Below are positions 1 through 54,271 of a stretch of 54,271 nucleotides of DNA, in pieces. A model generated the notes under the pieces. The model made no database searches, was not told the origin of the DNA, and was given only the letters and a program-made list of their open reading frames with translations. How positions within the stretch are numbered: position 1 is the first letter of the stretch; every line of letters starts with the position of its first letter. Made by a program: the position numbers and the translations under genes. Source of the DNA: a virus; the IMG/VR virus record IMGVR_UViG_3300021197_001370, positions 1-54,271 of that record. One strand, 5' to 3'.

Positions 1-1
1 C

Positions 2-3000
2 GATAATCTTCCTAACTATCAAGACTATATTGAAGAAGTAAAACCATATAGTACTAAAATAAGAGAATATATCAGTTCGTATAATAGAACAGAACCAACA
101 CAAACTAGTGTTACTGATTTTGATTTACCGCCTCGTTACGATGCAGAACGTGGCCAGATTATCAGCGAAACTATCAAGTTCTTCAACAATGGTCTTGTTG
201 GAACAAATGATACCACAACTACATACCCACAAAAACATTGGTTAGACAATGTTGGATTTGAAATAACAGAGTTTGTTGTTTACAATGGCGGCAGTGGATA
301 TACTGACACAGCAAACGTAACAGTTAGCGGAGGTGGCGGCCCAACACTTGAAGGACTTGCTTATATAGGCGGCGGATCAATACAATATATTGAAGTTGAT
401 ACAGTTGGAGCAAAATACTTTACAACTCCAACCGTAACAATAAACGGAAGTTTAACAGAAGACGGGGTTGATGCAGTTGTTTATGCACAGATAGGAAACA
501 GTGTAATCAGATCCACGCATATGTTGATGAAGTTTGATAGAGTTGCTGGTGCATACTATTTTACCACATTAAATGAAACAGAAACATTTGTCGGTAATGG
601 CGGTTTAACTGAGTTTAGTTTAAAATGGCCACTGAGTACAAATAGTGCAGATATATCAATAACTGTAGCAGGGGAGCCACAGCTAATAAGTGATTTTGTA
701 GCATCAAATATTATTGATACAACCAAGACATTTGATAGATATCGTGGTAAAATAACATTTACTACTGCACCTGCAAATAATGCTGCTGTTGTTATAAACT
801 ATAAAAAATCATCCAACCTGTTAACTGCTGAAGATAGAATAAACTTCTTTTACAAGCCTACTACAAACATGCCGGGCAAAGAACTAAGTCAGTTAATGAG
901 TGGTGTTGACTACGGTGGCGTTCAAATGGATAGTATCGGCTTTGGCGAAAATACTGGGTTTGATGCAAACGCTTATGGTATTGATTTTGATACGTTTGAC
1001 ACTAACTATGAAGATGAAATCATTACATTAGATGGCAGTACTCAAATAATATCATTGAGCAGTGTATTGGAATCGGGTGTAACATACAATGTATATCTTA
1101 ATAATGTAAGAATAGACGACCCGTTTTACGATGGAAGTAGTGTAACAGCTAATCCAAATGCAAAAATGGTATCACCGCAAGGCGATAATATTACAAATAC
1201 CATATTCTTGGACAGCGATGTCGTTGAAACCAAAGACGGCGATGTTGTGATCATTAGAAAATCAACAAGCGATGGTAGCTTTACTCCAGAATCAACTGCA
1301 TACGATGTAAGTTTACAAGGTGGAAACTTTGAATACACAACTGCTAAAGGAATCGATTCAGGCGATATTGTAGTTGATGGTGATGGCTTTGTTACCGAAA
1401 CTACCAGTGGTGGTCCAGAAGAGCAAGTACCAGGACAGGTGCTTGATACTGTAGACATACAAGTTTATAATAGAAGTGCAGACGGACAGGGTGTTATTAG
1501 TGTTAGAAACTATATCACAGATGGTACAACTATTGAATGGGAGTTTGACAACTTTCCACAAACAAACACTACATTGGTTGTAAAAGTTGACGGCGACATT
1601 ATTGATAATGACGATTTAAATGTCGACTATGAAAATAAGTTCATAAGTTTAAACGATAGTACAGCATTAGACGAAGGAAAAAATCTTTCAATACTCACAA
1701 TAGGAACCAACGGTGTAGATTTAATCGATAGTGATAATATTGTTTCTACTGGTGATACGTTTATATACAACCTGCCAATCACATGGAAGTCTGGATTGAG
1801 TTCGTTTGTAACAATAAATGGCGTATTACAAAACGATACAACAGATTACGGACTTACAGAATCAAATACTGGTAATGCCCAACTAGAGTTTCCTATCAAA
1901 GTAACTGCTGGAAAAATCATTGGATATACAATATATGACGGCAGCGTAAATCAATACAGTCAAATGGTAATCGACAATACTTTTGTAACCGATGGTACAA
2001 ATAAAGTTCATAGATTTACAAATGATGTTGCACTACCAGTTATTGATAAACCTTTATCGCACAATATTTTAGTAAAACGTGGTGATGGTAGATTCTTAAA
2101 TGCAGGTTATAGAAAAAAATATACAATAGATAGCAACCGTGCTTACGACATTGATAGATGGCAGTTTGAAGATACAACAGCAGTTAGAAACACTGACGTT
2201 GTATTATATATTAATGGTTCTATTGTCAATGTACTTGATTATTATTATGACACTGCAAATGGCAGAGTACAACTTCTCAACAACAATGTAGGATTGATTG
2301 GAGATACTTTAGAAATCTTTATTATCAGAGATGCAGAATATTACTTTTTAAACACAACAGTACAAATACAAAATGGTTCAGAAGTTAATGATCCAGCAGT
2401 TGGACAAGATATAAGTTTTGAATTATCTGATGATAGTACTACAGTTATTGCTTGTGTTGAAAAGTTTAGCAGATCGGGTTCGACGTTAACAATAGAACTT
2501 CAAGGATATATTAGAGAACTATTCCAGCTAAAAAGTATTGATGATACACCAGAGATTGTAGCAAGTTGGGAAAACGATAGCACAAAGGCAATCATTGGTG
2601 ATATTAAACTTATTGAAACTGATGTATTATCACTAACAGAAGCACCTGCTGATTGGGAAACAGTTGATATCTATGTATTCAGTAACCATGATATAAACGG
2701 ATTTGAAAGAAACTCGTACGATATTGTTTGGAATACAAATCAAGCACCAGCAGGAACACAGTTTTATATTGATAAAAACTTACTGAGTAGAGGATTTATC
2801 AAACTTGAAAAACCTGCATTGAGTGCAAACTATGTTTGGGTATTTAAAAACGGAATATTACTTTCTCCACAAAACGATTATTCACTTGATGCAAGCGGAT
2901 CTGGTGTTCAACTTTACAACAAAGTTACATCAAATGACAAAGTTGAAGTATTACAGTTTACAGCATTAACAAGCGATCCTAAGTTTGGGTATCGTATTTT

Positions 3001-3712
3001 TAAAGACATGTTAAACAGGTTCCATTTCAAGCGTTTAAACAAAGATAACGAGTATAAGTTGCAACAACCATTAAACTATTATGATTCGAATATTCAGTTA
3101 GTTGACAGTACAGGAATACAAGAACCAAATAAAGCACTTGGCACTCCGGGAGTTGTTTGGATTGACAAAGAGCGTATTGAATACTTTAGTGTTGACGGAA
3201 ATCTACTTAGACAAATAAGAAGAGGAACGCTAGGAACAGGTATAAAAGAGCAATATCCAGTTGCAACAAAAGTACAAGGACAAGGTATAGAAGAAAATAT
3301 TCCTTATAAAGACGAAACAGCTAAAACTATGTTTATTGGTGATTCTAGTACCAAAGAGTTTATACTTGATTTTATTCCAACTAGTGTAAATGAGATTGAT
3401 GTATTTTTAGCCGGCACTAGGTTGCGCAAAGATAATATTGTAACATTTGACAAAACAGTAGATCAAGATTCGCCTGAAGCAGATGTAACAATAGATCCAG
3501 AGTATACTATTGAAAATATAATAACAGGCGACGGTAGTACAATCACAGTGTTAACACTTGCAGATTATATTGATGCTCCTGCAGATGGAATATTCATTGA
3601 AGTTGTTCGCAGAACAGGAAAAATATGGAACGATACAGGAAAATCCCTAGCAAATAGTACAAATCAAATAGCTAAATTTATAACAGACAAAACAATATCG
3701 CTACCCCGATAA
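2..3712 (+). CDS. Large virion structural protein (5' end outside window)
   Basis: The frame is open from base 2, so the first ATG at 521 is internal and the gene begins before the window; 1236 residues are visible. The protein is built from repeated beta-rich units of about 90-120 residues. They carry patterns such as GDGST or DGST followed by a hydrophobic strand, and V-x-V-N-G-x followed by a D-Y segment. Near residues 90-160 there is a GGSGYT...PTVT segment of the kind seen in cyanophage structural proteins. There is no enzymatic motif or membrane segment. It is probably a baseplate or fibre-associated virion component, judged from repeat architecture and from the fibre genes that follow. 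The stop codon overlaps the late promoter of the next gene. Confidence 0.7.
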   Translation, partial: DNLPNYQDYIEEVKPYSTKIREYISSYNRTEPTQTSVTDFDLPPRYDAERGQIISETIKFFNNGLVGTNDTTTTYPQKHWLDNVGFEITEFVVYNGGSGYTDTANVTVSGGGGPTLEGLAYIGGGSIQYIEVDTVGAKYFTTPTVTINGSLTEDGVDAVVYAQIGNSVIRSTHMLMKFDRVAGAYYFTTLNETETFVGNGGLTEFSLKWPLSTNSADISITVAGEPQLISDFVASNIIDTTKTFDRYRGKITFTTAPANNAAVVINYKKSSNLLTAEDRINFFYKPTTNMPGKELSQLMSGVDYGGVQMDSIGFGENTGFDANAYGIDFDTFDTNYEDEIITLDGSTQIISLSSVLESGVTYNVYLNNVRIDDPFYDGSSVTANPNAKMVSPQGDNITNTIFLDSDVVETKDGDVVIIRKSTSDGSFTPESTAYDVSLQGGNFEYTTAKGIDSGDIVVDGDGFVTETTSGGPEEQVPGQVLDTVDIQVYNRSADGQGVISVRNYITDGTTIEWEFDNFPQTNTTLVVKVDGDIIDNDDLNVDYENKFISLNDSTALDEGKNLSILTIGTNGVDLIDSDNIVSTGDTFIYNLPITWKSGLSSFVTINGVLQNDTTDYGLTESNTGNAQLEFPIKVTAGKIIGYTIYDGSVNQYSQMVIDNTFVTDGTNKVHRFTNDVALPVIDKPLSHNILVKRGDGRFLNAGYRKKYTIDSNRAYDIDRWQFEDTTAVRNTDVVLYINGSIVNVLDYYYDTANGRVQLLNNNVGLIGDTLEIFIIRDAEYYFLNTTVQIQNGSEVNDPAVGQDISFELSDDSTTVIACVEKFSRSGSTLTIELQGYIRELFQLKSIDDTPEIVASWENDSTKAIIGDIKLIETDVLSLTEAPADWETVDIYVFSNHDINGFERNSYDIVWNTNQAPAGTQFYIDKNLLSRGFIKLEKPALSANYVWVFKNGILLSPQNDYSLDASGSGVQLYNKVTSNDKVEVLQFTALTSDPKFGYRIFKDMLNRFHFKRLNKDNEYKLQQPLNYYDSNIQLVDSTGIQEPNKALGTPGVVWIDKERIEYFSVDGNLLRQIRRGTLGTGIKEQYPVATKVQGQGIEENIPYKDETAKTMFIGDSSTKEFILDFIPTSVNEIDVFLAGTRLRKDNIVTFDKTVDQDSPEADVTIDPEYTIENIITGDGSTITVLTLADYIDAPADGIFIEVVRRTGKIWNDTGKSLANSTNQIAKFITDKTISLPR

Positions 3713-3715
3713 ATA
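3707..3715 (+). promoter_or_regulatory. T4-type late promoter core
   Basis: The sequence CGATAAATA overlaps the stop codon of the preceding gene and ends 23 bases before the ATG at 3739. It matches the TATAAATA-like -10 element read by T4-type late sigma factors, and no -35 element is needed. The same core recurs at 8247 and, on the minus strand, at 20164, each time just before a virion-type gene. Confidence 0.65.
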
Positions 3716-3738
3716 CATTATAGGAACGGAATGGAAAC

Positions 3739-4341
3739 ATGATTAACGAACAAAGCGGTGTACACCTCGAAGGACACATAAAAATACACAATCCAGAAAG
3801 TGGGCATGTATTTGTTAACAAGCGCAATGCTATTCATTATGAAAATATGAGTATTAGCCTTGCAGAAAGCCTCGGCAATGCCGGTTCAGGTTATATATAT
3901 CAAATGGCATTTGGCAACGGTGGCACTAGTGTTGACCCAACAGGTATTATTACATACTTAACGCCAAACAGTACTGGTACAAATGCTAGTTTGTACAATC
4001 AAACATATGCAAAAGTGGTAGACGATCGCAGTGTAAACAATGTTGATCCACAACGAAACAAAATAGAAACACGTCACGTTACTGGTACAAACTATACTGA
4101 TATTGTTGTAAGTTGTTTGTTAGACTACGGCGAACCAGAAGGACAGGATGCATTTGATACTGCGGCCAATACAGAACAACAGTTTGTATTTGATGAACTT
4201 GGTTTAGTAGGTTATTCAGCAAGCGGAACAGGAAGACTTCTTACTCACGTGATTTTCCATCCGGTACAAAAATCACTCAACAGATTAATACAGATTGATT
4301 ATACTGTAAGAGTACAAAGTCTTTCAGGAGGTAATACTTAA
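3739..4341 (+). CDS. Small virion structural protein
   Basis: This is a 200-residue protein without recognised catalytic motifs. It is rich in Gly, Ser, Thr and Asn and predicted by eye to be mostly beta strand. The gene lies between two large virion genes and has its own late promoter core at 3707-3715 and a purine-rich GGAA stretch before the ATG. Its last base is shared with the first base of the next gene (TAATG), which suggests translational coupling to the fibre gene. Genes like this occur beside fibre genes in T4-like marine phages. The assignment rests on position and composition, not on a recognised domain. Confidence 0.55.
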   Translation: MINEQSGVHLEGHIKIHNPESGHVFVNKRNAIHYENMSISLAESLGNAGSGYIYQMAFGNGGTSVDPTGIITYLTPNSTGTNASLYNQTYAKVVDDRSVNNVDPQRNKIETRHVTGTNYTDIVVSCLLDYGEPEGQDAFDTAANTEQQFVFDELGLVGYSASGTGRLLTHVIFHPVQKSLNRLIQIDYTVRVQSLSGGNT

Positions 4342-6323
4342 TGGCATACGAAGTTCCATTCACTGACCAATCTAATAAAGGTATTATAACTGTTGAAGAT
4401 AACGCAATCAATACAGAAACTAGTCTAAAACTTCCAGGTAGACTATTATCAGATTATGGTGTTGCTATTAATGAAAACTTTTTAAAGTTATTAGAAAACT
4501 TTGCAAATGCAAATCCACCATTAAATCCAGTTGAAGGACAACTCTGGTATGACACTACAGATAGTATAGATCAGTTAAAAATATACGACGGAACAAACTG
4601 GGTTGCAGCCGGCGGTTTAAAAAAGAATGCCTCAGAACCTGATAGTACAAACAGTGTCAAAGGCGATCTTTGGGTTAATACTAGTACTAGTCAGTTGTAT
4701 TTGTATACAGGCAGCGGGTGGCTGTTAGTAGGTCCTGATTTTAGCAATGGAAACACCACTGGAGCTAAATCAGTTGAGCTAGTAGATACTACAGATACAA
4801 CTAGAACAGTAGTAGTCGTATACATTGAAAATATACCAGTTAGTATTACAAGTAGAGTTGAGTTTTCGCCCAAAACATCATTTGCTGGATTTAATAGTGT
4901 AACACCGATAAAAGTTGGAACAAACTTTAATCAAACATTGTCAGCAGCAAAGTTTAATGGCACTGCAACTAACGCAGAAAACTTACTTATTAGTGGAGCA
5001 ACAATACCAAGTTCAACATTTATGCGCAACAACATTGTTAATCAACTTACAGAAAAACTTCAAATAAAAACCAATCAGGGCTTAGAAGTTGGTGTTTCAA
5101 AAACATTAAGTTTGTTAGTTGAAGGTAATAATAGCATTGTTGAAAACGCTGTTCCAGGTGCTCCGATAGATTTAAGAGTTAACAACAACGGCAACTTTGC
5201 AATACCAATCAGAGTTAAAGGAAACACCAATGTAGGCATCAACAACCTGTCTCCAACAGAAAGTTTAGACGTAGTTGGAAATCAAAAACTTACCGGCAAC
5301 CTATCAGTAACTGGTACTACAGCATTAACAGGAAATACTAGTATAACAGGAAATCTAACTGTAACTGGAAACTTTGATGTTGATGGAAGCCTTACTACTA
5401 CTAGCATATTGCCCGATACTGCAAATGTTTATTCTATAGGCTCATCAGTATTACCTTACGATACATTACATGCTAATCGTATAACAGGTAACTTAACAGG
5501 TAATGTAACAGGTAATGTTAGCGGTACAGCTGGTAGTACAGCAAAACTCAACAGTGTAACTACTTTTTCACTAGCAGGAGATGTTAGTGCAACTAGTTTT
5601 GTATTTGACGGCCAGACAGGCGGCTCTACTAAAACATTTACATCTACTATACAATCAGCTGCTATTTCTAGTAGATCAGCAGCATCGAGCATCAATAGAA
5701 CAACAGATGAAGTATTATTAAATCAAGGCGGAACGTTAGTTAAAGCAACGCCTGCACAGATTATTGGTTCTATCGATACTATGCCAGTTGGCACAGTAAT
5801 CATGTACGGTGGATTGATTGCACCTGATGGATGGTTTATATTAGACGGAACAGAAAAATCATTAACAACATACGGTGCTTTGGCAACAGTATTGGGATAT
5901 CTTTCAGCAGATCCAACAACATGGTATCATGGAACACCAAGTGATCCTAATACATTGTTTAAAATACCAGATATGCGAGGAAGAACTCCTGCAGGATTAG
6001 GACAAGTAGTATCGTCTAATAGAATTACATCGTCAACTGTAGGTGTTATGGGCGGAGTAGCAGGTAGTGAAGAAGTTACAATAGCAGCATCTAACTTACC
6101 CGAACACGAACACGATTTAAAAAGTAGTACTGGGGAGCAGTTCTATGCTACTACAACTGCTACAGCAAGTGCATCGGAAGTTGTACCAGGAGACGGTGAC
6201 ATATCAGGAACTGGAACACGTCTGCGAACATCAGGGGGTGTAGTAGATTTAGCAAACGATGCATTAAATATAACAAATCCGTTCCTTGCACTTAACTTTA
6301 TTATCTATCACGGAGTATCATAA
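4341..6323 (+). CDS. Tail fibre-like protein with tail-collar domain
   Basis: The protein has 660 residues. An N-terminal module (about residues 20-100) contains N-E-N-F-x-K-L-L-E-N-F and then G-Q-L-W-Y-D-T, and is shared with the next two genes. A low-complexity shaft with G-N-L-T-G-N type repeats lies around residues 320-400. Toward the C-terminus is a phage tail-collar domain, beginning with P-V-G-T-V-I-x-Y-G-G and A-P-D-G-W, with K-I-P-D-M-R-G-R about 60 residues later. Collar domains are typical of short and long tail fibre tips in T4-like phages. The protein is therefore likely to be host-recognition or distal fibre material. The gene overlaps its upstream neighbour by one base and abuts the next one. 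Confidence 0.8.
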   Translation: MAYEVPFTDQSNKGIITVEDNAINTETSLKLPGRLLSDYGVAINENFLKLLENFANANPPLNPVEGQLWYDTTDSIDQLKIYDGTNWVAAGGLKKNASEPDSTNSVKGDLWVNTSTSQLYLYTGSGWLLVGPDFSNGNTTGAKSVELVDTTDTTRTVVVVYIENIPVSITSRVEFSPKTSFAGFNSVTPIKVGTNFNQTLSAAKFNGTATNAENLLISGATIPSSTFMRNNIVNQLTEKLQIKTNQGLEVGVSKTLSLLVEGNNSIVENAVPGAPIDLRVNNNGNFAIPIRVKGNTNVGINNLSPTESLDVVGNQKLTGNLSVTGTTALTGNTSITGNLTVTGNFDVDGSLTTTSILPDTANVYSIGSSVLPYDTLHANRITGNLTGNVTGNVSGTAGSTAKLNSVTTFSLAGDVSATSFVFDGQTGGSTKTFTSTIQSAAISSRSAASSINRTTDEVLLNQGGTLVKATPAQIIGSIDTMPVGTVIMYGGLIAPDGWFILDGTEKSLTTYGALATVLGYLSADPTTWYHGTPSDPNTLFKIPDMRGRTPAGLGQVVSSNRITSSTVGVMGGVAGSEEVTIAASNLPEHEHDLKSSTGEQFYATTTATASASEVVPGDGDISGTGTRLRTSGGVVDLANDALNITNPFLALNFIIYHGVS

Positions 6324-8246
6324 ATGGCCTACAAACTAAACAAAACAGACGGATCGTTACTAGTAGAACTAGTTGATGGTAGGTTAGATATATCCAGTGC
6401 AGATATTGCACTAATAGGAAAAAACTATCAAGGATTTGGCGAAAGTATAAATGAAAACTTTATTAAGATGCTGGAAAACTTTAGTAATAGTACAGCACCG
6501 GTAAAACCACTCAAAGGACAACTTTGGTATGATACTGCTACAGGCAGATTAAAAATATATGATGGTACAACATTTAGAAGTACCGATAGCACAATATATG
6601 CCAGTTCTCAGCCATCAGAACTAATACCTGGAGACATATGGATCGATGCATCAAAGGATCAGCTATTATTTTGGAACGGTACTAATACTGTTTTAGTAGG
6701 ACCGGCATATACAAAAAACCAACTTAAATCAGGCGATGAGATTGCAACTATTAGAGATACTACAAGTCAAAATAGAGTGATTATTAAAAAGTATCTAAAT
6801 GGCAGTTTATATGCAATTGTTTCAAAAGAAAATACAACCTTTACACCTTTTCCGGCTATCACAGGATTTACTACTTTAAAACAAGGTGTAAACATAAACT
6901 CAGCGTTTGTTGATTTTGAATTCCTTGGAAAAGCCTCTAGTGCTGGTCAAATTGTAGACGAGCTTGGAAATGTATTTGATCAAAACAGTTTTATAAGTGC
7001 TGTTGTTGACGATGTTACAACAGGTAGATTGGCAATAGCCAACGATAACGGATTAAGTATTGGACTTGATACAGATCTTACAATAAAAGTAAGTGGACAA
7101 ACTACTGTCTGGCAGAATAATATTCAAGATGCTGACATGCGAGTAGATCTTAAAGATGTTTCGGGCACATACACTGCTATGTATTTTGACGCTGATACTA
7201 AAAAGATTGGTGTATTTAAAACAAATCCTGCATATACGTTAGATGTTACAGGAGATCTGCGTGTTACTGGAGATTTGTTAATTGAAGGAAACTCGGTAAG
7301 TTTAGATATTGCTACTCTTAGAGTTGAAGACCATCAAATTGAACTTGCAATAAAAGACGATAGTACATTAGCAACTGACAGCGAAGCAGATGACGGCGGC
7401 ATTGTTATAAGAGTCCAAGGCGACGACAAACGCTGGACTTGGTTAAATGCAACTAACAGTTGGACAAGTAGTCATAGTATTAATATTGACAACGAGTTAA
7501 ACAACTATGCTATTGATAATACAAATGTATTGTCTTTAGATACGTTAGGATCAACGGTTGTGAACAGTAGTCTAACAGGAATAGGTCAGCTTAATACATT
7601 AGTAGTAGGAAACAACCTACAAAGTGATACAATGACCTTCACTGAAGATCGCATTACAACAACTAGTAACTTAGAGTTTGCATCAACTGGTAGTATAAAC
7701 TTAATAAACAAAGTAAAAATAACAAATGTAGAAACTCCGGTAAGTCCACGCCGTAAAGCCGACAATGCATTATTAACAGAAGGTGCTGATCAAGATGTAG
7801 TAGTTAAAAGATATGTTGATGACGAACTAGCATCATCAACAATAGTTATGGGAGTAGATGTTACTGGATTAGGTAGTACCTATGCAACAGGAACATATGG
7901 TGACACTTTTGCAGATGACGGATTGCTTACTAATATTGCTGTACTATTAACAGAAATATCTCCAATACCCGCAGCACCGTTTGACACTCAAGGAAAAACT
8001 GCAAAAATACATGCATACTATTATACAGCTTCATCAGATCCTATTGATGTTAATAGTGGTGTTGTAAAATCTTTAACAGCAGTTGATAGTGCTGGTACAC
8101 AAAACGTTAATGTTATAGGTGACTTTACAATCAATGCTCCTACAGCAACAGTTAATCTAACAGCAAATAGATTGATAATAACTATGCAAGTAAACGGCGG
8201 CATATGGGACGTTAATGGAAGTACAATAGCAGCATCGGCACTTTAA
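6324..8246 (+). CDS. Tail fibre-like protein, paralogue of the upstream fibre
   Basis: The protein has 640 residues. Its N-terminal module repeats that of the preceding gene: G-F-G-E-S-I-N-E-N-F near residue 40 and G-Q-L-W-Y-D-T near residue 67. The middle holds T-G-D-L-R-V-T-G-D-L type shaft repeats around residue 310. The collar domain of the neighbour is absent, and the C-terminal part is unrelated and unrecognised. The start codon directly follows the previous stop, so the two are probably translated together. A shared attachment module with different distal ends suggests paralogous fibres that dock on the same virion partner. Confidence 0.75.
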   Translation: MAYKLNKTDGSLLVELVDGRLDISSADIALIGKNYQGFGESINENFIKMLENFSNSTAPVKPLKGQLWYDTATGRLKIYDGTTFRSTDSTIYASSQPSELIPGDIWIDASKDQLLFWNGTNTVLVGPAYTKNQLKSGDEIATIRDTTSQNRVIIKKYLNGSLYAIVSKENTTFTPFPAITGFTTLKQGVNINSAFVDFEFLGKASSAGQIVDELGNVFDQNSFISAVVDDVTTGRLAIANDNGLSIGLDTDLTIKVSGQTTVWQNNIQDADMRVDLKDVSGTYTAMYFDADTKKIGVFKTNPAYTLDVTGDLRVTGDLLIEGNSVSLDIATLRVEDHQIELAIKDDSTLATDSEADDGGIVIRVQGDDKRWTWLNATNSWTSSHSINIDNELNNYAIDNTNVLSLDTLGSTVVNSSLTGIGQLNTLVVGNNLQSDTMTFTEDRITTTSNLEFASTGSINLINKVKITNVETPVSPRRKADNALLTEGADQDVVVKRYVDDELASSTIVMGVDVTGLGSTYATGTYGDTFADDGLLTNIAVLLTEISPIPAAPFDTQGKTAKIHAYYYTASSDPIDVNSGVVKSLTAVDSAGTQNVNVIGDFTINAPTATVNLTANRLIITMQVNGGIWDVNGSTIAASAL

Positions 8247-8255
8247 CGATAAATA
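8247..8255 (+). promoter_or_regulatory. T4-type late promoter core
   Basis: CGATAAATA lies immediately after the TAA stop at 8246, in a 39-base gap before the ATG at 8286. The gap also holds a strong Shine-Dalgarno sequence, GAGGAG, at 8275-8280. The core is identical to that at 3707-3715. Confidence 0.7.
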
Positions 8256-8285
8256 ACATAAGAGCACTAAGCACGAGGAGCAACA

Positions 8286-9821
8286 ATGGCCTATATTGTA
8301 AATAGATATAACGGTACACAAATAACAGTCGTTGAAGACGGCACAATAGATCAAACAACTGATCTAAAACTTATTGGTAAAAACTATAGTGGTTTTGGCG
8401 AAGCACAAAACGAAAACATAGTTCATTTATTAGAAAACTTTAGAGGAACTACTGCACCTGCTAAAGCTATTGATGGACAAGTATGGTATGATGCAGGAAC
8501 TACTAAACTAAAGTTTTATACCGGTAGTGCATGGAAAACAGCAGGCGGCACCGAAGTATCAAGTTCTGAACCAGCAGGACTAGACGAAGGCGATTTATGG
8601 TGGAGTAGTACAAGTAATCAGTTGTATGGTAAAACAGCAGCCGGAGAGTTCATTTTAGTAGGACCTCAGAGTGCAGGCAGTGGAACAACACAAATGCTTA
8701 GTGTTAGTGTTAATGATAACTCAGTTCCAGCGGTTGAAAAAACTATTATTGTTGCTCTAATAAATGATGTTAGTTTATATGTAATCTCTGGAGAAGAGTT
8801 TACATTAAACGGTGTGCAAGCCGCCGGTGTTCCATCGTTAACAGGATTTAGTTTAATCAAAAAAGGTATTACATTAGTTAATAGTGCCACAGGTATTACA
8901 AAAAATAGTTTGGATCAACCTGTAACAGGTGCTAATAACGAACCAATTATTTGGGGATCGGCAAATGATGCATTGCGGTTAGGTGGATTCTTAGCTAGTG
9001 ATTATTTAAAAACAACAGATGCATTAGCATTAGGTGATGCTGGATTTACAGTTGGCGCCAGTAATGATCTAAAAATAGATGTAAGCGATGGTACAGTTCC
9101 AAGATTTGTAAATCAAAATAATGCAAGTAATAAAATGTTGTTTGCACTAACTGCACCAGCTGCCGGATCTGCTACAGGGATTGTTTCAATAAGAAACGCA
9201 GCAGTTGATAAAGGAATTTTTCCTGAAACAACAAACATATATAATATCGGTAGTGCAACTGAAAAGTTTAATACAGTGTATGCTACTACATTTAATGGTA
9301 CTGCAACAGTTTCGAATGCAGTTGATGTAGGAGGCACGGCACGTAGTGCATCAACCACTGCTGGCGCAAATACTATTGCTGCAAGAGATAGCAGTGGAAA
9401 TCTAACTGCAACAGTATTTAATGGCACCGCAACTAAAGCTCGTTATGCCGATCTTGCAGAAAAATATACCACAGAAGAAACATATCCAGTTGGAACAGTA
9501 ATGGCAGTATCTAGTGCTAAGTTTGTAGAAGCACGTGATATTAGTGCAGAAACTAGACCTGCAAAGTCTAGTGATTTTGCAATTGGTGTCATTAGTGAAA
9601 ATCCAGCTTATTTAATGAACTCAGAAATTAACGGACAAGCTATTGCATTAAAAGGTCGTGTACCAGTAAGATGCACAGGTGTAGTTCAAAAAGGAATGGC
9701 ATTGTATGCATGGGAAGACGGAGTTGCTTCTCAAACTGCTACCAAAGCATTAGTTGGTATTGCATTAGAATCAAGCGACGATCCTTCAGAAAAGTTGGTT
9801 GAGTGCGTTTTAAAAGTGTAA
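8286..9821 (+). CDS. Tail fibre-like protein, third paralogue
   Basis: The protein has 511 residues. It starts with the same attachment module as the two upstream fibres (N-E-N-I-V-H-L-L-E-N-F, then G-Q-V-W-Y-D). After a shaft with F-N-G-T-A-T repeats near residues 335-380, the C-terminal 130 residues begin A-D-L-A-E-K-Y and contain Y-P-V-G-T-V-M. This is the pattern of a conserved C-terminal trimerisation or capping domain at the end of many phage fibres. The start is fixed by GAGGAG five bases before the ATG. The assignment as a fibre is firm; the function of the C-terminal domain is inferred. Confidence 0.75.
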   Translation: MAYIVNRYNGTQITVVEDGTIDQTTDLKLIGKNYSGFGEAQNENIVHLLENFRGTTAPAKAIDGQVWYDAGTTKLKFYTGSAWKTAGGTEVSSSEPAGLDEGDLWWSSTSNQLYGKTAAGEFILVGPQSAGSGTTQMLSVSVNDNSVPAVEKTIIVALINDVSLYVISGEEFTLNGVQAAGVPSLTGFSLIKKGITLVNSATGITKNSLDQPVTGANNEPIIWGSANDALRLGGFLASDYLKTTDALALGDAGFTVGASNDLKIDVSDGTVPRFVNQNNASNKMLFALTAPAAGSATGIVSIRNAAVDKGIFPETTNIYNIGSATEKFNTVYATTFNGTATVSNAVDVGGTARSASTTAGANTIAARDSSGNLTATVFNGTATKARYADLAEKYTTEETYPVGTVMAVSSAKFVEARDISAETRPAKSSDFAIGVISENPAYLMNSEINGQAIALKGRVPVRCTGVVQKGMALYAWEDGVASQTATKALVGIALESSDDPSEKLVECVLKV

Positions 9822-9826
9822 ATACT
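9817..9826 (+). promoter_or_regulatory. Possible degenerate late promoter
   Basis: TGTAAATACT overlaps the stop codon of the third fibre gene and lies 14 bases before the ATG at 9841. It resembles the GATAAATACT cores seen elsewhere in the window but differs at the first positions, and the spacing to the gene is short. Confidence 0.3.
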
Positions 9827-9840
9827 AAAAAGGAAAAGTT

Positions 9841-10758
9841 ATGGCAGTCGGCGACATTATCTCACAATCAAGGTACAACGAACTACAAGGAAAAATTTCA
9901 GCATTATTAGGAGTTGGGTCCGGTGATAAAGGATACAATAATACTGTATCGAGTAATCCAGTTGCTGAAGGTAATGAAGTATTAGTTTCTGATATGAATA
10001 ACTTGTTCACTGACTTTGAAAAGGTGTATGTACACATTAATAATACAGCACCGGTTACTATTAACACAGTTACTACTTCTGCAGAGATTGCAGATGCGTT
10101 GTTTAATGCATACGAAATATTAATAGTTGAACTTGAGGACGATAGATTTATTTTAAACGGTAACCAAGCTGACATAGAATCAGGCGGCGTTAATAGTGTA
10201 AGAAATGGTGCTACATCGCCATGGGGCGGAACATCTATGCCTCAGGCAGTTAATCATACTGTTAAAATATCATTTTCCTCAATCGCTGCTCGTAGATGTT
10301 TTTTTAACGCCGGCGGCGAAATTAGATTTGATTCATCGATTAATATCGATGATGTTCCAGCAGATACTAACTTGCAAAAAAATCAAGACTGGTATGATAT
10401 TATATTTAATGCTGGCCAGATAAAGTTTGGACGAACAGTAACTACCAATACAAAGCCATCTGGTACTTCCTATGCTATTGGCAATGAAGATTTAACAACC
10501 TCGTATCAAACTATATATAGAAAAACAGGTAGTATTGCAGGTGGATATTCAGACAACGAGTATTATATTCAAGCAAAAAAAGAATCAAACAATACAGATA
10601 TTACTTTTAATATTGTGTTTAATGATTTAGATACAGGCACCGGCGGCGCCGACGAATATGTAGCAGGAGTTCTTACTAGTTCGGTTTCGCATATACGAGC
10701 ATCAGGTTCGTATGTAAACTCGCCAGCTCCGTCTTACGCAAAAACAAGTGATTTATGA
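9841..10758 (+). CDS. Virion structural protein, paralogue of the next gene
   Basis: The protein has 305 residues with no enzymatic motif. Two conserved blocks, F-F-N-A-G-G-E-I-R-F (near residue 155) and a D-W-Y followed by N-A-G-Q-I-K-F-G-R (near residue 190), recur in the next protein and mark the two as paralogues. An AAGGAAAAG ribosome binding site precedes the ATG. The pair follows the fibre genes directly and has the Gly/Asn/Thr-rich composition of marine phage virion proteins. Which part of the particle it belongs to cannot be told from the sequence. Confidence 0.6.
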   Translation: MAVGDIISQSRYNELQGKISALLGVGSGDKGYNNTVSSNPVAEGNEVLVSDMNNLFTDFEKVYVHINNTAPVTINTVTTSAEIADALFNAYEILIVELEDDRFILNGNQADIESGGVNSVRNGATSPWGGTSMPQAVNHTVKISFSSIAARRCFFNAGGEIRFDSSINIDDVPADTNLQKNQDWYDIIFNAGQIKFGRTVTTNTKPSGTSYAIGNEDLTTSYQTIYRKTGSIAGGYSDNEYYIQAKKESNNTDITFNIVFNDLDTGTGGADEYVAGVLTSSVSHIRASGSYVNSPAPSYAKTSDL

Positions 10759-10787
10759 TTGACATACAATGTAAAGTGTGTTACATT
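10759..10787 (+). promoter_or_regulatory. Sigma70-type promoter
   Basis: TTGACA at 10759-10764 and TACATT at 10782-10787 are separated by exactly 17 bases. They lie in the 46-base gap before the ATG at 10805, and AAGGAA at 10794-10799 serves as the ribosome binding site. The -35 box matches consensus and the -10 box matches four of six positions. Confidence 0.65.
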
Positions 10788-10804
10788 ATAAAAAAGGAAT
10801 ATAG

Positions 10805-11914
10805 ATGCCACAGATAACAGCTATTAACTATAATAATATTAGAGAATCAATTGCTGGTCGTGTAGGCGATCAATCTGTCTGGACAGACTACGGATCTTTG
10901 ACAACACCGTTAACAAGTACAAGCGGTTATGGTAGAAATTTTAGTAGTAGTATAGTTGTCGGCGGCAATACTCCAGGAGTAAGTGACACAGTAACCGAAC
11001 AACAATATTTTGATTTGTGGTTAGATATACAATCTGCACATGTTCATCAAACTGGCGCATTAGCAACTGACATTGATCCTACTGATTTTGAACAAGGTGT
11101 TGATCAGATAGCTGAACAACACATCACTGACTTAACTACTACTGCAAATACTATTTTAGCATTTAATCATACATCGACAGATTTTCCAACTAGTAGTTTT
11201 GATGGTCCAAATCCTTTAGAAACATCAGGAGGAGCAAGTACATCTAGTTCTCGTGTTACAAGTTTTGGAGGATCCTCTGATGCAGTTAAAGTTATATCAC
11301 ACGAAGTTACAGTTAACTTTGGATCTCATCAAAACTTTTTGTATTTTTTAGCAGCAGGCGGCGAAATACGTTTTGCAGCAAATGCTACTGGCGGCACAAC
11401 AGCAACCCAATACACAAAAGATTGGGATTGGGCTCAAGTATTAAACGATGCTGGACAGATACGATTTGGTAGAGTAAATCAAAATACCTGGCGTTGTGAT
11501 TCTGTAACAGGTACAGGAACTGGATTTAGTAATGCAACTATTGCAACTGGCGCCCCAACTACAAAGATTTTTGAAAAACAAGGTGGCGGCAGAGCAGGCG
11601 GTAATCCGGGAGATGTACCTGTAGCACAGATTTATGACGATAACTTTTTTAGAATTTATGCAAGTACTAATACATCATTTAATACTGCAACACAGCTAAA
11701 GTTTAAAATAGAACTAGACGACGGCGATACAGGAACAGGCGGCCAAGCAGAACCGGGCGGCCCAGCTGGCCAGTTAGTAGACGAAAGTGTTACAGCAACA
11801 ATCAACAGCACAGTATACACTTATACTCCAAGCAGTGATTTTGTCTGGGATAGTACTACGTACAATGCTATTGCATTGCCTACACCAACTGGAACAAAAG
11901 ATTCCGATTTTTAA
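10805..11914 (+). CDS. Virion structural protein, paralogue of the previous gene
   Basis: The protein has 369 residues. It shares with its upstream neighbour an A-A-G-G-E-I-R-F block (near residue 185) and an N-D-A-G-Q-I-R-F-G-R block (near residue 217). The C-terminal third is Gly-rich, with G-D-T-G-T-G-G repeats also present in the neighbour. No catalytic residues are recognised. The gene has its own sigma70-type promoter, unlike the fibres upstream, which have late promoters. It is the last clearly virion-type gene before the accessory island. Confidence 0.6.
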   Translation: MPQITAINYNNIRESIAGRVGDQSVWTDYGSLTTPLTSTSGYGRNFSSSIVVGGNTPGVSDTVTEQQYFDLWLDIQSAHVHQTGALATDIDPTDFEQGVDQIAEQHITDLTTTANTILAFNHTSTDFPTSSFDGPNPLETSGGASTSSSRVTSFGGSSDAVKVISHEVTVNFGSHQNFLYFLAAGGEIRFAANATGGTTATQYTKDWDWAQVLNDAGQIRFGRVNQNTWRCDSVTGTGTGFSNATIATGAPTTKIFEKQGGGRAGGNPGDVPVAQIYDDNFFRIYASTNTSFNTATQLKFKIELDDGDTGTGGQAEPGGPAGQLVDESVTATINSTVYTYTPSSDFVWDSTTYNAIALPTPTGTKDSDF

Positions 11915-11915
11915 C

Positions 11916-11944
11916 TTGACAAACTAGTCTAATGGATATATACT
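11916..11944 (+). promoter_or_regulatory. Near-consensus sigma70 promoter
   Basis: TTGACA at 11916-11921, a 17-base spacer and TATACT at 11939-11944 lie between the last virion gene and the ATG at 11968. The transcript would start near 11951, just upstream of an AGGAG ribosome binding site at 11957-11961. It probably drives the plus-strand run 11968-16816. Confidence 0.75.
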
Positions 11945-11967
11945 ACTATTACAAGTAGGAGATATTT

Positions 11968-12315
11968 ATGGACGAACGCTTAGAAAAAGCATTAGATTTT
12001 AGCAACTATATGATTACATTAAATAATCAAAAAAGATTGCTAAAAGAACAGTACCACGAGAATCTTGTTTATTATTTTAATGGCGGCCAGTTTTCGGTAA
12101 CTAAAGATCTTATAAGTTTTTGTCAAAGTTTATTAGCACTACATCAGACTGAAACAATTTTAGTTGATGATAGTAGTATACCCATTGAAATAGAAGCATT
12201 ACAAGATTTTGCTAATGAACTTGTAAATGTGTATTGGCAATCAACAAACAAATACTTAACAGAATACAACAAGTTAAAAACAAATAGAACAGTTGAAAGT
12301 ATTATGGATCTATGA
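11968..12315 (+). CDS. Small alpha-helical protein of unknown function
   Basis: The protein has 115 residues, is charged and probably almost entirely helical, with no signal peptide, membrane segment or recognised motif. A strong promoter and an AGGAG site precede it. Its TGA stop overlaps the ATG of the next gene (ATGA), so it is co-translated with the two glycosyltransferase-like genes. It could be a small virion or regulatory protein; neither is supported directly. Confidence 0.55.
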   Translation: MDERLEKALDFSNYMITLNNQKRLLKEQYHENLVYYFNGGQFSVTKDLISFCQSLLALHQTETILVDDSSIPIEIEALQDFANELVNVYWQSTNKYLTEYNKLKTNRTVESIMDL

Positions 12316-13151
12316 CAAAAGGTGTACTGTTATTTGCAAGTAATAATAAATCGATTGATTATGTAAAGCAAGCTATTTTCCTTGCTAAACGCATAAGCAA
12401 GTATATGGACTTGCCCACTTCGATTGTTACAGATACAGATATTGAATCTATGTATCCAAATGATGTTGATGTATTTGATTATATTATTCATTCCAATGAT
12501 ATGAACAAAAATAGTACTAATAAAAGATATGCTGATGGCGATTTTAGTGATAAAACATTAAAGTTTAATAATAAAAACAGAGCATCGGCATATGATTTAA
12601 CTCCTTATGATTCTACTATTGTAATGGATACTGATTATATTATTAGCAATGATTTATTAAATAATTGCTTTGTACAGCAAAAGAATCTTTTGCTATACAA
12701 AGATGCTACACATATTGGTATGCATACAATAGTACCTGAGTTTGAAAAAGTAAGTGATACTAGTATTGATTTTTATTGGGCTACTGTTTTCTTTTTTAGA
12801 AAAACAGAAGAAAATAAAATATTCTTTAACTTAATCAAACATATTGAAGAAAACTATATACATTATCGTAATATGTATCAGTTTAAAACAAGTGTATATA
12901 GAAACGATTTTGCTTTTAGTATTGCAGTACATATTATGAATGGATATCAAAAAGGAAACTTTGTTGGAAGTTTGCCAGGTACCAAGTTTTATGCAACAGA
13001 TAAAGATGTAGCTGTTGATATCAAAGACGATGAAATAAAAATATTAGTACAAAAAAATAAAAGACTTGGAGAATATACTGGTGTAAATCTCAAAGGCAGT
13101 AACTGTCATGTGATGAACAAGTTTAGTTTGGAGAGAATTATTGACCAATAA
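12312..13151 (+). CDS. GT-A glycosyltransferase-like protein
   Basis: The protein has 279 residues. The N-terminus carries a beta-strand and helix pattern like that of nucleotide-sugar binding folds, and a D-T-D motif lies at residues 106-108 after a hydrophobic strand. This is the position of the metal-binding DxD motif in GT-A enzymes such as family 8. The next protein has the same layout, so the two are distant paralogues. The role is inferred to be sugar transfer to a glycan, DNA base or protein in the infected cell. No acceptor can be named. The D-T-D motif and strand order are seen; the family is a judgement. Confidence 0.55.
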   Translation: MTKGVLLFASNNKSIDYVKQAIFLAKRISKYMDLPTSIVTDTDIESMYPNDVDVFDYIIHSNDMNKNSTNKRYADGDFSDKTLKFNNKNRASAYDLTPYDSTIVMDTDYIISNDLLNNCFVQQKNLLLYKDATHIGMHTIVPEFEKVSDTSIDFYWATVFFFRKTEENKIFFNLIKHIEENYIHYRNMYQFKTSVYRNDFAFSIAVHIMNGYQKGNFVGSLPGTKFYATDKDVAVDIKDDEIKILVQKNKRLGEYTGVNLKGSNCHVMNKFSLERIIDQ

Positions 13152-13983
13152 CTTTACAATGTTGGCACAAAATAGTGATTTTGATTATGTTAGACAAGCA
13201 TGTTTAGCAGCAATGAGTATTCATGCTACAAACAAAGATGTTAGTATTTGTCTTATTACCAATGAAAGTGTGCCTACAAAATACAAACATTTGTTTGATC
13301 ATATTGTAGAAATACCGTGGGGAGATCACGCCAAAGACGAAGATTGGAAAATCAGTAATCGTTGGAAAATATATCATGCTATTCCTTATAATGAAACTGT
13401 GGTAATAGACACAGATATGTTAATACTTGAAGATATTAGCAGTTGGTTTGATTTTTTAAGAAACTATGATTTATTTTATACTAGTAATGTTTATACATAT
13501 CGCGGAGAACTAGTAGATGACAACTATTACCGCAAGGCATTCAAAACACACAATCTTCCAAACTTGTATAGTGGGTTCCATTGGTTTAAGAAATCAGATT
13601 TAGCACACGAGTTTTATACTTGGCTTGAAATGATAACAAATAACTGGCAACAGTTTTATAAATCCGCAGGCAACGGCAAAAAGTTTGCATTGCGGCCAAG
13701 CATGGATGTTAGTGCAGCAGTTGCTTGTAAAACAATGGACATTGAACATTTGATTACAAATAGCAAAGTTAAAAATCCTACGTTTACACATATGAAACCA
13801 AAGATACAAGGTTGGGATGTTAACTTTGCATATCGTTGGCAAGATAGAGTTGGAGTTTATTTTGATAGCGACATGAGGCTAAAAATAGGAAATCATCAAC
13901 AGTCGGGTATTTTTCATTATACTGAAAAAGATTTCTTAAATATTAATCTAATGAAAAAATACGAAAAGTGTTTGGGAATATAA
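13141..13983 (+). CDS. GT-A glycosyltransferase-like protein
   Basis: The protein has 280 residues with D-T-D at residues 90-92 after the strand V-V-I-D, and N-S-D-F-D-Y-V near the start that mirrors its upstream paralogue. A TTG at 13141 is taken as start because GGAGAG lies five bases before it; an ATG at 13159 is the alternative. A W-W-rich C-terminal half with H-M-K-P near residue 220 may provide the second metal-binding histidine usual in such folds. The gene overlaps the previous one by 11 bases. A glycosyltransferase role is likely but the substrate is unknown. Confidence 0.55.
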   Translation: MTNNFTMLAQNSDFDYVRQACLAAMSIHATNKDVSICLITNESVPTKYKHLFDHIVEIPWGDHAKDEDWKISNRWKIYHAIPYNETVVIDTDMLILEDISSWFDFLRNYDLFYTSNVYTYRGELVDDNYYRKAFKTHNLPNLYSGFHWFKKSDLAHEFYTWLEMITNNWQQFYKSAGNGKKFALRPSMDVSAAVACKTMDIEHLITNSKVKNPTFTHMKPKIQGWDVNFAYRWQDRVGVYFDSDMRLKIGNHQQSGIFHYTEKDFLNINLMKKYEKCLGI

Positions 13984-13984
13984 T

Positions 13985-14527
13985 ATGAAAAGATTTGTAT
14001 GTTTTGATGATGATGGAAACATCTATAAGATATCAAAAGAATCTGATGATAGATTCGAGTTTATTGAATGCAATTTTGAAGACGTTAAAAAGTTTATTGA
14101 AGGGCATTGGAGTTTATTAGACTATAAAGTTGAATATGATTTTATTGATAAAACTTATCATATTAAAAATCAAACACAAGTTGATGAAGATAAACTAATG
14201 TGGAGTTTTTTATATCAAATCCCTGCAACTATTCCAAACAACCCGCAGATAATCCTTTCAAAAGATAATACAAAAAATGTCTGGAGAATATCAGCAGACT
14301 CTGATTTTTTATTAGATCTCAAAGACAAAAACGTTAACGTAAATCTTTCAAACTATTATTTTAGTATAACCAAAAAAGATGACCCTAATGTACTATACAG
14401 ATTGATAAGATTTGCTGATTCCAACGAAGTTGCATTTGAAAATGATTTTGAGTTTGACAATGAGGAAGTTTCCGTATATACTATGCGTAGGTTCGATACA
14501 TATCATTATGAGGAAATAAATGGCTAA
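13985..14527 (+). CDS. Unknown protein in glycosyltransferase operon
   Basis: The protein has 180 residues, is acidic and rich in Asp, Glu, Lys and Phe, with no signal peptide, transmembrane segment or known motif. It starts two bases after the preceding stop codon and its own end overlaps the next gene by eight bases. It is therefore translated in step with the surrounding glycosyltransferase-like genes. No function can be assigned. Confidence 0.5.
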   Translation: MKRFVCFDDDGNIYKISKESDDRFEFIECNFEDVKKFIEGHWSLLDYKVEYDFIDKTYHIKNQTQVDEDKLMWSFLYQIPATIPNNPQIILSKDNTKNVWRISADSDFLLDLKDKNVNVNLSNYYFSITKKDDPNVLYRLIRFADSNEVAFENDFEFDNEEVSVYTMRRFDTYHYEEING

Positions 14528-15443
14528 TACTTTTAGAGTTATAGATTGTGACATTATATATCTAAGCTACGACGAGCCAAATGCAGAACAAAACTATGCA
14601 GATTTGTGTAAGAAAGTTCCATGGGCTGAACGTGTACACGGTGTCAAAGGCAGTGACAGCGCACACAAAGCAGCCGCTAACAAATCAACTACTGATAGGT
14701 TTATTACAATAGACGGCGATAATATTATTGATGAAAAGTTTTTGTCTCAAACAATGGACTTTGATGAAAACACTGACTTGACTAATAAAGTTATTAGTTG
14801 GACTGCACTTAACACTATTAATAATCTTACATACGGAAACGGCGGCATCAAGTGCTGGCCTAAACAACATGTATTAAACATGCGTACACACGAAAATGCG
14901 CCAGATGATAACCCACATGCACAAGTAGATTTCTGTTGGGATACACAGTACATACAAATGAATGGTACATACAGTACTATTATGAATAATGCTACACCTC
15001 ATCAGGCATGGCGTGCTGGATTTAGAGAAGGTGTTAAAATGGCACTTGATCAAGGCATGCGTGTTAGTGTAGAGGACTTCTATAAAAATCATTGGAAGAA
15101 CTTGCATCGGTTGTATATCTGGCTGATGGTAGGCGCAGATGTAGAAAACGGACGTTGGGCAATATACGGCGCACGGGAAGGCTTGTACAAAACAATGTGT
15201 ACAGATTGGGACTTTGTAAATGTACGTGATTTTGAGTGGCTTAATGAGTATTGGGATACTAAAGACATGGATGAAGATCAAATGGAAATAGAAACTGTTG
15301 GGCTTGGATATTCATTAATAGATGAACTCGAGTTGCCCATTGCTGCCGAACCACTTGATGGAAATCAAAGTCTATTCTTTAAAACAGTATATCAAAATCC
15401 AGCACGAGATAACAGCAAACAATTCTTAGATAGAGAGCAATAA
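14520..15443 (+). CDS. Glycosyltransferase-like protein (DGD type)
   Basis: The protein has 307 residues. The N-terminal strand I-I-Y-L-S-Y-D-E-P-N is followed by R-V-H-G-V-K-G near residue 39 and a D-G-D motif at residues 65-67, which suits metal and nucleotide-sugar binding in a GT-A fold. G-N-G-G-I-K follows near residue 107, and a helical C-terminal half contains A-W-R-A-G-F-R-E. The complete C-terminal domain of the 548-residue protein at 20212 is a clear paralogue with the same motifs. The two copies flank the minus-strand cassette at 16796-20133. The gene ends in TAATG, sharing one base with the radical SAM gene that follows. Confidence 0.55.
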   Translation: MANTFRVIDCDIIYLSYDEPNAEQNYADLCKKVPWAERVHGVKGSDSAHKAAANKSTTDRFITIDGDNIIDEKFLSQTMDFDENTDLTNKVISWTALNTINNLTYGNGGIKCWPKQHVLNMRTHENAPDDNPHAQVDFCWDTQYIQMNGTYSTIMNNATPHQAWRAGFREGVKMALDQGMRVSVEDFYKNHWKNLHRLYIWLMVGADVENGRWAIYGAREGLYKTMCTDWDFVNVRDFEWLNEYWDTKDMDEDQMEIETVGLGYSLIDELELPIAAEPLDGNQSLFFKTVYQNPARDNSKQFLDREQ

Positions 15444-16816
15444 TGGAACGCAGCGAAAGCGAAGAAATCAAGCGTATCGATAAGATTACGCAGGAAATAT
15501 CTCCTACGTTTTGTTTTGCAAAATGGTATCATGCAAACATCTATTTTCAGACAGGCGAAACACATAGTTGTTATCATCCTGCTCCTCATAAGATCGACGC
15601 AGCGCCACTTCTAACTAATCCAAGTGCTATTCATAATACAGTACAGAAAAAAGCAGAACGTGCTGCTATGATGAAAGGCGAGCAACCTAGTGGATGCAAC
15701 TATTGCTGGAAGATTGAAGCAATGGGCAAAGATTATGTTAGCGATAGAAAACAACGCAACCAAACTATCTTCTTTAAAGAACGCTTGAAAGCTGTCAAAG
15801 AAGGTGGCGCAGAGTTTGATGTTAATCCAGAATATTTGGAAGTTAGCTTTGGTAATGAGTGCAACTTCCGTTGCGGTTATTGTCATCCAAAGGCTAGTAG
15901 TCGTTACCACCAAGAAATCAAGCAACACGGGCCTTACACAAACGTAAAAAATCACAGATGTGATATTGACTGGTTTGAAATCTTTGAAGAACAAAGCAAT
16001 CCGTATTTAGATGCATTTTGGAAATGGTGGCCCGAGCTTAGTAAAGAACTGCATATCCTACGTATCACAGGCGGTGAGCCTACAATACAACAAAGCACAT
16101 ACAAACTGTTTGATATGTTGGATGCAGACCCTAAGCCAGAACTAGAACTAAACTGCAACAGCAACTTGGGCGGGAAGCCCAAGCAGTTGGAAAAGTTTAC
16201 AAACCGTGTGAATGACTTGTTGACAAACAACAAGATTAGACGTTTTAAAATGTTTACAAGTATTGACACTTGGGGCAAACGTGCAGAGTATATCCGTGAT
16301 GGGCTAGACATTGAAGTGTTCGAACGCAACTTGGATTACTTTATGCGCAACTGTGAAGCACCAATGGTTATTATGATTACATTTAATATTTTCAGTGTCA
16401 CTACATTCCGTACATTGCTTGAAAAGATTCTTGAATGGCGTAAAAAATATAATGATGTAGAAACACACAGATGGCAACGACTAGGGTTTGATACTCCGCA
16501 TCTCAAAGAACCGTTACAGTATGATATTAATATCTTGCCTAAAAACTACATGAGTTACATGCACGATCATTTGCAGTTTATAAAAGAAAATACAGATGAC
16601 AATCGTAAAGATGCATTTAGTACTATTGAATATGAAAAGTTTCGTCGTGTAGTTGATTATATGGAGTCTACAGAATACCCATTAGATAAAGTTATTCAAG
16701 GACGCAGAGATTTCCACAACTTTTTTGAAGAGCAAGGACGTAGACGTAATGTCGATCACGAACAAGTGTTTCCAGAAATGACAGACTTTTTTGATCTATG
16801 TAAGAAATATATCTAA
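15443..16816 (+). CDS. Radical SAM protein with N-terminal twitch-like cysteines
   Basis: The protein has 457 residues. The radical SAM signature Cx3Cx2C is at residues 140, 144 and 147 (CNFRCGYC), and the G-G-E-P SAM-binding motif is near residue 208. Before the barrel are four cysteines at 24, 43, 85 and 88. They resemble a twitch/SPASM auxiliary iron-sulphur domain placed at the N-terminus instead of the usual C-terminus. The C-terminus ends with a V-F-P-E-M motif shared with the related enzymes at 24820 and 27053. The gene is visibly less AT-rich than its neighbours. It converges on and overlaps the minus-strand gene ending at 16796 by 21 bases. The substrate is unknown; peptide or sugar modification is typical of twitch enzymes. 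Confidence 0.85.
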   Translation: MERSESEEIKRIDKITQEISPTFCFAKWYHANIYFQTGETHSCYHPAPHKIDAAPLLTNPSAIHNTVQKKAERAAMMKGEQPSGCNYCWKIEAMGKDYVSDRKQRNQTIFFKERLKAVKEGGAEFDVNPEYLEVSFGNECNFRCGYCHPKASSRYHQEIKQHGPYTNVKNHRCDIDWFEIFEEQSNPYLDAFWKWWPELSKELHILRITGGEPTIQQSTYKLFDMLDADPKPELELNCNSNLGGKPKQLEKFTNRVNDLLTNNKIRRFKMFTSIDTWGKRAEYIRDGLDIEVFERNLDYFMRNCEAPMVIMITFNIFSVTTFRTLLEKILEWRKKYNDVETHRWQRLGFDTPHLKEPLQYDINILPKNYMSYMHDHLQFIKENTDDNRKDAFSTIEYEKFRRVVDYMESTEYPLDKVIQGRRDFHNFFEEQGRRRNVDHEQVFPEMTDFFDLCKKYI

Positions 16817-17392
16817 GGCTTCTTTGGTCTCAGGCCAAATGTTTTCATTAAGTTTCTTCAAATAAAACTCTACATCAACACGCCAGAATGTTTGAAAAGA
16901 TCCTTTGTATTCTAGTTCGATTGGATCTTTTAAATATCCTTGATCGTGCATAATTTTAGACCAAATTCGGTGTACTTTACTTTGACTTCCTACTTCATTG
17001 GTGTTAGTACTAATATATTGCGGCTTGTCCAGCCCTACAGCGTACATACAAACAGGTGTAAGCATTTGGCTAGTCCAGTGGTTCATAGGGGAGTGTCGGT
17101 AGTTGTGTACACTGTGTGCCCTTGTGCCGCCTATGTAGTCATTGATTATACAAGTCCTGGCGCTGATACGATATGCGTTTTTGCCTAATATTCCAAGTTC
17201 TTTTAAACTGTGACATACACTTGTACCAACAACTCTGTCATTCCAGTACAATAAAAACATTTGGGTATCGTTGTATTTTTCAATATAATCAAGCAGCATT
17301 TCTTTGCTGCTATTATTATAGAATCCTTTAGCTTCTGCATCTTTGTAAAACTGTGTAAGATCTTGGTTGCTATATTTCTCTAGTTTATACAA
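16796..17392 (-). CDS. GNAT-like acyltransferase
   Basis: The protein has 198 residues. A central strand F-L-L-Y-W-N-D-R-V-V-G-T-S is the shape of the beta-strand 2-3 hairpin in GNAT N-acyltransferases. The R/Q-x-x-G-x-G/A loop that would bind acyl-CoA is not clear, so the assignment is tentative. The start is a TTG with AAGGA nine bases before it. The first eight bases overlap the end of the adenylating-enzyme gene, which implies coupled expression. A partner that accepts an activated acyl group from that enzyme would make sense, but this is inference. Its end overlaps the convergent radical SAM gene by 21 bases. Confidence 0.45.
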   Translation of the reverse strand: MYKLEKYSNQDLTQFYKDAEAKGFYNNSSKEMLLDYIEKYNDTQMFLLYWNDRVVGTSVCHSLKELGILGKNAYRISARTCIINDYIGGTRAHSVHNYRHSPMNHWTSQMLTPVCMYAVGLDKPQYISTNTNEVGSQSKVHRIWSKIMHDQGYLKDPIELEYKGSFQTFWRVDVEFYLKKLNENIWPETKEALDIFLT

Positions 17393-18446
17393 ACTTTTGT
17401 GTCCTTATAATCTTTTTTAGATTATCGTCTATCTCGATATTATTTACTGCTCGTAGTCTAAATCGTGGAATGTATTTGTGATTATCATTAAATGTTTTTA
17501 TATCTTCTATATCGCCGGTATAGTATAATATACAATGATTTCCTACTTGTTGACACAGTGCAAGTTCTGCTCCTGCTGCAACCGCAGCTTTTTCTACTTG
17601 TTCAGGATATACTCTAACAGTATTTTGTTTGAACATGTTGTGTTTACGTCCGTATAATGTAAACCGATTTCTGTCGCCATCTACGCAATCTCCACTAATC
17701 CATATATTGGGTTGACTACTCCATTTACAAGCAATCTGTCCATTTACAATATCTAATTCTGCTCCAGGAACAATGCTGTCTATTGTATATGTATTTTCTT
17801 CTTCACTGTACAATACAATAGGTGGCACTTCGGTACTACCATATACGTTGTATACTTTGTCTGGATTGTGTTCACGTAGTTCGTCTAACATTCCGGTTGG
17901 TGTAAAATCACTGCCTGTAATAACAGTTTGCAAACTACTATAATCCAATGTTTTCCATTTGTCGTGTTTGTGTAATGTTTTCCAAACATTGGGTAATAGT
18001 AGTGTATGAGTTGGCCGTATTTCGTGTACACGATTTACATAGTCAATGCCTTTGAATGTTTCGATGTATAGTTCGCAATCTAGTTTTAATGCAAGATACA
18101 CACTTAGCACACTGAACGCAATACCACGCGGCGAATAGTAACTTAATATTTTACTATTTTTATCTAGCCCTAATGTTTTAATATTTGCATCTACAACTTG
18201 TTCTATAGTTTCTTTAGTATGCCCAATGTGCTGTGGAAACCCAGTAGTGCCACTAGTGCTGAGATTAACAAACTTGTCGCCTCTATGACCATAGCTATAC
18301 CCACTTTGTGAATACCAGTTGTGCAAAAGTTTTAGTACATTTTGTTCCCAGTCAGGTTTATCACTATAGCAATCTACAGGACTACTTAACGTATAGTCAC
18401 TGATCCACTGTTGAGATATTTGTTCACCATCTATGAATATCTTCAT
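17385..18446 (-). CDS. ANL-superfamily adenylating enzyme (AMP-binding)
   Basis: The protein has 353 residues, shorter than the 450-550 of most family members. Core motifs appear in order: S-T-S-G-T-T-G at 63-69 (phosphate loop), Y-G-S-T-E at 202-206 (adenine and Mg binding), S-G-D at 251-253 (ribose) and Y-G-R at 265-267 (hinge). A C-terminal lysine at 344 or 345 may be the adenylation lysine. The short size and single domain resemble compact MenE-like acyl-CoA ligases. It should activate a carboxylate with ATP, then form a thioester or pass the acyl group on. AGAGGA precedes the ATG, and the gene abuts the small membrane protein upstream. Neither a carrier protein nor the substrate is visible. 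Confidence 0.85.
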   Translation of the reverse strand: MKIFIDGEQISQQWISDYTLSSPVDCYSDKPDWEQNVLKLLHNWYSQSGYSYGHRGDKFVNLSTSGTTGFPQHIGHTKETIEQVVDANIKTLGLDKNSKILSYYSPRGIAFSVLSVYLALKLDCELYIETFKGIDYVNRVHEIRPTHTLLLPNVWKTLHKHDKWKTLDYSSLQTVITGSDFTPTGMLDELREHNPDKVYNVYGSTEVPPIVLYSEEENTYTIDSIVPGAELDIVNGQIACKWSSQPNIWISGDCVDGDRNRFTLYGRKHNMFKQNTVRVYPEQVEKAAVAAGAELALCQQVGNHCILYYTGDIEDIKTFNDNHKYIPRFRLRAVNNIEIDDNLKKIIRTQKFV

Positions 18447-18665
18447 TTATTCCTCTTTTATACAAGCAGGAAAGTTTTTTTCAGTACCGTCGGTTATTTT
18501 CTTAGCAAGTTTGTAAGGTGTAAATCCAAACATAAATGGAAAAAATGCATGTAGGATACCCATTACAAAAACACCAAGTCCTAGAAAACTATAACATATT
18601 GCAATAAAACAATGAGTAAAATAGTTGGCGTTTGCTTTTTTCAAGTGATTCCATTCAAACAACAT
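18447..18665 (-). CDS. DUF6356-like small membrane protein
   Basis: The protein has 72 residues. N-terminal W-N-H-L-K-K-A-N precedes Y-F-T-H, then a hydrophobic segment at about residues 21-46 that ends in H-A-F-F-P-F-M-F. This matches the small DUF6356 family common in Alphaproteobacteria, which has a single conserved H-A-x-x-P-F membrane helix and no known function. A phage copy in front of an adenylating enzyme may sit in the host inner membrane as an anchor or lipid-related partner. AAAGGAG before the ATG and a near-consensus promoter at 18731 suggest strong expression. Confidence 0.65.
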   Translation of the reverse strand: MLFEWNHLKKANANYFTHCFIAICYSFLGLGVFVMGILHAFFPFMFGFTPYKLAKKITDGTEKNFPACIKEE

Positions 18666-18702
18666 ATTTTAAACTCCTTTAAAGAAACTTTATTATGATG
18701 TT

Positions 18703-18731
18703 AGTATAGCATATTTTTTAGTGTAAGTCAA
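18703..18731 (-). promoter_or_regulatory. Near-consensus sigma70 promoter
   Basis: On the minus strand, TTGACT (18731-18726) and TATACT (18708-18703) are 17 bases apart. The -35 box lies inside the end of the fibre gene. The transcript would start near 18696, giving a leader of about 30 bases with AAAGGAG before the ATG at 18665. It drives the three-gene run DUF6356-like, adenylating enzyme, GNAT-like. Confidence 0.75.
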
Positions 18732-20133
18732 CCCAAGATGTTCCGTCATATCCCTGAAATTTGTTGTTACTAGTGTTAAATAATATCATGCCTGCTTCTG
18801 CTGCCATACTATCTCTGTCAGCAAATGTAGTGCCTCTTGCTTTAAATACTGGAACTTCTAATACACCTTTGTTATTAAACTCTAGTCTGTTTGCTGTATT
18901 TGTGACGTGTGTATTAGCTGCTGTACTCAGCTGAACACCAAACCCTGTTGGTATGGTATTTCCGTTTGCATCAGGTGTACCATCAACTTTAAAACCAAAC
19001 ATTCCGCCTCGTTTGTATTCAGTTCCGTTGTATCCCCAGCTTTCGATACTTAAAAGTTCGTCATTGTTTAGTAGAGATGTTTTGTTATTATTTGATCCTC
19101 TATGCGAAAGTGAGTCTATTGAATCCGTTTGTATAGTTAGACTATCAGCAATAATATTCACTTCATCTTCTTCGCTACCAATATTTATTTTATCATTTAC
19201 ACCACTAATAAGTGTACCATTGCTTCCGCCAGATATGATATTAGTAATGCCGTCATCGCCTTGTGTGTCATATGCAACTGCGCCAACAAGTCTTCCTATA
19301 AAGTCTGCTTTGTGAGTTGGCGAGCTTTCCAGAGACAATCTCATTACAGGTGTACCATCATAATGATTCAAGTTAGCTCTTACTTCTGTGTCAGCTCTAG
19401 TTGCACCAATATTTACTATAGGACCACGTGCAACTGCATCTTCTGCAGGATATACTGGGTGTGCAAGTCCACCGTAAAACTCCCACTGATTGTATCCGCC
19501 AGTGTTGTTATGTCCGGTAAGACGTGTAGCAATATCATCGCCTGGCTGGATAGCAAGTAGTTCGCCGGTAAGATTGCCTGTGACATTACCTGTTACATCG
19601 CCTATTACATCACCTACTACATCGCCTGTGTGTGTACCTGTAGTATCACCAAAAAAGTCTCCATAACTTGTACCATTAAAGTCGCCATTGAATGTACCGT
19701 ATATTACACTATCTGCTGTGATACTACCTGTTAAGTCACCATAAAATGAGCCAGTAATACTATCTGCTATAATAGATCTTGCTCCGGTATTAACAATAAT
19801 ATCGCCTTCGCTATCTACAACATTGCCAACAACATTAGCAATAACCGTTCCAGTTTCGCCATCAAATGCTAAAGCACCGTCGTTGTCGTATACACTACCA
19901 GTAACACTACCAGTTAGATCGCCCGCCGAGGATAAAACAGTGCTGCCATTAGCGTCTTCAATTGTACCAACTAACGTACCGTATAATTTTCCAGTATCAA
20001 CATCGACTAGTATAATACCATTGATATCAACAACACTTGCTTTAATCTGTCCCTGCCAGCTGTCGACAATCACTGTCTCGTCTGCTGTAATAATATCTAG
20101 TCGGTATGCTTCACCTGGTATAAAATCGGTCAT
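18718..20133 (-). CDS. Repeat-rich tail fibre-like protein
   Basis: The protein has 471 residues. The first half consists of short repeats of the form G-D/N-x-x-G, for example G-D-V-T-G-N-V-T-G-N (near residues 165-190), typical of an extended beta-helical fibre shaft. The last 30 residues contain G-M-I-L-F-N-T-S and a final G-Y-D-G-T-S-W, common at the end of phage fibre shafts before a chaperone or tip domain. The ATG at 20133 is chosen over an upstream GTG at 20166 because AGAGGA lies ten bases before it and the late promoter core at 20164-20157 would otherwise be coding. It is the only clear virion gene inside the accessory region. Confidence 0.7.
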   Translation of the reverse strand: MTDFIPGEAYRLDIITADETVIVDSWQGQIKASVVDINGIILVDVDTGKLYGTLVGTIEDANGSTVLSSAGDLTGSVTGSVYDNDGALAFDGETGTVIANVVGNVVDSEGDIIVNTGARSIIADSITGSFYGDLTGSITADSVIYGTFNGDFNGTSYGDFFGDTTGTHTGDVVGDVIGDVTGNVTGNLTGELLAIQPGDDIATRLTGHNNTGGYNQWEFYGGLAHPVYPAEDAVARGPIVNIGATRADTEVRANLNHYDGTPVMRLSLESSPTHKADFIGRLVGAVAYDTQGDDGITNIISGGSNGTLISGVNDKINIGSEEDEVNIIADSLTIQTDSIDSLSHRGSNNNKTSLLNNDELLSIESWGYNGTEYKRGGMFGFKVDGTPDANGNTIPTGFGVQLSTAANTHVTNTANRLEFNNKGVLEVPVFKARGTTFADRDSMAAEAGMILFNTSNNKFQGYDGTSWVDLH

Positions 20134-20156
20134 TTTTGTTGGTTCCTCTTCTCTAG

Positions 20157-20164
20157 TATTTATC
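20157..20164 (-). promoter_or_regulatory. T4-type late promoter core
   Basis: GATAAATA is read on the minus strand 23 bases before the ATG at 20133, the same distance as the plus-strand late core at 3707-3715 keeps from its gene. It shares the 78-base divergent intergenic region with a sigma70-type promoter that faces the other way. Confidence 0.65.
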
Positions 20165-20175
20165 ACATTCTGTTC

Positions 20176-20204
20176 TTGACTTGTTGATTAAAATATGTTA
20201 TAAC
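20176..20204 (+). promoter_or_regulatory. Sigma70-type promoter with leaderless downstream gene
   Basis: TTGACT at 20176-20181 and TATAAC at 20199-20204 are separated by 17 bases. Transcription would begin at about 20211-20213, which coincides with the ATG at 20212, and no Shine-Dalgarno sequence precedes that ATG. This is the head of the long plus-strand run of radical SAM and partner genes. Confidence 0.7.
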
Positions 20205-20211
20205 TAGTAGT

Positions 20212-21168
20212 ATGTATGATATAATCTTTATTGGCGAAAAAAACAAACAGTGGAAGTCTGCAAAACAACGATTTCCGCTTTTAAAACATGCAAACACACT
20301 AGATGATGCAAAGCGTATTTGTATAACAAAAATGTTTTGGGTAGTTTGGCCCGACATTATAATAAACAATGACTTTAACTTTGATTACGAGCCAGATGCA
20401 TGGAGTACAGAGTACATACATGTATTCAAAAACAATGAATATTATGATGGAGTCTGTCTAATACCAAAGTCTTCTGAAGTGTCAGTTAAAGAGTTACAAC
20501 ATCGATTTTTTGTTAATAAAAAAGAAGTTGATATACAAGCAAGCAGACCTTGTGCGTATGATATTTTTAACATTGATACATATGCAGATTATTTGTCTGC
20601 ATTAGAAACTAGTGAAACAGATATGTTTTGGATGAGTACTACTAATATTGGTATCGATACAGAGTTTGTTAACAACTATTATATTCCACATCATGAAGTA
20701 CAAATACTTTCGCAAAATCATGCATTTGTGCATCAAGTTGATGACAAAGAGTTATATAATGGATTATTCCTTTGTAGTAAAAAATCTGAGTTATCTAAAA
20801 AAGAAGTTGAGCACAGATTTATAGTTAATAAAATTGAACACGATATTGTTGCAAGTGGTCCTACAAAATATAATGTTTTTAATAAAGTTGATACCTATGA
20901 AGAATATTTGTCAGCATTAGAGACTAGTGGTACAGAAATGTTTTATGTTGTTCCGTCTAGTGTCATTGTATCTAACGATTTTAACTTTGATCAATATTTT
21001 CCACATGACAATGTATTTGATAGAAAAATAAATCATATGTTTTTAAATGGTAAGTTCCATGACGGAGTTATACTTTGTAGTAAACATTCTAAAATTAGCG
21101 AACGTGAATGGCTATTTAGATTTATTGCTAATAAAAAAGAACATGATATTGCAGCTAGTATACCTGTG
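20212..21168 (+). repeat. Three in-frame repeats of a partial glycosyltransferase domain
   Basis: The coding repeats share Y-L-S-A-L-E-T-S in units two and three, H-R-F-x-V-N-K in units one and two, and R-F-I-A-N-K-K in unit three. Each unit ends with D-I-x-A-S. They align with the start of the intact domain that follows, which points to tandem partial duplication followed by divergence. Confidence 0.6.
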
Positions 21169-21858
21169 TTGTATGATATAGTTTTTATTAGTTATCAAGA
21201 ACCAAATGCAGATGAAAACTTTGAAAATTTAAAAACTAGATTTCCAGACAGAGTAATACACAGAGTACACGGAGTTAAAGGAATACATCAAGCACATATT
21301 GAAGCAGCAAAAGCATGTGATACACCTATGTTTTATATAGTTGATGGTGATGCCGTAGTTGTTGATGATTTTAATTTTGATTGGCAAGTTCCTGCTTGGC
21401 AGTATAATCACGTACATGTATGGCGCAGTAAAAATCCAGTAAATGGATTGGTTTACGGATATGGTGGCATTAAGTTATTTCCGAGACTCGAAACACTTAA
21501 TATGGACACTAGCAAACCTGACATGACTACAAGTATTAGTGATAAGTTTGTAGCTATGCCAAAGGTTTCGAATATCACAGCATTTAATACAGATCCTTTT
21601 AATGCGTGGAAAAGTGCATTTAGAGAATGTGCAAAGTTATCAAGTAAAGTCATTGATAGGCAAAAGAGTAAGGAAACTAATGAACGTTTAAGGACTTGGT
21701 GTATACATATGATACCCGATACTCCGTTTGGAGAAGATGCTCTGCAAGGAGCAAAGGCAGGAACAGCATATGGTACTAGAAACAAAGGCAATGTTGAAGC
21801 ATTAAAAAATATTAATGACTTTGATTGGTTAAAGGAAAAATTTAATGGAAATACATAA
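20212..21858 (+). CDS. Glycosyltransferase-like protein with three degenerate N-terminal repeats
   Basis: The protein has 548 residues. The C-terminal domain (about 320-548) is a paralogue of the 14520 glycosyltransferase-like protein: Y-D-I-V-F-I-S-Y-Q-E-P-N, R-V-H-G-V-K-G and D-G-D at 378-380. In front of it lie three units of about 105 residues (1-115, 116-217, 218-319) that look like cut-down, decayed copies of the same domain. They keep a D/N-F-N-F-D or similar strand and an H-R-F-x-V/A-N-K signature but lose the D-G-D. They may be binding or scaffolding modules, not active sites. The ATG coincides with the predicted transcript start, so the mRNA may be leaderless. Confidence 0.6.
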   Translation: MYDIIFIGEKNKQWKSAKQRFPLLKHANTLDDAKRICITKMFWVVWPDIIINNDFNFDYEPDAWSTEYIHVFKNNEYYDGVCLIPKSSEVSVKELQHRFFVNKKEVDIQASRPCAYDIFNIDTYADYLSALETSETDMFWMSTTNIGIDTEFVNNYYIPHHEVQILSQNHAFVHQVDDKELYNGLFLCSKKSELSKKEVEHRFIVNKIEHDIVASGPTKYNVFNKVDTYEEYLSALETSGTEMFYVVPSSVIVSNDFNFDQYFPHDNVFDRKINHMFLNGKFHDGVILCSKHSKISEREWLFRFIANKKEHDIAASIPVLYDIVFISYQEPNADENFENLKTRFPDRVIHRVHGVKGIHQAHIEAAKACDTPMFYIVDGDAVVVDDFNFDWQVPAWQYNHVHVWRSKNPVNGLVYGYGGIKLFPRLETLNMDTSKPDMTTSISDKFVAMPKVSNITAFNTDPFNAWKSAFRECAKLSSKVIDRQKSKETNERLRTWCIHMIPDTPFGEDALQGAKAGTAYGTRNKGNVEALKNINDFDWLKEKFNGNT

Positions 21859-22885
21859 GATATTAGATAGATTTGAAATATTAAATCCACAAGATGAATA
21901 TTTTAAAAACTTACGCCGTGCATATATTGATTCCGATTTGAGTTCTATATTAGAGTTTACGCCTAATGATGATCTGCGTAGTGCTATTTTAACAAAAAAT
22001 ATTTACAGTATTTTTCGATGTATAGACAATACACGAGCTGTCGGCGACATTGAAGACTTGCGTAAAGCAGTATTAGAACAAAATATACATAGTTTATTTA
22101 GATTGCTTCCGGGAAACGAAGATTTAAGAAAAGCAGTTCTTGAAGATAATATGCATAGTATTTTTAGATTGGTTGGAAACGAAGATTTAAGAAAAGCTGT
22201 AATGGATGATAATATATGGAGTGTATTTAGACTCTTAAAAGATAGAGACAGCACCTATTTTGTTGATGCATTTAAAAACTTTCAAACTAATAATATTGAA
22301 ATAGACGAAGATTGTTTTAGTAGAGGTCAGCTACAAAGTAAACTTTGGTTAATAAATGAACTTAAAAACTGTAATGTAGAACTAGGTAAAGTATTTCTTT
22401 GTGCAGGATGGTATGCTACTCTTGCTACTATGTTGTTTGAAAGCGGAATAAAAATAGAAAATATCCGAAGTTTTGATGTTGATCCAAATGTTTGGAAAAT
22501 AGCAGAAATATTTAATAAAAAGTGGGTAGAGGAAAAATGGAAGTTTAAAGCTAGTACCGAAGACATACACGAAATACGGTTTGATGAACATATATATGAT
22601 GTAAACAAAACTGATGGAACAACTCAGAGATTGTGGACAGTTCCAGATACAGTTATCAACACAAGCTGTGAACATATAAATAACTTTGATAGTTGGTACA
22701 ATAACATAACATTCGGAAGTCTAGTAATAATGCAAAGTAACAACTATTTTAAAATCAAAGAACATGTCAACTGTCACGAAACTCTTGAAAGTTTTGCAAA
22801 ACAAGTACCACTAGGTGAAGAGTTATACAGCGGAGAACTAGAACTACCGCAATACAAAAGGTTTATGAGAATTGGATATAAGTGA
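21845..22885 (+). CDS. Methyltransferase-like protein with N-terminal LRKAV repeats
   Basis: The protein has 346 residues. Residues 42-132 hold four units of about 20-24 residues following D-L-R-K-A-V-L-x-x-N-x-x-S-I-F-R-L, probably a helical repeat that binds a partner. From residue 180, a strand V-F-L-C-A-G-W-Y followed by S-F-D-V-D-P resembles motif I and the acidic loop of class I SAM-dependent methyltransferases. The glycine motif is poor, so activity is not assured. AAAGGAAA precedes the ATG. The gene overlaps the glycosyltransferase-like gene by 14 bases and the next small gene by 14 bases. Confidence 0.5.
   Translation: MEIHKILDRFEILNPQDEYFKNLRRAYIDSDLSSILEFTPNDDLRSAILTKNIYSIFRCIDNTRAVGDIEDLRKAVLEQNIHSLFRLLPGNEDLRKAVLEDNMHSIFRLVGNEDLRKAVMDDNIWSVFRLLKDRDSTYFVDAFKNFQTNNIEIDEDCFSRGQLQSKLWLINELKNCNVELGKVFLCAGWYATLATMLFESGIKIENIRSFDVDPNVWKIAEIFNKKWVEEKWKFKASTEDIHEIRFDEHIYDVNKTDGTTQRLWTVPDTVINTSCEHINNFDSWYNNITFGSLVIMQSNNYFKIKEHVNCHETLESFAKQVPLGEELYSGELELPQYKRFMRIGYK
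21968..22240 (+). repeat. Four tandem in-frame helical repeats
   Basis: This region encodes four copies of an E-D-L-R-K-A-V-L type unit. The last two copies are nearly identical at DNA level over aacgaagatttaagaaaagc, which implies recent duplication inside the gene. Confidence 0.7.
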
Positions 22886-23096
22886 ACTAAGTGTAAGAGA
22901 ACTTCAAAAAGAAAGTGCAAGAGCTCTTAGTACAATACAAGCTACAAATAATAATATTTGGCAGTTTAACAAGCAAGCACACCACAACAGTCAAAACTGG
23001 TATAAGGCTGTCATTGTCTGGTACATTGACGAGTATGGCGACCTACCTAGTAATTCTGGCCCTGGTAAAGATGTAAAGTTGATATTAGATGACTGA
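22872..23096 (+). CDS. Small unknown protein
   Basis: The protein has 74 residues and is mostly helical, with an N-terminal E-L-S-V-R-E-L-Q-K-E segment and a C-terminal Y-G-D-L-P-S. The only available start is TTG at 22872, inside the end of the upstream gene, and the stop overlaps the next ATG. The ribosome binding site is weak, so translation probably depends on coupling. It is the one small ORF in the island long enough to be a carrier or leader peptide. It has no cysteine, no G-G cleavage site and no core-like repeat, so a precursor role is not supported. Confidence 0.5.
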   Translation: MDISELSVRELQKESARALSTIQATNNNIWQFNKQAHHNSQNWYKAVIVWYIDEYGDLPSNSGPGKDVKLILDD

Positions 23097-23757
23097 AACA
23101 GTTTGGATATTTGGCGATAGTTATTCTTATAGACATCCGGAACCGGGAGCTGTAAGAACCTGGCCTAGAATGTTAGAAAAAAAGTACAATGTAGTTAACT
23201 ATTCCTTACAGGGTACAGGTCCTGATTGGTCTTTAGAACAGTTAGTTAATATTCCGGATGATACTGATACTAGTAACATATCATTGATATTTTTTGTTTC
23301 TAACATAACTAGACAAAACTGGAAATTTTGGAAAAGTCCTAGTCATCAATTTCTTTCAGTAGACATTGTATTTAATAAATGGCTTCTAGAAGTAAAAGAG
23401 GTAATCGAGCTAAAAAGAAAATACCATAACCATAAAGATTTTGCCAAACAAACAATAAAAAATCGCAAAGACAGCTGGGCCAAAATAGAACATCAAAAAG
23501 TTTTGGGAATGTTAAACTTAGTTGCTCCTAAATTTAAAAAAGTTCTTATTGTATATTGTTTCAATGATTGTCATCCTTGGGGTAAAGAAGAATTTATATT
23601 AGGTCCTAATATGCATATTTTTTCTAAAGTCATGGAGACTTTATATCCAAGCCAAGAACAGCAATCAGATGGATTGTATAATCATTTGCCAATAGAAACA
23701 CATAAAAAAATATTTAAACATTTTAAAAACTGGATTGACAATAATGTACAAATATGA
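23089..23757 (+). CDS. SGNH/GDSL hydrolase-like protein
   Basis: The protein has 222 residues. The N-terminal strand V-W-I-F-G-D-S-Y places Ser11 as nucleophile in a block I GDS motif. S-L-Q-G-T-G-P-D near residue 38 resembles the block II glycine. A C-terminal H-L-P-I near residue 203 may supply the Asp/His pair region, but D-x-x-H is not clear. Such enzymes remove acetyl or other acyl groups from sugars or lipids. Two more SGNH-like genes (37925 and 49530) lie in the island. It is coupled to its neighbours by 8- and 14-base overlaps. Confidence 0.55.
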   Translation: MTETVWIFGDSYSYRHPEPGAVRTWPRMLEKKYNVVNYSLQGTGPDWSLEQLVNIPDDTDTSNISLIFFVSNITRQNWKFWKSPSHQFLSVDIVFNKWLLEVKEVIELKRKYHNHKDFAKQTIKNRKDSWAKIEHQKVLGMLNLVAPKFKKVLIVYCFNDCHPWGKEEFILGPNMHIFSKVMETLYPSQEQQSDGLYNHLPIETHKKIFKHFKNWIDNNVQI

Positions 23758-24823
23758 AAATATTAAAACCATACACTTGGAAAATACGCAAAACTGTCAA
23801 GCCAGTTGTCCTATGTGTGATCGCAATCAGAACGGCGGAGCATTAAATCCGCACATTGATTTAAGCGAACTAACATTGGATGATTGTAAACGTATTTTTG
23901 AACCGGAGTTTATTGCACAACTAAACACAATGTATATGTGTGGTAACTTGGGTGATCCGATTGTTGCACGAGATACATTAGAAATATTCAAATACTTTAG
24001 AGAACACAACAGCAAAATGTGGTTGAGTATGAATACCAACGCCGGCGCAAAGAGTGCAGAGTGGTGGCAAGAACTTGCTGGTGTTTTTGGACGCATGGGT
24101 GCAGTTATCTTTAGTGTAGATGGGTTACGTGACACTAATCATTTGTATCGTCAGGGTGTTGTTTGGGATAATGTAGAACGTAACATGCAAGCGTTTATAG
24201 ACGCTGGAGGCAGAGCACGTTGGGACTTTTTAATATTTGAACACAACCAACATCAAGTTGAAGAAGCAGAAGCACTTGCTAACTTGTGGGGCTGTGAAAG
24301 ATTTATCAAAAAGAAAACTGGTAGATTTGTAACAGCACAAAGCGAAAAGAAAGAATCGCATCAGGCAGTAAACCGTAAAGGTGAACAAACTGCCGAACTT
24401 AAAAAGCCAGATGCCAAATATTTAAACAAGGCACTTGAAGCATACGACAAAGTAAAAGAAAAGCATGGCAGCATGGACACTTATTATGATCGTGCTGTCA
24501 TACATTGTAAAGTCAAAGACGAAGGCAACTTGTTTATCACAGCCGAAGGGCTTGCTATGCCATGTTGCTGGACAGCTGGGCGTATGTACAAATGGTGGCA
24601 CAGTGACCCTAAGCAAGAACAAGTATGGGATTTTATTGATGCAGCTGGCGGCAAAGATGCAATCAGTGCTAAAACACACGGGCTACGTGCAGTGTTTGAT
24701 ACAGGCATTTTTGATAGTATACAAGACAGTTGGGACAAACAAAGTATAGCCGATGGAAAACTAAAAGTATGCAGTATGAAATGCGGCAAAGAGTTTGATC
24801 CATTTGCAGAGCAGTTCAAATGA
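23744..24823 (+). CDS. Radical SAM protein with C-terminal cysteine domain
   Basis: The protein has 359 residues from the ATG at 23744; a TTG three codons upstream is possible. Cx3Cx2C is at residues 18, 22 and 25 (CQASCPMC). D-T-N-H-L-Y-R near residue 132 is shared with the enzymes at 25992 and 44990, so the three form one family. C-terminal cysteines in an I-H-C-K, P-C-C-W and C-S-M-K-C order look like a SPASM-type domain holding an auxiliary cluster. The G-G-E-P motif is replaced by G-N-L-G-D-P. Usual roles for such proteins are peptide or small-molecule C-H activation; the substrate is unknown. Confidence 0.85.
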   Translation: MYKYENIKTIHLENTQNCQASCPMCDRNQNGGALNPHIDLSELTLDDCKRIFEPEFIAQLNTMYMCGNLGDPIVARDTLEIFKYFREHNSKMWLSMNTNAGAKSAEWWQELAGVFGRMGAVIFSVDGLRDTNHLYRQGVVWDNVERNMQAFIDAGGRARWDFLIFEHNQHQVEEAEALANLWGCERFIKKKTGRFVTAQSEKKESHQAVNRKGEQTAELKKPDAKYLNKALEAYDKVKEKHGSMDTYYDRAVIHCKVKDEGNLFITAEGLAMPCCWTAGRMYKWWHSDPKQEQVWDFIDAAGGKDAISAKTHGLRAVFDTGIFDSIQDSWDKQSIADGKLKVCSMKCGKEFDPFAEQFK

Positions 24824-25995
24824 CACCGTACTGGAAAGACAAAACATTTTGTTATGCACCATTTAACCAAATATATTTTGGAAGAGATGGTATTGTAAAA
24901 CCGTGTTGTGCAGCTACTAGTAGTTTTGGAAACTATAAATACAGTTCTATTGAAAATGTGTACAACAGCAAATCTGCAAAACTCACTCGTCAGGATTTTT
25001 TAGAAGGAAACTATCCTAAAAATAACTGCCAGTCGTGTAGTAGTTTTTACAATCAAACTGGCAGCATACACAATGTACAAATGTTTTCAAATGAAAATGC
25101 ATACAAGGCAATGCATCATAGTAAACAAGTAATGAGTGCTGACTTAACAGATCAAAAACCTATCTTTGTTGATTTACTTGTAAGTAATAACTGTAACTTT
25201 GCGTGTTTAGGATGTGAATCTGAACTCAGTAGTACATGGGCAAAAAACTATACTGACATAGAAATACAAAGAGATTTGGATATACGGCATACTGATATAT
25301 CCGGTGAATGGAATAACGATATAGATCCTATCATTGAATATATTTTAGAACATGCAGATACAATACAATCAATACATTGTAACGGCGGCGAGCCATTTAT
25401 GCAAGAACAGTATTACAAACTATTTGATGTACTGATTGACAATAAAATATTTGACATACACATCACATCTCACACAAATGGCAGCGTGAGTACATACAAA
25501 GGCAAAGACATTGTAAATGATTACCTATCCAAGTTTACAAACTTTGACATTACATTCAGTCATGATCATTTTGGCAAGCGTGGTACATACATTAGATATC
25601 CGTTGGTAGAAGAAAAATGGTTAAAAAACTACAACAGAATAAAACAAGTTGCAAAAGTACACGTACAAACAAGTTATAGCTTGTTTAATGCACTGACTAT
25701 AGATACACTAGAACAATGGTATATTGACAACGGCATTGAGATGAACAACTGGATTTTATTACCATGGCACGGTCCAACTGCATATACTCCGGTGCTACTA
25801 AATGATCAACAAATAGACGTTGCAAACAACAAACTACAACGTCTACAAAAAAATCATCGATTGTTTGATTATCTACACATTCGAGATGATAATCCTAACC
25901 TTCGCCGTAACTTTAAAAAAACAATAGAAATGTGGGATCAAAAAAGGAACACTGACTTTGTAGAAACTTTTCCAGAGTTGGTGGATTTAATATGA
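24820..25995 (+). CDS. Radical SAM protein with N-terminal twitch-like cysteines
   Basis: The protein has 391 residues. The barrel signature is at Cys125, Cys129 and Cys132 (CNFACLGC), with N-G-G-E-P near residue 188. The N-terminal cysteines at 11, 29, 30, 70 and 73 follow the order C-x-x-P, C-C and CxxC, the shape of a twitch domain put before the barrel. The C-terminus ends in F-V-E-T-F-P-E-L, a tail also found in the 27053 enzyme. The ATG overlaps the preceding stop (ATGA) and the stop overlaps the next ATG. The 23744 to 27053 genes alternate between the two families, which suggests paired action. Confidence 0.85.
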   Translation: MTPYWKDKTFCYAPFNQIYFGRDGIVKPCCAATSSFGNYKYSSIENVYNSKSAKLTRQDFLEGNYPKNNCQSCSSFYNQTGSIHNVQMFSNENAYKAMHHSKQVMSADLTDQKPIFVDLLVSNNCNFACLGCESELSSTWAKNYTDIEIQRDLDIRHTDISGEWNNDIDPIIEYILEHADTIQSIHCNGGEPFMQEQYYKLFDVLIDNKIFDIHITSHTNGSVSTYKGKDIVNDYLSKFTNFDITFSHDHFGKRGTYIRYPLVEEKWLKNYNRIKQVAKVHVQTSYSLFNALTIDTLEQWYIDNGIEMNNWILLPWHGPTAYTPVLLNDQQIDVANNKLQRLQKNHRLFDYLHIRDDNPNLRRNFKKTIEMWDQKRNTDFVETFPELVDLI

Positions 25996-27056
25996 TTAAA
26001 AAAGTTGAACTAGAAATAACCAGCGATTGTAATGCAGCTTGCCCAGGGTGTGCAAGAACACTCAACAAAGAATTGTTGCAAATAAACGCATTTACGTTGC
26101 AAGATTTGCAACGTATTTTTCCTCCTGCAGATTACAATGGAGTAGAATTTAAGTTTTGCGGAGTTCTTGGAGATCCTATTACCAATCCTGATTGTCTGGC
26201 CATGACAGAATACCTTCTTAGTCAGGGCGCATATTGTGAGTATAGTACCAATGGTGGATATAATACCGCAGCGTGGTGGAAACAGCTAGGCGAACTTGCA
26301 TCAATGTACATAGGAAAGTTGCATGTGCATTTTTGTATCGATGGACATAAAAACACCAATCATATATATCGTGTTAATACAAAATGGAGTGTTGTAGAAC
26401 GTAACATTATAGCATTTTCTGAATCAGCACCGCAACGTCATGCTACATGGATCTATATAGTTTTTGATCACAACGAGCAAGAACTAGTTACTGCTAGAGC
26501 ACATGCCGCAGTATTAGGATTTGATTTTGCTACACGTACTGGAATGCGCAATAGTTATCACGATTGGGTTGCAAAAATAAAAAACAAAAAACAAACACAG
26601 CAAAAAGTTATTACAACCACAGGCAGTAAAGAGCATAGTAAAAAAGATATAATGAAAGACTTGGATAAGTTTATCATGGAATACAAATCTCACAAAGCTG
26701 ATATAGAAAAAACCAAAGAAGTAGTTGACAGCATTGTGTGCAAATATATTCACGAAGGTGAAATATTTATAGCAAGTGATTTAACCATGTGGCCCTGTTG
26801 TTTTTTATGGGATAGTGCATTTAAAAACAAAGAAGGTATAATGCAAAAACTAAACAGATTTGAACCTGGTTGGAACAGTCTAAAACAACACAGCAAAGAA
26901 GAAATAATGCAACACCCTTGGTATAAAGATTTATTAACAGCAAGTTGGCAACCAAATCATCCGTTGCATCTCAGTAGATGTATAAGAACTTGTGCAAAAA
27001 ACAAAGCATACCATAATGAAATAAACTACGCAGATAAAGGTATAAGTACAGTATGA
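25992..27056 (+). CDS. Radical SAM protein, DTNHxYR family
   Basis: The protein has 354 residues. Cx3Cx2C is at 13, 17 and 20 (CNAACPGC), with G-V-L-G-D-P in the SAM-binding position and D-G-H-K-N-T-N-H-I-Y-R near residue 116. The C-terminal cysteines I-V-C-K-Y, W-P-C-C-F and C-I-R-T-C repeat the SPASM-like order of the 23744 enzyme. A lysine-rich linker near residues 195-225 separates barrel and tail. It overlaps both neighbours by four bases. It is a close functional analogue of the 23744 and 44990 proteins; no substrate can be inferred. Confidence 0.85.
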   Translation: MIKKVELEITSDCNAACPGCARTLNKELLQINAFTLQDLQRIFPPADYNGVEFKFCGVLGDPITNPDCLAMTEYLLSQGAYCEYSTNGGYNTAAWWKQLGELASMYIGKLHVHFCIDGHKNTNHIYRVNTKWSVVERNIIAFSESAPQRHATWIYIVFDHNEQELVTARAHAAVLGFDFATRTGMRNSYHDWVAKIKNKKQTQQKVITTTGSKEHSKKDIMKDLDKFIMEYKSHKADIEKTKEVVDSIVCKYIHEGEIFIASDLTMWPCCFLWDSAFKNKEGIMQKLNRFEPGWNSLKQHSKEEIMQHPWYKDLLTASWQPNHPLHLSRCIRTCAKNKAYHNEINYADKGISTV

Positions 27057-28450
27057 GCAAAGTAAGTGACACATTTTGTATCCTTCCATGGGTACACCTT
27101 AGTACAAGACCAGATGGCAGTATGCGAGTATGCTGCACAGCAAATGCCAGTAGTGTAGGCGCTACTAATGACAAAGAGCACGGCGGTCAAGTTGGCATTC
27201 TTAAAACAGATGACGGCAAACCAAACAATCTCAATGTAACAGATTTCCAAACTGCTTGGAACAGCAACTACATGAAAAATGTACGCAAGCAAATGATGAA
27301 TGGCGAAAAGCCGCCTAGTTGTTTGAAGTGCTATAGAGAGGAAGCAGCCGGTCACAACAGCAAACGTATGTGGGAAACAGCATACTGGAGTCAGCGGACC
27401 GATGTTGACAAACTGATTGCTGACACAACAGAGGATGGCGAAGTACCTCCTAACTTGGCATACATTGATTTACGCTTTGGCACCAAGTGTCAGTTGGCAT
27501 GTGTAATGTGTTCGCCGCACGATAGCAGTGGATGGATCAAGGATTACAAAGCAATCTTTCCAGGTGTTAAAAATGAGTCACTCAAGGAAACTATGCAGTG
27601 GCAAGACAAAGGCAGTACCAACGGCAGTAGCTACAACTGGCACAAACAAAATCCTGTGTTTTGGGATCAGTTTTACGAGCAAATGCCTAGTATGCAGCAG
27701 ATTTACTTTGCAGGCGGCGAAAGTCTTATTATTGAAGAACATTACGAGATACTCGAACACGCTATTAAAATGGGTTATGCTAAAGACTTAGAACTACGTT
27801 ATAACTCAAACGGAGTCGAATGGCGTGACGATTTGTTTGACTTATGGAAAGAGTTTAAAGTAGTACGTTTTCATTACAGCATAGACAGCATTAAAGAAAT
27901 GAATGATTACATTCGTTATCCAAGTAAATGGAAACGCCAAGAAGAAGTATTTCATATACTAGATAATCAAACTAGCAACAATGTAGAAATAACTGTAGCA
28001 TGTGCTGTACAAGCACTAAACATATACTACATACCAGATTTTATCAAGTGGAAACTAGAGCAAGGATTTAAAAAGATCAACATGTGGCCATTTGGTGCAG
28101 GCGGTGTAAACTATCACTTTGTGTATCATCCTCCTCACCTTAATGTCAAAGTATTGCCTGAATGGTTTAAAGCGGAAGTGCGTAAAAAGTATGAAGAGTT
28201 TTATCCATGGTGGGAAGAAAACTGGGAACTAGGTGTACCTAGTTGGCACAAAGGCAAGGTGACCAAAGCAATGTTTGATGCTGCTCCTTATGGTATCAAG
28301 CGTCTTAAAGGCATGCTACAGTTTATGGAATCAGAAGATTGGAGTCAACGTTTACCTGAAATGAAAGAGTTTCTTGAACGATGCGACAAACAACGTGGCA
28401 TAAGTTTTGCCGAAACATTTCCTGAGATGAAAGATATTTTTAATGGATGA
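27053..28450 (+). CDS. Radical SAM protein with N-terminal twitch-like cysteines
   Basis: The protein has 465 residues. An N-terminal C-I-L-P-W (Cys9), M-R-V-C-C (27, 28) and C-L-K-C (90, 93) make up the twitch-like part. The barrel motif is at 146, 150 and 153 (CQLACVMC), and A-G-G-E-S near residue 222 takes the place of G-G-E-P. The C-terminus has two copies of a P-E-M-K motif and ends F-P-E-M-K-D-I. By eye the gene is less AT-rich than the oxygenase genes further on. The next gene begins inside its last codons and encodes a PP-loop ATPase. Confidence 0.85.
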   Translation: MSKVSDTFCILPWVHLSTRPDGSMRVCCTANASSVGATNDKEHGGQVGILKTDDGKPNNLNVTDFQTAWNSNYMKNVRKQMMNGEKPPSCLKCYREEAAGHNSKRMWETAYWSQRTDVDKLIADTTEDGEVPPNLAYIDLRFGTKCQLACVMCSPHDSSGWIKDYKAIFPGVKNESLKETMQWQDKGSTNGSSYNWHKQNPVFWDQFYEQMPSMQQIYFAGGESLIIEEHYEILEHAIKMGYAKDLELRYNSNGVEWRDDLFDLWKEFKVVRFHYSIDSIKEMNDYIRYPSKWKRQEEVFHILDNQTSNNVEITVACAVQALNIYYIPDFIKWKLEQGFKKINMWPFGAGGVNYHFVYHPPHLNVKVLPEWFKAEVRKKYEEFYPWWEENWELGVPSWHKGKVTKAMFDAAPYGIKRLKGMLQFMESEDWSQRLPEMKEFLERCDKQRGISFAETFPEMKDIFNG

Positions 28451-29321
28451 TTTTAAGTATTTAGATTACTTAGAACTGCATTATAAAAAACAAGATTTTA
28501 TCAAGCAGTATGAAACGCAATATCGTAGATATCCTAATGTCTATAGGATAAACGGATTGCCTATACATCTTGATAAACACGCAAAAAAAATATTAGTAGC
28601 ATTTAGTGGCGGCGCCGATAGCAGCCTATTACTTTATATGTTGTGTACACTTATTAAAAGAAAAAAGCTCAAAACAAAAATAGATGTATATACAATGATA
28701 CGTTTTTGGGAACAAAAGCCTTGGCTAAAACCAATGGCGGAAGATGCATTTGGTTATCTAAAAAAACAGTTTCCAGATATTATTGGTATACAGCATTGGG
28801 GATTTTTGCCTCATGAGTTTGAAACAGTGCCATTAAAAAATCTAAATCTACCCAACTTGACATTACCTTCAATGGCAAAATGCGATGTGTTGATAACACA
28901 TAGTTATCAAGAATATTTAATAAAATCTTATAACTACGAATGGGTATATAGCGGAACAACTATGAATCCTCCGATAGACAATGATCAAGCTCCTGAGTTT
29001 CGAGATGAAACAGTTGTTAAGGATAACTGGGATTGGGTTATTACAGGATCGTGCATTAATCCATTTGGATTGCTTAGAAAAAACTATACAATGGCACAGT
29101 ATGTCAACTACAAGCTAGAAACGTTATTAAAACTAACACGCAGTTGCGAAGGTGATATTGCACAATTTGGTGAAGAATATAGACATAACAGACAATATCC
29201 CCCAGAATGCGGTCATTGTTTTTTTTGTCAAGAAAAAGAATGGGGCAAAAACAATGCACAAGGATTTTTATTAGATCTACCAAAACAAAAACAAAGTTTA
29301 TGGGAGAAAATATTTGGCTAG
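28443..29321 (+). CDS. PP-loop ATPase with C-terminal cysteine cluster
   Basis: The protein has 292 residues. The S-G-G-A-D-S ATP pyrophosphatase loop is at 55-60, right after a hydrophobic strand. R-S-C-E-G-D near residue 233 and C-G-H-C-F-F-C near 257 form a possible zinc site of the kind found at the end of QueC. Such enzymes adenylate a carboxylate or carbonyl oxygen and replace it with nitrogen or sulphur. It lies between two radical SAM genes and overlaps each by eight bases. Three more members follow at 30641, 39539 and 44287. QueC itself is not claimed, because the remaining 7-deazaguanine genes are absent here. Confidence 0.75.
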   Translation: MDDFKYLDYLELHYKKQDFIKQYETQYRRYPNVYRINGLPIHLDKHAKKILVAFSGGADSSLLLYMLCTLIKRKKLKTKIDVYTMIRFWEQKPWLKPMAEDAFGYLKKQFPDIIGIQHWGFLPHEFETVPLKNLNLPNLTLPSMAKCDVLITHSYQEYLIKSYNYEWVYSGTTMNPPIDNDQAPEFRDETVVKDNWDWVITGSCINPFGLLRKNYTMAQYVNYKLETLLKLTRSCEGDIAQFGEEYRHNRQYPPECGHCFFCQEKEWGKNNAQGFLLDLPKQKQSLWEKIFG

Positions 29322-30648
29322 TTTAGATTGTTATTATGCTATAAGCGGAATCAACTTTAAAAATGGATTTGCAACCAGTTGTCCTACACAACACGAAAAG
29401 TTTCAAATGCTTGATGATGAGTACCTACCAAGCAAGTTTTTTAATAATGAAAACTTTAAAAATCATCGTAAAAAACTAATGAGTGGAACTTGGTGCAAAG
29501 GCTGCAATATGTGTGAACATGTTGAACAAGCAAACGCAGGCAAGAGTATGCGTCAAGAACAAGATGTTGATTTGCAATATTATAATCACGAAACCGGTGA
29601 AACAGCATTTGAAGGATTAAAAACAATCGAAATGCGTTTCAGTCATAGTTGTAATATGAGCTGTTTACATTGTAGTCAAGTATTCAGCAGCGGCTGGATG
29701 TCCAAGCTAAAAAAATACACACCTGACGACGAAGATTATAAACACAATCTAATACAGCTAACTGGACAAATGCATCGACAGGATGCAGATGATGATTACA
29801 CTATAAGTATTAGCACAGCTCGTGCTTTAGAAATAGTTGAAGATCTCAACACCAACTTTCCAAATCTTGAAAGAGTAGATTTTGCCGGCGGCGAAGTGTT
29901 GTACCAAAAACAGTTCTTTCCTACATTAGCTAAACTTGGTGATCATCCCAACGCTGAAAATATGAAGATCATTTTCCATAGCAACTTTAACGCAGATTTT
30001 GATGCAGTTGAGTTGAGTAGATTATTAAACTTGTTTGGAGAAGTAAACATTCAAATAAGTGTAGATGCAGGCCCTAGATTATATCCATATTTTAGGCAAG
30101 GTGATTGGCAAAAGTTAAAAGAAAATATAAGTCGATTCAAACAAGTCGATTATAATCATTGCGACATTAACATAGTTTATACCACAGGAACATATCAACT
30201 TATGGAAATAAAAGATGCATTTCTTAGTTTTTTAGAACTTGACATCAACTATATTAATGTTAGTATAGTGTATACACCTGATTATCTAAATCCAAGTGTG
30301 ATGTTGTTGAAACATAGAAATTCAGTATTAAACGACATTGAAGAAACACGTAATGCTATATTTAGTATAGACAAAAAAAGAAGAGAGAACGTAGATTCGT
30401 CTAGAATGTTGAAAAGTCATTTTACTGTTGGAATAGAAAAGCCTTTTGATATGTGGCAAGACATTAGTAGTGCAGTTGCCGGACTTGAATACATAAGGAA
30501 ATACATTCTAAACTACGATGCAAAAAGATCTGACTGGAACGATTTTATGAAGTATATCGAAAAAACAGATAAAATATGGAAACAAGATTTCAATGAACAC
30601 ATTGAAAACTACAAGTTTGTAAACGGAGAAGTTATAAGGAATGTTTAG
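29314..30648 (+). CDS. Radical SAM protein with N-terminal cysteine motif
   Basis: The protein has 444 residues from a TTG start, supported by GGGAG seven bases before it. The barrel motif is at Cys113, Cys117 and Cys120 (CNMSCLHC), and A-G-G-E-V near residue 192 replaces G-G-E-P. The N-terminal cysteines at 6, 23, 61, 64 and 67 differ in spacing from the other twitch-like enzymes: C-K-G-C-N-M-C is a tight triple. The C-terminal 90 residues lack cysteine. It is flanked on both sides by PP-loop ATPases, a pattern that suggests each ATPase serves one radical SAM partner. Confidence 0.8.
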   Translation: MASLDCYYAISGINFKNGFATSCPTQHEKFQMLDDEYLPSKFFNNENFKNHRKKLMSGTWCKGCNMCEHVEQANAGKSMRQEQDVDLQYYNHETGETAFEGLKTIEMRFSHSCNMSCLHCSQVFSSGWMSKLKKYTPDDEDYKHNLIQLTGQMHRQDADDDYTISISTARALEIVEDLNTNFPNLERVDFAGGEVLYQKQFFPTLAKLGDHPNAENMKIIFHSNFNADFDAVELSRLLNLFGEVNIQISVDAGPRLYPYFRQGDWQKLKENISRFKQVDYNHCDINIVYTTGTYQLMEIKDAFLSFLELDINYINVSIVYTPDYLNPSVMLLKHRNSVLNDIEETRNAIFSIDKKRRENVDSSRMLKSHFTVGIEKPFDMWQDISSAVAGLEYIRKYILNYDAKRSDWNDFMKYIEKTDKIWKQDFNEHIENYKFVNGEVIRNV

Positions 30649-31465
30649 TACAAACAACTCGTTATATAAAAACATTTCAAATGATGTACTGCTTACAACT
30701 TTCAGTAAGTTAACTATTCCATTTGATGAAAAATGGCAGCGTATTGGCATTAATCTCTCGGGTGGTGCTGACAGTGCATTGCTAACATATCTGTTGTGTA
30801 CAATCATACAACGCAACAATCTAGATACAAAAGTAGATGTGATTACATATCAACGTTGTTGGGAAACAAGACCATGGCAAGGATATATTAGTTTACAAGT
30901 ATTTGACAAACTAAAAGACATGTTTCCTTATATCATTGAAAATAGATACACAACATATATTCCTCCTGAAATAGAACACGGTGTAATAGGAGCCAGTATC
31001 AACGGCAAGAGTGGCGATCAGATTATAGTAGGAAGTTACAACAAGTTTGCAGCATGGGAATACAACTTGGATGCAGTGTACAATGCTACAAGTAAGAATC
31101 CAGATGACTTGCGTAAAGACCGTATGACAAACAGAGACAAAGATGCCGAAGATGGACAACTAACTGATTTATGGTTCTACAGCGGAAAAGTAAAATCAAC
31201 ATTTGTCCATCCTTTTAGATTTGTTAAAAAAGATTGGATTGTAGCACAATACCACATACATAATATATTAGATTTGTACAACACAACACGTAGTTGTGAA
31301 GGTGATATAAATCATATGGAAAATATAAAAGAGTCTTGTGGACATTTTAGAGATTATAATGCAGGAATGTATATACCAGAATGCAAACAGTGTTGGTGGT
31401 GTGAAGAAAGAGATTGGGCAGACAAACAAGTAAAATCTGTCATTGAGGAAATAAATGAGCTTTGA
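30641..31465 (+). CDS. PP-loop ATPase with C-terminal cysteine cluster
   Basis: The protein has 274 residues. S-G-G-A-D-S is at 40-45, and T-T-R-S-C-E-G-D is near residue 216. A C-terminal C-K-Q-C-W-W-C-E-E-R-D-W parallels the C-G-H-C-F-F-C-Q-E-K-E-W of the 28443 protein, so the two are close paralogues. Between them, the Q-R-C-W-E-T-R-P-W segment near 71 matches R-F-W-E-Q-K-P-W in the paralogue and may line the substrate site. ATAAGGA precedes the ATG. The chemistry is probably ATP-dependent activation and amidation of a small molecule or peptide; the partner is unknown. Confidence 0.75.
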   Translation: MFSTNNSLYKNISNDVLLTTFSKLTIPFDEKWQRIGINLSGGADSALLTYLLCTIIQRNNLDTKVDVITYQRCWETRPWQGYISLQVFDKLKDMFPYIIENRYTTYIPPEIEHGVIGASINGKSGDQIIVGSYNKFAAWEYNLDAVYNATSKNPDDLRKDRMTNRDKDAEDGQLTDLWFYSGKVKSTFVHPFRFVKKDWIVAQYHIHNILDLYNTTRSCEGDINHMENIKESCGHFRDYNAGMYIPECKQCWWCEERDWADKQVKSVIEEINEL

Positions 31466-32609
31466 TACTATTGATTTGTTAACTGGAAAGTTGTTTCAAG
31501 TTACGTGGGATCTTGGAAGACGGTGCAACTATGACTGTAGTTATTGCCCAATACACAGACATGACAACTTTAGTAAACATGCTACACTGGATGAACTAAA
31601 AGCCAATGTAGATTTCTTGTTTGAATACATTGACGTATACATGGAACATCGCAACTTCAAAGAAGCAAATGTTGGATTTACTGGCGGTGAGCCCACAGTC
31701 AATCCTCACTTTATTCCTTTTGCAAAATATTTAAAAGAAGAATACGAAGCAAAATATCAAGACAAGTGGGAAGCTGATTTTGCTCTTACAAGCAATGGCG
31801 CATTTAGTGAAAAAATGGGCCAGGCAATAATGGAAAACTTCTGTCATGCTACTATCAGCTATCACAGTGAAAGCGATGGCAAACTCAAACAGCAAGTAAA
31901 AGATAGAATATTACAGTTGCATTATCAGGGTGATATGTACGAGTGTACAGTTAGTGTGAATGTTATGTTTCACGCAGAATATTTTGATGAGTGCAAGGAA
32001 CTATGCGAGTTTTTACAGCAACACGGTGTTGATTTTGTTCCACGTGTTATTGGCGAAGAACCTGATAGCAAGCCCAGCTTTGCTCATCAGTACAACGAAG
32101 AACAACTAGCATGGATGAAAAACTATTGGAAACAAAAAAATGATGCGCTGTATGCTAGTAGTGCAGTAGGTGATGTTGTAAAAAATGCAAAAAAACTAGG
32201 AAGCAGCATAGGTCGTCCTTGTTGCGGTAGTAGAGACATGATGCTGCACAATGGCACAGAAAAACGTAAGAGTACATTTGTAGATTTTAGAGAGTTTAAA
32301 GGGTGGAAATGCAGTGTCAACTGGTTCTTTTTGCATTTAGAACAGCAAACAGATCAAGTGTTCCATCATCAAACATGTCAAGCAAAGTTTAATGGCACAA
32401 GAGGTGCAATAGGAAAAATAAGTGAAGGCAAAAAACTAGTAGATGATTTGAGAAAACAGATGCAATCTGGAACAATGCCTACTATTGTTTGTCCAAAACA
32501 GACATGTGGCTGTGGATTGTGTGCTCCTAAGAGTATGCAAACAGACAAACTATTAAACGTATTAAACAATCATATAGACATAGGAGTATTAGATGATCAT
32601 AACGGGTAA
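31455..32609 (+). CDS. Radical SAM protein with C-terminal cysteine-rich domain
   Basis: The protein has 384 residues. W-D-L-G-R-R-C precedes Cx3Cx2C at 24, 28 and 31 (CNYDCSYC), and T-G-G-E-P is near residue 74. The C-terminal domain contains R-P-C-C near 254, G-W-K-C near 283, H-H-Q-T-C near 305 and C-G-C-G-L-C near 355. This gives enough cysteines for two auxiliary clusters, as in full SPASM domains. The enzyme at 42113 is a close paralogue with every one of these motifs. Full SPASM enzymes most often modify peptides, but a peptide substrate is not visible. Confidence 0.85.
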   Translation: MSFDTIDLLTGKLFQVTWDLGRRCNYDCSYCPIHRHDNFSKHATLDELKANVDFLFEYIDVYMEHRNFKEANVGFTGGEPTVNPHFIPFAKYLKEEYEAKYQDKWEADFALTSNGAFSEKMGQAIMENFCHATISYHSESDGKLKQQVKDRILQLHYQGDMYECTVSVNVMFHAEYFDECKELCEFLQQHGVDFVPRVIGEEPDSKPSFAHQYNEEQLAWMKNYWKQKNDALYASSAVGDVVKNAKKLGSSIGRPCCGSRDMMLHNGTEKRKSTFVDFREFKGWKCSVNWFFLHLEQQTDQVFHHQTCQAKFNGTRGAIGKISEGKKLVDDLRKQMQSGTMPTIVCPKQTCGCGLCAPKSMQTDKLLNVLNNHIDIGVLDDHNG

Positions 32610-33147
32610 CAAAGACACAGGAGTAGCTGGAGCATTAGCAAAGATTTATCCTGATGCAGAGTTTATTAGTAGAAGTACTGGTTATGACTTTGGTAAAAAA
32701 GTTGATATGGAAAGATGTGCCGAAGCAGTGATACATCATAATGTGTTTATCAACTGTAGTGCGCTGTTTAGATTCAATCAAACCAGTTTACTTGATATTG
32801 TTTATAAAAAATGCATACTTGAAAATCATCAATGCCATATTATCAATATAGGCAGCACCACTGATAGAGTTAAAAAAGGCGGCGCATGGCTGTACAATGC
32901 AGAAAAAAAAGCATTACGTGATTATAGTAATACATTAGGGCTTACTGGTATATGGGCAAGCGGCCCCAAAATAAGTTACATCAGTTTTGGAACACTTGAT
33001 AACAATCAAGCAAAGCATCCAGACAGAAAAACTATGGATATCAATCTAGCTGCTGAGTATATTAAATGGATAGTTGATCAGCCCAAGCATTTAAACATCA
33101 ACGAATTAAGCATTGATCCAATGCAACCGGAGAAATGGTATGCCTAG
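32593..33147 (+). CDS. Short-chain dehydrogenase-like protein
   Basis: The protein has 184 residues, about 60 short of the usual SDR. The N-terminal T-G-N-K-D-T-G-V-A-G resembles the T-G-x3-G-x-G cofactor loop. Ser88 in I-N-I-G-S-T, Tyr101 and Lys105 (Y-x3-K) stand in the order of the SDR catalytic triad. An N-C-S-A segment near residue 54 sits where N-A-G normally lies. The compact size leaves little room for a substrate lid. The role is likely NAD(P)-dependent reduction or oxidation of an intermediate. It overlaps the radical SAM gene before it by 17 bases. Confidence 0.65.
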   Translation: MIITGNKDTGVAGALAKIYPDAEFISRSTGYDFGKKVDMERCAEAVIHHNVFINCSALFRFNQTSLLDIVYKKCILENHQCHIINIGSTTDRVKKGGAWLYNAEKKALRDYSNTLGLTGIWASGPKISYISFGTLDNNQAKHPDRKTMDINLAAEYIKWIVDQPKHLNINELSIDPMQPEKWYA

Positions 33148-34285
33148 TATACCAAAATATGCATGTGCGCTGCCATTTCATCACATGGCAATGCGTCCTG
33201 ACGGTCAAATACGACCGTGTTGCGTATTTAGAGAAGAAGAAGTTCCGGATGATTTAAATGTTGCACACCCTGATCCGTTCAATCACGAATATATGAACTA
33301 TCTTAGGCAAAAAATGTCCAAAGATGAGTATGTTCACGGCTGTAAAAAATGTTATGATGATGAAAAAAGCAGTGCTAGAAGTATGCGTACCGACATACAC
33401 AGCAGGCTTATAGGAGATTTTGGATTACCTACTGATGAAGAGGGTAGAGGAAAGATAAAAAAACTTACAAACATTGATTTGGCTCTAAGTAATGTGTGTA
33501 ATAATAAATGTAGAATGTGTATGCCTGAACTTAGTACACATTGGTACAGTGATGCTAGAAAACTTGGTCGAAAAATACCAAAAGGTATTATTACAGACAA
33601 CACTATTGTTAATCATTATGATTTATCTGACTTGAAGTTTATAAAAGTACTCGGCGGCGAGCCAATGATGGAACAAGATAAGTTGATCAAAGTACTTAAC
33701 AAATGCAATCTCAGTCAGCTGAGTATATTACTAGTAACAAACGTAAGTATATTACCAAATGAACAACTAGTCAAGCTATTACAACAATGCAAAAAAGTAC
33801 ACATTGATTTGAGCATTGATAGTTATGGAGAGCTTAATGAGTTTCTTCGAAAAGATAGTAAATGGGACACAGTTTACAACAATCTCATATGGTATAAACA
33901 GCATTTCAAACACATAAATGTGCATAGTGCATTTAGTATATACAATGTAAACAAGATACACGAGATATTAGATTTTTGTATCGAGCAAGAATTGTATCAT
34001 GAGTGTGTGGTTATTGACGGACCGGAGTGGATGCAACCACGTAACTTGCACGAAGATGTAAAACCTTGGATTTTAGAATATTTACAAAGCATTGAAAAAA
34101 ACTATAATGTGTTATACCGTAAAATATTTGCCCAGCTTGTACATGAGATCAAACAACCCGGCAACTTTGGATTGTTTTTAAGAAATGATGCTCAGTTAAA
34201 CAAGATTAGAAAAGAACATTGGATGGATAAAAACAGTGAGCTTTGGAACAAGTTAGAACATTTAATAACACCAGATCAGTTTTAA
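33140..34285 (+). CDS. Radical SAM protein with N-terminal twitch-like cysteines
   Basis: The protein has 381 residues. The ATG at 33140 is chosen because CCGGAG lies before it with normal spacing; the frame also holds a TTG at 33113. The twitch-like part has Cys9, Cys27, Cys28, Cys68 and Cys71, and the barrel motif is at 120, 124 and 127 (CNNKCRMC). L-G-G-E-P is near residue 172. The order matches the enzymes at 27053, 34330 and 35702. The preceding SDR-like gene overlaps by eight bases; a 44-base gap follows. Confidence 0.85.
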   Translation: MPSIPKYACALPFHHMAMRPDGQIRPCCVFREEEVPDDLNVAHPDPFNHEYMNYLRQKMSKDEYVHGCKKCYDDEKSSARSMRTDIHSRLIGDFGLPTDEEGRGKIKKLTNIDLALSNVCNNKCRMCMPELSTHWYSDARKLGRKIPKGIITDNTIVNHYDLSDLKFIKVLGGEPMMEQDKLIKVLNKCNLSQLSILLVTNVSILPNEQLVKLLQQCKKVHIDLSIDSYGELNEFLRKDSKWDTVYNNLIWYKQHFKHINVHSAFSIYNVNKIHEILDFCIEQELYHECVVIDGPEWMQPRNLHEDVKPWILEYLQSIEKNYNVLYRKIFAQLVHEIKQPGNFGLFLRNDAQLNKIRKEHWMDKNSELWNKLEHLITPDQF

Positions 34286-34300
34286 TATTATAACCAAATA

Positions 34301-34318
34301 GTTAAATACATATATAAT
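34301..34318 (+). promoter_or_regulatory. Possible internal promoter
   Basis: The 44-base gap before the ATG at 34330 contains GTTAAATA, a weak match to the late core, and TATAAT at 34313-34318, a perfect -10 box without a recognisable -35 box. GGAG at 34319-34322 is the ribosome binding site. It is one of only two gaps of more than 35 bases in the plus-strand run, so an extra promoter is plausible. Confidence 0.3.
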
Positions 34319-34329
34319 GGAGAACATTA

Positions 34330-35709
34330 ATGACCTGTAACAGTAATACGTTGTGCCCGATTCCATGGATGAGTCAAAGTCTCCGTGCTAATGGCGATAT
34401 TCGTGTATGTTGTCAAGCACAACATGGACCAACAGGCGGCACACTCAAAGACGATACAGGCCGACCTTATAATGCTCGTACTGCTAATCTTAAAGATACA
34501 CGAAACAGTAAGTTAAGCAAAGAAATACGTCAATATATGATGGAAGATAAGTGGCATCCTGAGTGTGTTCGTTGTCAAACAGAATCCGAAGCAGGCATGC
34601 GTAGTCGCCAAAGTTATGAAAATGAAATTTGGATTAATACTGGAGATTATAAATGGGATGAGTTATTATCTCATACACAAGAAGATGGCACTATTGATGT
34701 AGATAAAATCGACTGTAGTTTTTATGATGTAAGATTTGGTAATCTTTGTAACTTACGTTGTCGTATGTGCGGCCCAACTGATAGTAGTATGTGGTATGAA
34801 GACCAAGTTAAACTTTGGGGACCTAAATATAAAGATAGTCATGGCCCTGTTAATCTTGTTAAAAATACTAAAGGCAAGTTTGAACCAGATGTAAATGTGT
34901 ACGATTGGCATCAAAGCGACCATTACTGGGAACAAATGGACGCTAATATTAGTGAAATAAAAAAACTTTATATTGTTGGTGGCGAACCACTAATGATTGA
35001 CAGACATTATGAATTTTTACAAAAGTGTGTAGACGAAGGACATGCTCATAAAATTATTGTAGAGTATAATACCAATCTTACAAATGTTCCGCAACGTGCA
35101 TGGGATGTTTGGAAACATTTTAAACGCATCAATATTGGTGCTAGTATTGACGGTATTGGAGAAATAAATCATTACATGCGATATCCGAGTCATTTTGATA
35201 AAATACACGAAAACTTACAAAAGTTTGCAACAGCTGAAGGCAACTATAAAGTATGGATTGCTGCTACTATCAATGTTTTTAATGCATTACATTTTCCTGA
35301 ATTTATGGAATGGATTATTTTAAACAAAATGCCAAAAGTAAACGATGACAACTGGAGACCAGTAATAACTCCGCATCCGTTACACGGTCCACGTTTTCTA
35401 AATATGCGTATGTTGCCCAAGTTTGCAAAAGATGCAGTTCATGCCAAGTATGAAGAATATAAACCACGTCTTACAAAGTTAATCGATGACACAAATTGGC
35501 CAGATCATAGAAAAGAAGCTTCTAAAAAAGAAGTAATAAAACTATTAGATCAGTACAGCAGTTATATGTATGCTAAAGATTTTAGCGATGCACTTCCGCA
35601 GTTTTGGGAAGCAACTCGTAGATTGGATAAGATACGTAACCATAGTATCGAAGATTATATTCCAGAGCTTTACGATTTATTAAAGGATACAGAACCTAAA
35701 GATGAGTAA
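34330..35709 (+). CDS. Radical SAM protein with N-terminal twitch-like cysteines
   Basis: The protein has 459 residues. C-P-I-P-W (Cys9), I-R-V-C-C (27, 28) and C-V-R-C (79, 82) make the twitch-like part, the barrel motif is at 140, 144 and 147 (CNLRCRMC), and V-G-G-E-P is near residue 220. It is a clear tandem paralogue of the next gene: both have N-L-x-C-R-M-C-G-P-T, and both have M-R-Y-P or Y-Q-R-A-P near the substrate face and a C-terminal R-L-D-K-I-R-N. Retained duplicates suggest two successive substrates or two sites on one substrate. Confidence 0.85.
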   Translation: MTCNSNTLCPIPWMSQSLRANGDIRVCCQAQHGPTGGTLKDDTGRPYNARTANLKDTRNSKLSKEIRQYMMEDKWHPECVRCQTESEAGMRSRQSYENEIWINTGDYKWDELLSHTQEDGTIDVDKIDCSFYDVRFGNLCNLRCRMCGPTDSSMWYEDQVKLWGPKYKDSHGPVNLVKNTKGKFEPDVNVYDWHQSDHYWEQMDANISEIKKLYIVGGEPLMIDRHYEFLQKCVDEGHAHKIIVEYNTNLTNVPQRAWDVWKHFKRINIGASIDGIGEINHYMRYPSHFDKIHENLQKFATAEGNYKVWIAATINVFNALHFPEFMEWIILNKMPKVNDDNWRPVITPHPLHGPRFLNMRMLPKFAKDAVHAKYEEYKPRLTKLIDDTNWPDHRKEASKKEVIKLLDQYSSYMYAKDFSDALPQFWEATRRLDKIRNHSIEDYIPELYDLLKDTEPKDE

Positions 35710-37051
35710 AACTTTTTGTCCTATGCCATGGAATAGTATCAATATTAGAAACAACGGCGATATACGCATATGTTGTAACACCAATAGCTATACTAAGAAT
35801 AGAGGTATAGTTAGGAAAGCCGACGGAACACCCTATAATATAGGCAAACATGAAATAGACGATGCAAGGAACGCAGAACTATTAAATGAAGTTAGATTAA
35901 CGATGCTCAATGATGAATGGCATCCTGAGTGTGAACGTTGCCGACAAGAAGAAATAAACGGTATTAAAAGTCGAAGAGAACACGAAGTATTAGAATGGGG
36001 AGAATACAGCGGAGATTTTGGTGTAGAAGCAGCTAGAGCTGTTACAAATGCCGATGGCAGTATTGATACTAATGCTCAACCAATAGAGTTTTTTGATATT
36101 CGTTATGGAAACTTCTGCAATCTAAAATGTAGAATGTGCGGACCAACAGAAAGTCATACATGGTTTAATGATTATGTAAAGTTAAAAGGCAAACCAGAGT
36201 TTAACGACACTCATGGTACTGTTGTGTTAGAAAAAAACTCCAAAGGTAGATGGGAAACAGATAGTTATAACTGGTTTAAACAAAGCAACTGGTTTTGGAA
36301 TCAGTTTGAAAAACACACAGGTAATACAAAACGTATGTACATTGTTGGTGGCGAGCCATTAATCATTGATGAACATTTAGAATTACTTGAAAGATTGGTA
36401 GCAAATGGAAACAGCAGTAATATTGAAATTGAGTATAACAGCAACTTAACAAATGTTACCCCTGGTATTATTAAGTTGTGGGAACAGTTTAAACAAATAC
36501 GTATAGGTGCTAGTATTGACGGATATGGCGATGTGTTTAACTATCAACGAGCTCCTGCAAATTGGAACAAAGTATATAAAAATATGGAGTTATTAGAAAA
36601 AAATAAAAATATAAACTTAAAAGGTTGGTTTACTTATACAGTAACTCCATTAAATCTTTTTCATTTGCCAGATTTTATGCGTTGGAAGTTAGAAGAAAGT
36701 GGATTAGAAAAGTTTAATCCAGTTACTACCGCTAAACCTATTATAACATATCACATGTGTCATGCTCCAAAATATTATAATGTTAAAATATTGCCTCAGT
36801 ATTTAAAGGATAAAGTAAGTGATACATTTTTTGAACACAAACAATGGATTGATAGTACATTGTACAATGAAAAAATAAAAAATAACTTTATTGACATATT
36901 AAATAAAGTTGAACGCTTTATGCACAGCGAAGATTATAATGAACATCTTCCAACATTTATCGATACAACCAACCGGCTTGATAAAATACGTAATCAAAAT
37001 ATTTTAGATATAGTTCCACAATACAAGGATTTGTTTGATGAGAATAACTAA
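35702..37051 (+). CDS. Radical SAM protein, tandem paralogue of upstream gene
   Basis: The protein has 449 residues. The twitch-like cysteines are at 6, 24, 25, 77 and 80, the barrel motif is at 139, 143 and 146 (CNLKCRMC) and V-G-G-E-P is near residue 220. The spacing between every motif matches the 34330 enzyme. The C-terminus ends in P-Q-Y-K-D-L, as its paralogue ends in P-E-L-Y-D-L. The gene overlaps its upstream paralogue by eight bases and the next radical SAM gene by 14. Confidence 0.85.
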   Translation: MSKTFCPMPWNSINIRNNGDIRICCNTNSYTKNRGIVRKADGTPYNIGKHEIDDARNAELLNEVRLTMLNDEWHPECERCRQEEINGIKSRREHEVLEWGEYSGDFGVEAARAVTNADGSIDTNAQPIEFFDIRYGNFCNLKCRMCGPTESHTWFNDYVKLKGKPEFNDTHGTVVLEKNSKGRWETDSYNWFKQSNWFWNQFEKHTGNTKRMYIVGGEPLIIDEHLELLERLVANGNSSNIEIEYNSNLTNVTPGIIKLWEQFKQIRIGASIDGYGDVFNYQRAPANWNKVYKNMELLEKNKNINLKGWFTYTVTPLNLFHLPDFMRWKLEESGLEKFNPVTTAKPIITYHMCHAPKYYNVKILPQYLKDKVSDTFFEHKQWIDSTLYNEKIKNNFIDILNKVERFMHSEDYNEHLPTFIDTTNRLDKIRNQNILDIVPQYKDLFDENN

Positions 37052-37934
37052 TGAAAACCTTGATTGTTGTATATTAACTTTATTTGTTCATAATGTATGT
37101 AACTTTAGTTGTAGTTATTGTAATGATTATCATAGAGACGGAAGCCATCGTTGGCCCGTAAACTGGCAACCATATCTTGATTTAATACAAGAAGTTAAAA
37201 AAAGAAACAAATATGTTTATGTAGAAATATTAGGCGGCGAACCCACTGTTTGGCCTAAGTTTCAAGAGTTTGTTGATACTATCAGTGACGAAGATGTGTT
37301 TGTTGAATATGCTACAAATGCAAGCCGGACACTTCGTTATTGGGAATCTTTTAAAGCACAAAGGTCGTTTGTATTTCTAAGCTGGCATGCAGAAGAAGCA
37401 GACGACGATCATTTTGTTGAAGTTGCTAAAATAATGCAACATAAAGCAAGTGTAAGTATTCCTCTAATGATTGTACCTGACAACTATGAGAGAGCTAAAA
37501 TTTTATACGAAAGACTATCAGAGCTTAATGTTGAAATAACCCCAAAGTTTACTAGAACCAGTATTGATGGAACTAGTTATTTTGAATATACCGAAGAACA
37601 AAGAGACTGGATACAAAATAATAGTTGTAATAAAATGAAACCATTTGGTATTGATTGGAAAATACCACAAACCTTACATTATGACGGAACACCAATAAAG
37701 TTTATGAAAGTATTAGATCAAAACTTACATAAGTTTACAGGATGGTCTTGTACAGCAGGTATTAGACGTCTAATGGTAGAACCTGATGGAAATATCAAAC
37801 GCTGTACCAAAGGTGTCGGCGGAAGTTTAGGTAATATTAAAACAGGCAAGTATACATTGCCCGATGATCCAATAATATGTGATTATCGTGCATGTCCTTG
37901 TAAGTTAGATGCGGTAGTTGAAAAATGGATATAG
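37038..37934 (+). CDS. Radical SAM protein with C-terminal SPASM-like tail
   Basis: The protein has 298 residues from the ATG at 37038, with AAGGA before it. Cx3Cx2C is at 21, 25 and 28 (CNFSCSYC), preceded by a C-C pair at 10-11, and L-G-G-E-P is near residue 70. The tail contains G-W-S-C near 240, E-P-D-G-N-I-K-R-C and C-x5-C-x-C, which is a SPASM-like layout. The 46103 enzyme shares G-W-S-C-x-A-G and E-P-D-G-x-x-K-R, so the two belong to one family. A peptide or amino-sugar substrate is usual for this type but is not shown. Confidence 0.85.
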   Translation: MRITNENLDCCILTLFVHNVCNFSCSYCNDYHRDGSHRWPVNWQPYLDLIQEVKKRNKYVYVEILGGEPTVWPKFQEFVDTISDEDVFVEYATNASRTLRYWESFKAQRSFVFLSWHAEEADDDHFVEVAKIMQHKASVSIPLMIVPDNYERAKILYERLSELNVEITPKFTRTSIDGTSYFEYTEEQRDWIQNNSCNKMKPFGIDWKIPQTLHYDGTPIKFMKVLDQNLHKFTGWSCTAGIRRLMVEPDGNIKRCTKGVGGSLGNIKTGKYTLPDDPIICDYRACPCKLDAVVEKWI

Positions 37935-38626
37935 ATCCCTTTCTTACAGTAAGCACTTCAAATTTTTGTAATAAATCTCTTCTATTTCAAGATGCTAATG
38001 AAGAAAAGTTATTTTATCATAATAAAAAAAAGATAAAAACTTATAAAGACGGATTTTATTTTAAAAATCCTATAGATTATACTATAAATAAATTTGGATA
38101 TAGATGCAATCATGTTTTGCCACCTGATACTGATTATATATTAGCATTAGGTTGTAGTCATACGTTTGGACATTCTCTGCACAAAGAACATAGGTATACC
38201 GACTTACTAGAATCTCATTATAATATACCAGTATTAAACCTTGGAGTTTCAGGAGGATCGTGCAATCTTATAAAAGATAATTTATTACAACTATTAAATA
38301 GTGGATACAGACTACCAAAGATAGTTATATTACAATGGCCTAATAAACTTAGGCTGTTTTATGGAACAACTAGATTGCAATCAACTGATTTAAAACAAGC
38401 AACAGAAACTATGGAAAGTTTACAACAATATAGCGAAACATCACAATGCCAGACATATTGGTTGCTTGCTAAACATAATATATCTTTTGTAGATTTTTCA
38501 ATATTTGATCCATCCAATGCTGATGATATTTTTTATATTGATGTTGCAAGAGATTTTGATCACCCAGGGATTGATTCAAATATAAAAATATTTAAATATA
38601 TCAAAGAGAGAATAGATGGAATATAA
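37925..38626 (+). CDS. SGNH hydrolase-like protein
   Basis: The protein has 233 residues. A strand followed by L-G-C-S-H-T puts Ser78 in the nucleophile position, with Cys in the place of the Asp of G-D-S. L-N-L-G-V-S-G-G-S resembles block II, and D-F-D-H near the C-terminus could supply the Asp/His pair. The protein at 49530 has the same G-C-S and an N-K-x-G-[YF]-R lead-in, so they are paralogues on opposite strands. Deacylation of a sugar or lipid is the likely role. The start overlaps the previous stop by 10 bases. Confidence 0.6.
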   Translation: MDIDPFLTVSTSNFCNKSLLFQDANEEKLFYHNKKKIKTYKDGFYFKNPIDYTINKFGYRCNHVLPPDTDYILALGCSHTFGHSLHKEHRYTDLLESHYNIPVLNLGVSGGSCNLIKDNLLQLLNSGYRLPKIVILQWPNKLRLFYGTTRLQSTDLKQATETMESLQQYSETSQCQTYWLLAKHNISFVDFSIFDPSNADDIFYIDVARDFDHPGIDSNIKIFKYIKERIDGI

Positions 38627-39539
38627 CGATATAACATTTGATATGCTAGGAACAAGACGACAACGTCCTATGTACCTTAGTAAGTTTACAAAGTTTAGAC
38701 AGAATCTAAGTATGAACGATTATCCAAAAGATCCACACGCTTATACAGAAGTTTTTCTTAAAGAAGTAGACGCTTGGATACATGCACATAAACACATAAA
38801 ATACACAGGATTAGAAAACTTTAAACGCAGAGACGCTATACTTGGCACTACACATCAATTAGATGAACTACATCAGCTGCACGGTGCTAATATAGCTACG
38901 TACAAAGGAGAATATAAGTATCATAGACGGTTAACAGATTTTAATGTAAAGCAAATAACGCATTATACACAACTAAACAAAGGAGATGTTTTTATTGTAA
39001 GTTATCCTAGTTGTATTACTACCGGCTATCACGATAATTTTGACTTGTTATTAGATTATTGTGATGAATATGATATACCGGTTCACATTGACGGAGCATG
39101 GTTTGGGCAGTGTCGCAACTTTGAATTTGATGTCACACATCCTGCAATAAAAAGTGTTAGCGTAAGTTTGTCAAAAGCACTAGGTATGGGTAGTCAACGT
39201 ATAGGTATACGGTATACAAAAGAAAAAACTGTAGGACCTATAAGCATTATGAATGATTTTGCTTATGCAAATGTTAGCGATATGTGGATAGGTGTAGAAG
39301 CAATGAAACACTTTGGTCCTGATTATTGGTGGGCAAATTACGGAGATCTATATAGTAAAGTATGTAAAGATTTTAGTTTAAAAGAATCAAATAGTATACA
39401 TGTTGGCTGGCTAGATGATGATGATGGAACTCATCAGTTTGGTGTACGTACACCATTACGTTTTCTAATTGAAGGTATATTTGATGAACGTGGAACTGAT
39501 AAAGGTCTTAACGAAGTTGAAAAAATGGAAAGATCGTAA
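38616..39539 (+). CDS. PLP-dependent fold type I enzyme
   Basis: The protein has 307 residues. V-H-I-D-G-A-W places Asp159 opposite the PLP ring nitrogen, and S-V-S-L-S-K puts Lys187 in the Schiff-base position about 28 residues later. M-G-S-Q-R-I-G follows at the phosphate end. These are the landmarks of class I/II aminotransferases and related lyases or decarboxylases, but the protein is about 80 residues shorter than most and lacks much of the small domain. It may transaminate, decarboxylate or cleave an amino acid. It overlaps the SGNH-like gene by 11 bases and the PP-loop gene by one. Confidence 0.7.
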   Translation: MEYNDITFDMLGTRRQRPMYLSKFTKFRQNLSMNDYPKDPHAYTEVFLKEVDAWIHAHKHIKYTGLENFKRRDAILGTTHQLDELHQLHGANIATYKGEYKYHRRLTDFNVKQITHYTQLNKGDVFIVSYPSCITTGYHDNFDLLLDYCDEYDIPVHIDGAWFGQCRNFEFDVTHPAIKSVSVSLSKALGMGSQRIGIRYTKEKTVGPISIMNDFAYANVSDMWIGVEAMKHFGPDYWWANYGDLYSKVCKDFSLKESNSIHVGWLDDDDGTHQFGVRTPLRFLIEGIFDERGTDKGLNEVEKMERS

Positions 39540-40285
39540 TGGAAATATATTTCGAACCAGGTGTAAAAAGAGTTGCAGTAAAGCTAAGTGGCGGAGCAGA
39601 TAGTGCTATTATTTATTATGCAGTGTGTGATCACTATAAAGATCAACCAGATGTCGAAATTTATACACTTACACTAGATACAAAATTAAAATGGTGGTAC
39701 AGTCATGGTGCTAATAATATAATCGAAAAAGTTGGCGAAATGACAGGCAAATATCCTACCGAGCGTATTGTACTTTACCATGATAAACATGATAGTCCGC
39801 TTCTTGGACACGAATACGAAGCAGGGGTTCGAATATTAACAAACGATGCAATAAGTAAATATAACATTGAAGTTAGTTATTCTGGATTAACTTTAAACCC
39901 TCCGACTGAAAAGTTTAAACAGTTTTTTGTTGATAATAATGATAAATTTAACTTAAATCTAGAAAAGGTAAATCAAAGTATAGATATTAAAAGAGATAAA
40001 ACACGAGATACTGTGCAATGGCATAGTCATATAATTCAGCGTGGAGAAGGGGTTGATAAAGATGGCAGATTTACCGGCCCGGTATTTACATCAGTAAGAC
40101 CATTTATTCGATCTGATAAAAGAGCTGTAAATGATTTATATCATCAATATGGAGTATTTGAAGACCTATATTCACTAACATTCAGTTGTGAAGATTTTCC
40201 TAGATTCACTCATGATGATCTGGTTCATTGTAACTATTGTTTCTTTTGTTTAGAAAGATATTATGGATTTGGAGGAATAGTATGA
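39539..40285 (+). CDS. PP-loop ATPase with C-terminal cysteine cluster
   Basis: The protein has 248 residues. S-G-G-A-D-S is at 17-22, the S-G-L-T-L-N-P-P segment near 119 parallels S-G-T-T-M-N-P-P in the 28443 protein, and F-S-C-E-D near 219 and C-N-Y-C-F-F-C near 235 complete the cysteine cluster. It is a shorter paralogue of the 28443 and 30641 enzymes, without their extra N-terminal region. TAATG joins it to the PLP enzyme and ATGA to the methyltransferase-like gene, so the three are tightly coupled. Confidence 0.75.
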   Translation: MEIYFEPGVKRVAVKLSGGADSAIIYYAVCDHYKDQPDVEIYTLTLDTKLKWWYSHGANNIIEKVGEMTGKYPTERIVLYHDKHDSPLLGHEYEAGVRILTNDAISKYNIEVSYSGLTLNPPTEKFKQFFVDNNDKFNLNLEKVNQSIDIKRDKTRDTVQWHSHIIQRGEGVDKDGRFTGPVFTSVRPFIRSDKRAVNDLYHQYGVFEDLYSLTFSCEDFPRFTHDDLVHCNYCFFCLERYYGFGGIV

Positions 40286-40932
40286 TAAGCAACGAAGCAC
40301 CGTTACTAGATGGATGGATAAGCAGAAAAGAATGCGGTTTAGTAAGTAAATGGATGAAATCTGATACAGGTGATATACTCGAAACAGGCAGTGCAATAGG
40401 AAGATTGTTTGATTTTTTACATAGTCGACATAGACAATGGAACTATGTAAGTGTTGATCCGTTGCACGAAAGAGAAGTGTATATACAACTTGACTATAAT
40501 AAACGATATTGGGATGAAGGAAATCATGGACCACGTGTGACTAATGAAATGTTGCAGAATAATATACCTTTTGCTGAACATCATGCTTGTGATTTTGAAA
40601 GTTTTAAAACTGATAAAAAGTTTGATGTTATTAGTATGGGTATGAGTAATCCTAACATACATTGGCCTAAAGTTTATAAAAAAGCACTTAAACTATTAAA
40701 ACCCGGCGGAGTTATTATTGGAAGAAATATATACGATCGCACTGGGGCAATTAATAGACCAGACGGTCATCCTGGTGTAAAATATTCGATTGCATATGCT
40801 GTAAGAAAATATATTATATTAGACGGTCAAAACGGGAGTTTTGTTATAGACGGAACCCGTTGGAAAAATATACCAGAAAGCGATAGGTATTATGATGAAG
40901 ATTCATTAATGTGGAGATTAAAGACATGGTAA
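40282..40932 (+). CDS. Class I SAM-dependent methyltransferase-like protein
   Basis: The protein has 216 residues from the ATG at 40282, with GGAGG immediately upstream. I-L-E-T-G-S-A-I-G-R is motif I, V-S-V-D-P is the acidic loop after strand 2, and F-D-V-I-S-M-G-M and L-L-K-P-G-G follow in order. It is a paralogue of the next gene, sharing the opening D/E-G-W-I-S. Methylation of O, N or C in a small molecule or peptide is likely; the acceptor is unknown. Confidence 0.75.
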   Translation: MISNEAPLLDGWISRKECGLVSKWMKSDTGDILETGSAIGRLFDFLHSRHRQWNYVSVDPLHEREVYIQLDYNKRYWDEGNHGPRVTNEMLQNNIPFAEHHACDFESFKTDKKFDVISMGMSNPNIHWPKVYKKALKLLKPGGVIIGRNIYDRTGAINRPDGHPGVKYSIAYAVRKYIILDGQNGSFVIDGTRWKNIPESDRYYDEDSLMWRLKTW

Positions 40933-41450
40933 CCGAAGGATGGATTAGTTTGCAGGAAATGGAGTTTGTAAAAAAACAAATGACATCTCCTGCTGGAAAT
41001 ATTTTAGAAGTTGGTTCAGCAAATGGAAGACTATTTTCCTATCTTTATGATAGTCATCCTAAATGGAAATATACAGCAGTCGATCCGTGGGAGCAAGAAA
41101 ATGTAAGATTACAAGTTGACTGGGAAAAAGGATATTTTGATCCCGGAAACTTAAAAGAAGTTATAACCGTTGATATGTTTAAATCACACTGTCCTTATGC
41201 AGAAACACATGAGGTATATTTTGAAAATTTTGAAACCTCTCAAAAATATGATATTATAAGTATGGGACTGGTAAGTAGTAGTATAGATTGGAAAAGCTCT
41301 TATAATAAAGCATTTTCGTTTTTAAAGGACAATGGTATTATTATAGGAAGAAACTTAACCCATAAAAAATATGGCCCAATAATTGAAAAAGTAATATGTG
41401 ATCATAAAATAGTTGATAAATGCAAAGGCTCGTTTATAATAAGGAAGTAA
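40926..41450 (+). CDS. Class I SAM-dependent methyltransferase-like protein, tandem paralogue
   Basis: The protein has 174 residues from the ATG at 40926; the GTG at 40911 is less likely because GGAG lies nine bases before the ATG. E-G-W-I-S, I-L-E-V-G-S-A-N-G-R, A-V-D-P and Y-D-I-I-S-M-G-L match the upstream enzyme step by step. About 40 residues at the C-terminus are missing relative to it. A pair of near-identical architecture suggests two methylations, or a catalytic and a helper subunit. Confidence 0.75.
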   Translation: MVTEGWISLQEMEFVKKQMTSPAGNILEVGSANGRLFSYLYDSHPKWKYTAVDPWEQENVRLQVDWEKGYFDPGNLKEVITVDMFKSHCPYAETHEVYFENFETSQKYDIISMGLVSSSIDWKSSYNKAFSFLKDNGIIIGRNLTHKKYGPIIEKVICDHKIVDKCKGSFIIRK

Positions 41451-41451
41451 T

Positions 41452-42129
41452 ATGTATAATTTTGGTACACACAACATTGATTTAGATATAAATTTTCATA
41501 AAGAGTTAGCAAATAAGATGTTTAGTACATCAGATATAAAACTAACTGGTACAAAAAACTTTAATTATTTTTGTGCGGTTCCTAAAGATATTAAAAATAA
41601 CTTACGTGATTTTGCAAATAATCTTACAGGAAATTTTAATGATTGGCATTTTGATTACTTTCATAGTGGCGAACCTGCAGGGTTGCATACCGATTTTGAT
41701 ACAGTGCCTTGGGATGAAAAAATAGAATGTCATGTAGTTGTGGGTTTGATTATTCCACTTGAATGGAAATGCAAACAACCGTATACAGTAAACTATAATA
41801 GAGTTTCTGCTATTCCTCGAAAGCTAATCTATACAAAAGGCGAAATGCGATATCGTGATAATAACGAAGTGTTTGTATATAGAGATAAATGGGAATACGA
41901 TAAAGAAGTACAACGTTATAATCCTGCTGATACAGCATATGCTAAAGAGTATGCAGATTTAAAAGTTCATAGTGTATATGAATGGAAAATAGGAACAGCA
42001 ATGTTATTTGATGCAAAACGTTGGCATAGTAGCAGTTGGTTTTTAAGTAATAATAACTTACCCGAAACTTCGGTAGAATATAAACGTGCAATAATAGGAT
42101 TTGGATCAATAGATGTTCAGCGCAATTAA
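41452..42129 (+). CDS. Fe(II)/2OG oxygenase-like protein
   Basis: The protein has 225 residues. L-H-T-D-F-D (near residue 78) supplies a His-x-Asp pair, R-W-H-S-S-S-W near 186 a distal histidine, and K-R-A-I-I-G-F-G a 2OG-binding arginine after it. This order fits a cupin-fold iron oxygenase. The segment V-V-V-G-L-I-I-P-L-E-W after the His-x-Asp is consistent with a core beta strand. It starts two bases after the methyltransferase stop and overlaps the radical SAM gene that follows by 17 bases. The substrate is unknown. Confidence 0.6.
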   Translation: MYNFGTHNIDLDINFHKELANKMFSTSDIKLTGTKNFNYFCAVPKDIKNNLRDFANNLTGNFNDWHFDYFHSGEPAGLHTDFDTVPWDEKIECHVVVGLIIPLEWKCKQPYTVNYNRVSAIPRKLIYTKGEMRYRDNNEVFVYRDKWEYDKEVQRYNPADTAYAKEYADLKVHSVYEWKIGTAMLFDAKRWHSSSWFLSNNNLPETSVEYKRAIIGFGSIDVQRN

Positions 42130-43309
42130 TCAAGTAGATAATGATAGTTTTGATGTAGTATGGGATTTAGGAAGACGATGTACATATGCTTGTACTTATT
42201 GTGGTCCGCATCATAGTAATAAAACTTCACCTAATACTACACTCGAAACTCTTAAACATACATTAGATGGTGTTGTTAAGTATAGTGAACTATATGACAA
42301 ATATCGTGCAGTACCTAAAAAAACAACGTTAGCATTTACAGGTGGCGAACCAACTATCAACCCGGATTTTTTTGAATTTATCGAATATTGTAACGAGGCA
42401 TATCCTAAAGTAAAGACCAACATTACAACCAATGGATGTTATACTCCTAAAAAATGTCAACAGATCATTGATAACATCGACAGTTGTACATTAAGTTGGC
42501 ATGCCGAGCAAAGTAAACTCGAAGAAAAACTAGTTCGTAATAATATTATTGCAATGAAAGAAGCTGATTATAACTTTAGAATAAACTTGATGTTCCACAA
42601 AGATTATTTTGCCGAATGCATCGCTGTTGCAGATTGGCTAGATGAACTTGGTGTACGTTATACTCCTAGAATTATTGGTGATAGTGGAAATCCTAAAGAT
42701 GTTGAAGATGGATCTGCACACATTTATACAGAAGAACAACATCAATGGTTCAAAGACTATTGGAGTAGAGGTAAAAAAGAAACAGTAAATAAAAAAGCCA
42801 AGAGTTGCGAAATGGCACAAAACATTGGTCGCCCATGTTGTAACGGAAGAAAACTTGATTTGTGTATAGATGATAAATGGACAGTAGGATCCTTTGTTCC
42901 TACTAACAACTTTAAAGGTTGGAACTGTATGATTAACTGGGATTTTCTTTTTATAAACAGCGAACTCGACGGAGTATGGCATCATCAAACTTGTCAAGTT
43001 AATATGGATGGTCAAGTTGGTCCGATTGGTAAAGCAAGCCGCTTTGATTTGATCAATAACAACCTTGAAAAAACTTTAAGTGAAGGTAAGATTCCTTTTA
43101 TTAAATGTCCTAAAAGCTATTGTGGCTGCGGATTGTGTTCGCCGAAAGGATTAAATACTAATACAGCGTTAGATATTTTTTATAAAAACACAAAGAACTT
43201 AGAACCAATTCTGCAAGAAGAGGTTAAAGAAGAAAATAAAGATTTATCTATAATACGTATGTTAAAAAATATAGATAAGGAAAACAAAAATGTATTACAC
43301 CGCCGCTAA
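42113..43309 (+). CDS. Radical SAM protein with C-terminal cysteine-rich domain
   Basis: The protein has 398 residues. W-D-L-G-R-R-C leads into Cx3Cx2C at 23, 27 and 30 (CTYACTYC), and T-G-G-E-P is near residue 80. The tail has R-P-C-C, G-W-N-C, H-H-Q-T-C and C-G-C-G-L-C in the same order as the 31455 enzyme, its paralogue 10 kb away. A charged extension of about 40 residues at the C-terminus is specific to this copy. The nitroreductase-like gene overlaps its end by 20 bases. Confidence 0.85.
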   Translation: MFSAINQVDNDSFDVVWDLGRRCTYACTYCGPHHSNKTSPNTTLETLKHTLDGVVKYSELYDKYRAVPKKTTLAFTGGEPTINPDFFEFIEYCNEAYPKVKTNITTNGCYTPKKCQQIIDNIDSCTLSWHAEQSKLEEKLVRNNIIAMKEADYNFRINLMFHKDYFAECIAVADWLDELGVRYTPRIIGDSGNPKDVEDGSAHIYTEEQHQWFKDYWSRGKKETVNKKAKSCEMAQNIGRPCCNGRKLDLCIDDKWTVGSFVPTNNFKGWNCMINWDFLFINSELDGVWHHQTCQVNMDGQVGPIGKASRFDLINNNLEKTLSEGKIPFIKCPKSYCGCGLCSPKGLNTNTALDIFYKNTKNLEPILQEEVKEENKDLSIIRMLKNIDKENKNVLHRR

Positions 43310-44297
43310 TATAGTTTTAGAAAATAAAGAAAATATAATATCAAACCTACTTTTGTGGATTAAAAATACACATCCTAATAGAACAGATACCCTAAGTAAA
43401 TGTGATAGAGATTTACGTAATGTAATCAATGCATTTATTAATGGATTAAAATTTAACAATAAGGAACATATACAGTTTATAGTAGAAGAGTTTTATAGAA
43501 ATAATACATTACAACTGCAATCAACTGACGTTGAGGTTGCATGTTATACTATGTTAAGAGATCAAATAATAGAGCTATGCGGTGGCGAAATACATGCAAA
43601 CTCAGAATCACTTCAAACAATCAATCATATTAAATACCTTTATAATGAATTAATAAATCAGCTAGTTAATGGACCAGTGTATACAGAAATGAATGTAGAA
43701 AAGGCAAGTTTTATAGCTGAAAGGTGTCAGCGAAACTGGGATTATGACAATCCTGTAAGTATAGCTGATTATAATAGTATAATTCAATCAGCTACTACTA
43801 TGCCATCAAAACAAAATCGACAATATTATAAACTATTAGTAAGTACAAATAAAGATTTTAACCGATTATGTTATTCTTTAGCAGTTGATCGTACCAATCC
43901 TCACTTTGATCAGCCTATCCACCGTAATGGTCAAGTTCTTGCACCAATGTTAATGATTTTTATGCCAGCAGACGAAAGCCAAATAGATGATCCGTTTAAT
44001 GATGATTTTGAAAAAAACTTTCATATAAGTATAGGCCTTTCTTCGGGTGTAGCTGCTCATTCTGCTGCTATGCTAGGATATAAAACTGGATTCTGTGCAT
44101 GTGCAGCCTGGGAAGAGTTGTATACTGCATTAAATGAACAGTATAATATTCCAATACCAACTTGGTTTAGAGGATTAATGTTAGGCATTGGTAATCCTAT
44201 TTGGGAGTATTCTAGACATAATGTCTTTGTAGATAATGTTTTATACAATACTGATGATTCTTATGATAAAATAGTGGATGTAAAATTTGTACATTAA
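43290..44297 (+). CDS. Nitroreductase-like flavoprotein with extra N-terminal domain
   Basis: The protein has 335 residues. Residues about 140-335 resemble FMN-dependent nitroreductases. R-C-Q-R-N-W near 145 matches the phosphate-binding R-x-S/Q-x-R, P-S-K-Q-N-R-Q-Y-Y near 172 matches the family's P-S-x-x-N-x-Q-P-W, and G-L-S-S-G-V-A-A-H near 250 matches the helix that packs on the flavin. The first 130 residues are helical, with R-D-L-R-N-V-I-N-A near 40, similar in style to helical segments of phage structural proteins. Related flavoproteins oxidise azolines in peptide products or reduce enones. ATAAGGAAAAC precedes the ATG. Confidence 0.6.
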   Translation: MYYTAANIVLENKENIISNLLLWIKNTHPNRTDTLSKCDRDLRNVINAFINGLKFNNKEHIQFIVEEFYRNNTLQLQSTDVEVACYTMLRDQIIELCGGEIHANSESLQTINHIKYLYNELINQLVNGPVYTEMNVEKASFIAERCQRNWDYDNPVSIADYNSIIQSATTMPSKQNRQYYKLLVSTNKDFNRLCYSLAVDRTNPHFDQPIHRNGQVLAPMLMIFMPADESQIDDPFNDDFEKNFHISIGLSSGVAAHSAAMLGYKTGFCACAAWEELYTALNEQYNIPIPTWFRGLMLGIGNPIWEYSRHNVFVDNVLYNTDDSYDKIVDVKFVH

Positions 44298-45006
44298 TAA
44301 AAAACTTAAAAATATTGCAGTTGAGTTGTCAGGTGGTGCCGAAAGTAGTTTACTATATTACTTGGTATGCAAAAACTATCAGGACTCTAATATATATCCA
44401 ATAACATTAGTAACAGAAAAAAAGCCATTGTATGCCGATGTTGCAAAACGTATTATTGACAAAGTTGAAGAACTAACAAATAAATCACCAGCAAAGCACA
44501 TTGTAGTACACGGATCACAATCTAATTATGTTGATGCACTTGATAAGGGTGTAGACGATACTGTTGAAAAATATAATATTGATATCATTTATACTGGAAT
44601 GACTATAAATGCTCCAGCAGAAGATGTTATTAAATGGGTCGAATCAAAAGAAATTCGAACAAAATATAATATAGAACTTCAACGTGCTAAAAAACATATA
44701 AACGGAAGAGATAAAAGTAGAGATAACCCTCCATCACATGATACAATCACAACACTTGCACCAAAACATAAAATATTACATTGTAGTCCGTGGAATGATC
44801 AAAATAAGAAAGCTATAATAGGTATGTATTGTAGAGAGGAAATACATCAAACATTATTTCCTCTCACAATCAGTTGTGCAGACGATAAAATTTTTGACAC
44901 AGTTGAAGAATATATACATTGTGGGGATCAGTGTTTTCCTTGTATTGAACGAACGTGGGCAATGGATACGTTTAAGAAAGATTATACAGATGAACAAATG
45001 GTTTGA
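44287..45006 (+). CDS. PP-loop ATPase with SGGAES variant loop
   Basis: The protein has 239 residues from a TTG start. The loop reads S-G-G-A-E-S at 15-20, with Glu in place of the Asp found in the three paralogues; the acidic side chain is kept. I-S-C-A-D near 197 and C-G-D-Q-C-F-P-C near 215 form the C-terminal cluster, and T-G-M-T-I-N-A-P matches S-G-L-T-L-N-P-P in the 39539 paralogue. It overlaps the nitroreductase-like gene by 11 bases and the next radical SAM gene by 17. Confidence 0.7.
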   Translation: MYINKKLKNIAVELSGGAESSLLYYLVCKNYQDSNIYPITLVTEKKPLYADVAKRIIDKVEELTNKSPAKHIVVHGSQSNYVDALDKGVDDTVEKYNIDIIYTGMTINAPAEDVIKWVESKEIRTKYNIELQRAKKHINGRDKSRDNPPSHDTITTLAPKHKILHCSPWNDQNKKAIIGMYCREEIHQTLFPLTISCADDKIFDTVEEYIHCGDQCFPCIERTWAMDTFKKDYTDEQMV

Positions 45007-46066
45007 AACAAGTCAAATAGGTAGAATACAAATAGAATTAACAAACTATTGTAATGCAGCATGTCCTCAGTGCGATCGTTATGAGCAGTATGTTGATTGG
45101 AAAAATGGAAGAATAAAAGATCTTGGATTAAATGATGCATGGTTTACTCTAAAAGATATCAAAAAAATGTTAAAAAATCATAAATGGGACAAACTTGAAA
45201 TTGTACATATGTGCGGAAATGTCGACGAGCCGACTGTAAATCCTCAAATGTTAGAAATTTCAAAATATATTGCAACAAATATCAAATGTAGAGTTTGTAT
45301 TTCAACAAACGGTGGAACTAGAGATGAAGAGTTTTGGACAAACCTAGGAAAACTATCAAAAGAAACTAAAAATATTATAGTTGTATTTGGAATTGACGGT
45401 CTAGAAGATACTAATCACATTTATCGAGTTCATGTTGATTGGAAAAAACTACAGCGTAACTGGCGTGCTTATATTAATGCAGGCGGCTGGGCCGAATGGC
45501 AATTTATTGTGTTTGATCATAACAAACATCAAATAGAAGATGCAAAAAAAATGTCAATCGAAGAAGGCTTTTATAATTTTAAAATAATACAATCTGGTCG
45601 TGCAGATGTACTTGATTTACCCGATAATGATACTAAAAAGCAACAACCTGAAAAAGTTAAAAAACAAGAAGTACAAACTCCAGAATGGTATAATAGCGTA
45701 AATCCAAATACAATAGACGGTATTCCAGTAAAGGAATTTAAAAAAACTTCTCCTCAACTTGAATGTGTACGCTGCCCAGCAAAGTTAAACTCTAGAATAA
45801 CTAAGTTTCATAATGGCATAGATGGTAATATTTATATCAGTGCTAAAGGATATGTAACTCCATGTTGTTGGATGGGAAATCCTAGAGAACTAGATAAACT
45901 TTGGAAAACAGCTCCTAATTTAGATCCAAAAACGCACAACGTTCGTTATCATTCACTTGAAGATATAATTAATGGAGATTGGTTTGAACATATTAATAAC
46001 CAGTTACAAACATACGAGCTATGTGTGTTTAAATGTAAAAATCTAATAGGAGATATACATTTATAA
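44990..46066 (+). CDS. Radical SAM protein, DTNHxYR family
   Basis: The protein has 358 residues from the ATG at 44990; the longer frame from 44876 would run through the PP-loop gene and is not used. Cx3Cx2C is at 21, 25 and 28 (CNAACPQC), G-N-V-D-E-P replaces G-G-E-P, and D-T-N-H-I-Y-R is near residue 140. The tail cysteines E-C-V-R-C, T-P-C-C-W and C-V-F-K-C match those of the 23744 and 25992 enzymes. A Gln/Lys-rich linker near 215-235 is specific to this copy. It is followed by the second promoter of the plus-strand run. Confidence 0.85.
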   Translation: MNKWFETSQIGRIQIELTNYCNAACPQCDRYEQYVDWKNGRIKDLGLNDAWFTLKDIKKMLKNHKWDKLEIVHMCGNVDEPTVNPQMLEISKYIATNIKCRVCISTNGGTRDEEFWTNLGKLSKETKNIIVVFGIDGLEDTNHIYRVHVDWKKLQRNWRAYINAGGWAEWQFIVFDHNKHQIEDAKKMSIEEGFYNFKIIQSGRADVLDLPDNDTKKQQPEKVKKQEVQTPEWYNSVNPNTIDGIPVKEFKKTSPQLECVRCPAKLNSRITKFHNGIDGNIYISAKGYVTPCCWMGNPRELDKLWKTAPNLDPKTHNVRYHSLEDIINGDWFEHINNQLQTYELCVFKCKNLIGDIHL

Positions 46067-46068
46067 GG

Positions 46069-46096
46069 TTGACTTTTACTATAAAAATGTTATTAT
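46069..46096 (+). promoter_or_regulatory. Sigma70-type promoter with leaderless downstream gene
   Basis: TTGACT at 46069-46074, a 16-base spacer and TATTAT at 46091-46096 lie in the 36-base gap before the ATG at 46103. The transcript would start on or next to the ATG, and no Shine-Dalgarno sequence is present. This is the same arrangement as at 20176-20212. Confidence 0.6.
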
Positions 46097-46102
46097 TAAA
46101 AT

Positions 46103-47218
46103 ATGAATCAAGATTTAAAATGGTCCAACTATGACTTTACTAAAATACCCTTTGACGATATTGTTAGTGTTGGTCAGCGTACCCTGTTGTATCGCGATAT
46201 ATTTACTGTTAGCTGGCTCCTTGGAAGGTTCTGCAACTACAAATGCTCTTACTGTTGGCCTTACGCCCGCAGTGACCGTAAAGACCACCGTCCTACAGAA
46301 CTATGCTTACGGACCATAGATGAAATAAAGAGGCAAGCACGTGAAAACGGATTTAATAGTTATCATTTTAGTCTTAGTGGCGGCGAGCCTACTTTCCATC
46401 CTGGCTACTTGGATATTCTACAGCATTTGGCTGATGACGTAGACAACACCAACTATACAAGTGTACACATGACATCTAACTGTAGTCGCAACATGGCATG
46501 GTTTGAAAAGTATGTCGAAGCAGTTAAGCCCTTTCACCGTGCCAGCATTACAGCAAGTTTGCACACAGAACACTTAAATACAGTTGAGAAGATGCAAGAC
46601 TTTGCAGACAAACTAATCTTCTGTCAGGAGCACGATGTTCAAGTTACAATCAATATGGTTATGGTTCCAGACTGGTTTGAAAGAGATTGGAAAAACGCCC
46701 TGTTCTTCCACGAGCAAGGAATCAACGTTACACTCAAACCGCAATCAGACCCTACTGCTAGTAGGGTGGTTGATGGATACAAACCGGAGGACCTAAAGCG
46801 TTTGCACAACGGAATGCCGCAACGTGCATATACAGAAAGCAAAAGAGTATGGGCAGAACGTCCTAAGCCTAAATTTGAAATACCAAAAGATATGATGTAC
46901 ATGCCTGATGCAAAAGTGCCTTGGCATATGCAAGTAGAATTTAGAGATAAAGCCGGTAAAGCATGGTATATGGATCAAGCAGAACGTTTTAATGCTTTCA
47001 ACTTTAACAAGTTTAAAGGTTGGAGTTGCAATGCTGGATATCAAGGTATCATTATACGCGAACCAGATGGTAGTGTAAAGCGCAGTTACAGTTGCCACGA
47101 TGTTCCTCTAGGAAACATTGAAACAGGGTTTAAACTGTTTGATAAGCCTATGCCTTGTATTACGGACAGTTGTGTAAGCAGTGCTGATAGTAAGATACCT
47201 AAAAGGAAAGTGAAATGA
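46103..47218 (+). CDS. Radical SAM protein with SPASM-like tail
   Basis: The protein has 371 residues. Cx3Cx2C is at 44, 48 and 51 (CNYKCSYC), after an N-terminal extension of about 35 residues, and S-G-G-E-P is near residue 90. The tail has G-W-S-C-N-A-G, E-P-D-G-S-V-K-R, Y-S-C-H and two further cysteines, the same order as the 37038 enzyme. By eye the gene is clearly richer in G and C than the oxygenase genes that follow. It has its own promoter and heads the sub-run of three oxygenase-like genes, overlapping the first by four bases. Confidence 0.85.
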   Translation: MNQDLKWSNYDFTKIPFDDIVSVGQRTLLYRDIFTVSWLLGRFCNYKCSYCWPYARSDRKDHRPTELCLRTIDEIKRQARENGFNSYHFSLSGGEPTFHPGYLDILQHLADDVDNTNYTSVHMTSNCSRNMAWFEKYVEAVKPFHRASITASLHTEHLNTVEKMQDFADKLIFCQEHDVQVTINMVMVPDWFERDWKNALFFHEQGINVTLKPQSDPTASRVVDGYKPEDLKRLHNGMPQRAYTESKRVWAERPKPKFEIPKDMMYMPDAKVPWHMQVEFRDKAGKAWYMDQAERFNAFNFNKFKGWSCNAGYQGIIIREPDGSVKRSYSCHDVPLGNIETGFKLFDKPMPCITDSCVSSADSKIPKRKVK

Positions 47219-47787
47219 ATTTTGTCGAAATAGATACACTACCTGTATATGATTTGCATACAGAGTTTTTAAGATTGTTAGACGAAAAAAAAATCTGGTG
47301 GCACCATGATGTAAACGATCAAATATGTTTAAATGCAACTGAGAACGACCCTTCAAACTGTTTAACAGGTAGAGGTAGTTTGTTTTTAGATTGGGATCAA
47401 TCTTATGAAAATGAAAACGGAGATATAATAATCCCTAGAAGACTAGTACCATTTAAAGAAACAGATTTTAAAGTATTATGTTCTGGATTTAAAGACTCAT
47501 TATTCGAAGATGTTTATAATAAAATAACTGAAAGATATATAGTTGGCCGCATCAGAATTATGAATAGTAAACCTAAAACCTGCCTTAGCTGGCATCATGA
47601 TCAAACACCAAGACTTCATTATCCAATCAAAACTCAAGATGGGTGTTTTATGGTTATTGAAAATGAAAGTAAGCATTTAAAACAAAATCAGTGGTATTGG
47701 ACAAATACAACTGTACCACATACTGTATTTAATGGTAGTACAGAGATAAGATTGCATCTTGTAGTAACAATATTAGGAGAACAATAA
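47215..47787 (+). CDS. Aspartyl/asparaginyl beta-hydroxylase-like Fe(II)/2OG enzyme
   Basis: The protein has 190 residues. W-H-H-D-Q-T-P-R-L-H-Y-P near residue 123 gives His-x-Asp and the following R-L-H-x-P, and V-P-H-T-V-F-N-G near 166 gives the distal histidine. E-I-R-L-H-L-V-V supplies the 2OG-binding arginine. That order is typical of the Asp/Asn beta-hydroxylase family, which hydroxylates side chains in proteins or free amino acids. Expression is coupled to the radical SAM gene before it (ATGA). The next gene starts two bases after its stop codon. Confidence 0.7.
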   Translation: MNFVEIDTLPVYDLHTEFLRLLDEKKIWWHHDVNDQICLNATENDPSNCLTGRGSLFLDWDQSYENENGDIIIPRRLVPFKETDFKVLCSGFKDSLFEDVYNKITERYIVGRIRIMNSKPKTCLSWHHDQTPRLHYPIKTQDGCFMVIENESKHLKQNQWYWTNTTVPHTVFNGSTEIRLHLVVTILGEQ

Positions 47788-47788
47788 T

Positions 47789-48280
47789 ATGAAATGGTTC
47801 GACATTGACATCCAACTTAATAATAATGACAAAGAATGGATGTTTGAAATCGGAAATAATATTAAAGAACCTAGTTGGACTATTAGACCTTATAAGCTAT
47901 CCGATCAAGAAATGAATAATATTTCTTTAATAACTGATCAACTTCCTATTCAGCCTGAATATGCAGCTATTATTATGGTTCCTGCAGGTACAATGTGTAA
48001 AACTCATGTTGATGACAGAGCTAACGCTAATGGAGTAAGACAACGAATAACAGCAATTAATATACCTATTAAGGTACATGAAACAAGCATGTTTCAATAT
48101 ATGACAGATATGGAAAGCGATGAAATTATTGAAACTATATCTCTTAATACTCCTAAATGTTGGAGAGTAGATATTCCACACAGGGTTGATAATAGATTGA
48201 GTCCATTTAATAGAGTTGTTTTAAGTCTATCTTTAACTCAGACAGTAGGTGAAATATATGAAATATATACAAGAACTTAA
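47789..48280 (+). CDS. Fe(II)/2OG oxygenase-like protein
   Basis: The protein has 163 residues, small for the fold. C-K-T-H-V-D-D near residue 71 gives His-x-Asp, I-P-H-R-V-D-N near 129 gives the distal histidine and R-V-V-L-S-L-S-L gives the arginine. The segment I-N-I-P-I after the His-x-Asp also occurs in the next protein, so the two are related. It is probably a minimal cupin-fold hydroxylase for an amino acid or peptide side chain. No further domain is present. Confidence 0.6.
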   Translation: MKWFDIDIQLNNNDKEWMFEIGNNIKEPSWTIRPYKLSDQEMNNISLITDQLPIQPEYAAIIMVPAGTMCKTHVDDRANANGVRQRITAINIPIKVHETSMFQYMTDMESDEIIETISLNTPKCWRVDIPHRVDNRLSPFNRVVLSLSLTQTVGEIYEIYTRT

Positions 48281-48833
48281 CTTAGATTTTGATAAAACTA
48301 TTTGTAAAAAATTTATACAAGAATCGTCTATTGATTTTGAAAAAATTAAACAAAAAAATAAATGGCATAATAATGTTTTAGTAACACAAGAACTAACTGA
48401 TCACATTGGCCCGATTACACAACATCTTAAAGATTGTGTTTTAATACTTACATTATTTCCAAAAAATGGAATAAACATACATGCAGATGGAGCAGCTACA
48501 CGATTAGATAACACTTATAATGTAAGTATTAATATTCCTGTAGAAAACTGTACTGAAGATACTAAAACTTATTTTTGGGACTTTGATGATGAACGTTCTA
48601 TAGAATATATTCATTTAGAGGATTTAGGAACAAGAGATATAGTAGATAAATCTCAATTAAAAAAGAAATATGAATATATTTTTAAAGATACTGCTGTTTT
48701 ATTTAGAAATGAATATCCGCACAGCGTAGAGAATAAATGCAAAGATTTAAGACTAATGCTCAGTTGGAGATTTAAACCTGAATATAGTTGGGAAGAATCT
48801 ATTGAAATTTGTAAACAATACAATCTTCTATGA
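48258..48833 (+). CDS. Fe(II)/2OG oxygenase-like protein
   Basis: The protein has 191 residues from the ATG at 48258, which has AGGTGA six bases upstream; a GTG at 48249 is the alternative. I-N-I-H-A-D-G near residue 73 gives His-x-Asp, E-Y-P-H-S-V-E-N near 154 gives the distal histidine and R-L-M-L-S-W-R-F gives the arginine. S-I-N-I-P-V corresponds to I-N-I-P-I in the previous protein. It is the last plus-strand gene; its stop lies 14 bases from the end of the convergent minus-strand gene. Confidence 0.6.
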   Translation: MKYIQELNLDFDKTICKKFIQESSIDFEKIKQKNKWHNNVLVTQELTDHIGPITQHLKDCVLILTLFPKNGINIHADGAATRLDNTYNVSINIPVENCTEDTKTYFWDFDDERSIEYIHLEDLGTRDIVDKSQLKKKYEYIFKDTAVLFRNEYPHSVENKCKDLRLMLSWRFKPEYSWEESIEICKQYNLL

Positions 48834-48847
48834 CACACTAACTACCG

Positions 48848-49537
48848 TCATATTATAAATTGTGTTCGCCACAATAATCTTTCGCCTTCAAATGCCACTC
48901 GTTTGTGAATCATCTTTAGGTTATCCCAAATCAAAACATCATTATCTTGCCAGTTGTGCATATATGCATTTTCTTCAATCCAATTTTCGAACGGTTTTAA
49001 ATCAACCTTATTTTCTTGTATGGTGTTTATACTACAATATAAAATCTCTTCACCTGTAATATGATGATTAGTAATAAACGGTCTTGTAATTTTTTGTTTT
49101 TTTAATAAAGCAAGTTGTTTTTCTGTAAAACACAAGTTATGCAAATCTGCCGGCGGATAATATTTTCCTATAGAATTTTTATAAATATTTTTTAAATCCT
49201 TAGGAGCATTACTTGTATCGCAAAACCATGTAGGTGATAGATGACCGTTTTTTACATTATGTAAAATAGTTCCAAAATAGTTTCCTCTTCCGTAACTCCA
49301 ATCGTTATGCCATCCCACATCACCGTTAGAAAACAACCCTTTATTGCTTAGTTCTTGTATAGTTCTTGCTTTGTTTAATACATGTTTTGTTGTAACAAGT
49401 GATTTGCCCATCTTGTTAGTTAACTCTTCAAAATCATCAACTTCTAAACAAGCATTTCTAATAACTATTAGACCGTGTTCTAGTAGTATCTTATGTAAAT
49501 CAAAATTATTAATATCGTTGTACTGAACTTCAAACAT
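48848..49537 (-). CDS. TauD/TfdA-like Fe(II)/2OG dioxygenase (HxD intact)
   Basis: The protein has 229 residues. G-W-H-N-D-W places His77 and Asp79 as iron ligands; His211 in M-I-H-K-R is the distal ligand and Arg220 or Arg224 (R-x3-R) the 2OG anchor. The motif order and spacing are those of TauD-type hydroxylases, though the protein is some 50 residues shorter than TauD. A second TauD-like gene at 50291 differs at the Asp. It is the last gene of the minus-strand run and overlaps the SGNH-like gene by eight bases. Confidence 0.75.
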   Translation of the reverse strand: MFEVQYNDINNFDLHKILLEHGLIVIRNACLEVDDFEELTNKMGKSLVTTKHVLNKARTIQELSNKGLFSNGDVGWHNDWSYGRGNYFGTILHNVKNGHLSPTWFCDTSNAPKDLKNIYKNSIGKYYPPADLHNLCFTEKQLALLKKQKITRPFITNHHITGEEILYCSINTIQENKVDLKPFENWIEENAYMHNWQDNDVLIWDNLKMIHKRVAFEGERLLWRTQFII

Positions 49538-50294
49538 TTTCTAAAACCCACTGACTTAATTCTTTGTGATACTTGTATCCTTCGTGATACCCATCTCTTG
49601 CTCTTGCGTTCTTGTCGGTATTTATAAAATGACAATCTAAATCTTTTGCTACTGAGTGTATATAACTAGATTCTAGTACGATAGTATTTGGAAAAAATTG
49701 GTTTATTTGTTTTTGAGATAAATGTGAACAATATAATGATCTTTCCTTATTATTTATCCAGCTTTTATAGTAGTCAGCACTAATGTTATGAATAGTTTTA
49801 TACCAAGATATACTCCATATCCCTAAGTTTTCTATTTTATTGTCAATGATATCATAAGTTCTATCATGAGTTGTCCAATTCACAACTACAAACTTTGGCT
49901 TTAAATTTCTAGAAGCAATCTCTAAAGCAATAATACTCATTAAAGTATTACTACCAGCAGGAACACCAAGATTTACACAATCAATACCTAAATAGTTTTC
50001 AACTAGTTTATTTGCTAATAAACTTTCTGGAACACCTTGGCCAAATGTGTTTGAACATCCTAAAAATAAACCAAAGTTATCCCAGTTTACAGTATTTAAT
50101 TCTTTATATCTAAATCCGTGCTTGTTAAACACATATGATATATCCATGTTTGTATCGTCATAATAACTATCAGGGTGAGTTTTTAGAAAAGTTTTCCAGC
50201 GTTCTTCCCAATTATCAGGAGAATCGATGCCAAAATAATCAAGTGTTTTAGAAGATATATCTAAAGGTTGTATAAAGTCTTCTAAATCTATCAT
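49530..50294 (-). CDS. SGNH hydrolase-like protein
   Basis: The protein has 254 residues. L-G-C-S-N-T-F-G puts Ser81 in the nucleophile position with Cys before it, V-N-L-G-V-P-A-G-S-N is block II, and A-R-D-G-Y-H near the C-terminus offers the Asp/His pair. N-K-H-G-F-R before the first strand matches N-K-F-G-Y-R in the 37925 protein. It lies between the two TauD-like genes, overlapping the upstream one by four bases and the downstream one by eight. Confidence 0.6.
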   Translation of the reverse strand: MIDLEDFIQPLDISSKTLDYFGIDSPDNWEERWKTFLKTHPDSYYDDTNMDISYVFNKHGFRYKELNTVNWDNFGLFLGCSNTFGQGVPESLLANKLVENYLGIDCVNLGVPAGSNTLMSIIALEIASRNLKPKFVVVNWTTHDRTYDIIDNKIENLGIWSISWYKTIHNISADYYKSWINNKERSLYCSHLSQKQINQFFPNTIVLESSYIHSVAKDLDCHFINTDKNARARDGYHEGYKYHKELSQWVLENV

Positions 50295-51187
50295 TCAATG
50301 AGGCTCGCACAAGACCATTCAGTTGGGTTTTTATCTTCTAGTTCTTCGGGCCGATACCATATACCTGCTCTCCATAGCTCTCGATCGCCAGTGTATGCCT
50401 CTCTCTTGTGTAGACTATGATGTTGATCGCTAAAACAAATATCATAAGAATTCCATTTGTGTGTATAAACATATTTTTCACTTAGTGTATGATCTTTTAG
50501 TTTATAATAAAGATCGTGTTGATCATTATGAGATAATCCAGAAAATCCTCGAATAACACTCCAGGGAAAATATAACCCTTCTTTGCCATTAACTGGATGT
50601 ATAGTTACAAGATCTTTTCGCGGAGTCTGTTTTTCAAAAGAAGTCATTCCGTCTATATCTCTAAACTCCATCATTGTTTGCTCGTCGCTAAACACATTCT
50701 TATAATGCATTTTTTCTAGTTTCATTTTAGCATTATATGTAACTGTTTTTGATTTTATTTTACGACAGATTTCTTTAGTATCGTCATCTAAATCTTCAAA
50801 TGCAGTTTGACTATCAGAGAAGAACGTATTTCCACCACTTTCAGAATTTTGATGCATGTACATTACTACAATATCATCGTGACCATTACGATTCATACCA
50901 GCACTATGCCATTCAAGTTCGCCGTCATCTTCGCCACTAAAAAGTCCATTCTTTCGAACTCTGATTAATTCGCCGTGACCGTTAACATTACCTTTAACTT
51001 TTGCATTTTGTGCTACAACATTTCCAATAGTCTTGTAAAAAGGTATTAACGTTTCAGGCGGCACAGGATCATTATTTCTAACCACTACTACTCGACAATC
51101 GCCAATGAGTTGACGAATTTTTTCTGCATCATTATTATAGTCACATTCCGATACAATCGCTGCAAACTTATTTTTCTCTACAATCAT
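50291..51187 (-). CDS. TauD-like Fe(II)/2OG enzyme with HxA metal site (candidate halogenase)
   Basis: The protein has 298 residues. E-W-H-S-A-G puts His94 and Ala96 where TauD has His99 and Asp101. The distance from this His to the G-G-x-T motif (Thr121) is the same as from His99 to Thr126 in TauD, so the alignment is firm. The distal His260 and the R-x3-R pair at 269 and 273 are present. Loss of the Asp ligand with all else kept is the hallmark of Fe(II)/2OG halogenases such as SyrB2 (HxA) and BesD (HxG), where chloride fills the site. A dead or repurposed enzyme is the alternative. AAGGAT precedes the ATG. Confidence 0.75.
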   Translation of the reverse strand: MIVEKNKFAAIVSECDYNNDAEKIRQLIGDCRVVVVRNNDPVPPETLIPFYKTIGNVVAQNAKVKGNVNGHGELIRVRKNGLFSGEDDGELEWHSAGMNRNGHDDIVVMYMHQNSESGGNTFFSDSQTAFEDLDDDTKEICRKIKSKTVTYNAKMKLEKMHYKNVFSDEQTMMEFRDIDGMTSFEKQTPRKDLVTIHPVNGKEGLYFPWSVIRGFSGLSHNDQHDLYYKLKDHTLSEKYVYTHKWNSYDICFSDQHHSLHKREAYTGDRELWRAGIWYRPEELEDKNPTEWSCASLIE

Positions 51188-51731
51188 TTTTTATCCTTTT
51201 TAACTCTATTTTTTTATAATGTTCTGATATAGGCAACCAAGTTATATATTGTTGACAACTATTGTCACCATTGCACACATTAAATTTATCTGTTTCTATA
51301 ATCCATTTGTCCAGTTTTAACTTATTTAAGTAATACTTAAATGGAGTAGCTCCAGTATTACTTTCTCGACTCATAAAAACATAATCAAAATTTAGTTTTC
51401 TACAAATATCAACTTGATCTAATATCATTTTTTTAGTTAATAATATATCTTTTGTTGCAAATCGATAGTTATTTGATTTATAAAATCTATTTAAAATTCG
51501 ACAACCATTTCCAAACATGTCTCTATGTATAACAGTACTAAACCCTAATATGTTAGTATCTTGATGATATACTGAAACAGCAATGCTATCACTAGTACTC
51601 ATTTGATAATATGCATAGTTTTCTTTTCGTTTACAAGATAAATCTTCGATTGTTAAGAATTTATTAATCTTTTTACAAGTTGATAAAAATAAATCATCAT
51701 TCCTTATAAATGTACTTACATTAATATCCAT
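51168..51731 (-). CDS. GNAT-like protein
   Basis: The protein has 187 residues from the ATG at 51731, chosen because AAGG lies nine bases before it; three in-frame ATGs lie further upstream. The strand I-A-V-S-V-Y followed by I-L-G-F-S-T-V-I-H and a helix after L-L-T-K-K-M-I-L resembles the core of GNAT folds, but the acyl-CoA loop is not distinct. It is probably distantly related to the 16796 protein. It overlaps the radical SAM gene upstream by 11 bases and the candidate halogenase downstream by 20. Confidence 0.4.
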   Translation of the reverse strand: MDINVSTFIRNDDLFLSTCKKINKFLTIEDLSCKRKENYAYYQMSTSDSIAVSVYHQDTNILGFSTVIHRDMFGNGCRILNRFYKSNNYRFATKDILLTKKMILDQVDICRKLNFDYVFMSRESNTGATPFKYYLNKLKLDKWIIETDKFNVCNGDNSCQQYITWLPISEHYKKIELKRIKNDCREK

Positions 51732-52653
51732 TTTCATTAGCCTTGACATGTTCAAAAAACGGAGCAATAGTAAAGTTTTCTGTTAAACGACCTCTATTAG
51801 GGTTGTCATGATCGATAACTCCATCGTCGTTAGTTTGCCAATCAATTAATCTAACAAGTATATTACCTGCATTTGTTTTATAAGGAAACATCATTGACGT
51901 TAGAGCTTCCATTGTTGGTCCAGCCCTTACAACACCTGCAGATGTTTTAATCATTTGTTCTTTTTTTACGCCTAATCTGTTTTCGGCTAAAGTTATAAGT
52001 TCGTCCATAGTATACGAACACTCTTCCATAAATCTACCAATTTGTCCTACAGATTTCATTCTAAGAACTGGTGTGATTTTGTTATAAGGAGGAGTTGTAT
52101 CAAAGTTAATATTATTTTTTAAAGCAGTATCAGCAAATACTTCAATTTGCCTTTTCATTGTAAACTCGTTTATTCCTTTTGCAATAATAGTACCAGTATT
52201 GATTGGTAATCTTTCTGCAAAAATATTATTAAGAGCCTTTAACTTTACATTTGCCCATTTGCCATTATCAAGTGTTTTGTATACACTATTATCGTCGGCT
52301 CCATTCATACTATGTAATAATAATCTTAAACCAGAATCTTTAAGAGATTTAACATATTTCTTATTAGCTAACTTTAATCCATTAGTAGTTAAACTAGGCC
52401 TATGCCCTATTTTTTTAATAGTTGAAATTATTTCACATAAATCAGATCGCATGGTTGGTTCTGCCCCTATAATTCTTATGTAAGTACGATTAGGCAATCG
52501 CGATAAAAAATTATAGAGTTTTTTCTTATCTAAGTCTGGAACATCTCTATTTGGTATATAACAGTTAGCACATTCCATATTGCATTGATGAGTGATATCA
52601 ATAACAATATTACTAAATGTATTTTCTTCTGGTTGCAATTCAAAATAATTCAT
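51721..52653 (-). CDS. Radical SAM protein, MoaA/SPASM-like barrel
   Basis: The protein has 310 residues. Cx3Cx2C is at 24, 28 and 31 (CNMECANC) with Tyr following, and I-G-A-E-P-T near residue 64 is a variant of G-G-E-P-T. The C-terminal half has a single cysteine (C-S-Y-T near 187), so an auxiliary cluster is unlikely, unlike all the other radical SAM proteins in the window except perhaps the 29314 one. A-G-P-T-M-E-A-L-T-S near 240 may cap the barrel. It leads the minus-strand run with the TauD-like enzymes. Confidence 0.85.
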   Translation of the reverse strand: MNYFELQPEENTFSNIVIDITHQCNMECANCYIPNRDVPDLDKKKLYNFLSRLPNRTYIRIIGAEPTMRSDLCEIISTIKKIGHRPSLTTNGLKLANKKYVKSLKDSGLRLLLHSMNGADDNSVYKTLDNGKWANVKLKALNNIFAERLPINTGTIIAKGINEFTMKRQIEVFADTALKNNINFDTTPPYNKITPVLRMKSVGQIGRFMEECSYTMDELITLAENRLGVKKEQMIKTSAGVVRAGPTMEALTSMMFPYKTNAGNILVRLIDWQTNDDGVIDHDNPNRGRLTENFTIAPFFEHVKANENGY

Positions 52654-52677
52654 TATATACCTTTGTATTATAACAAT

Positions 52678-52706
52678 ATTATAACAAGTTTTAAACTGGT
52701 TGTCAA
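52678..52706 (-). promoter_or_regulatory. Consensus sigma70 promoter
   Basis: On the minus strand, TTGACA (52706-52701), a 17-base spacer and TATAAT (52683-52678) match both consensus hexamers exactly. The transcript would start near 52671 and has AAAGG before the ATG at 52653. It drives the radical SAM, GNAT-like, TauD-like, SGNH-like, TauD-like run. Confidence 0.8.
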
Positions 52707-54271
52707 CCTCTATCCCATTTTTGTATATAGTTTATTTGTACACCGCTAGTACGCAAGCCTGACTTCATACTACTCTTACGCTTTGGAAACACTGTTTGAG
52801 TAAACTGTGTTGCATCTTGGTATATAACCTTTGGTGCTTCGTCAGTTTCTATACTAGGATAGTCAGTCCAGTTAGCCTCGGTTGCAGTTGTTGATTCGGT
52901 TCCATAATAAAAGTTGCCAGTTGTTTGTCCTGGCATGTTTGAAATATATGTTTTAATATCTGCATATGTCCAGTTTCTATTAAACTGCACTAATGTAGAA
53001 ATAAATCCAGCTGCACATGGACATGCTGCACTAGTGCCACCAAATCCTGTATCCTCGGGTACTCCTGAACCACTACCGCTGTTGGCAGTAAATCCAGAAT
53101 ATACAGCAGGATAGTCGCCTTCTGGAGTATAGCTTTTATTTGCTGATAATATTCCATCTGCAGGTGCATACAAGTCTATACCATTGCCTCTGTCGCTATA
53201 TCCAACTTTGCGTTCTTTTGCACCAACAGCATGATCATCATCCAATGCACCAATGTTGATTGTTTTATATGCAACTTCACCATTGCTAATAAGCGGTCCG
53301 TTGTTGTATTCAGGGTCCTGCGTACTTCCTTTACTTACAACATATCCTGATACACCTGCTAGACTTGGATCGTCTTGTCCTGGTGTGTTGCCATCTTGGA
53401 ATATGCTTCTAATAGTAGCAAGTGATGGTTTGCTAATAACTGGAGCAATGTATGTGTTGTGTAGTGCGTATCCTAGCGGATTGTTTGCTAGAATGCCTGC
53501 TTGAGTACGCATTAAATCACTCCATTCAGGAGCAAGACTTCCGCCATTCCATAATTCTGTGTATTCAAACATTGCAAAGTTTAGTAGGAACAAATATTCT
53601 TTTGCGGCTACTTCAAATGCATCCCCATCAGTCTTCCAAGTGTTTCCGCCGTATCCCGAACTATCCCACATGCCTGCATCGTATGCTTCTTCCATAGCCG
53701 CATACAGTGGACCACTTGCCCAGTCTGCACTAATATAAGAATACAACTTTAATGACACAGCATCTAAGCCATGCATATGAAGTGTATGGAATACGTGTTC
53801 AATGACTTCTTGTGCATCGTTGTCACCGTCTCCGTAACCATCACCAGTTGAGTTCAAATACCAAACCATATCATTCTGCACTGTTGCATCAAACAATGGT
53901 GATAGATTCCAAAAAGTAATACCAGCATCTGTTAAGAAGTTTGTGCTATAGTCTCCACCGGCACCTCTTGCTACTCGTTGTAGTGTTGGTCCTTGGGCTG
54001 CATGATAAGTTCCTGCGTCACCACTGAGTGTTTTAATAACAGTTCTTTGTGCAGATTCATTAATGCCTGCGGCATTTTTGTCTAAGAACAGTTCAAACAT
54101 ACGTCCAACTTTTTCTAACCATGCATCTGGCACTGCTACCTGCCCGCCAACGCTACCGGCTCCTACAATACGTACACCATTAACTGTAAGTTCACGCTTA
54201 AAGAAATCGCTACCGAGACCGTCACTTAAATCATGTTTGCCACCTTGTTGCGGAAATCCACGTCTATTGGT
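52703..54271 (-). CDS. Virion-associated protein with subtilisin-type serine motif (5' end outside window)
   Basis: The frame is open to the right edge of the window, so the gene starts beyond 54271; 522 residues are visible. Near the C-terminus, I-D-L-Y-A-P-A-D and, about 40 residues later, G-G-T-S-A-A-C-P match the oxyanion and nucleophile serine region of S8 subtilisin proteases. The Asp and His regions are not obvious in the visible part. The first 230 residues hold E-H-V-F-H-T-L-H-M-H near 145 from the window edge and a large aromatic-rich segment, which resemble proteins in marine phage structural blocks. It is possibly a virion protease or a protein using the fold for binding. Its stop codon lies within the neighbouring promoter. 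Confidence 0.6.
   Translation of the reverse strand, partial: TNRRGFPQQGGKHDLSDGLGSDFFKRELTVNGVRIVGAGSVGGQVAVPDAWLEKVGRMFELFLDKNAAGINESAQRTVIKTLSGDAGTYHAAQGPTLQRVARGAGGDYSTNFLTDAGITFWNLSPLFDATVQNDMVWYLNSTGDGYGDGDNDAQEVIEHVFHTLHMHGLDAVSLKLYSYISADWASGPLYAAMEEAYDAGMWDSSGYGGNTWKTDGDAFEVAAKEYLFLLNFAMFEYTELWNGGSLAPEWSDLMRTQAGILANNPLGYALHNTYIAPVISKPSLATIRSIFQDGNTPGQDDPSLAGVSGYVVSKGSTQDPEYNNGPLISNGEVAYKTINIGALDDDHAVGAKERKVGYSDRGNGIDLYAPADGILSANKSYTPEGDYPAVYSGFTANSGSGSGVPEDTGFGGTSAACPCAAGFISTLVQFNRNWTYADIKTYISNMPGQTTGNFYYGTESTTATEANWTDYPSIETDEAPKVIYQDATQFTQTVFPKRKSSMKSGLRTSGVQINYIQKWDRG

What the first reader, a model, noticed from the sequence alone, without database searches (positions are those of the whole stretch)
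15443..52653. Fifteen radical SAM enzymes in one phage accessory island
Fifteen genes carry Cx3Cx2C in a radical SAM context: 15443, 23744, 24820, 25992, 27053, 29314, 31455, 33140, 34330, 35702, 37038, 42113, 44990, 46103 and 51721 (minus). They fall into about five families by motif: N-terminal twitch-like (seven, one atypical), DTNHxYR (three), CGCGLC tail (two), EPDG tail (two), and one without auxiliary cysteines. Bacterial peptide-modifying clusters usually carry one to three. The mix with an adenylating enzyme, PP-loop ATPases, oxygenases, methyltransferases and a nitroreductase-like protein looks like a biosynthetic system of an undescribed kind. The product is not known.
Basis: partly seen in the sequence, partly recalled or inferred. 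Interest (0 to 1): 0.9.

Follow-up and report, generated by a model that had tools for sequence, protein, structure and literature searches.

The report
Radical-enzyme island in T4-like phages
A virus of bacteria carries fifteen iron-sulphur radical enzymes near its tail genes; three of them form a set that also occurs in chromosomes of some Bdellovibrio-like bacteria, often near sugar-transfer genes, so the virus may use them inside its host to build an unusual sugar-based structure.

Summary
Confirmed: the record holds exactly 15 radical SAM (rSAM) matches, seven of them N-twitch. It is a lineage trait: 50 of 50 related records carry 5-21, and larger relatives are T4-like. rSAM-rich phages are already in print (CP220/CPt10, a T4-like Tara virus, pelagimyophages). 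New in my searches: (1) a conserved triad (23744, 27053, 46103): 27053 orthologs (51-64% identity) lie in 20 of 368 Bdellovibrionota genomes, with both partners in 12 of 18 opened and no gp23 in the three tested. (2) Family-2 glycosyltransferases are enriched beside these triads: 14 of 120 neighbours, at most 1 of 120 controls. (3) The main unit and 46103 often start with a sigma70-type promoter just before the ATG (35 of 43 and 21 of 39 upstreams); tail-like genes lack it. (4) Four related PP-loop proteins (one modelled: QueC-like fold) lack QueC's motifs and sit beside rSAM genes. Best reading: a glycan-linked pathway made early in infection and acting on the host surface (0.4). Substrate, product and timing are unproven.

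The parts
2..11914 (+). virion/tail-like module (g2, 3739, 4341, 6324, 8286, 9841, 10805), syntenic with relative G025
   Evidence: g2 matches phage proteins, some annotated 'virion structural protein', over residues 995-1081 (36.8%, E 3e-9); same order in G025, 124-136 kb. Tail-fibre identity itself is inferred
11968..14527 (+). 11968 (115 aa), 12312 and 13141 (glycogenin/GT8-like glycosyltransferase), 13985
   Evidence: profile of 13141 hits glycogenin, E 1.4e-6; 12312 and 13141 cross-match the same bacterial homologs
14520..15443 (+). HGVKG-family protein with VDGDN motif, suspected GT-A glycosyltransferase; core partner
   Evidence: relatives in Bdellovibrionota triad loci; link to GT2 weak (hhalign E 0.0099, probability 4%); no credible PDB match
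15443..16816 (+). rSAM, N-twitch
   Evidence: NF033640 298 bits
17385..18446 (-). AMP-binding (adenylating) enzyme
   Evidence: PF00501 E 7e-19
18718..20166 (-). repetitive fibre-like protein divergent from the island
   Evidence: weak PHROG matches of unknown function; fibre reading is inference
20176..20204 (+). sigma70-type promoter TTGACT-N17-TATAAC, 7 nt before the ATG of 20212
   Evidence: at least 10 of 12 matches at 4-8 nt in 35 of 43 distinct homologous upstreams
20212..21858 (+). multi-repeat HGVKG-family protein, first gene of the 31-gene run
   Evidence: GT2-like Pfam hit E 0.0015, below cut-off; single-domain homologs in bacteria
21845..22885 (+). phage-specific ~22-aa repeats fused to a methyltransferase-like domain
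   Evidence: repeat number varies among phages; C-terminal domain shared with Bdellovibrionota and Pelagibacter phage Mosig; no Pfam hit for the window protein, the name follows Mosig's annotation
22872..23096 (+). 74-aa conserved three-helix protein
   Evidence: 480 IMG/VR stretches encode it; 22 invariant columns in 48 rows; AF2 pLDDT 92.8; no PDB fold match at E <= 0.001
23744..24823 (+). rSAM, DTNHxYR; TRIAD member
24820..25995 (+). rSAM, N-twitch
   Evidence: NF033640 245 bits
25992..27056 (+). rSAM, NTNHIYR variant
27053..28450 (+). rSAM, N-twitch; TRIAD member, most conserved
   Evidence: NF033640 429 bits; the 80 viral relatives kept are 85-96% identical; 51-64% in Bdellovibrionota
28443..29321 (+). 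QueC-like PP-loop protein
29314..30648 (+). rSAM, N-twitch (atypical)
   Evidence: NF033640 192 bits; a relative is fused to a PP-loop domain, L058:12544-15033
30641..31465 (+). QueC-like PP-loop protein (structure modelled)
   Evidence: pTM 0.92; QueC 3bl5 Z 14.4, Cap9 Z 13.8, QatC Z 12.5
31455..32609 (+). rSAM, CGCGLC tail
   Evidence: 30-44% in Bdellovibrionota
32593..33147 (+). short-chain dehydrogenase-like protein
   Evidence: adh_short E 0.003, below cut-off; homologs by triads, best 36-39%
33140..34285 (+). rSAM, N-twitch
   Evidence: NF033640 239 bits
34330..35709 (+). rSAM, N-twitch
   Evidence: NF033640 374 bits
35702..37051 (+). rSAM, N-twitch
   Evidence: NF033640 358 bits
37038..37934 (+). 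rSAM, EPDG tail
37925..38626 (+). DUF6473/SGNH-like protein
   Evidence: DUF6473 E 5e-4, below cut-off; SGNH by eye
38616..39539 (+). PLP decarboxylase-like protein
   Evidence: E 5e-4, below cut-off; homologs by bacterial triads
39539..40285 (+). QueC-like PP-loop protein
   Evidence: PF06508 E 6e-4, below cut-off
40285..41450 (+). two methyltransferase-like proteins (40285, 40926)
42113..43309 (+). rSAM, CGCGLC tail
43290..44297 (+). nitroreductase-like protein
   Evidence: 26% to Mosig nitroreductase, E 2.5e-10; no Pfam hit
44293..45006 (+). QueC-like PP-loop protein with divergent SGGAES and C-x3-C-x2-C
44990..46066 (+). rSAM, DTNHxYR with C-terminal SPASM
   Evidence: PF04055 40 bits, SPASM 27 bits
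46069..46096 (+). sigma70-type promoter TTGACT-N16-TATTAT, 6 nt before 46103
   Evidence: with spacer 17, 21 of 39 homologous upstreams
46103..47218 (+). rSAM, EPDG tail; TRIAD member
   Evidence: PF04055 55 bits; 58-67% in full-length Bdellovibrionota copies
47215..48833 (+). Asp/Arg hydroxylase-like 47215 and two unassigned proteins (47789, 48258)
   Evidence: PF05118 E 1e-9 for 47215; none for the other two
48848..51767 (-). minus-strand block: two TauD-like oxygenases (48848, 50291), DUF6473-like 49530, unassigned 51168
   Evidence: TauD E 6e-24 and 9e-31
51721..52653 (-). rSAM, TrsS/MoaA-like, without auxiliary cysteines; own TTGACA-N17-TATAAT promoter 24 nt upstream
   Evidence: PF04055 52 bits

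Best explanation
The island is an enlarged tail-adjacent cluster like the host recognition cluster of marine T4-like phages. Its heart is a three-enzyme rSAM set (23744, 27053, 46103) with HGVKG-family and methyltransferase-like partners, the same set that sits in some Bdellovibrionota chromosomes, often near glycosyltransferases. Shown: the enzymes, their constraint, linkage, chromosomal twin, glycosyltransferase enrichment and sigma70-type promoter sequences. Inferred: host RNA polymerase transcribes the set early; the three rSAM enzymes act in turn on one sugar or glycan-linked intermediate; the other rSAMs, QueC-like ATPases (ATP-dependent amide or ligation chemistry), methyltransferases and oxygenases tailor it; glycosyltransferases pass it to the host envelope, changing the surface of the infected cell (for instance against superinfection). 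Attachment to the virion is less likely but not excluded.
For: Triad: 27053 orthologs in 20 of 368 Bdellovibrionota genomes at E <= 1e-100. Of 18 of these opened, 12 show all three members at my thresholds; G054 has the third cut by a piece border, in G201 and G271 it is cut or more distant, G163 and G228 end at contig borders, G253 shows two up to its contig end. Chromosomal: contigs up to 1.6 Mb, ordinary-looking genes around, no gp23 in G053-G055. GT2: 14 of 120 near neighbours against at most 1 of 120 controls, p 7e-4. In phages a GT8-like gene adjoins. Constraint: median pN/pS 0.13 and 0.15 for 27053 and 46103, synonymous sites near saturation. Promoters: 35 of 43 (20212) and 21 of 39 (46103) upstreams, against 0 of 61 for four tail-like genes and 31 of 20000 random positions; spacer 17 in 36 of 36 and 23 of 25. 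Phage copies of 27053 form one clade, 100/99, within a bacterial spread. Mosig's like island also has MoaA-like, aminotransferase, carbamoyltransferase and epimerase genes. CP220 puts rSAM genes next to two nucleotide-sugar-transferase-fold proteins.
Against: No substrate, product or expression data. The GT-A reading of 14520/20212 is weak. Eight of 18 bacterial loci show no GT2 by the local model, and some hold the triad among ordinary genes. Test neighbours from one locus are not independent, and controls come from 9 genomes against 18. Of the 25 Pfam families shown for 150 phage island families, few are sugar-nucleotide enzymes. In G253 a structural-protein homolog and the GT8 genes sit by the triad in phage order, which could point to a virion link or a phage remnant. 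A sigma70-type sequence is not proof of early transcription; in the window's own 15400-22000 stretch such sites are no more frequent than in shuffles.
Confidence: 0.4

Rival explanations
1. Virion decoration: the pathway glycosylates or otherwise modifies the phage's own tail or fibre proteins, and so tunes receptor binding or hides the virion.
For: The island follows tail-like genes in the window and in G025; a GT8-like gene is among its first enzymes; G253 keeps a g9841-like structural protein beside the same genes.
Against: The triad lives in chromosomes where the structural queries found nothing in the loci searched, G253 excepted; two island units carry sigma70-type promoters, tail-like genes do not.
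Confidence: 0.2
2. Protein or peptide modification: the rSAM enzymes act on a polypeptide (22872, the repeats of 21845, or another protein), as in RiPPs or enzyme maturation, with QueC-like ATPases joining groups as Cap9 does.
For: The nearest solved sequence relative of the twitch rSAMs is SkfB (E 2e-9); 21845 is next upstream of 22872 in 75 of 80 loci and a 23744-like gene follows within 1.5 kb in 56 of 70; the PP-loop model resembles Cap9 and QatC, which act (Cap9) or are proposed to act (QatC) on proteins.
Against: 22872 was not found in the bacterial loci and is compact rather than leader-core like; no shared small ORF by the bacterial triads compared, apart from one near-identical pair and a 7-residue match.
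Confidence: 0.2
3. A freely diffusing small molecule or cofactor (signal, antimetabolite or antibiotic-like compound) made during infection, with chromosomal relatives as secondary-metabolite clusters.
For: Mixed toolkit: AMP-ligase, nitroreductase-like protein, oxygenases, methyltransferases; one Trp halogenase and one carbamoyltransferase among 150 island families; CP220 has an amidinotransferase by its rSAM genes.
Against: No carrier-protein, NRPS/PKS or export family appeared in the scans of 30 window proteins; the bacterial triad often has no other tailoring genes beside it.
Confidence: 0.12
4. Nucleic-acid hypermodification (DNA or tRNA), with QueC-like enzymes as in 7-deazaguanine pathways.
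For: QueC-like fold; CP220 carries a QueD-like gene 6 kb from its rSAM cluster.
Against: QueD (PTPS) passes its cut-off in 0 of 51 records, with one weaker match; canonical QueC motifs are absent in 4 of 4 window proteins.
Confidence: 0.05

Closest known systems
Host recognition cluster (HRC) of pelagimyophages and cyanomyophages (PMC7029224, passages read)
   Same: large variable island by tail genes in T4-like marine phages, with glycosyltransferases and rSAM cassettes
   Different: here rSAM genes dominate (5-21 per record in the relatives), with a conserved triad, QueC-like ATPases and a bacterial counterpart; position between VrlC and gp14 not verified
Pelagibacter phage Mosig EXVC030M island (MT647606)
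   Same: tail-flanked island with MoaA-like, nitroreductase, Asp/Arg hydroxylase, TauD, GNAT and a methyltransferase homologous to 21845
   Different: two rSAMs found by Pfam, three annotated MoaA-like genes; 22872 and 27053 have no tblastn match in it
rSAM modules of Campylobacter phages CP220/CPt10 (PMC2853527, passages read)
   Same: 11 rSAM genes in CP220 (recounted), with an amidinotransferase and nucleotide-sugar-transferase-fold proteins
   Different: distant (29% for 25992); interchangeable modules judged likely non-essential by the authors
T4-like Tara genome TARA_ERS488813_N000010 (PMC5332604, section 14 read)
   Same: T4-like ocean virus with 12 rSAM genes
   Different: carries an A-type Fe-S carrier, which 0 of 51 records here have; sequence not compared
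QueC / Cap9 / QatC family
   Same: fold, SGGxDS loop and, in 3 of 4, a C(x)nCxxCxxC site
   Different: canonical QueC motifs absent; beside or fused to rSAM; no QueD over cut-off in the records
Bdellovibrionota chromosomal triad loci (not named in the papers searched)
   Same: orthologs of 23744, 27053, 46103 and relatives of 14520/20212 and 21845; some also PP-loop, 31455, 35702
   Different: no 22872 found, no repeats in the 21845-like proteins aligned, no structural genes found except in G253

Membership tests
Host recognition cluster of marine T4-like phages | phage of the T4 superfamily | tested here: met
   gp23 over cut-off in 9 of 18 viral records tested, window itself none (fragment); T4 core homologs in G025
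Host recognition cluster of marine T4-like phages | lies between VrlC and gp14 | tested here: inconclusive
   g2 not recognisable as Mosig VrlC; gp14 not looked for
Host recognition cluster of marine T4-like phages | tail-fibre genes plus glycosyltransferases in a variable island | tested here: met
   GT8-like 13141; variable content; fibre identity inferred
N_Twi_rSAM (NF033640) | score over 170 bits | tested here: met
   7 of 15
rSAM RiPP cluster | small precursor peptide next to the maturase | tested here: inconclusive
   22872 adjacent in phages but compact and not found in bacterial loci; no shared small ORF by triads of the 11 genomes compared beyond a near-identical pair and a 7-residue match
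rSAM RiPP cluster | leader-recognition (RRE) domain | not tested
   no dedicated search made
Canonical QueC (preQ0 synthase) | SGGxDS and C(x)nCxxCxxC | tested here: met
   SGGxDS strictly in 3 of 4 (the fourth has SGGAES); cysteine motif in 3 of 4
Canonical QueC (preQ0 synthase) | YxQxHxxE, VPxRN, YPDC (as listed in PMC13329287) | tested here: not met
   0 of 4
Canonical QueC (preQ0 synthase) | pathway partner QueD | tested here: not met
   0 of 51 records over cut-off, one sub-threshold match in G003; the records may be fragments
Prophage or phage remnant (as account of the chromosomal triads) | phage structural genes nearby | tested here: not met
   no window or Mosig structural query hit the loci searched at E 1e-3, except g9841-like in G253

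The most novel reading that the evidence does not exclude
The triad defines a new class of radical-built glycoconjugate pathway: three different rSAM enzymes working on one glycan-linked intermediate, of bacterial (Bdellovibrionota-like) origin and taken over once by a widespread group of T4-like phages, which express it early and diversify the product with up to about twenty further rSAM enzymes and QueC-like ligases to remake the infected cell's surface.
Probability: 0.25. Interest if true: 0.88.

Novelty: new variant of a known kind. Interest (0 to 1): 0.62.

Why it matters
Viruses are not expected to carry 15-20 iron-sulphur radical enzymes and to keep some of them under very strong selection. 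A cellular twin makes the question testable: the minimal unit is three rSAM genes that can be deleted in a bacterium or expressed together. If the glycan reading holds, it gives a chemistry to the long-noted but unexplained enzyme islands beside tail genes of marine T4-like phages.

Tried and rejected
Prophage explanation of the chromosomal triads: not supported, except that G253 may hold a phage-derived stretch. DNA deazaguanine pathway: QueD in 0 of 51 over cut-off. Own Fe-S supply: A-type carrier 0 of 51 and NifU_N 0 of 51, although one of 150 island families scored NifU_N (member not traced, its record may not be among the 51). TATAAATA is not enriched in the window (7 against 10.5 expected); [GT]ATAAATA before tail-like genes is only suggestive (15 of 61 upstreams over four genes; no shuffle test of GATAAATA). 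Within 15400-22000 promoter-like sites are no more frequent than in shuffles (30 against 28.6), so the promoter claim rests on position and conservation, not on the single site (100 of 2000 shuffles of the window upstream score as well). 14520 against GT8 by hhalign: nothing. 22872 against PDB folds: best Foldseek E 0.78. PP-loop profile against PDB sequences: nothing under 0.01 (best asparagine synthetase 0.012; Cap9 3.7), so 'QueC-like' rests on fold, cysteine pattern and weak Pfam hits. By Foldseek the tRNA thiolase NcsA ranks first and QueC second; by Z, NcsA (12.8) and MesJ/TilS (12.7) tie with QatC. megablast of 15443-40000 against phages: nothing. 22872 and 14520 against phages by tblastn: nothing. 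VrlC identity of g2: not shown.

Literature: PMC open papers only; none of the listed titles and abstract starts, nor the passages read, describes the triad or the Bdellovibrionota counterpart; subscription journals were not searched. Passages read: PMC2853527, PMC7029224, PMC9004378, PMC9301287, PMC13329287, PMC13279940, PMC7678222; PMC5332604 one passage and section 14.

Full report
Observation. A whole-record search returns fifteen PF04055 matches, at the listed genes. Eleven pass Pfam's cut-off, two more pass NF033640, and two (23744, 25992) pass no curated cut-off but keep Cx3Cx2C and auxiliary cysteines across homologs. Thirteen lie in one run of 31 plus-strand genes, 20212-48833, most of them overlapping.

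A lineage trait. A scan of IMG/VR with 27053 found 246 relatives; the 80 kept are 85-96% identical. In 50 of 50 related records, chosen from these and from the 25992 scan mainly for length, PF04055 gives 5-21 matches; the 256-kb record G025 has 20. gp23, the T4 capsid gene, is over cut-off in 9 of 18 viral records tested, and G025 has homologs of Mosig's terminase, portal, sheath, capsid and polymerase. The window's gene order from g2 to 15443 is that of G025, 124-141 kb. Among genes found in at least 70 of the 152 loci compared, the best conserved are 27053 (median 88%), 46103 (84%), 22872 (77%) and 23744 (72%); 42113, 44990 and 51721 have no relative at 60% identity there (the loci were chosen by 27053 and 25992 and have limited flanks). 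In 41 loci chosen by the non-rSAM gene 22872, a best match to 23744 and to 27053 follows within 9.9 kb in all 41.

The chromosomal twin. A profile of the PP-loop proteins found MAG contigs titled as Bdellovibrionales or Bdellovibrionia among others. Around them lie orthologs of 27053, 23744 and 46103 with relatives of 20212, 14520 and 21845. Across the phylum 20 of 368 genomes hold a 27053 ortholog at 51-64% identity. Eighteen of the 20 were opened widely (G159 and G166 were not): twelve show the whole triad at my thresholds (G161, G164, G165, G157, G155, G053, G131, G160, G055, G229, G227, G358); G054's third gene is cut by a piece border, in G201 and G271 it is cut or more distant, G163 and G228 end at contig borders, and G253 shows two up to its contig end. 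G055's cluster follows genes that look like rho, prfA and murA (recognised by eye, no family search). No gp23 is found in G053-G055, and structural queries hit none of the loci searched except a g9841-like protein in G253, where 11968, 12312, 13141 and 14520 relatives follow in the phage's own order. In a tree of 27053 the 26 phage copies are one clade (100/99); two MAG contigs, one from a genome that also has gp23, are next to it, then G253, all within the bacterial spread. One transfer from bacteria is the simplest reading; the root is not proven. 22872 was not found in the bacterial loci, and the 21845 repeats are absent from the bacterial sequences aligned.

Glycan link. I took 120 proteins of at least 130 residues within 6 kb of triad genes, without window homologs or Cx3Cx2C, and 120 random ones from distant stretches of nine of the same genomes. 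Fourteen of the first are family-2 glycosyltransferases by Pfam; of the second at most one is, as families with one member are not all listed (Fisher p 7e-4 with one). Ten of 18 genomes contribute by a local model, which was built from some of the same sequences. Polysacc_synt_2, epimerase and RmlD families score two each in the near set (not traced to loci), and L310 (G358) has a relative of Mosig's sugar aminotransferase. In the phage 13141 is glycogenin-like; 14520 and 20212 carry a VDGDN motif and may be GT-A proteins, but the evidence is weak.

Expression. A sigma70-type site of at least 10 of 12 matches, spacer 17, ending 4-8 nt before a start codon is found for 20212 in 35 of 43 distinct upstreams, for 46103 in 21 of 39, for 14520 homologs (which include 20212-type genes) in 32 of 96, and for the other 23 genes tested in 0 or 1 each; for a single random position 31 of 20000 (several starts per gene were tried, so the true background is higher). 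The usual distance is 5-7 nt, which would give nearly leaderless messages. Several other units of the window have such sites at 17-37 nt. The four tail-like genes have none in 61 upstreams and carry [GT]ATAAATA 18-45 nt upstream in 15 of 61. In T4, sigma70-type promoters are early and TATAAATA late (general knowledge); that the same holds here is inference.

QueC-like partners. Four PP-loop proteins accompany the rSAMs. A model of 30641, built on an alignment with the other three (pTM 0.92), is nearest to QueC (Z 14.4) and Cap9 (13.8); NcsA, MesJ and QatC follow at 12.5-12.8. Sequence profiles find no significant PDB match. Canonical QueC substrate motifs are missing in all four (motifs from PMC13329287). 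Cap9 and, by proposal, QatC join deazaguanine to a protein N-terminus (PMC13279940). In L058 one 830-aa frame joins a 29314-like rSAM to a PP-loop domain, in a cluster of six non-redundant frames of which only this example was inspected. Activation of a carboxylate for amide formation is the likely chemistry, inferred from the family.

Constraint. Against divergent phages synonymous differences are near saturation (median pS about 0.73) while 27053 keeps 88% identity; median pN/pS is 0.13 for 27053, 0.15 for 46103, 0.18 for 22872 and 0.39 for 21845 (twelve comparisons each).

Prior art. CP220 and CPt10 carry 11 and 12 rSAM proteins (PMC2853527); I recount 11 in CP220. A T4-like Tara genome has 12 with an Fe-S carrier (PMC5332604). 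Pelagimyophages differ by rSAM cassettes in their host recognition cluster, and their authors suggest host O-chain change by its glycosyltransferases (PMC7029224). Hence the numbers and the kind of place are known; the triad, its chromosomal counterpart, the promoters and the QueC-like pairing were not found in the papers searched.

Verdict. A new variant of a known kind of phage island, with an unusually firm core. What the product is remains open; glycan chemistry in the infected cell is the best supported of the readings, at 0.4.

Noticed in passing
window 21845-22885; L042, L058, L070: N-terminal ~22-aa repeats (DLRKAV-EDN-HSLFRLLG) of variable number, absent in some phages, many in others, where the frame also takes in 14520/20212-type domains (about 1,045-1,092 aa).
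   Followed up: partly
window 22872-23096: 74-aa protein seen only in phages, in 480 IMG/VR stretches, compact three-helix model, no PDB fold match; could be an adaptor for the rSAM enzymes.
   Followed up: partly
window 20176-20212, 46069-46103 and homologs: -10 box ends 5-7 nt before the ATG: probably nearly leaderless transcripts.
   Followed up: partly
L308:19794 to L309:3797 (G253): Bacterial contig with a g9841-like structural protein followed by 11968, 12312, 13141 and 14520 relatives in phage order; phage remnant, ancestral unit or assembly join.
   Followed up: partly
L259-L261 (G054:C1): A second Bdellovibrionota cluster with eleven PF04055 matches in 27 kb, apart from the triad locus of the same genome.
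   Followed up: no
L262-L263, L279, L306 and others: Some Bdellovibrionota loci carry paired small membrane proteins (HTTM-like by eye) and B12-binding-type rSAM-like proteins (by eye) beside the rSAM genes.
   Followed up: no
window 52703-54271, minus: Subtilase-like protein (by eye), matching PHROG 9158 of unknown function, at the window's end.
   Followed up: no
L230:3372-4787: Tryptophan-halogenase-like frame by eye in a related island; one of 150 families scored Trp_halogenase (E 3e-77), not traced to this frame.
   Followed up: no
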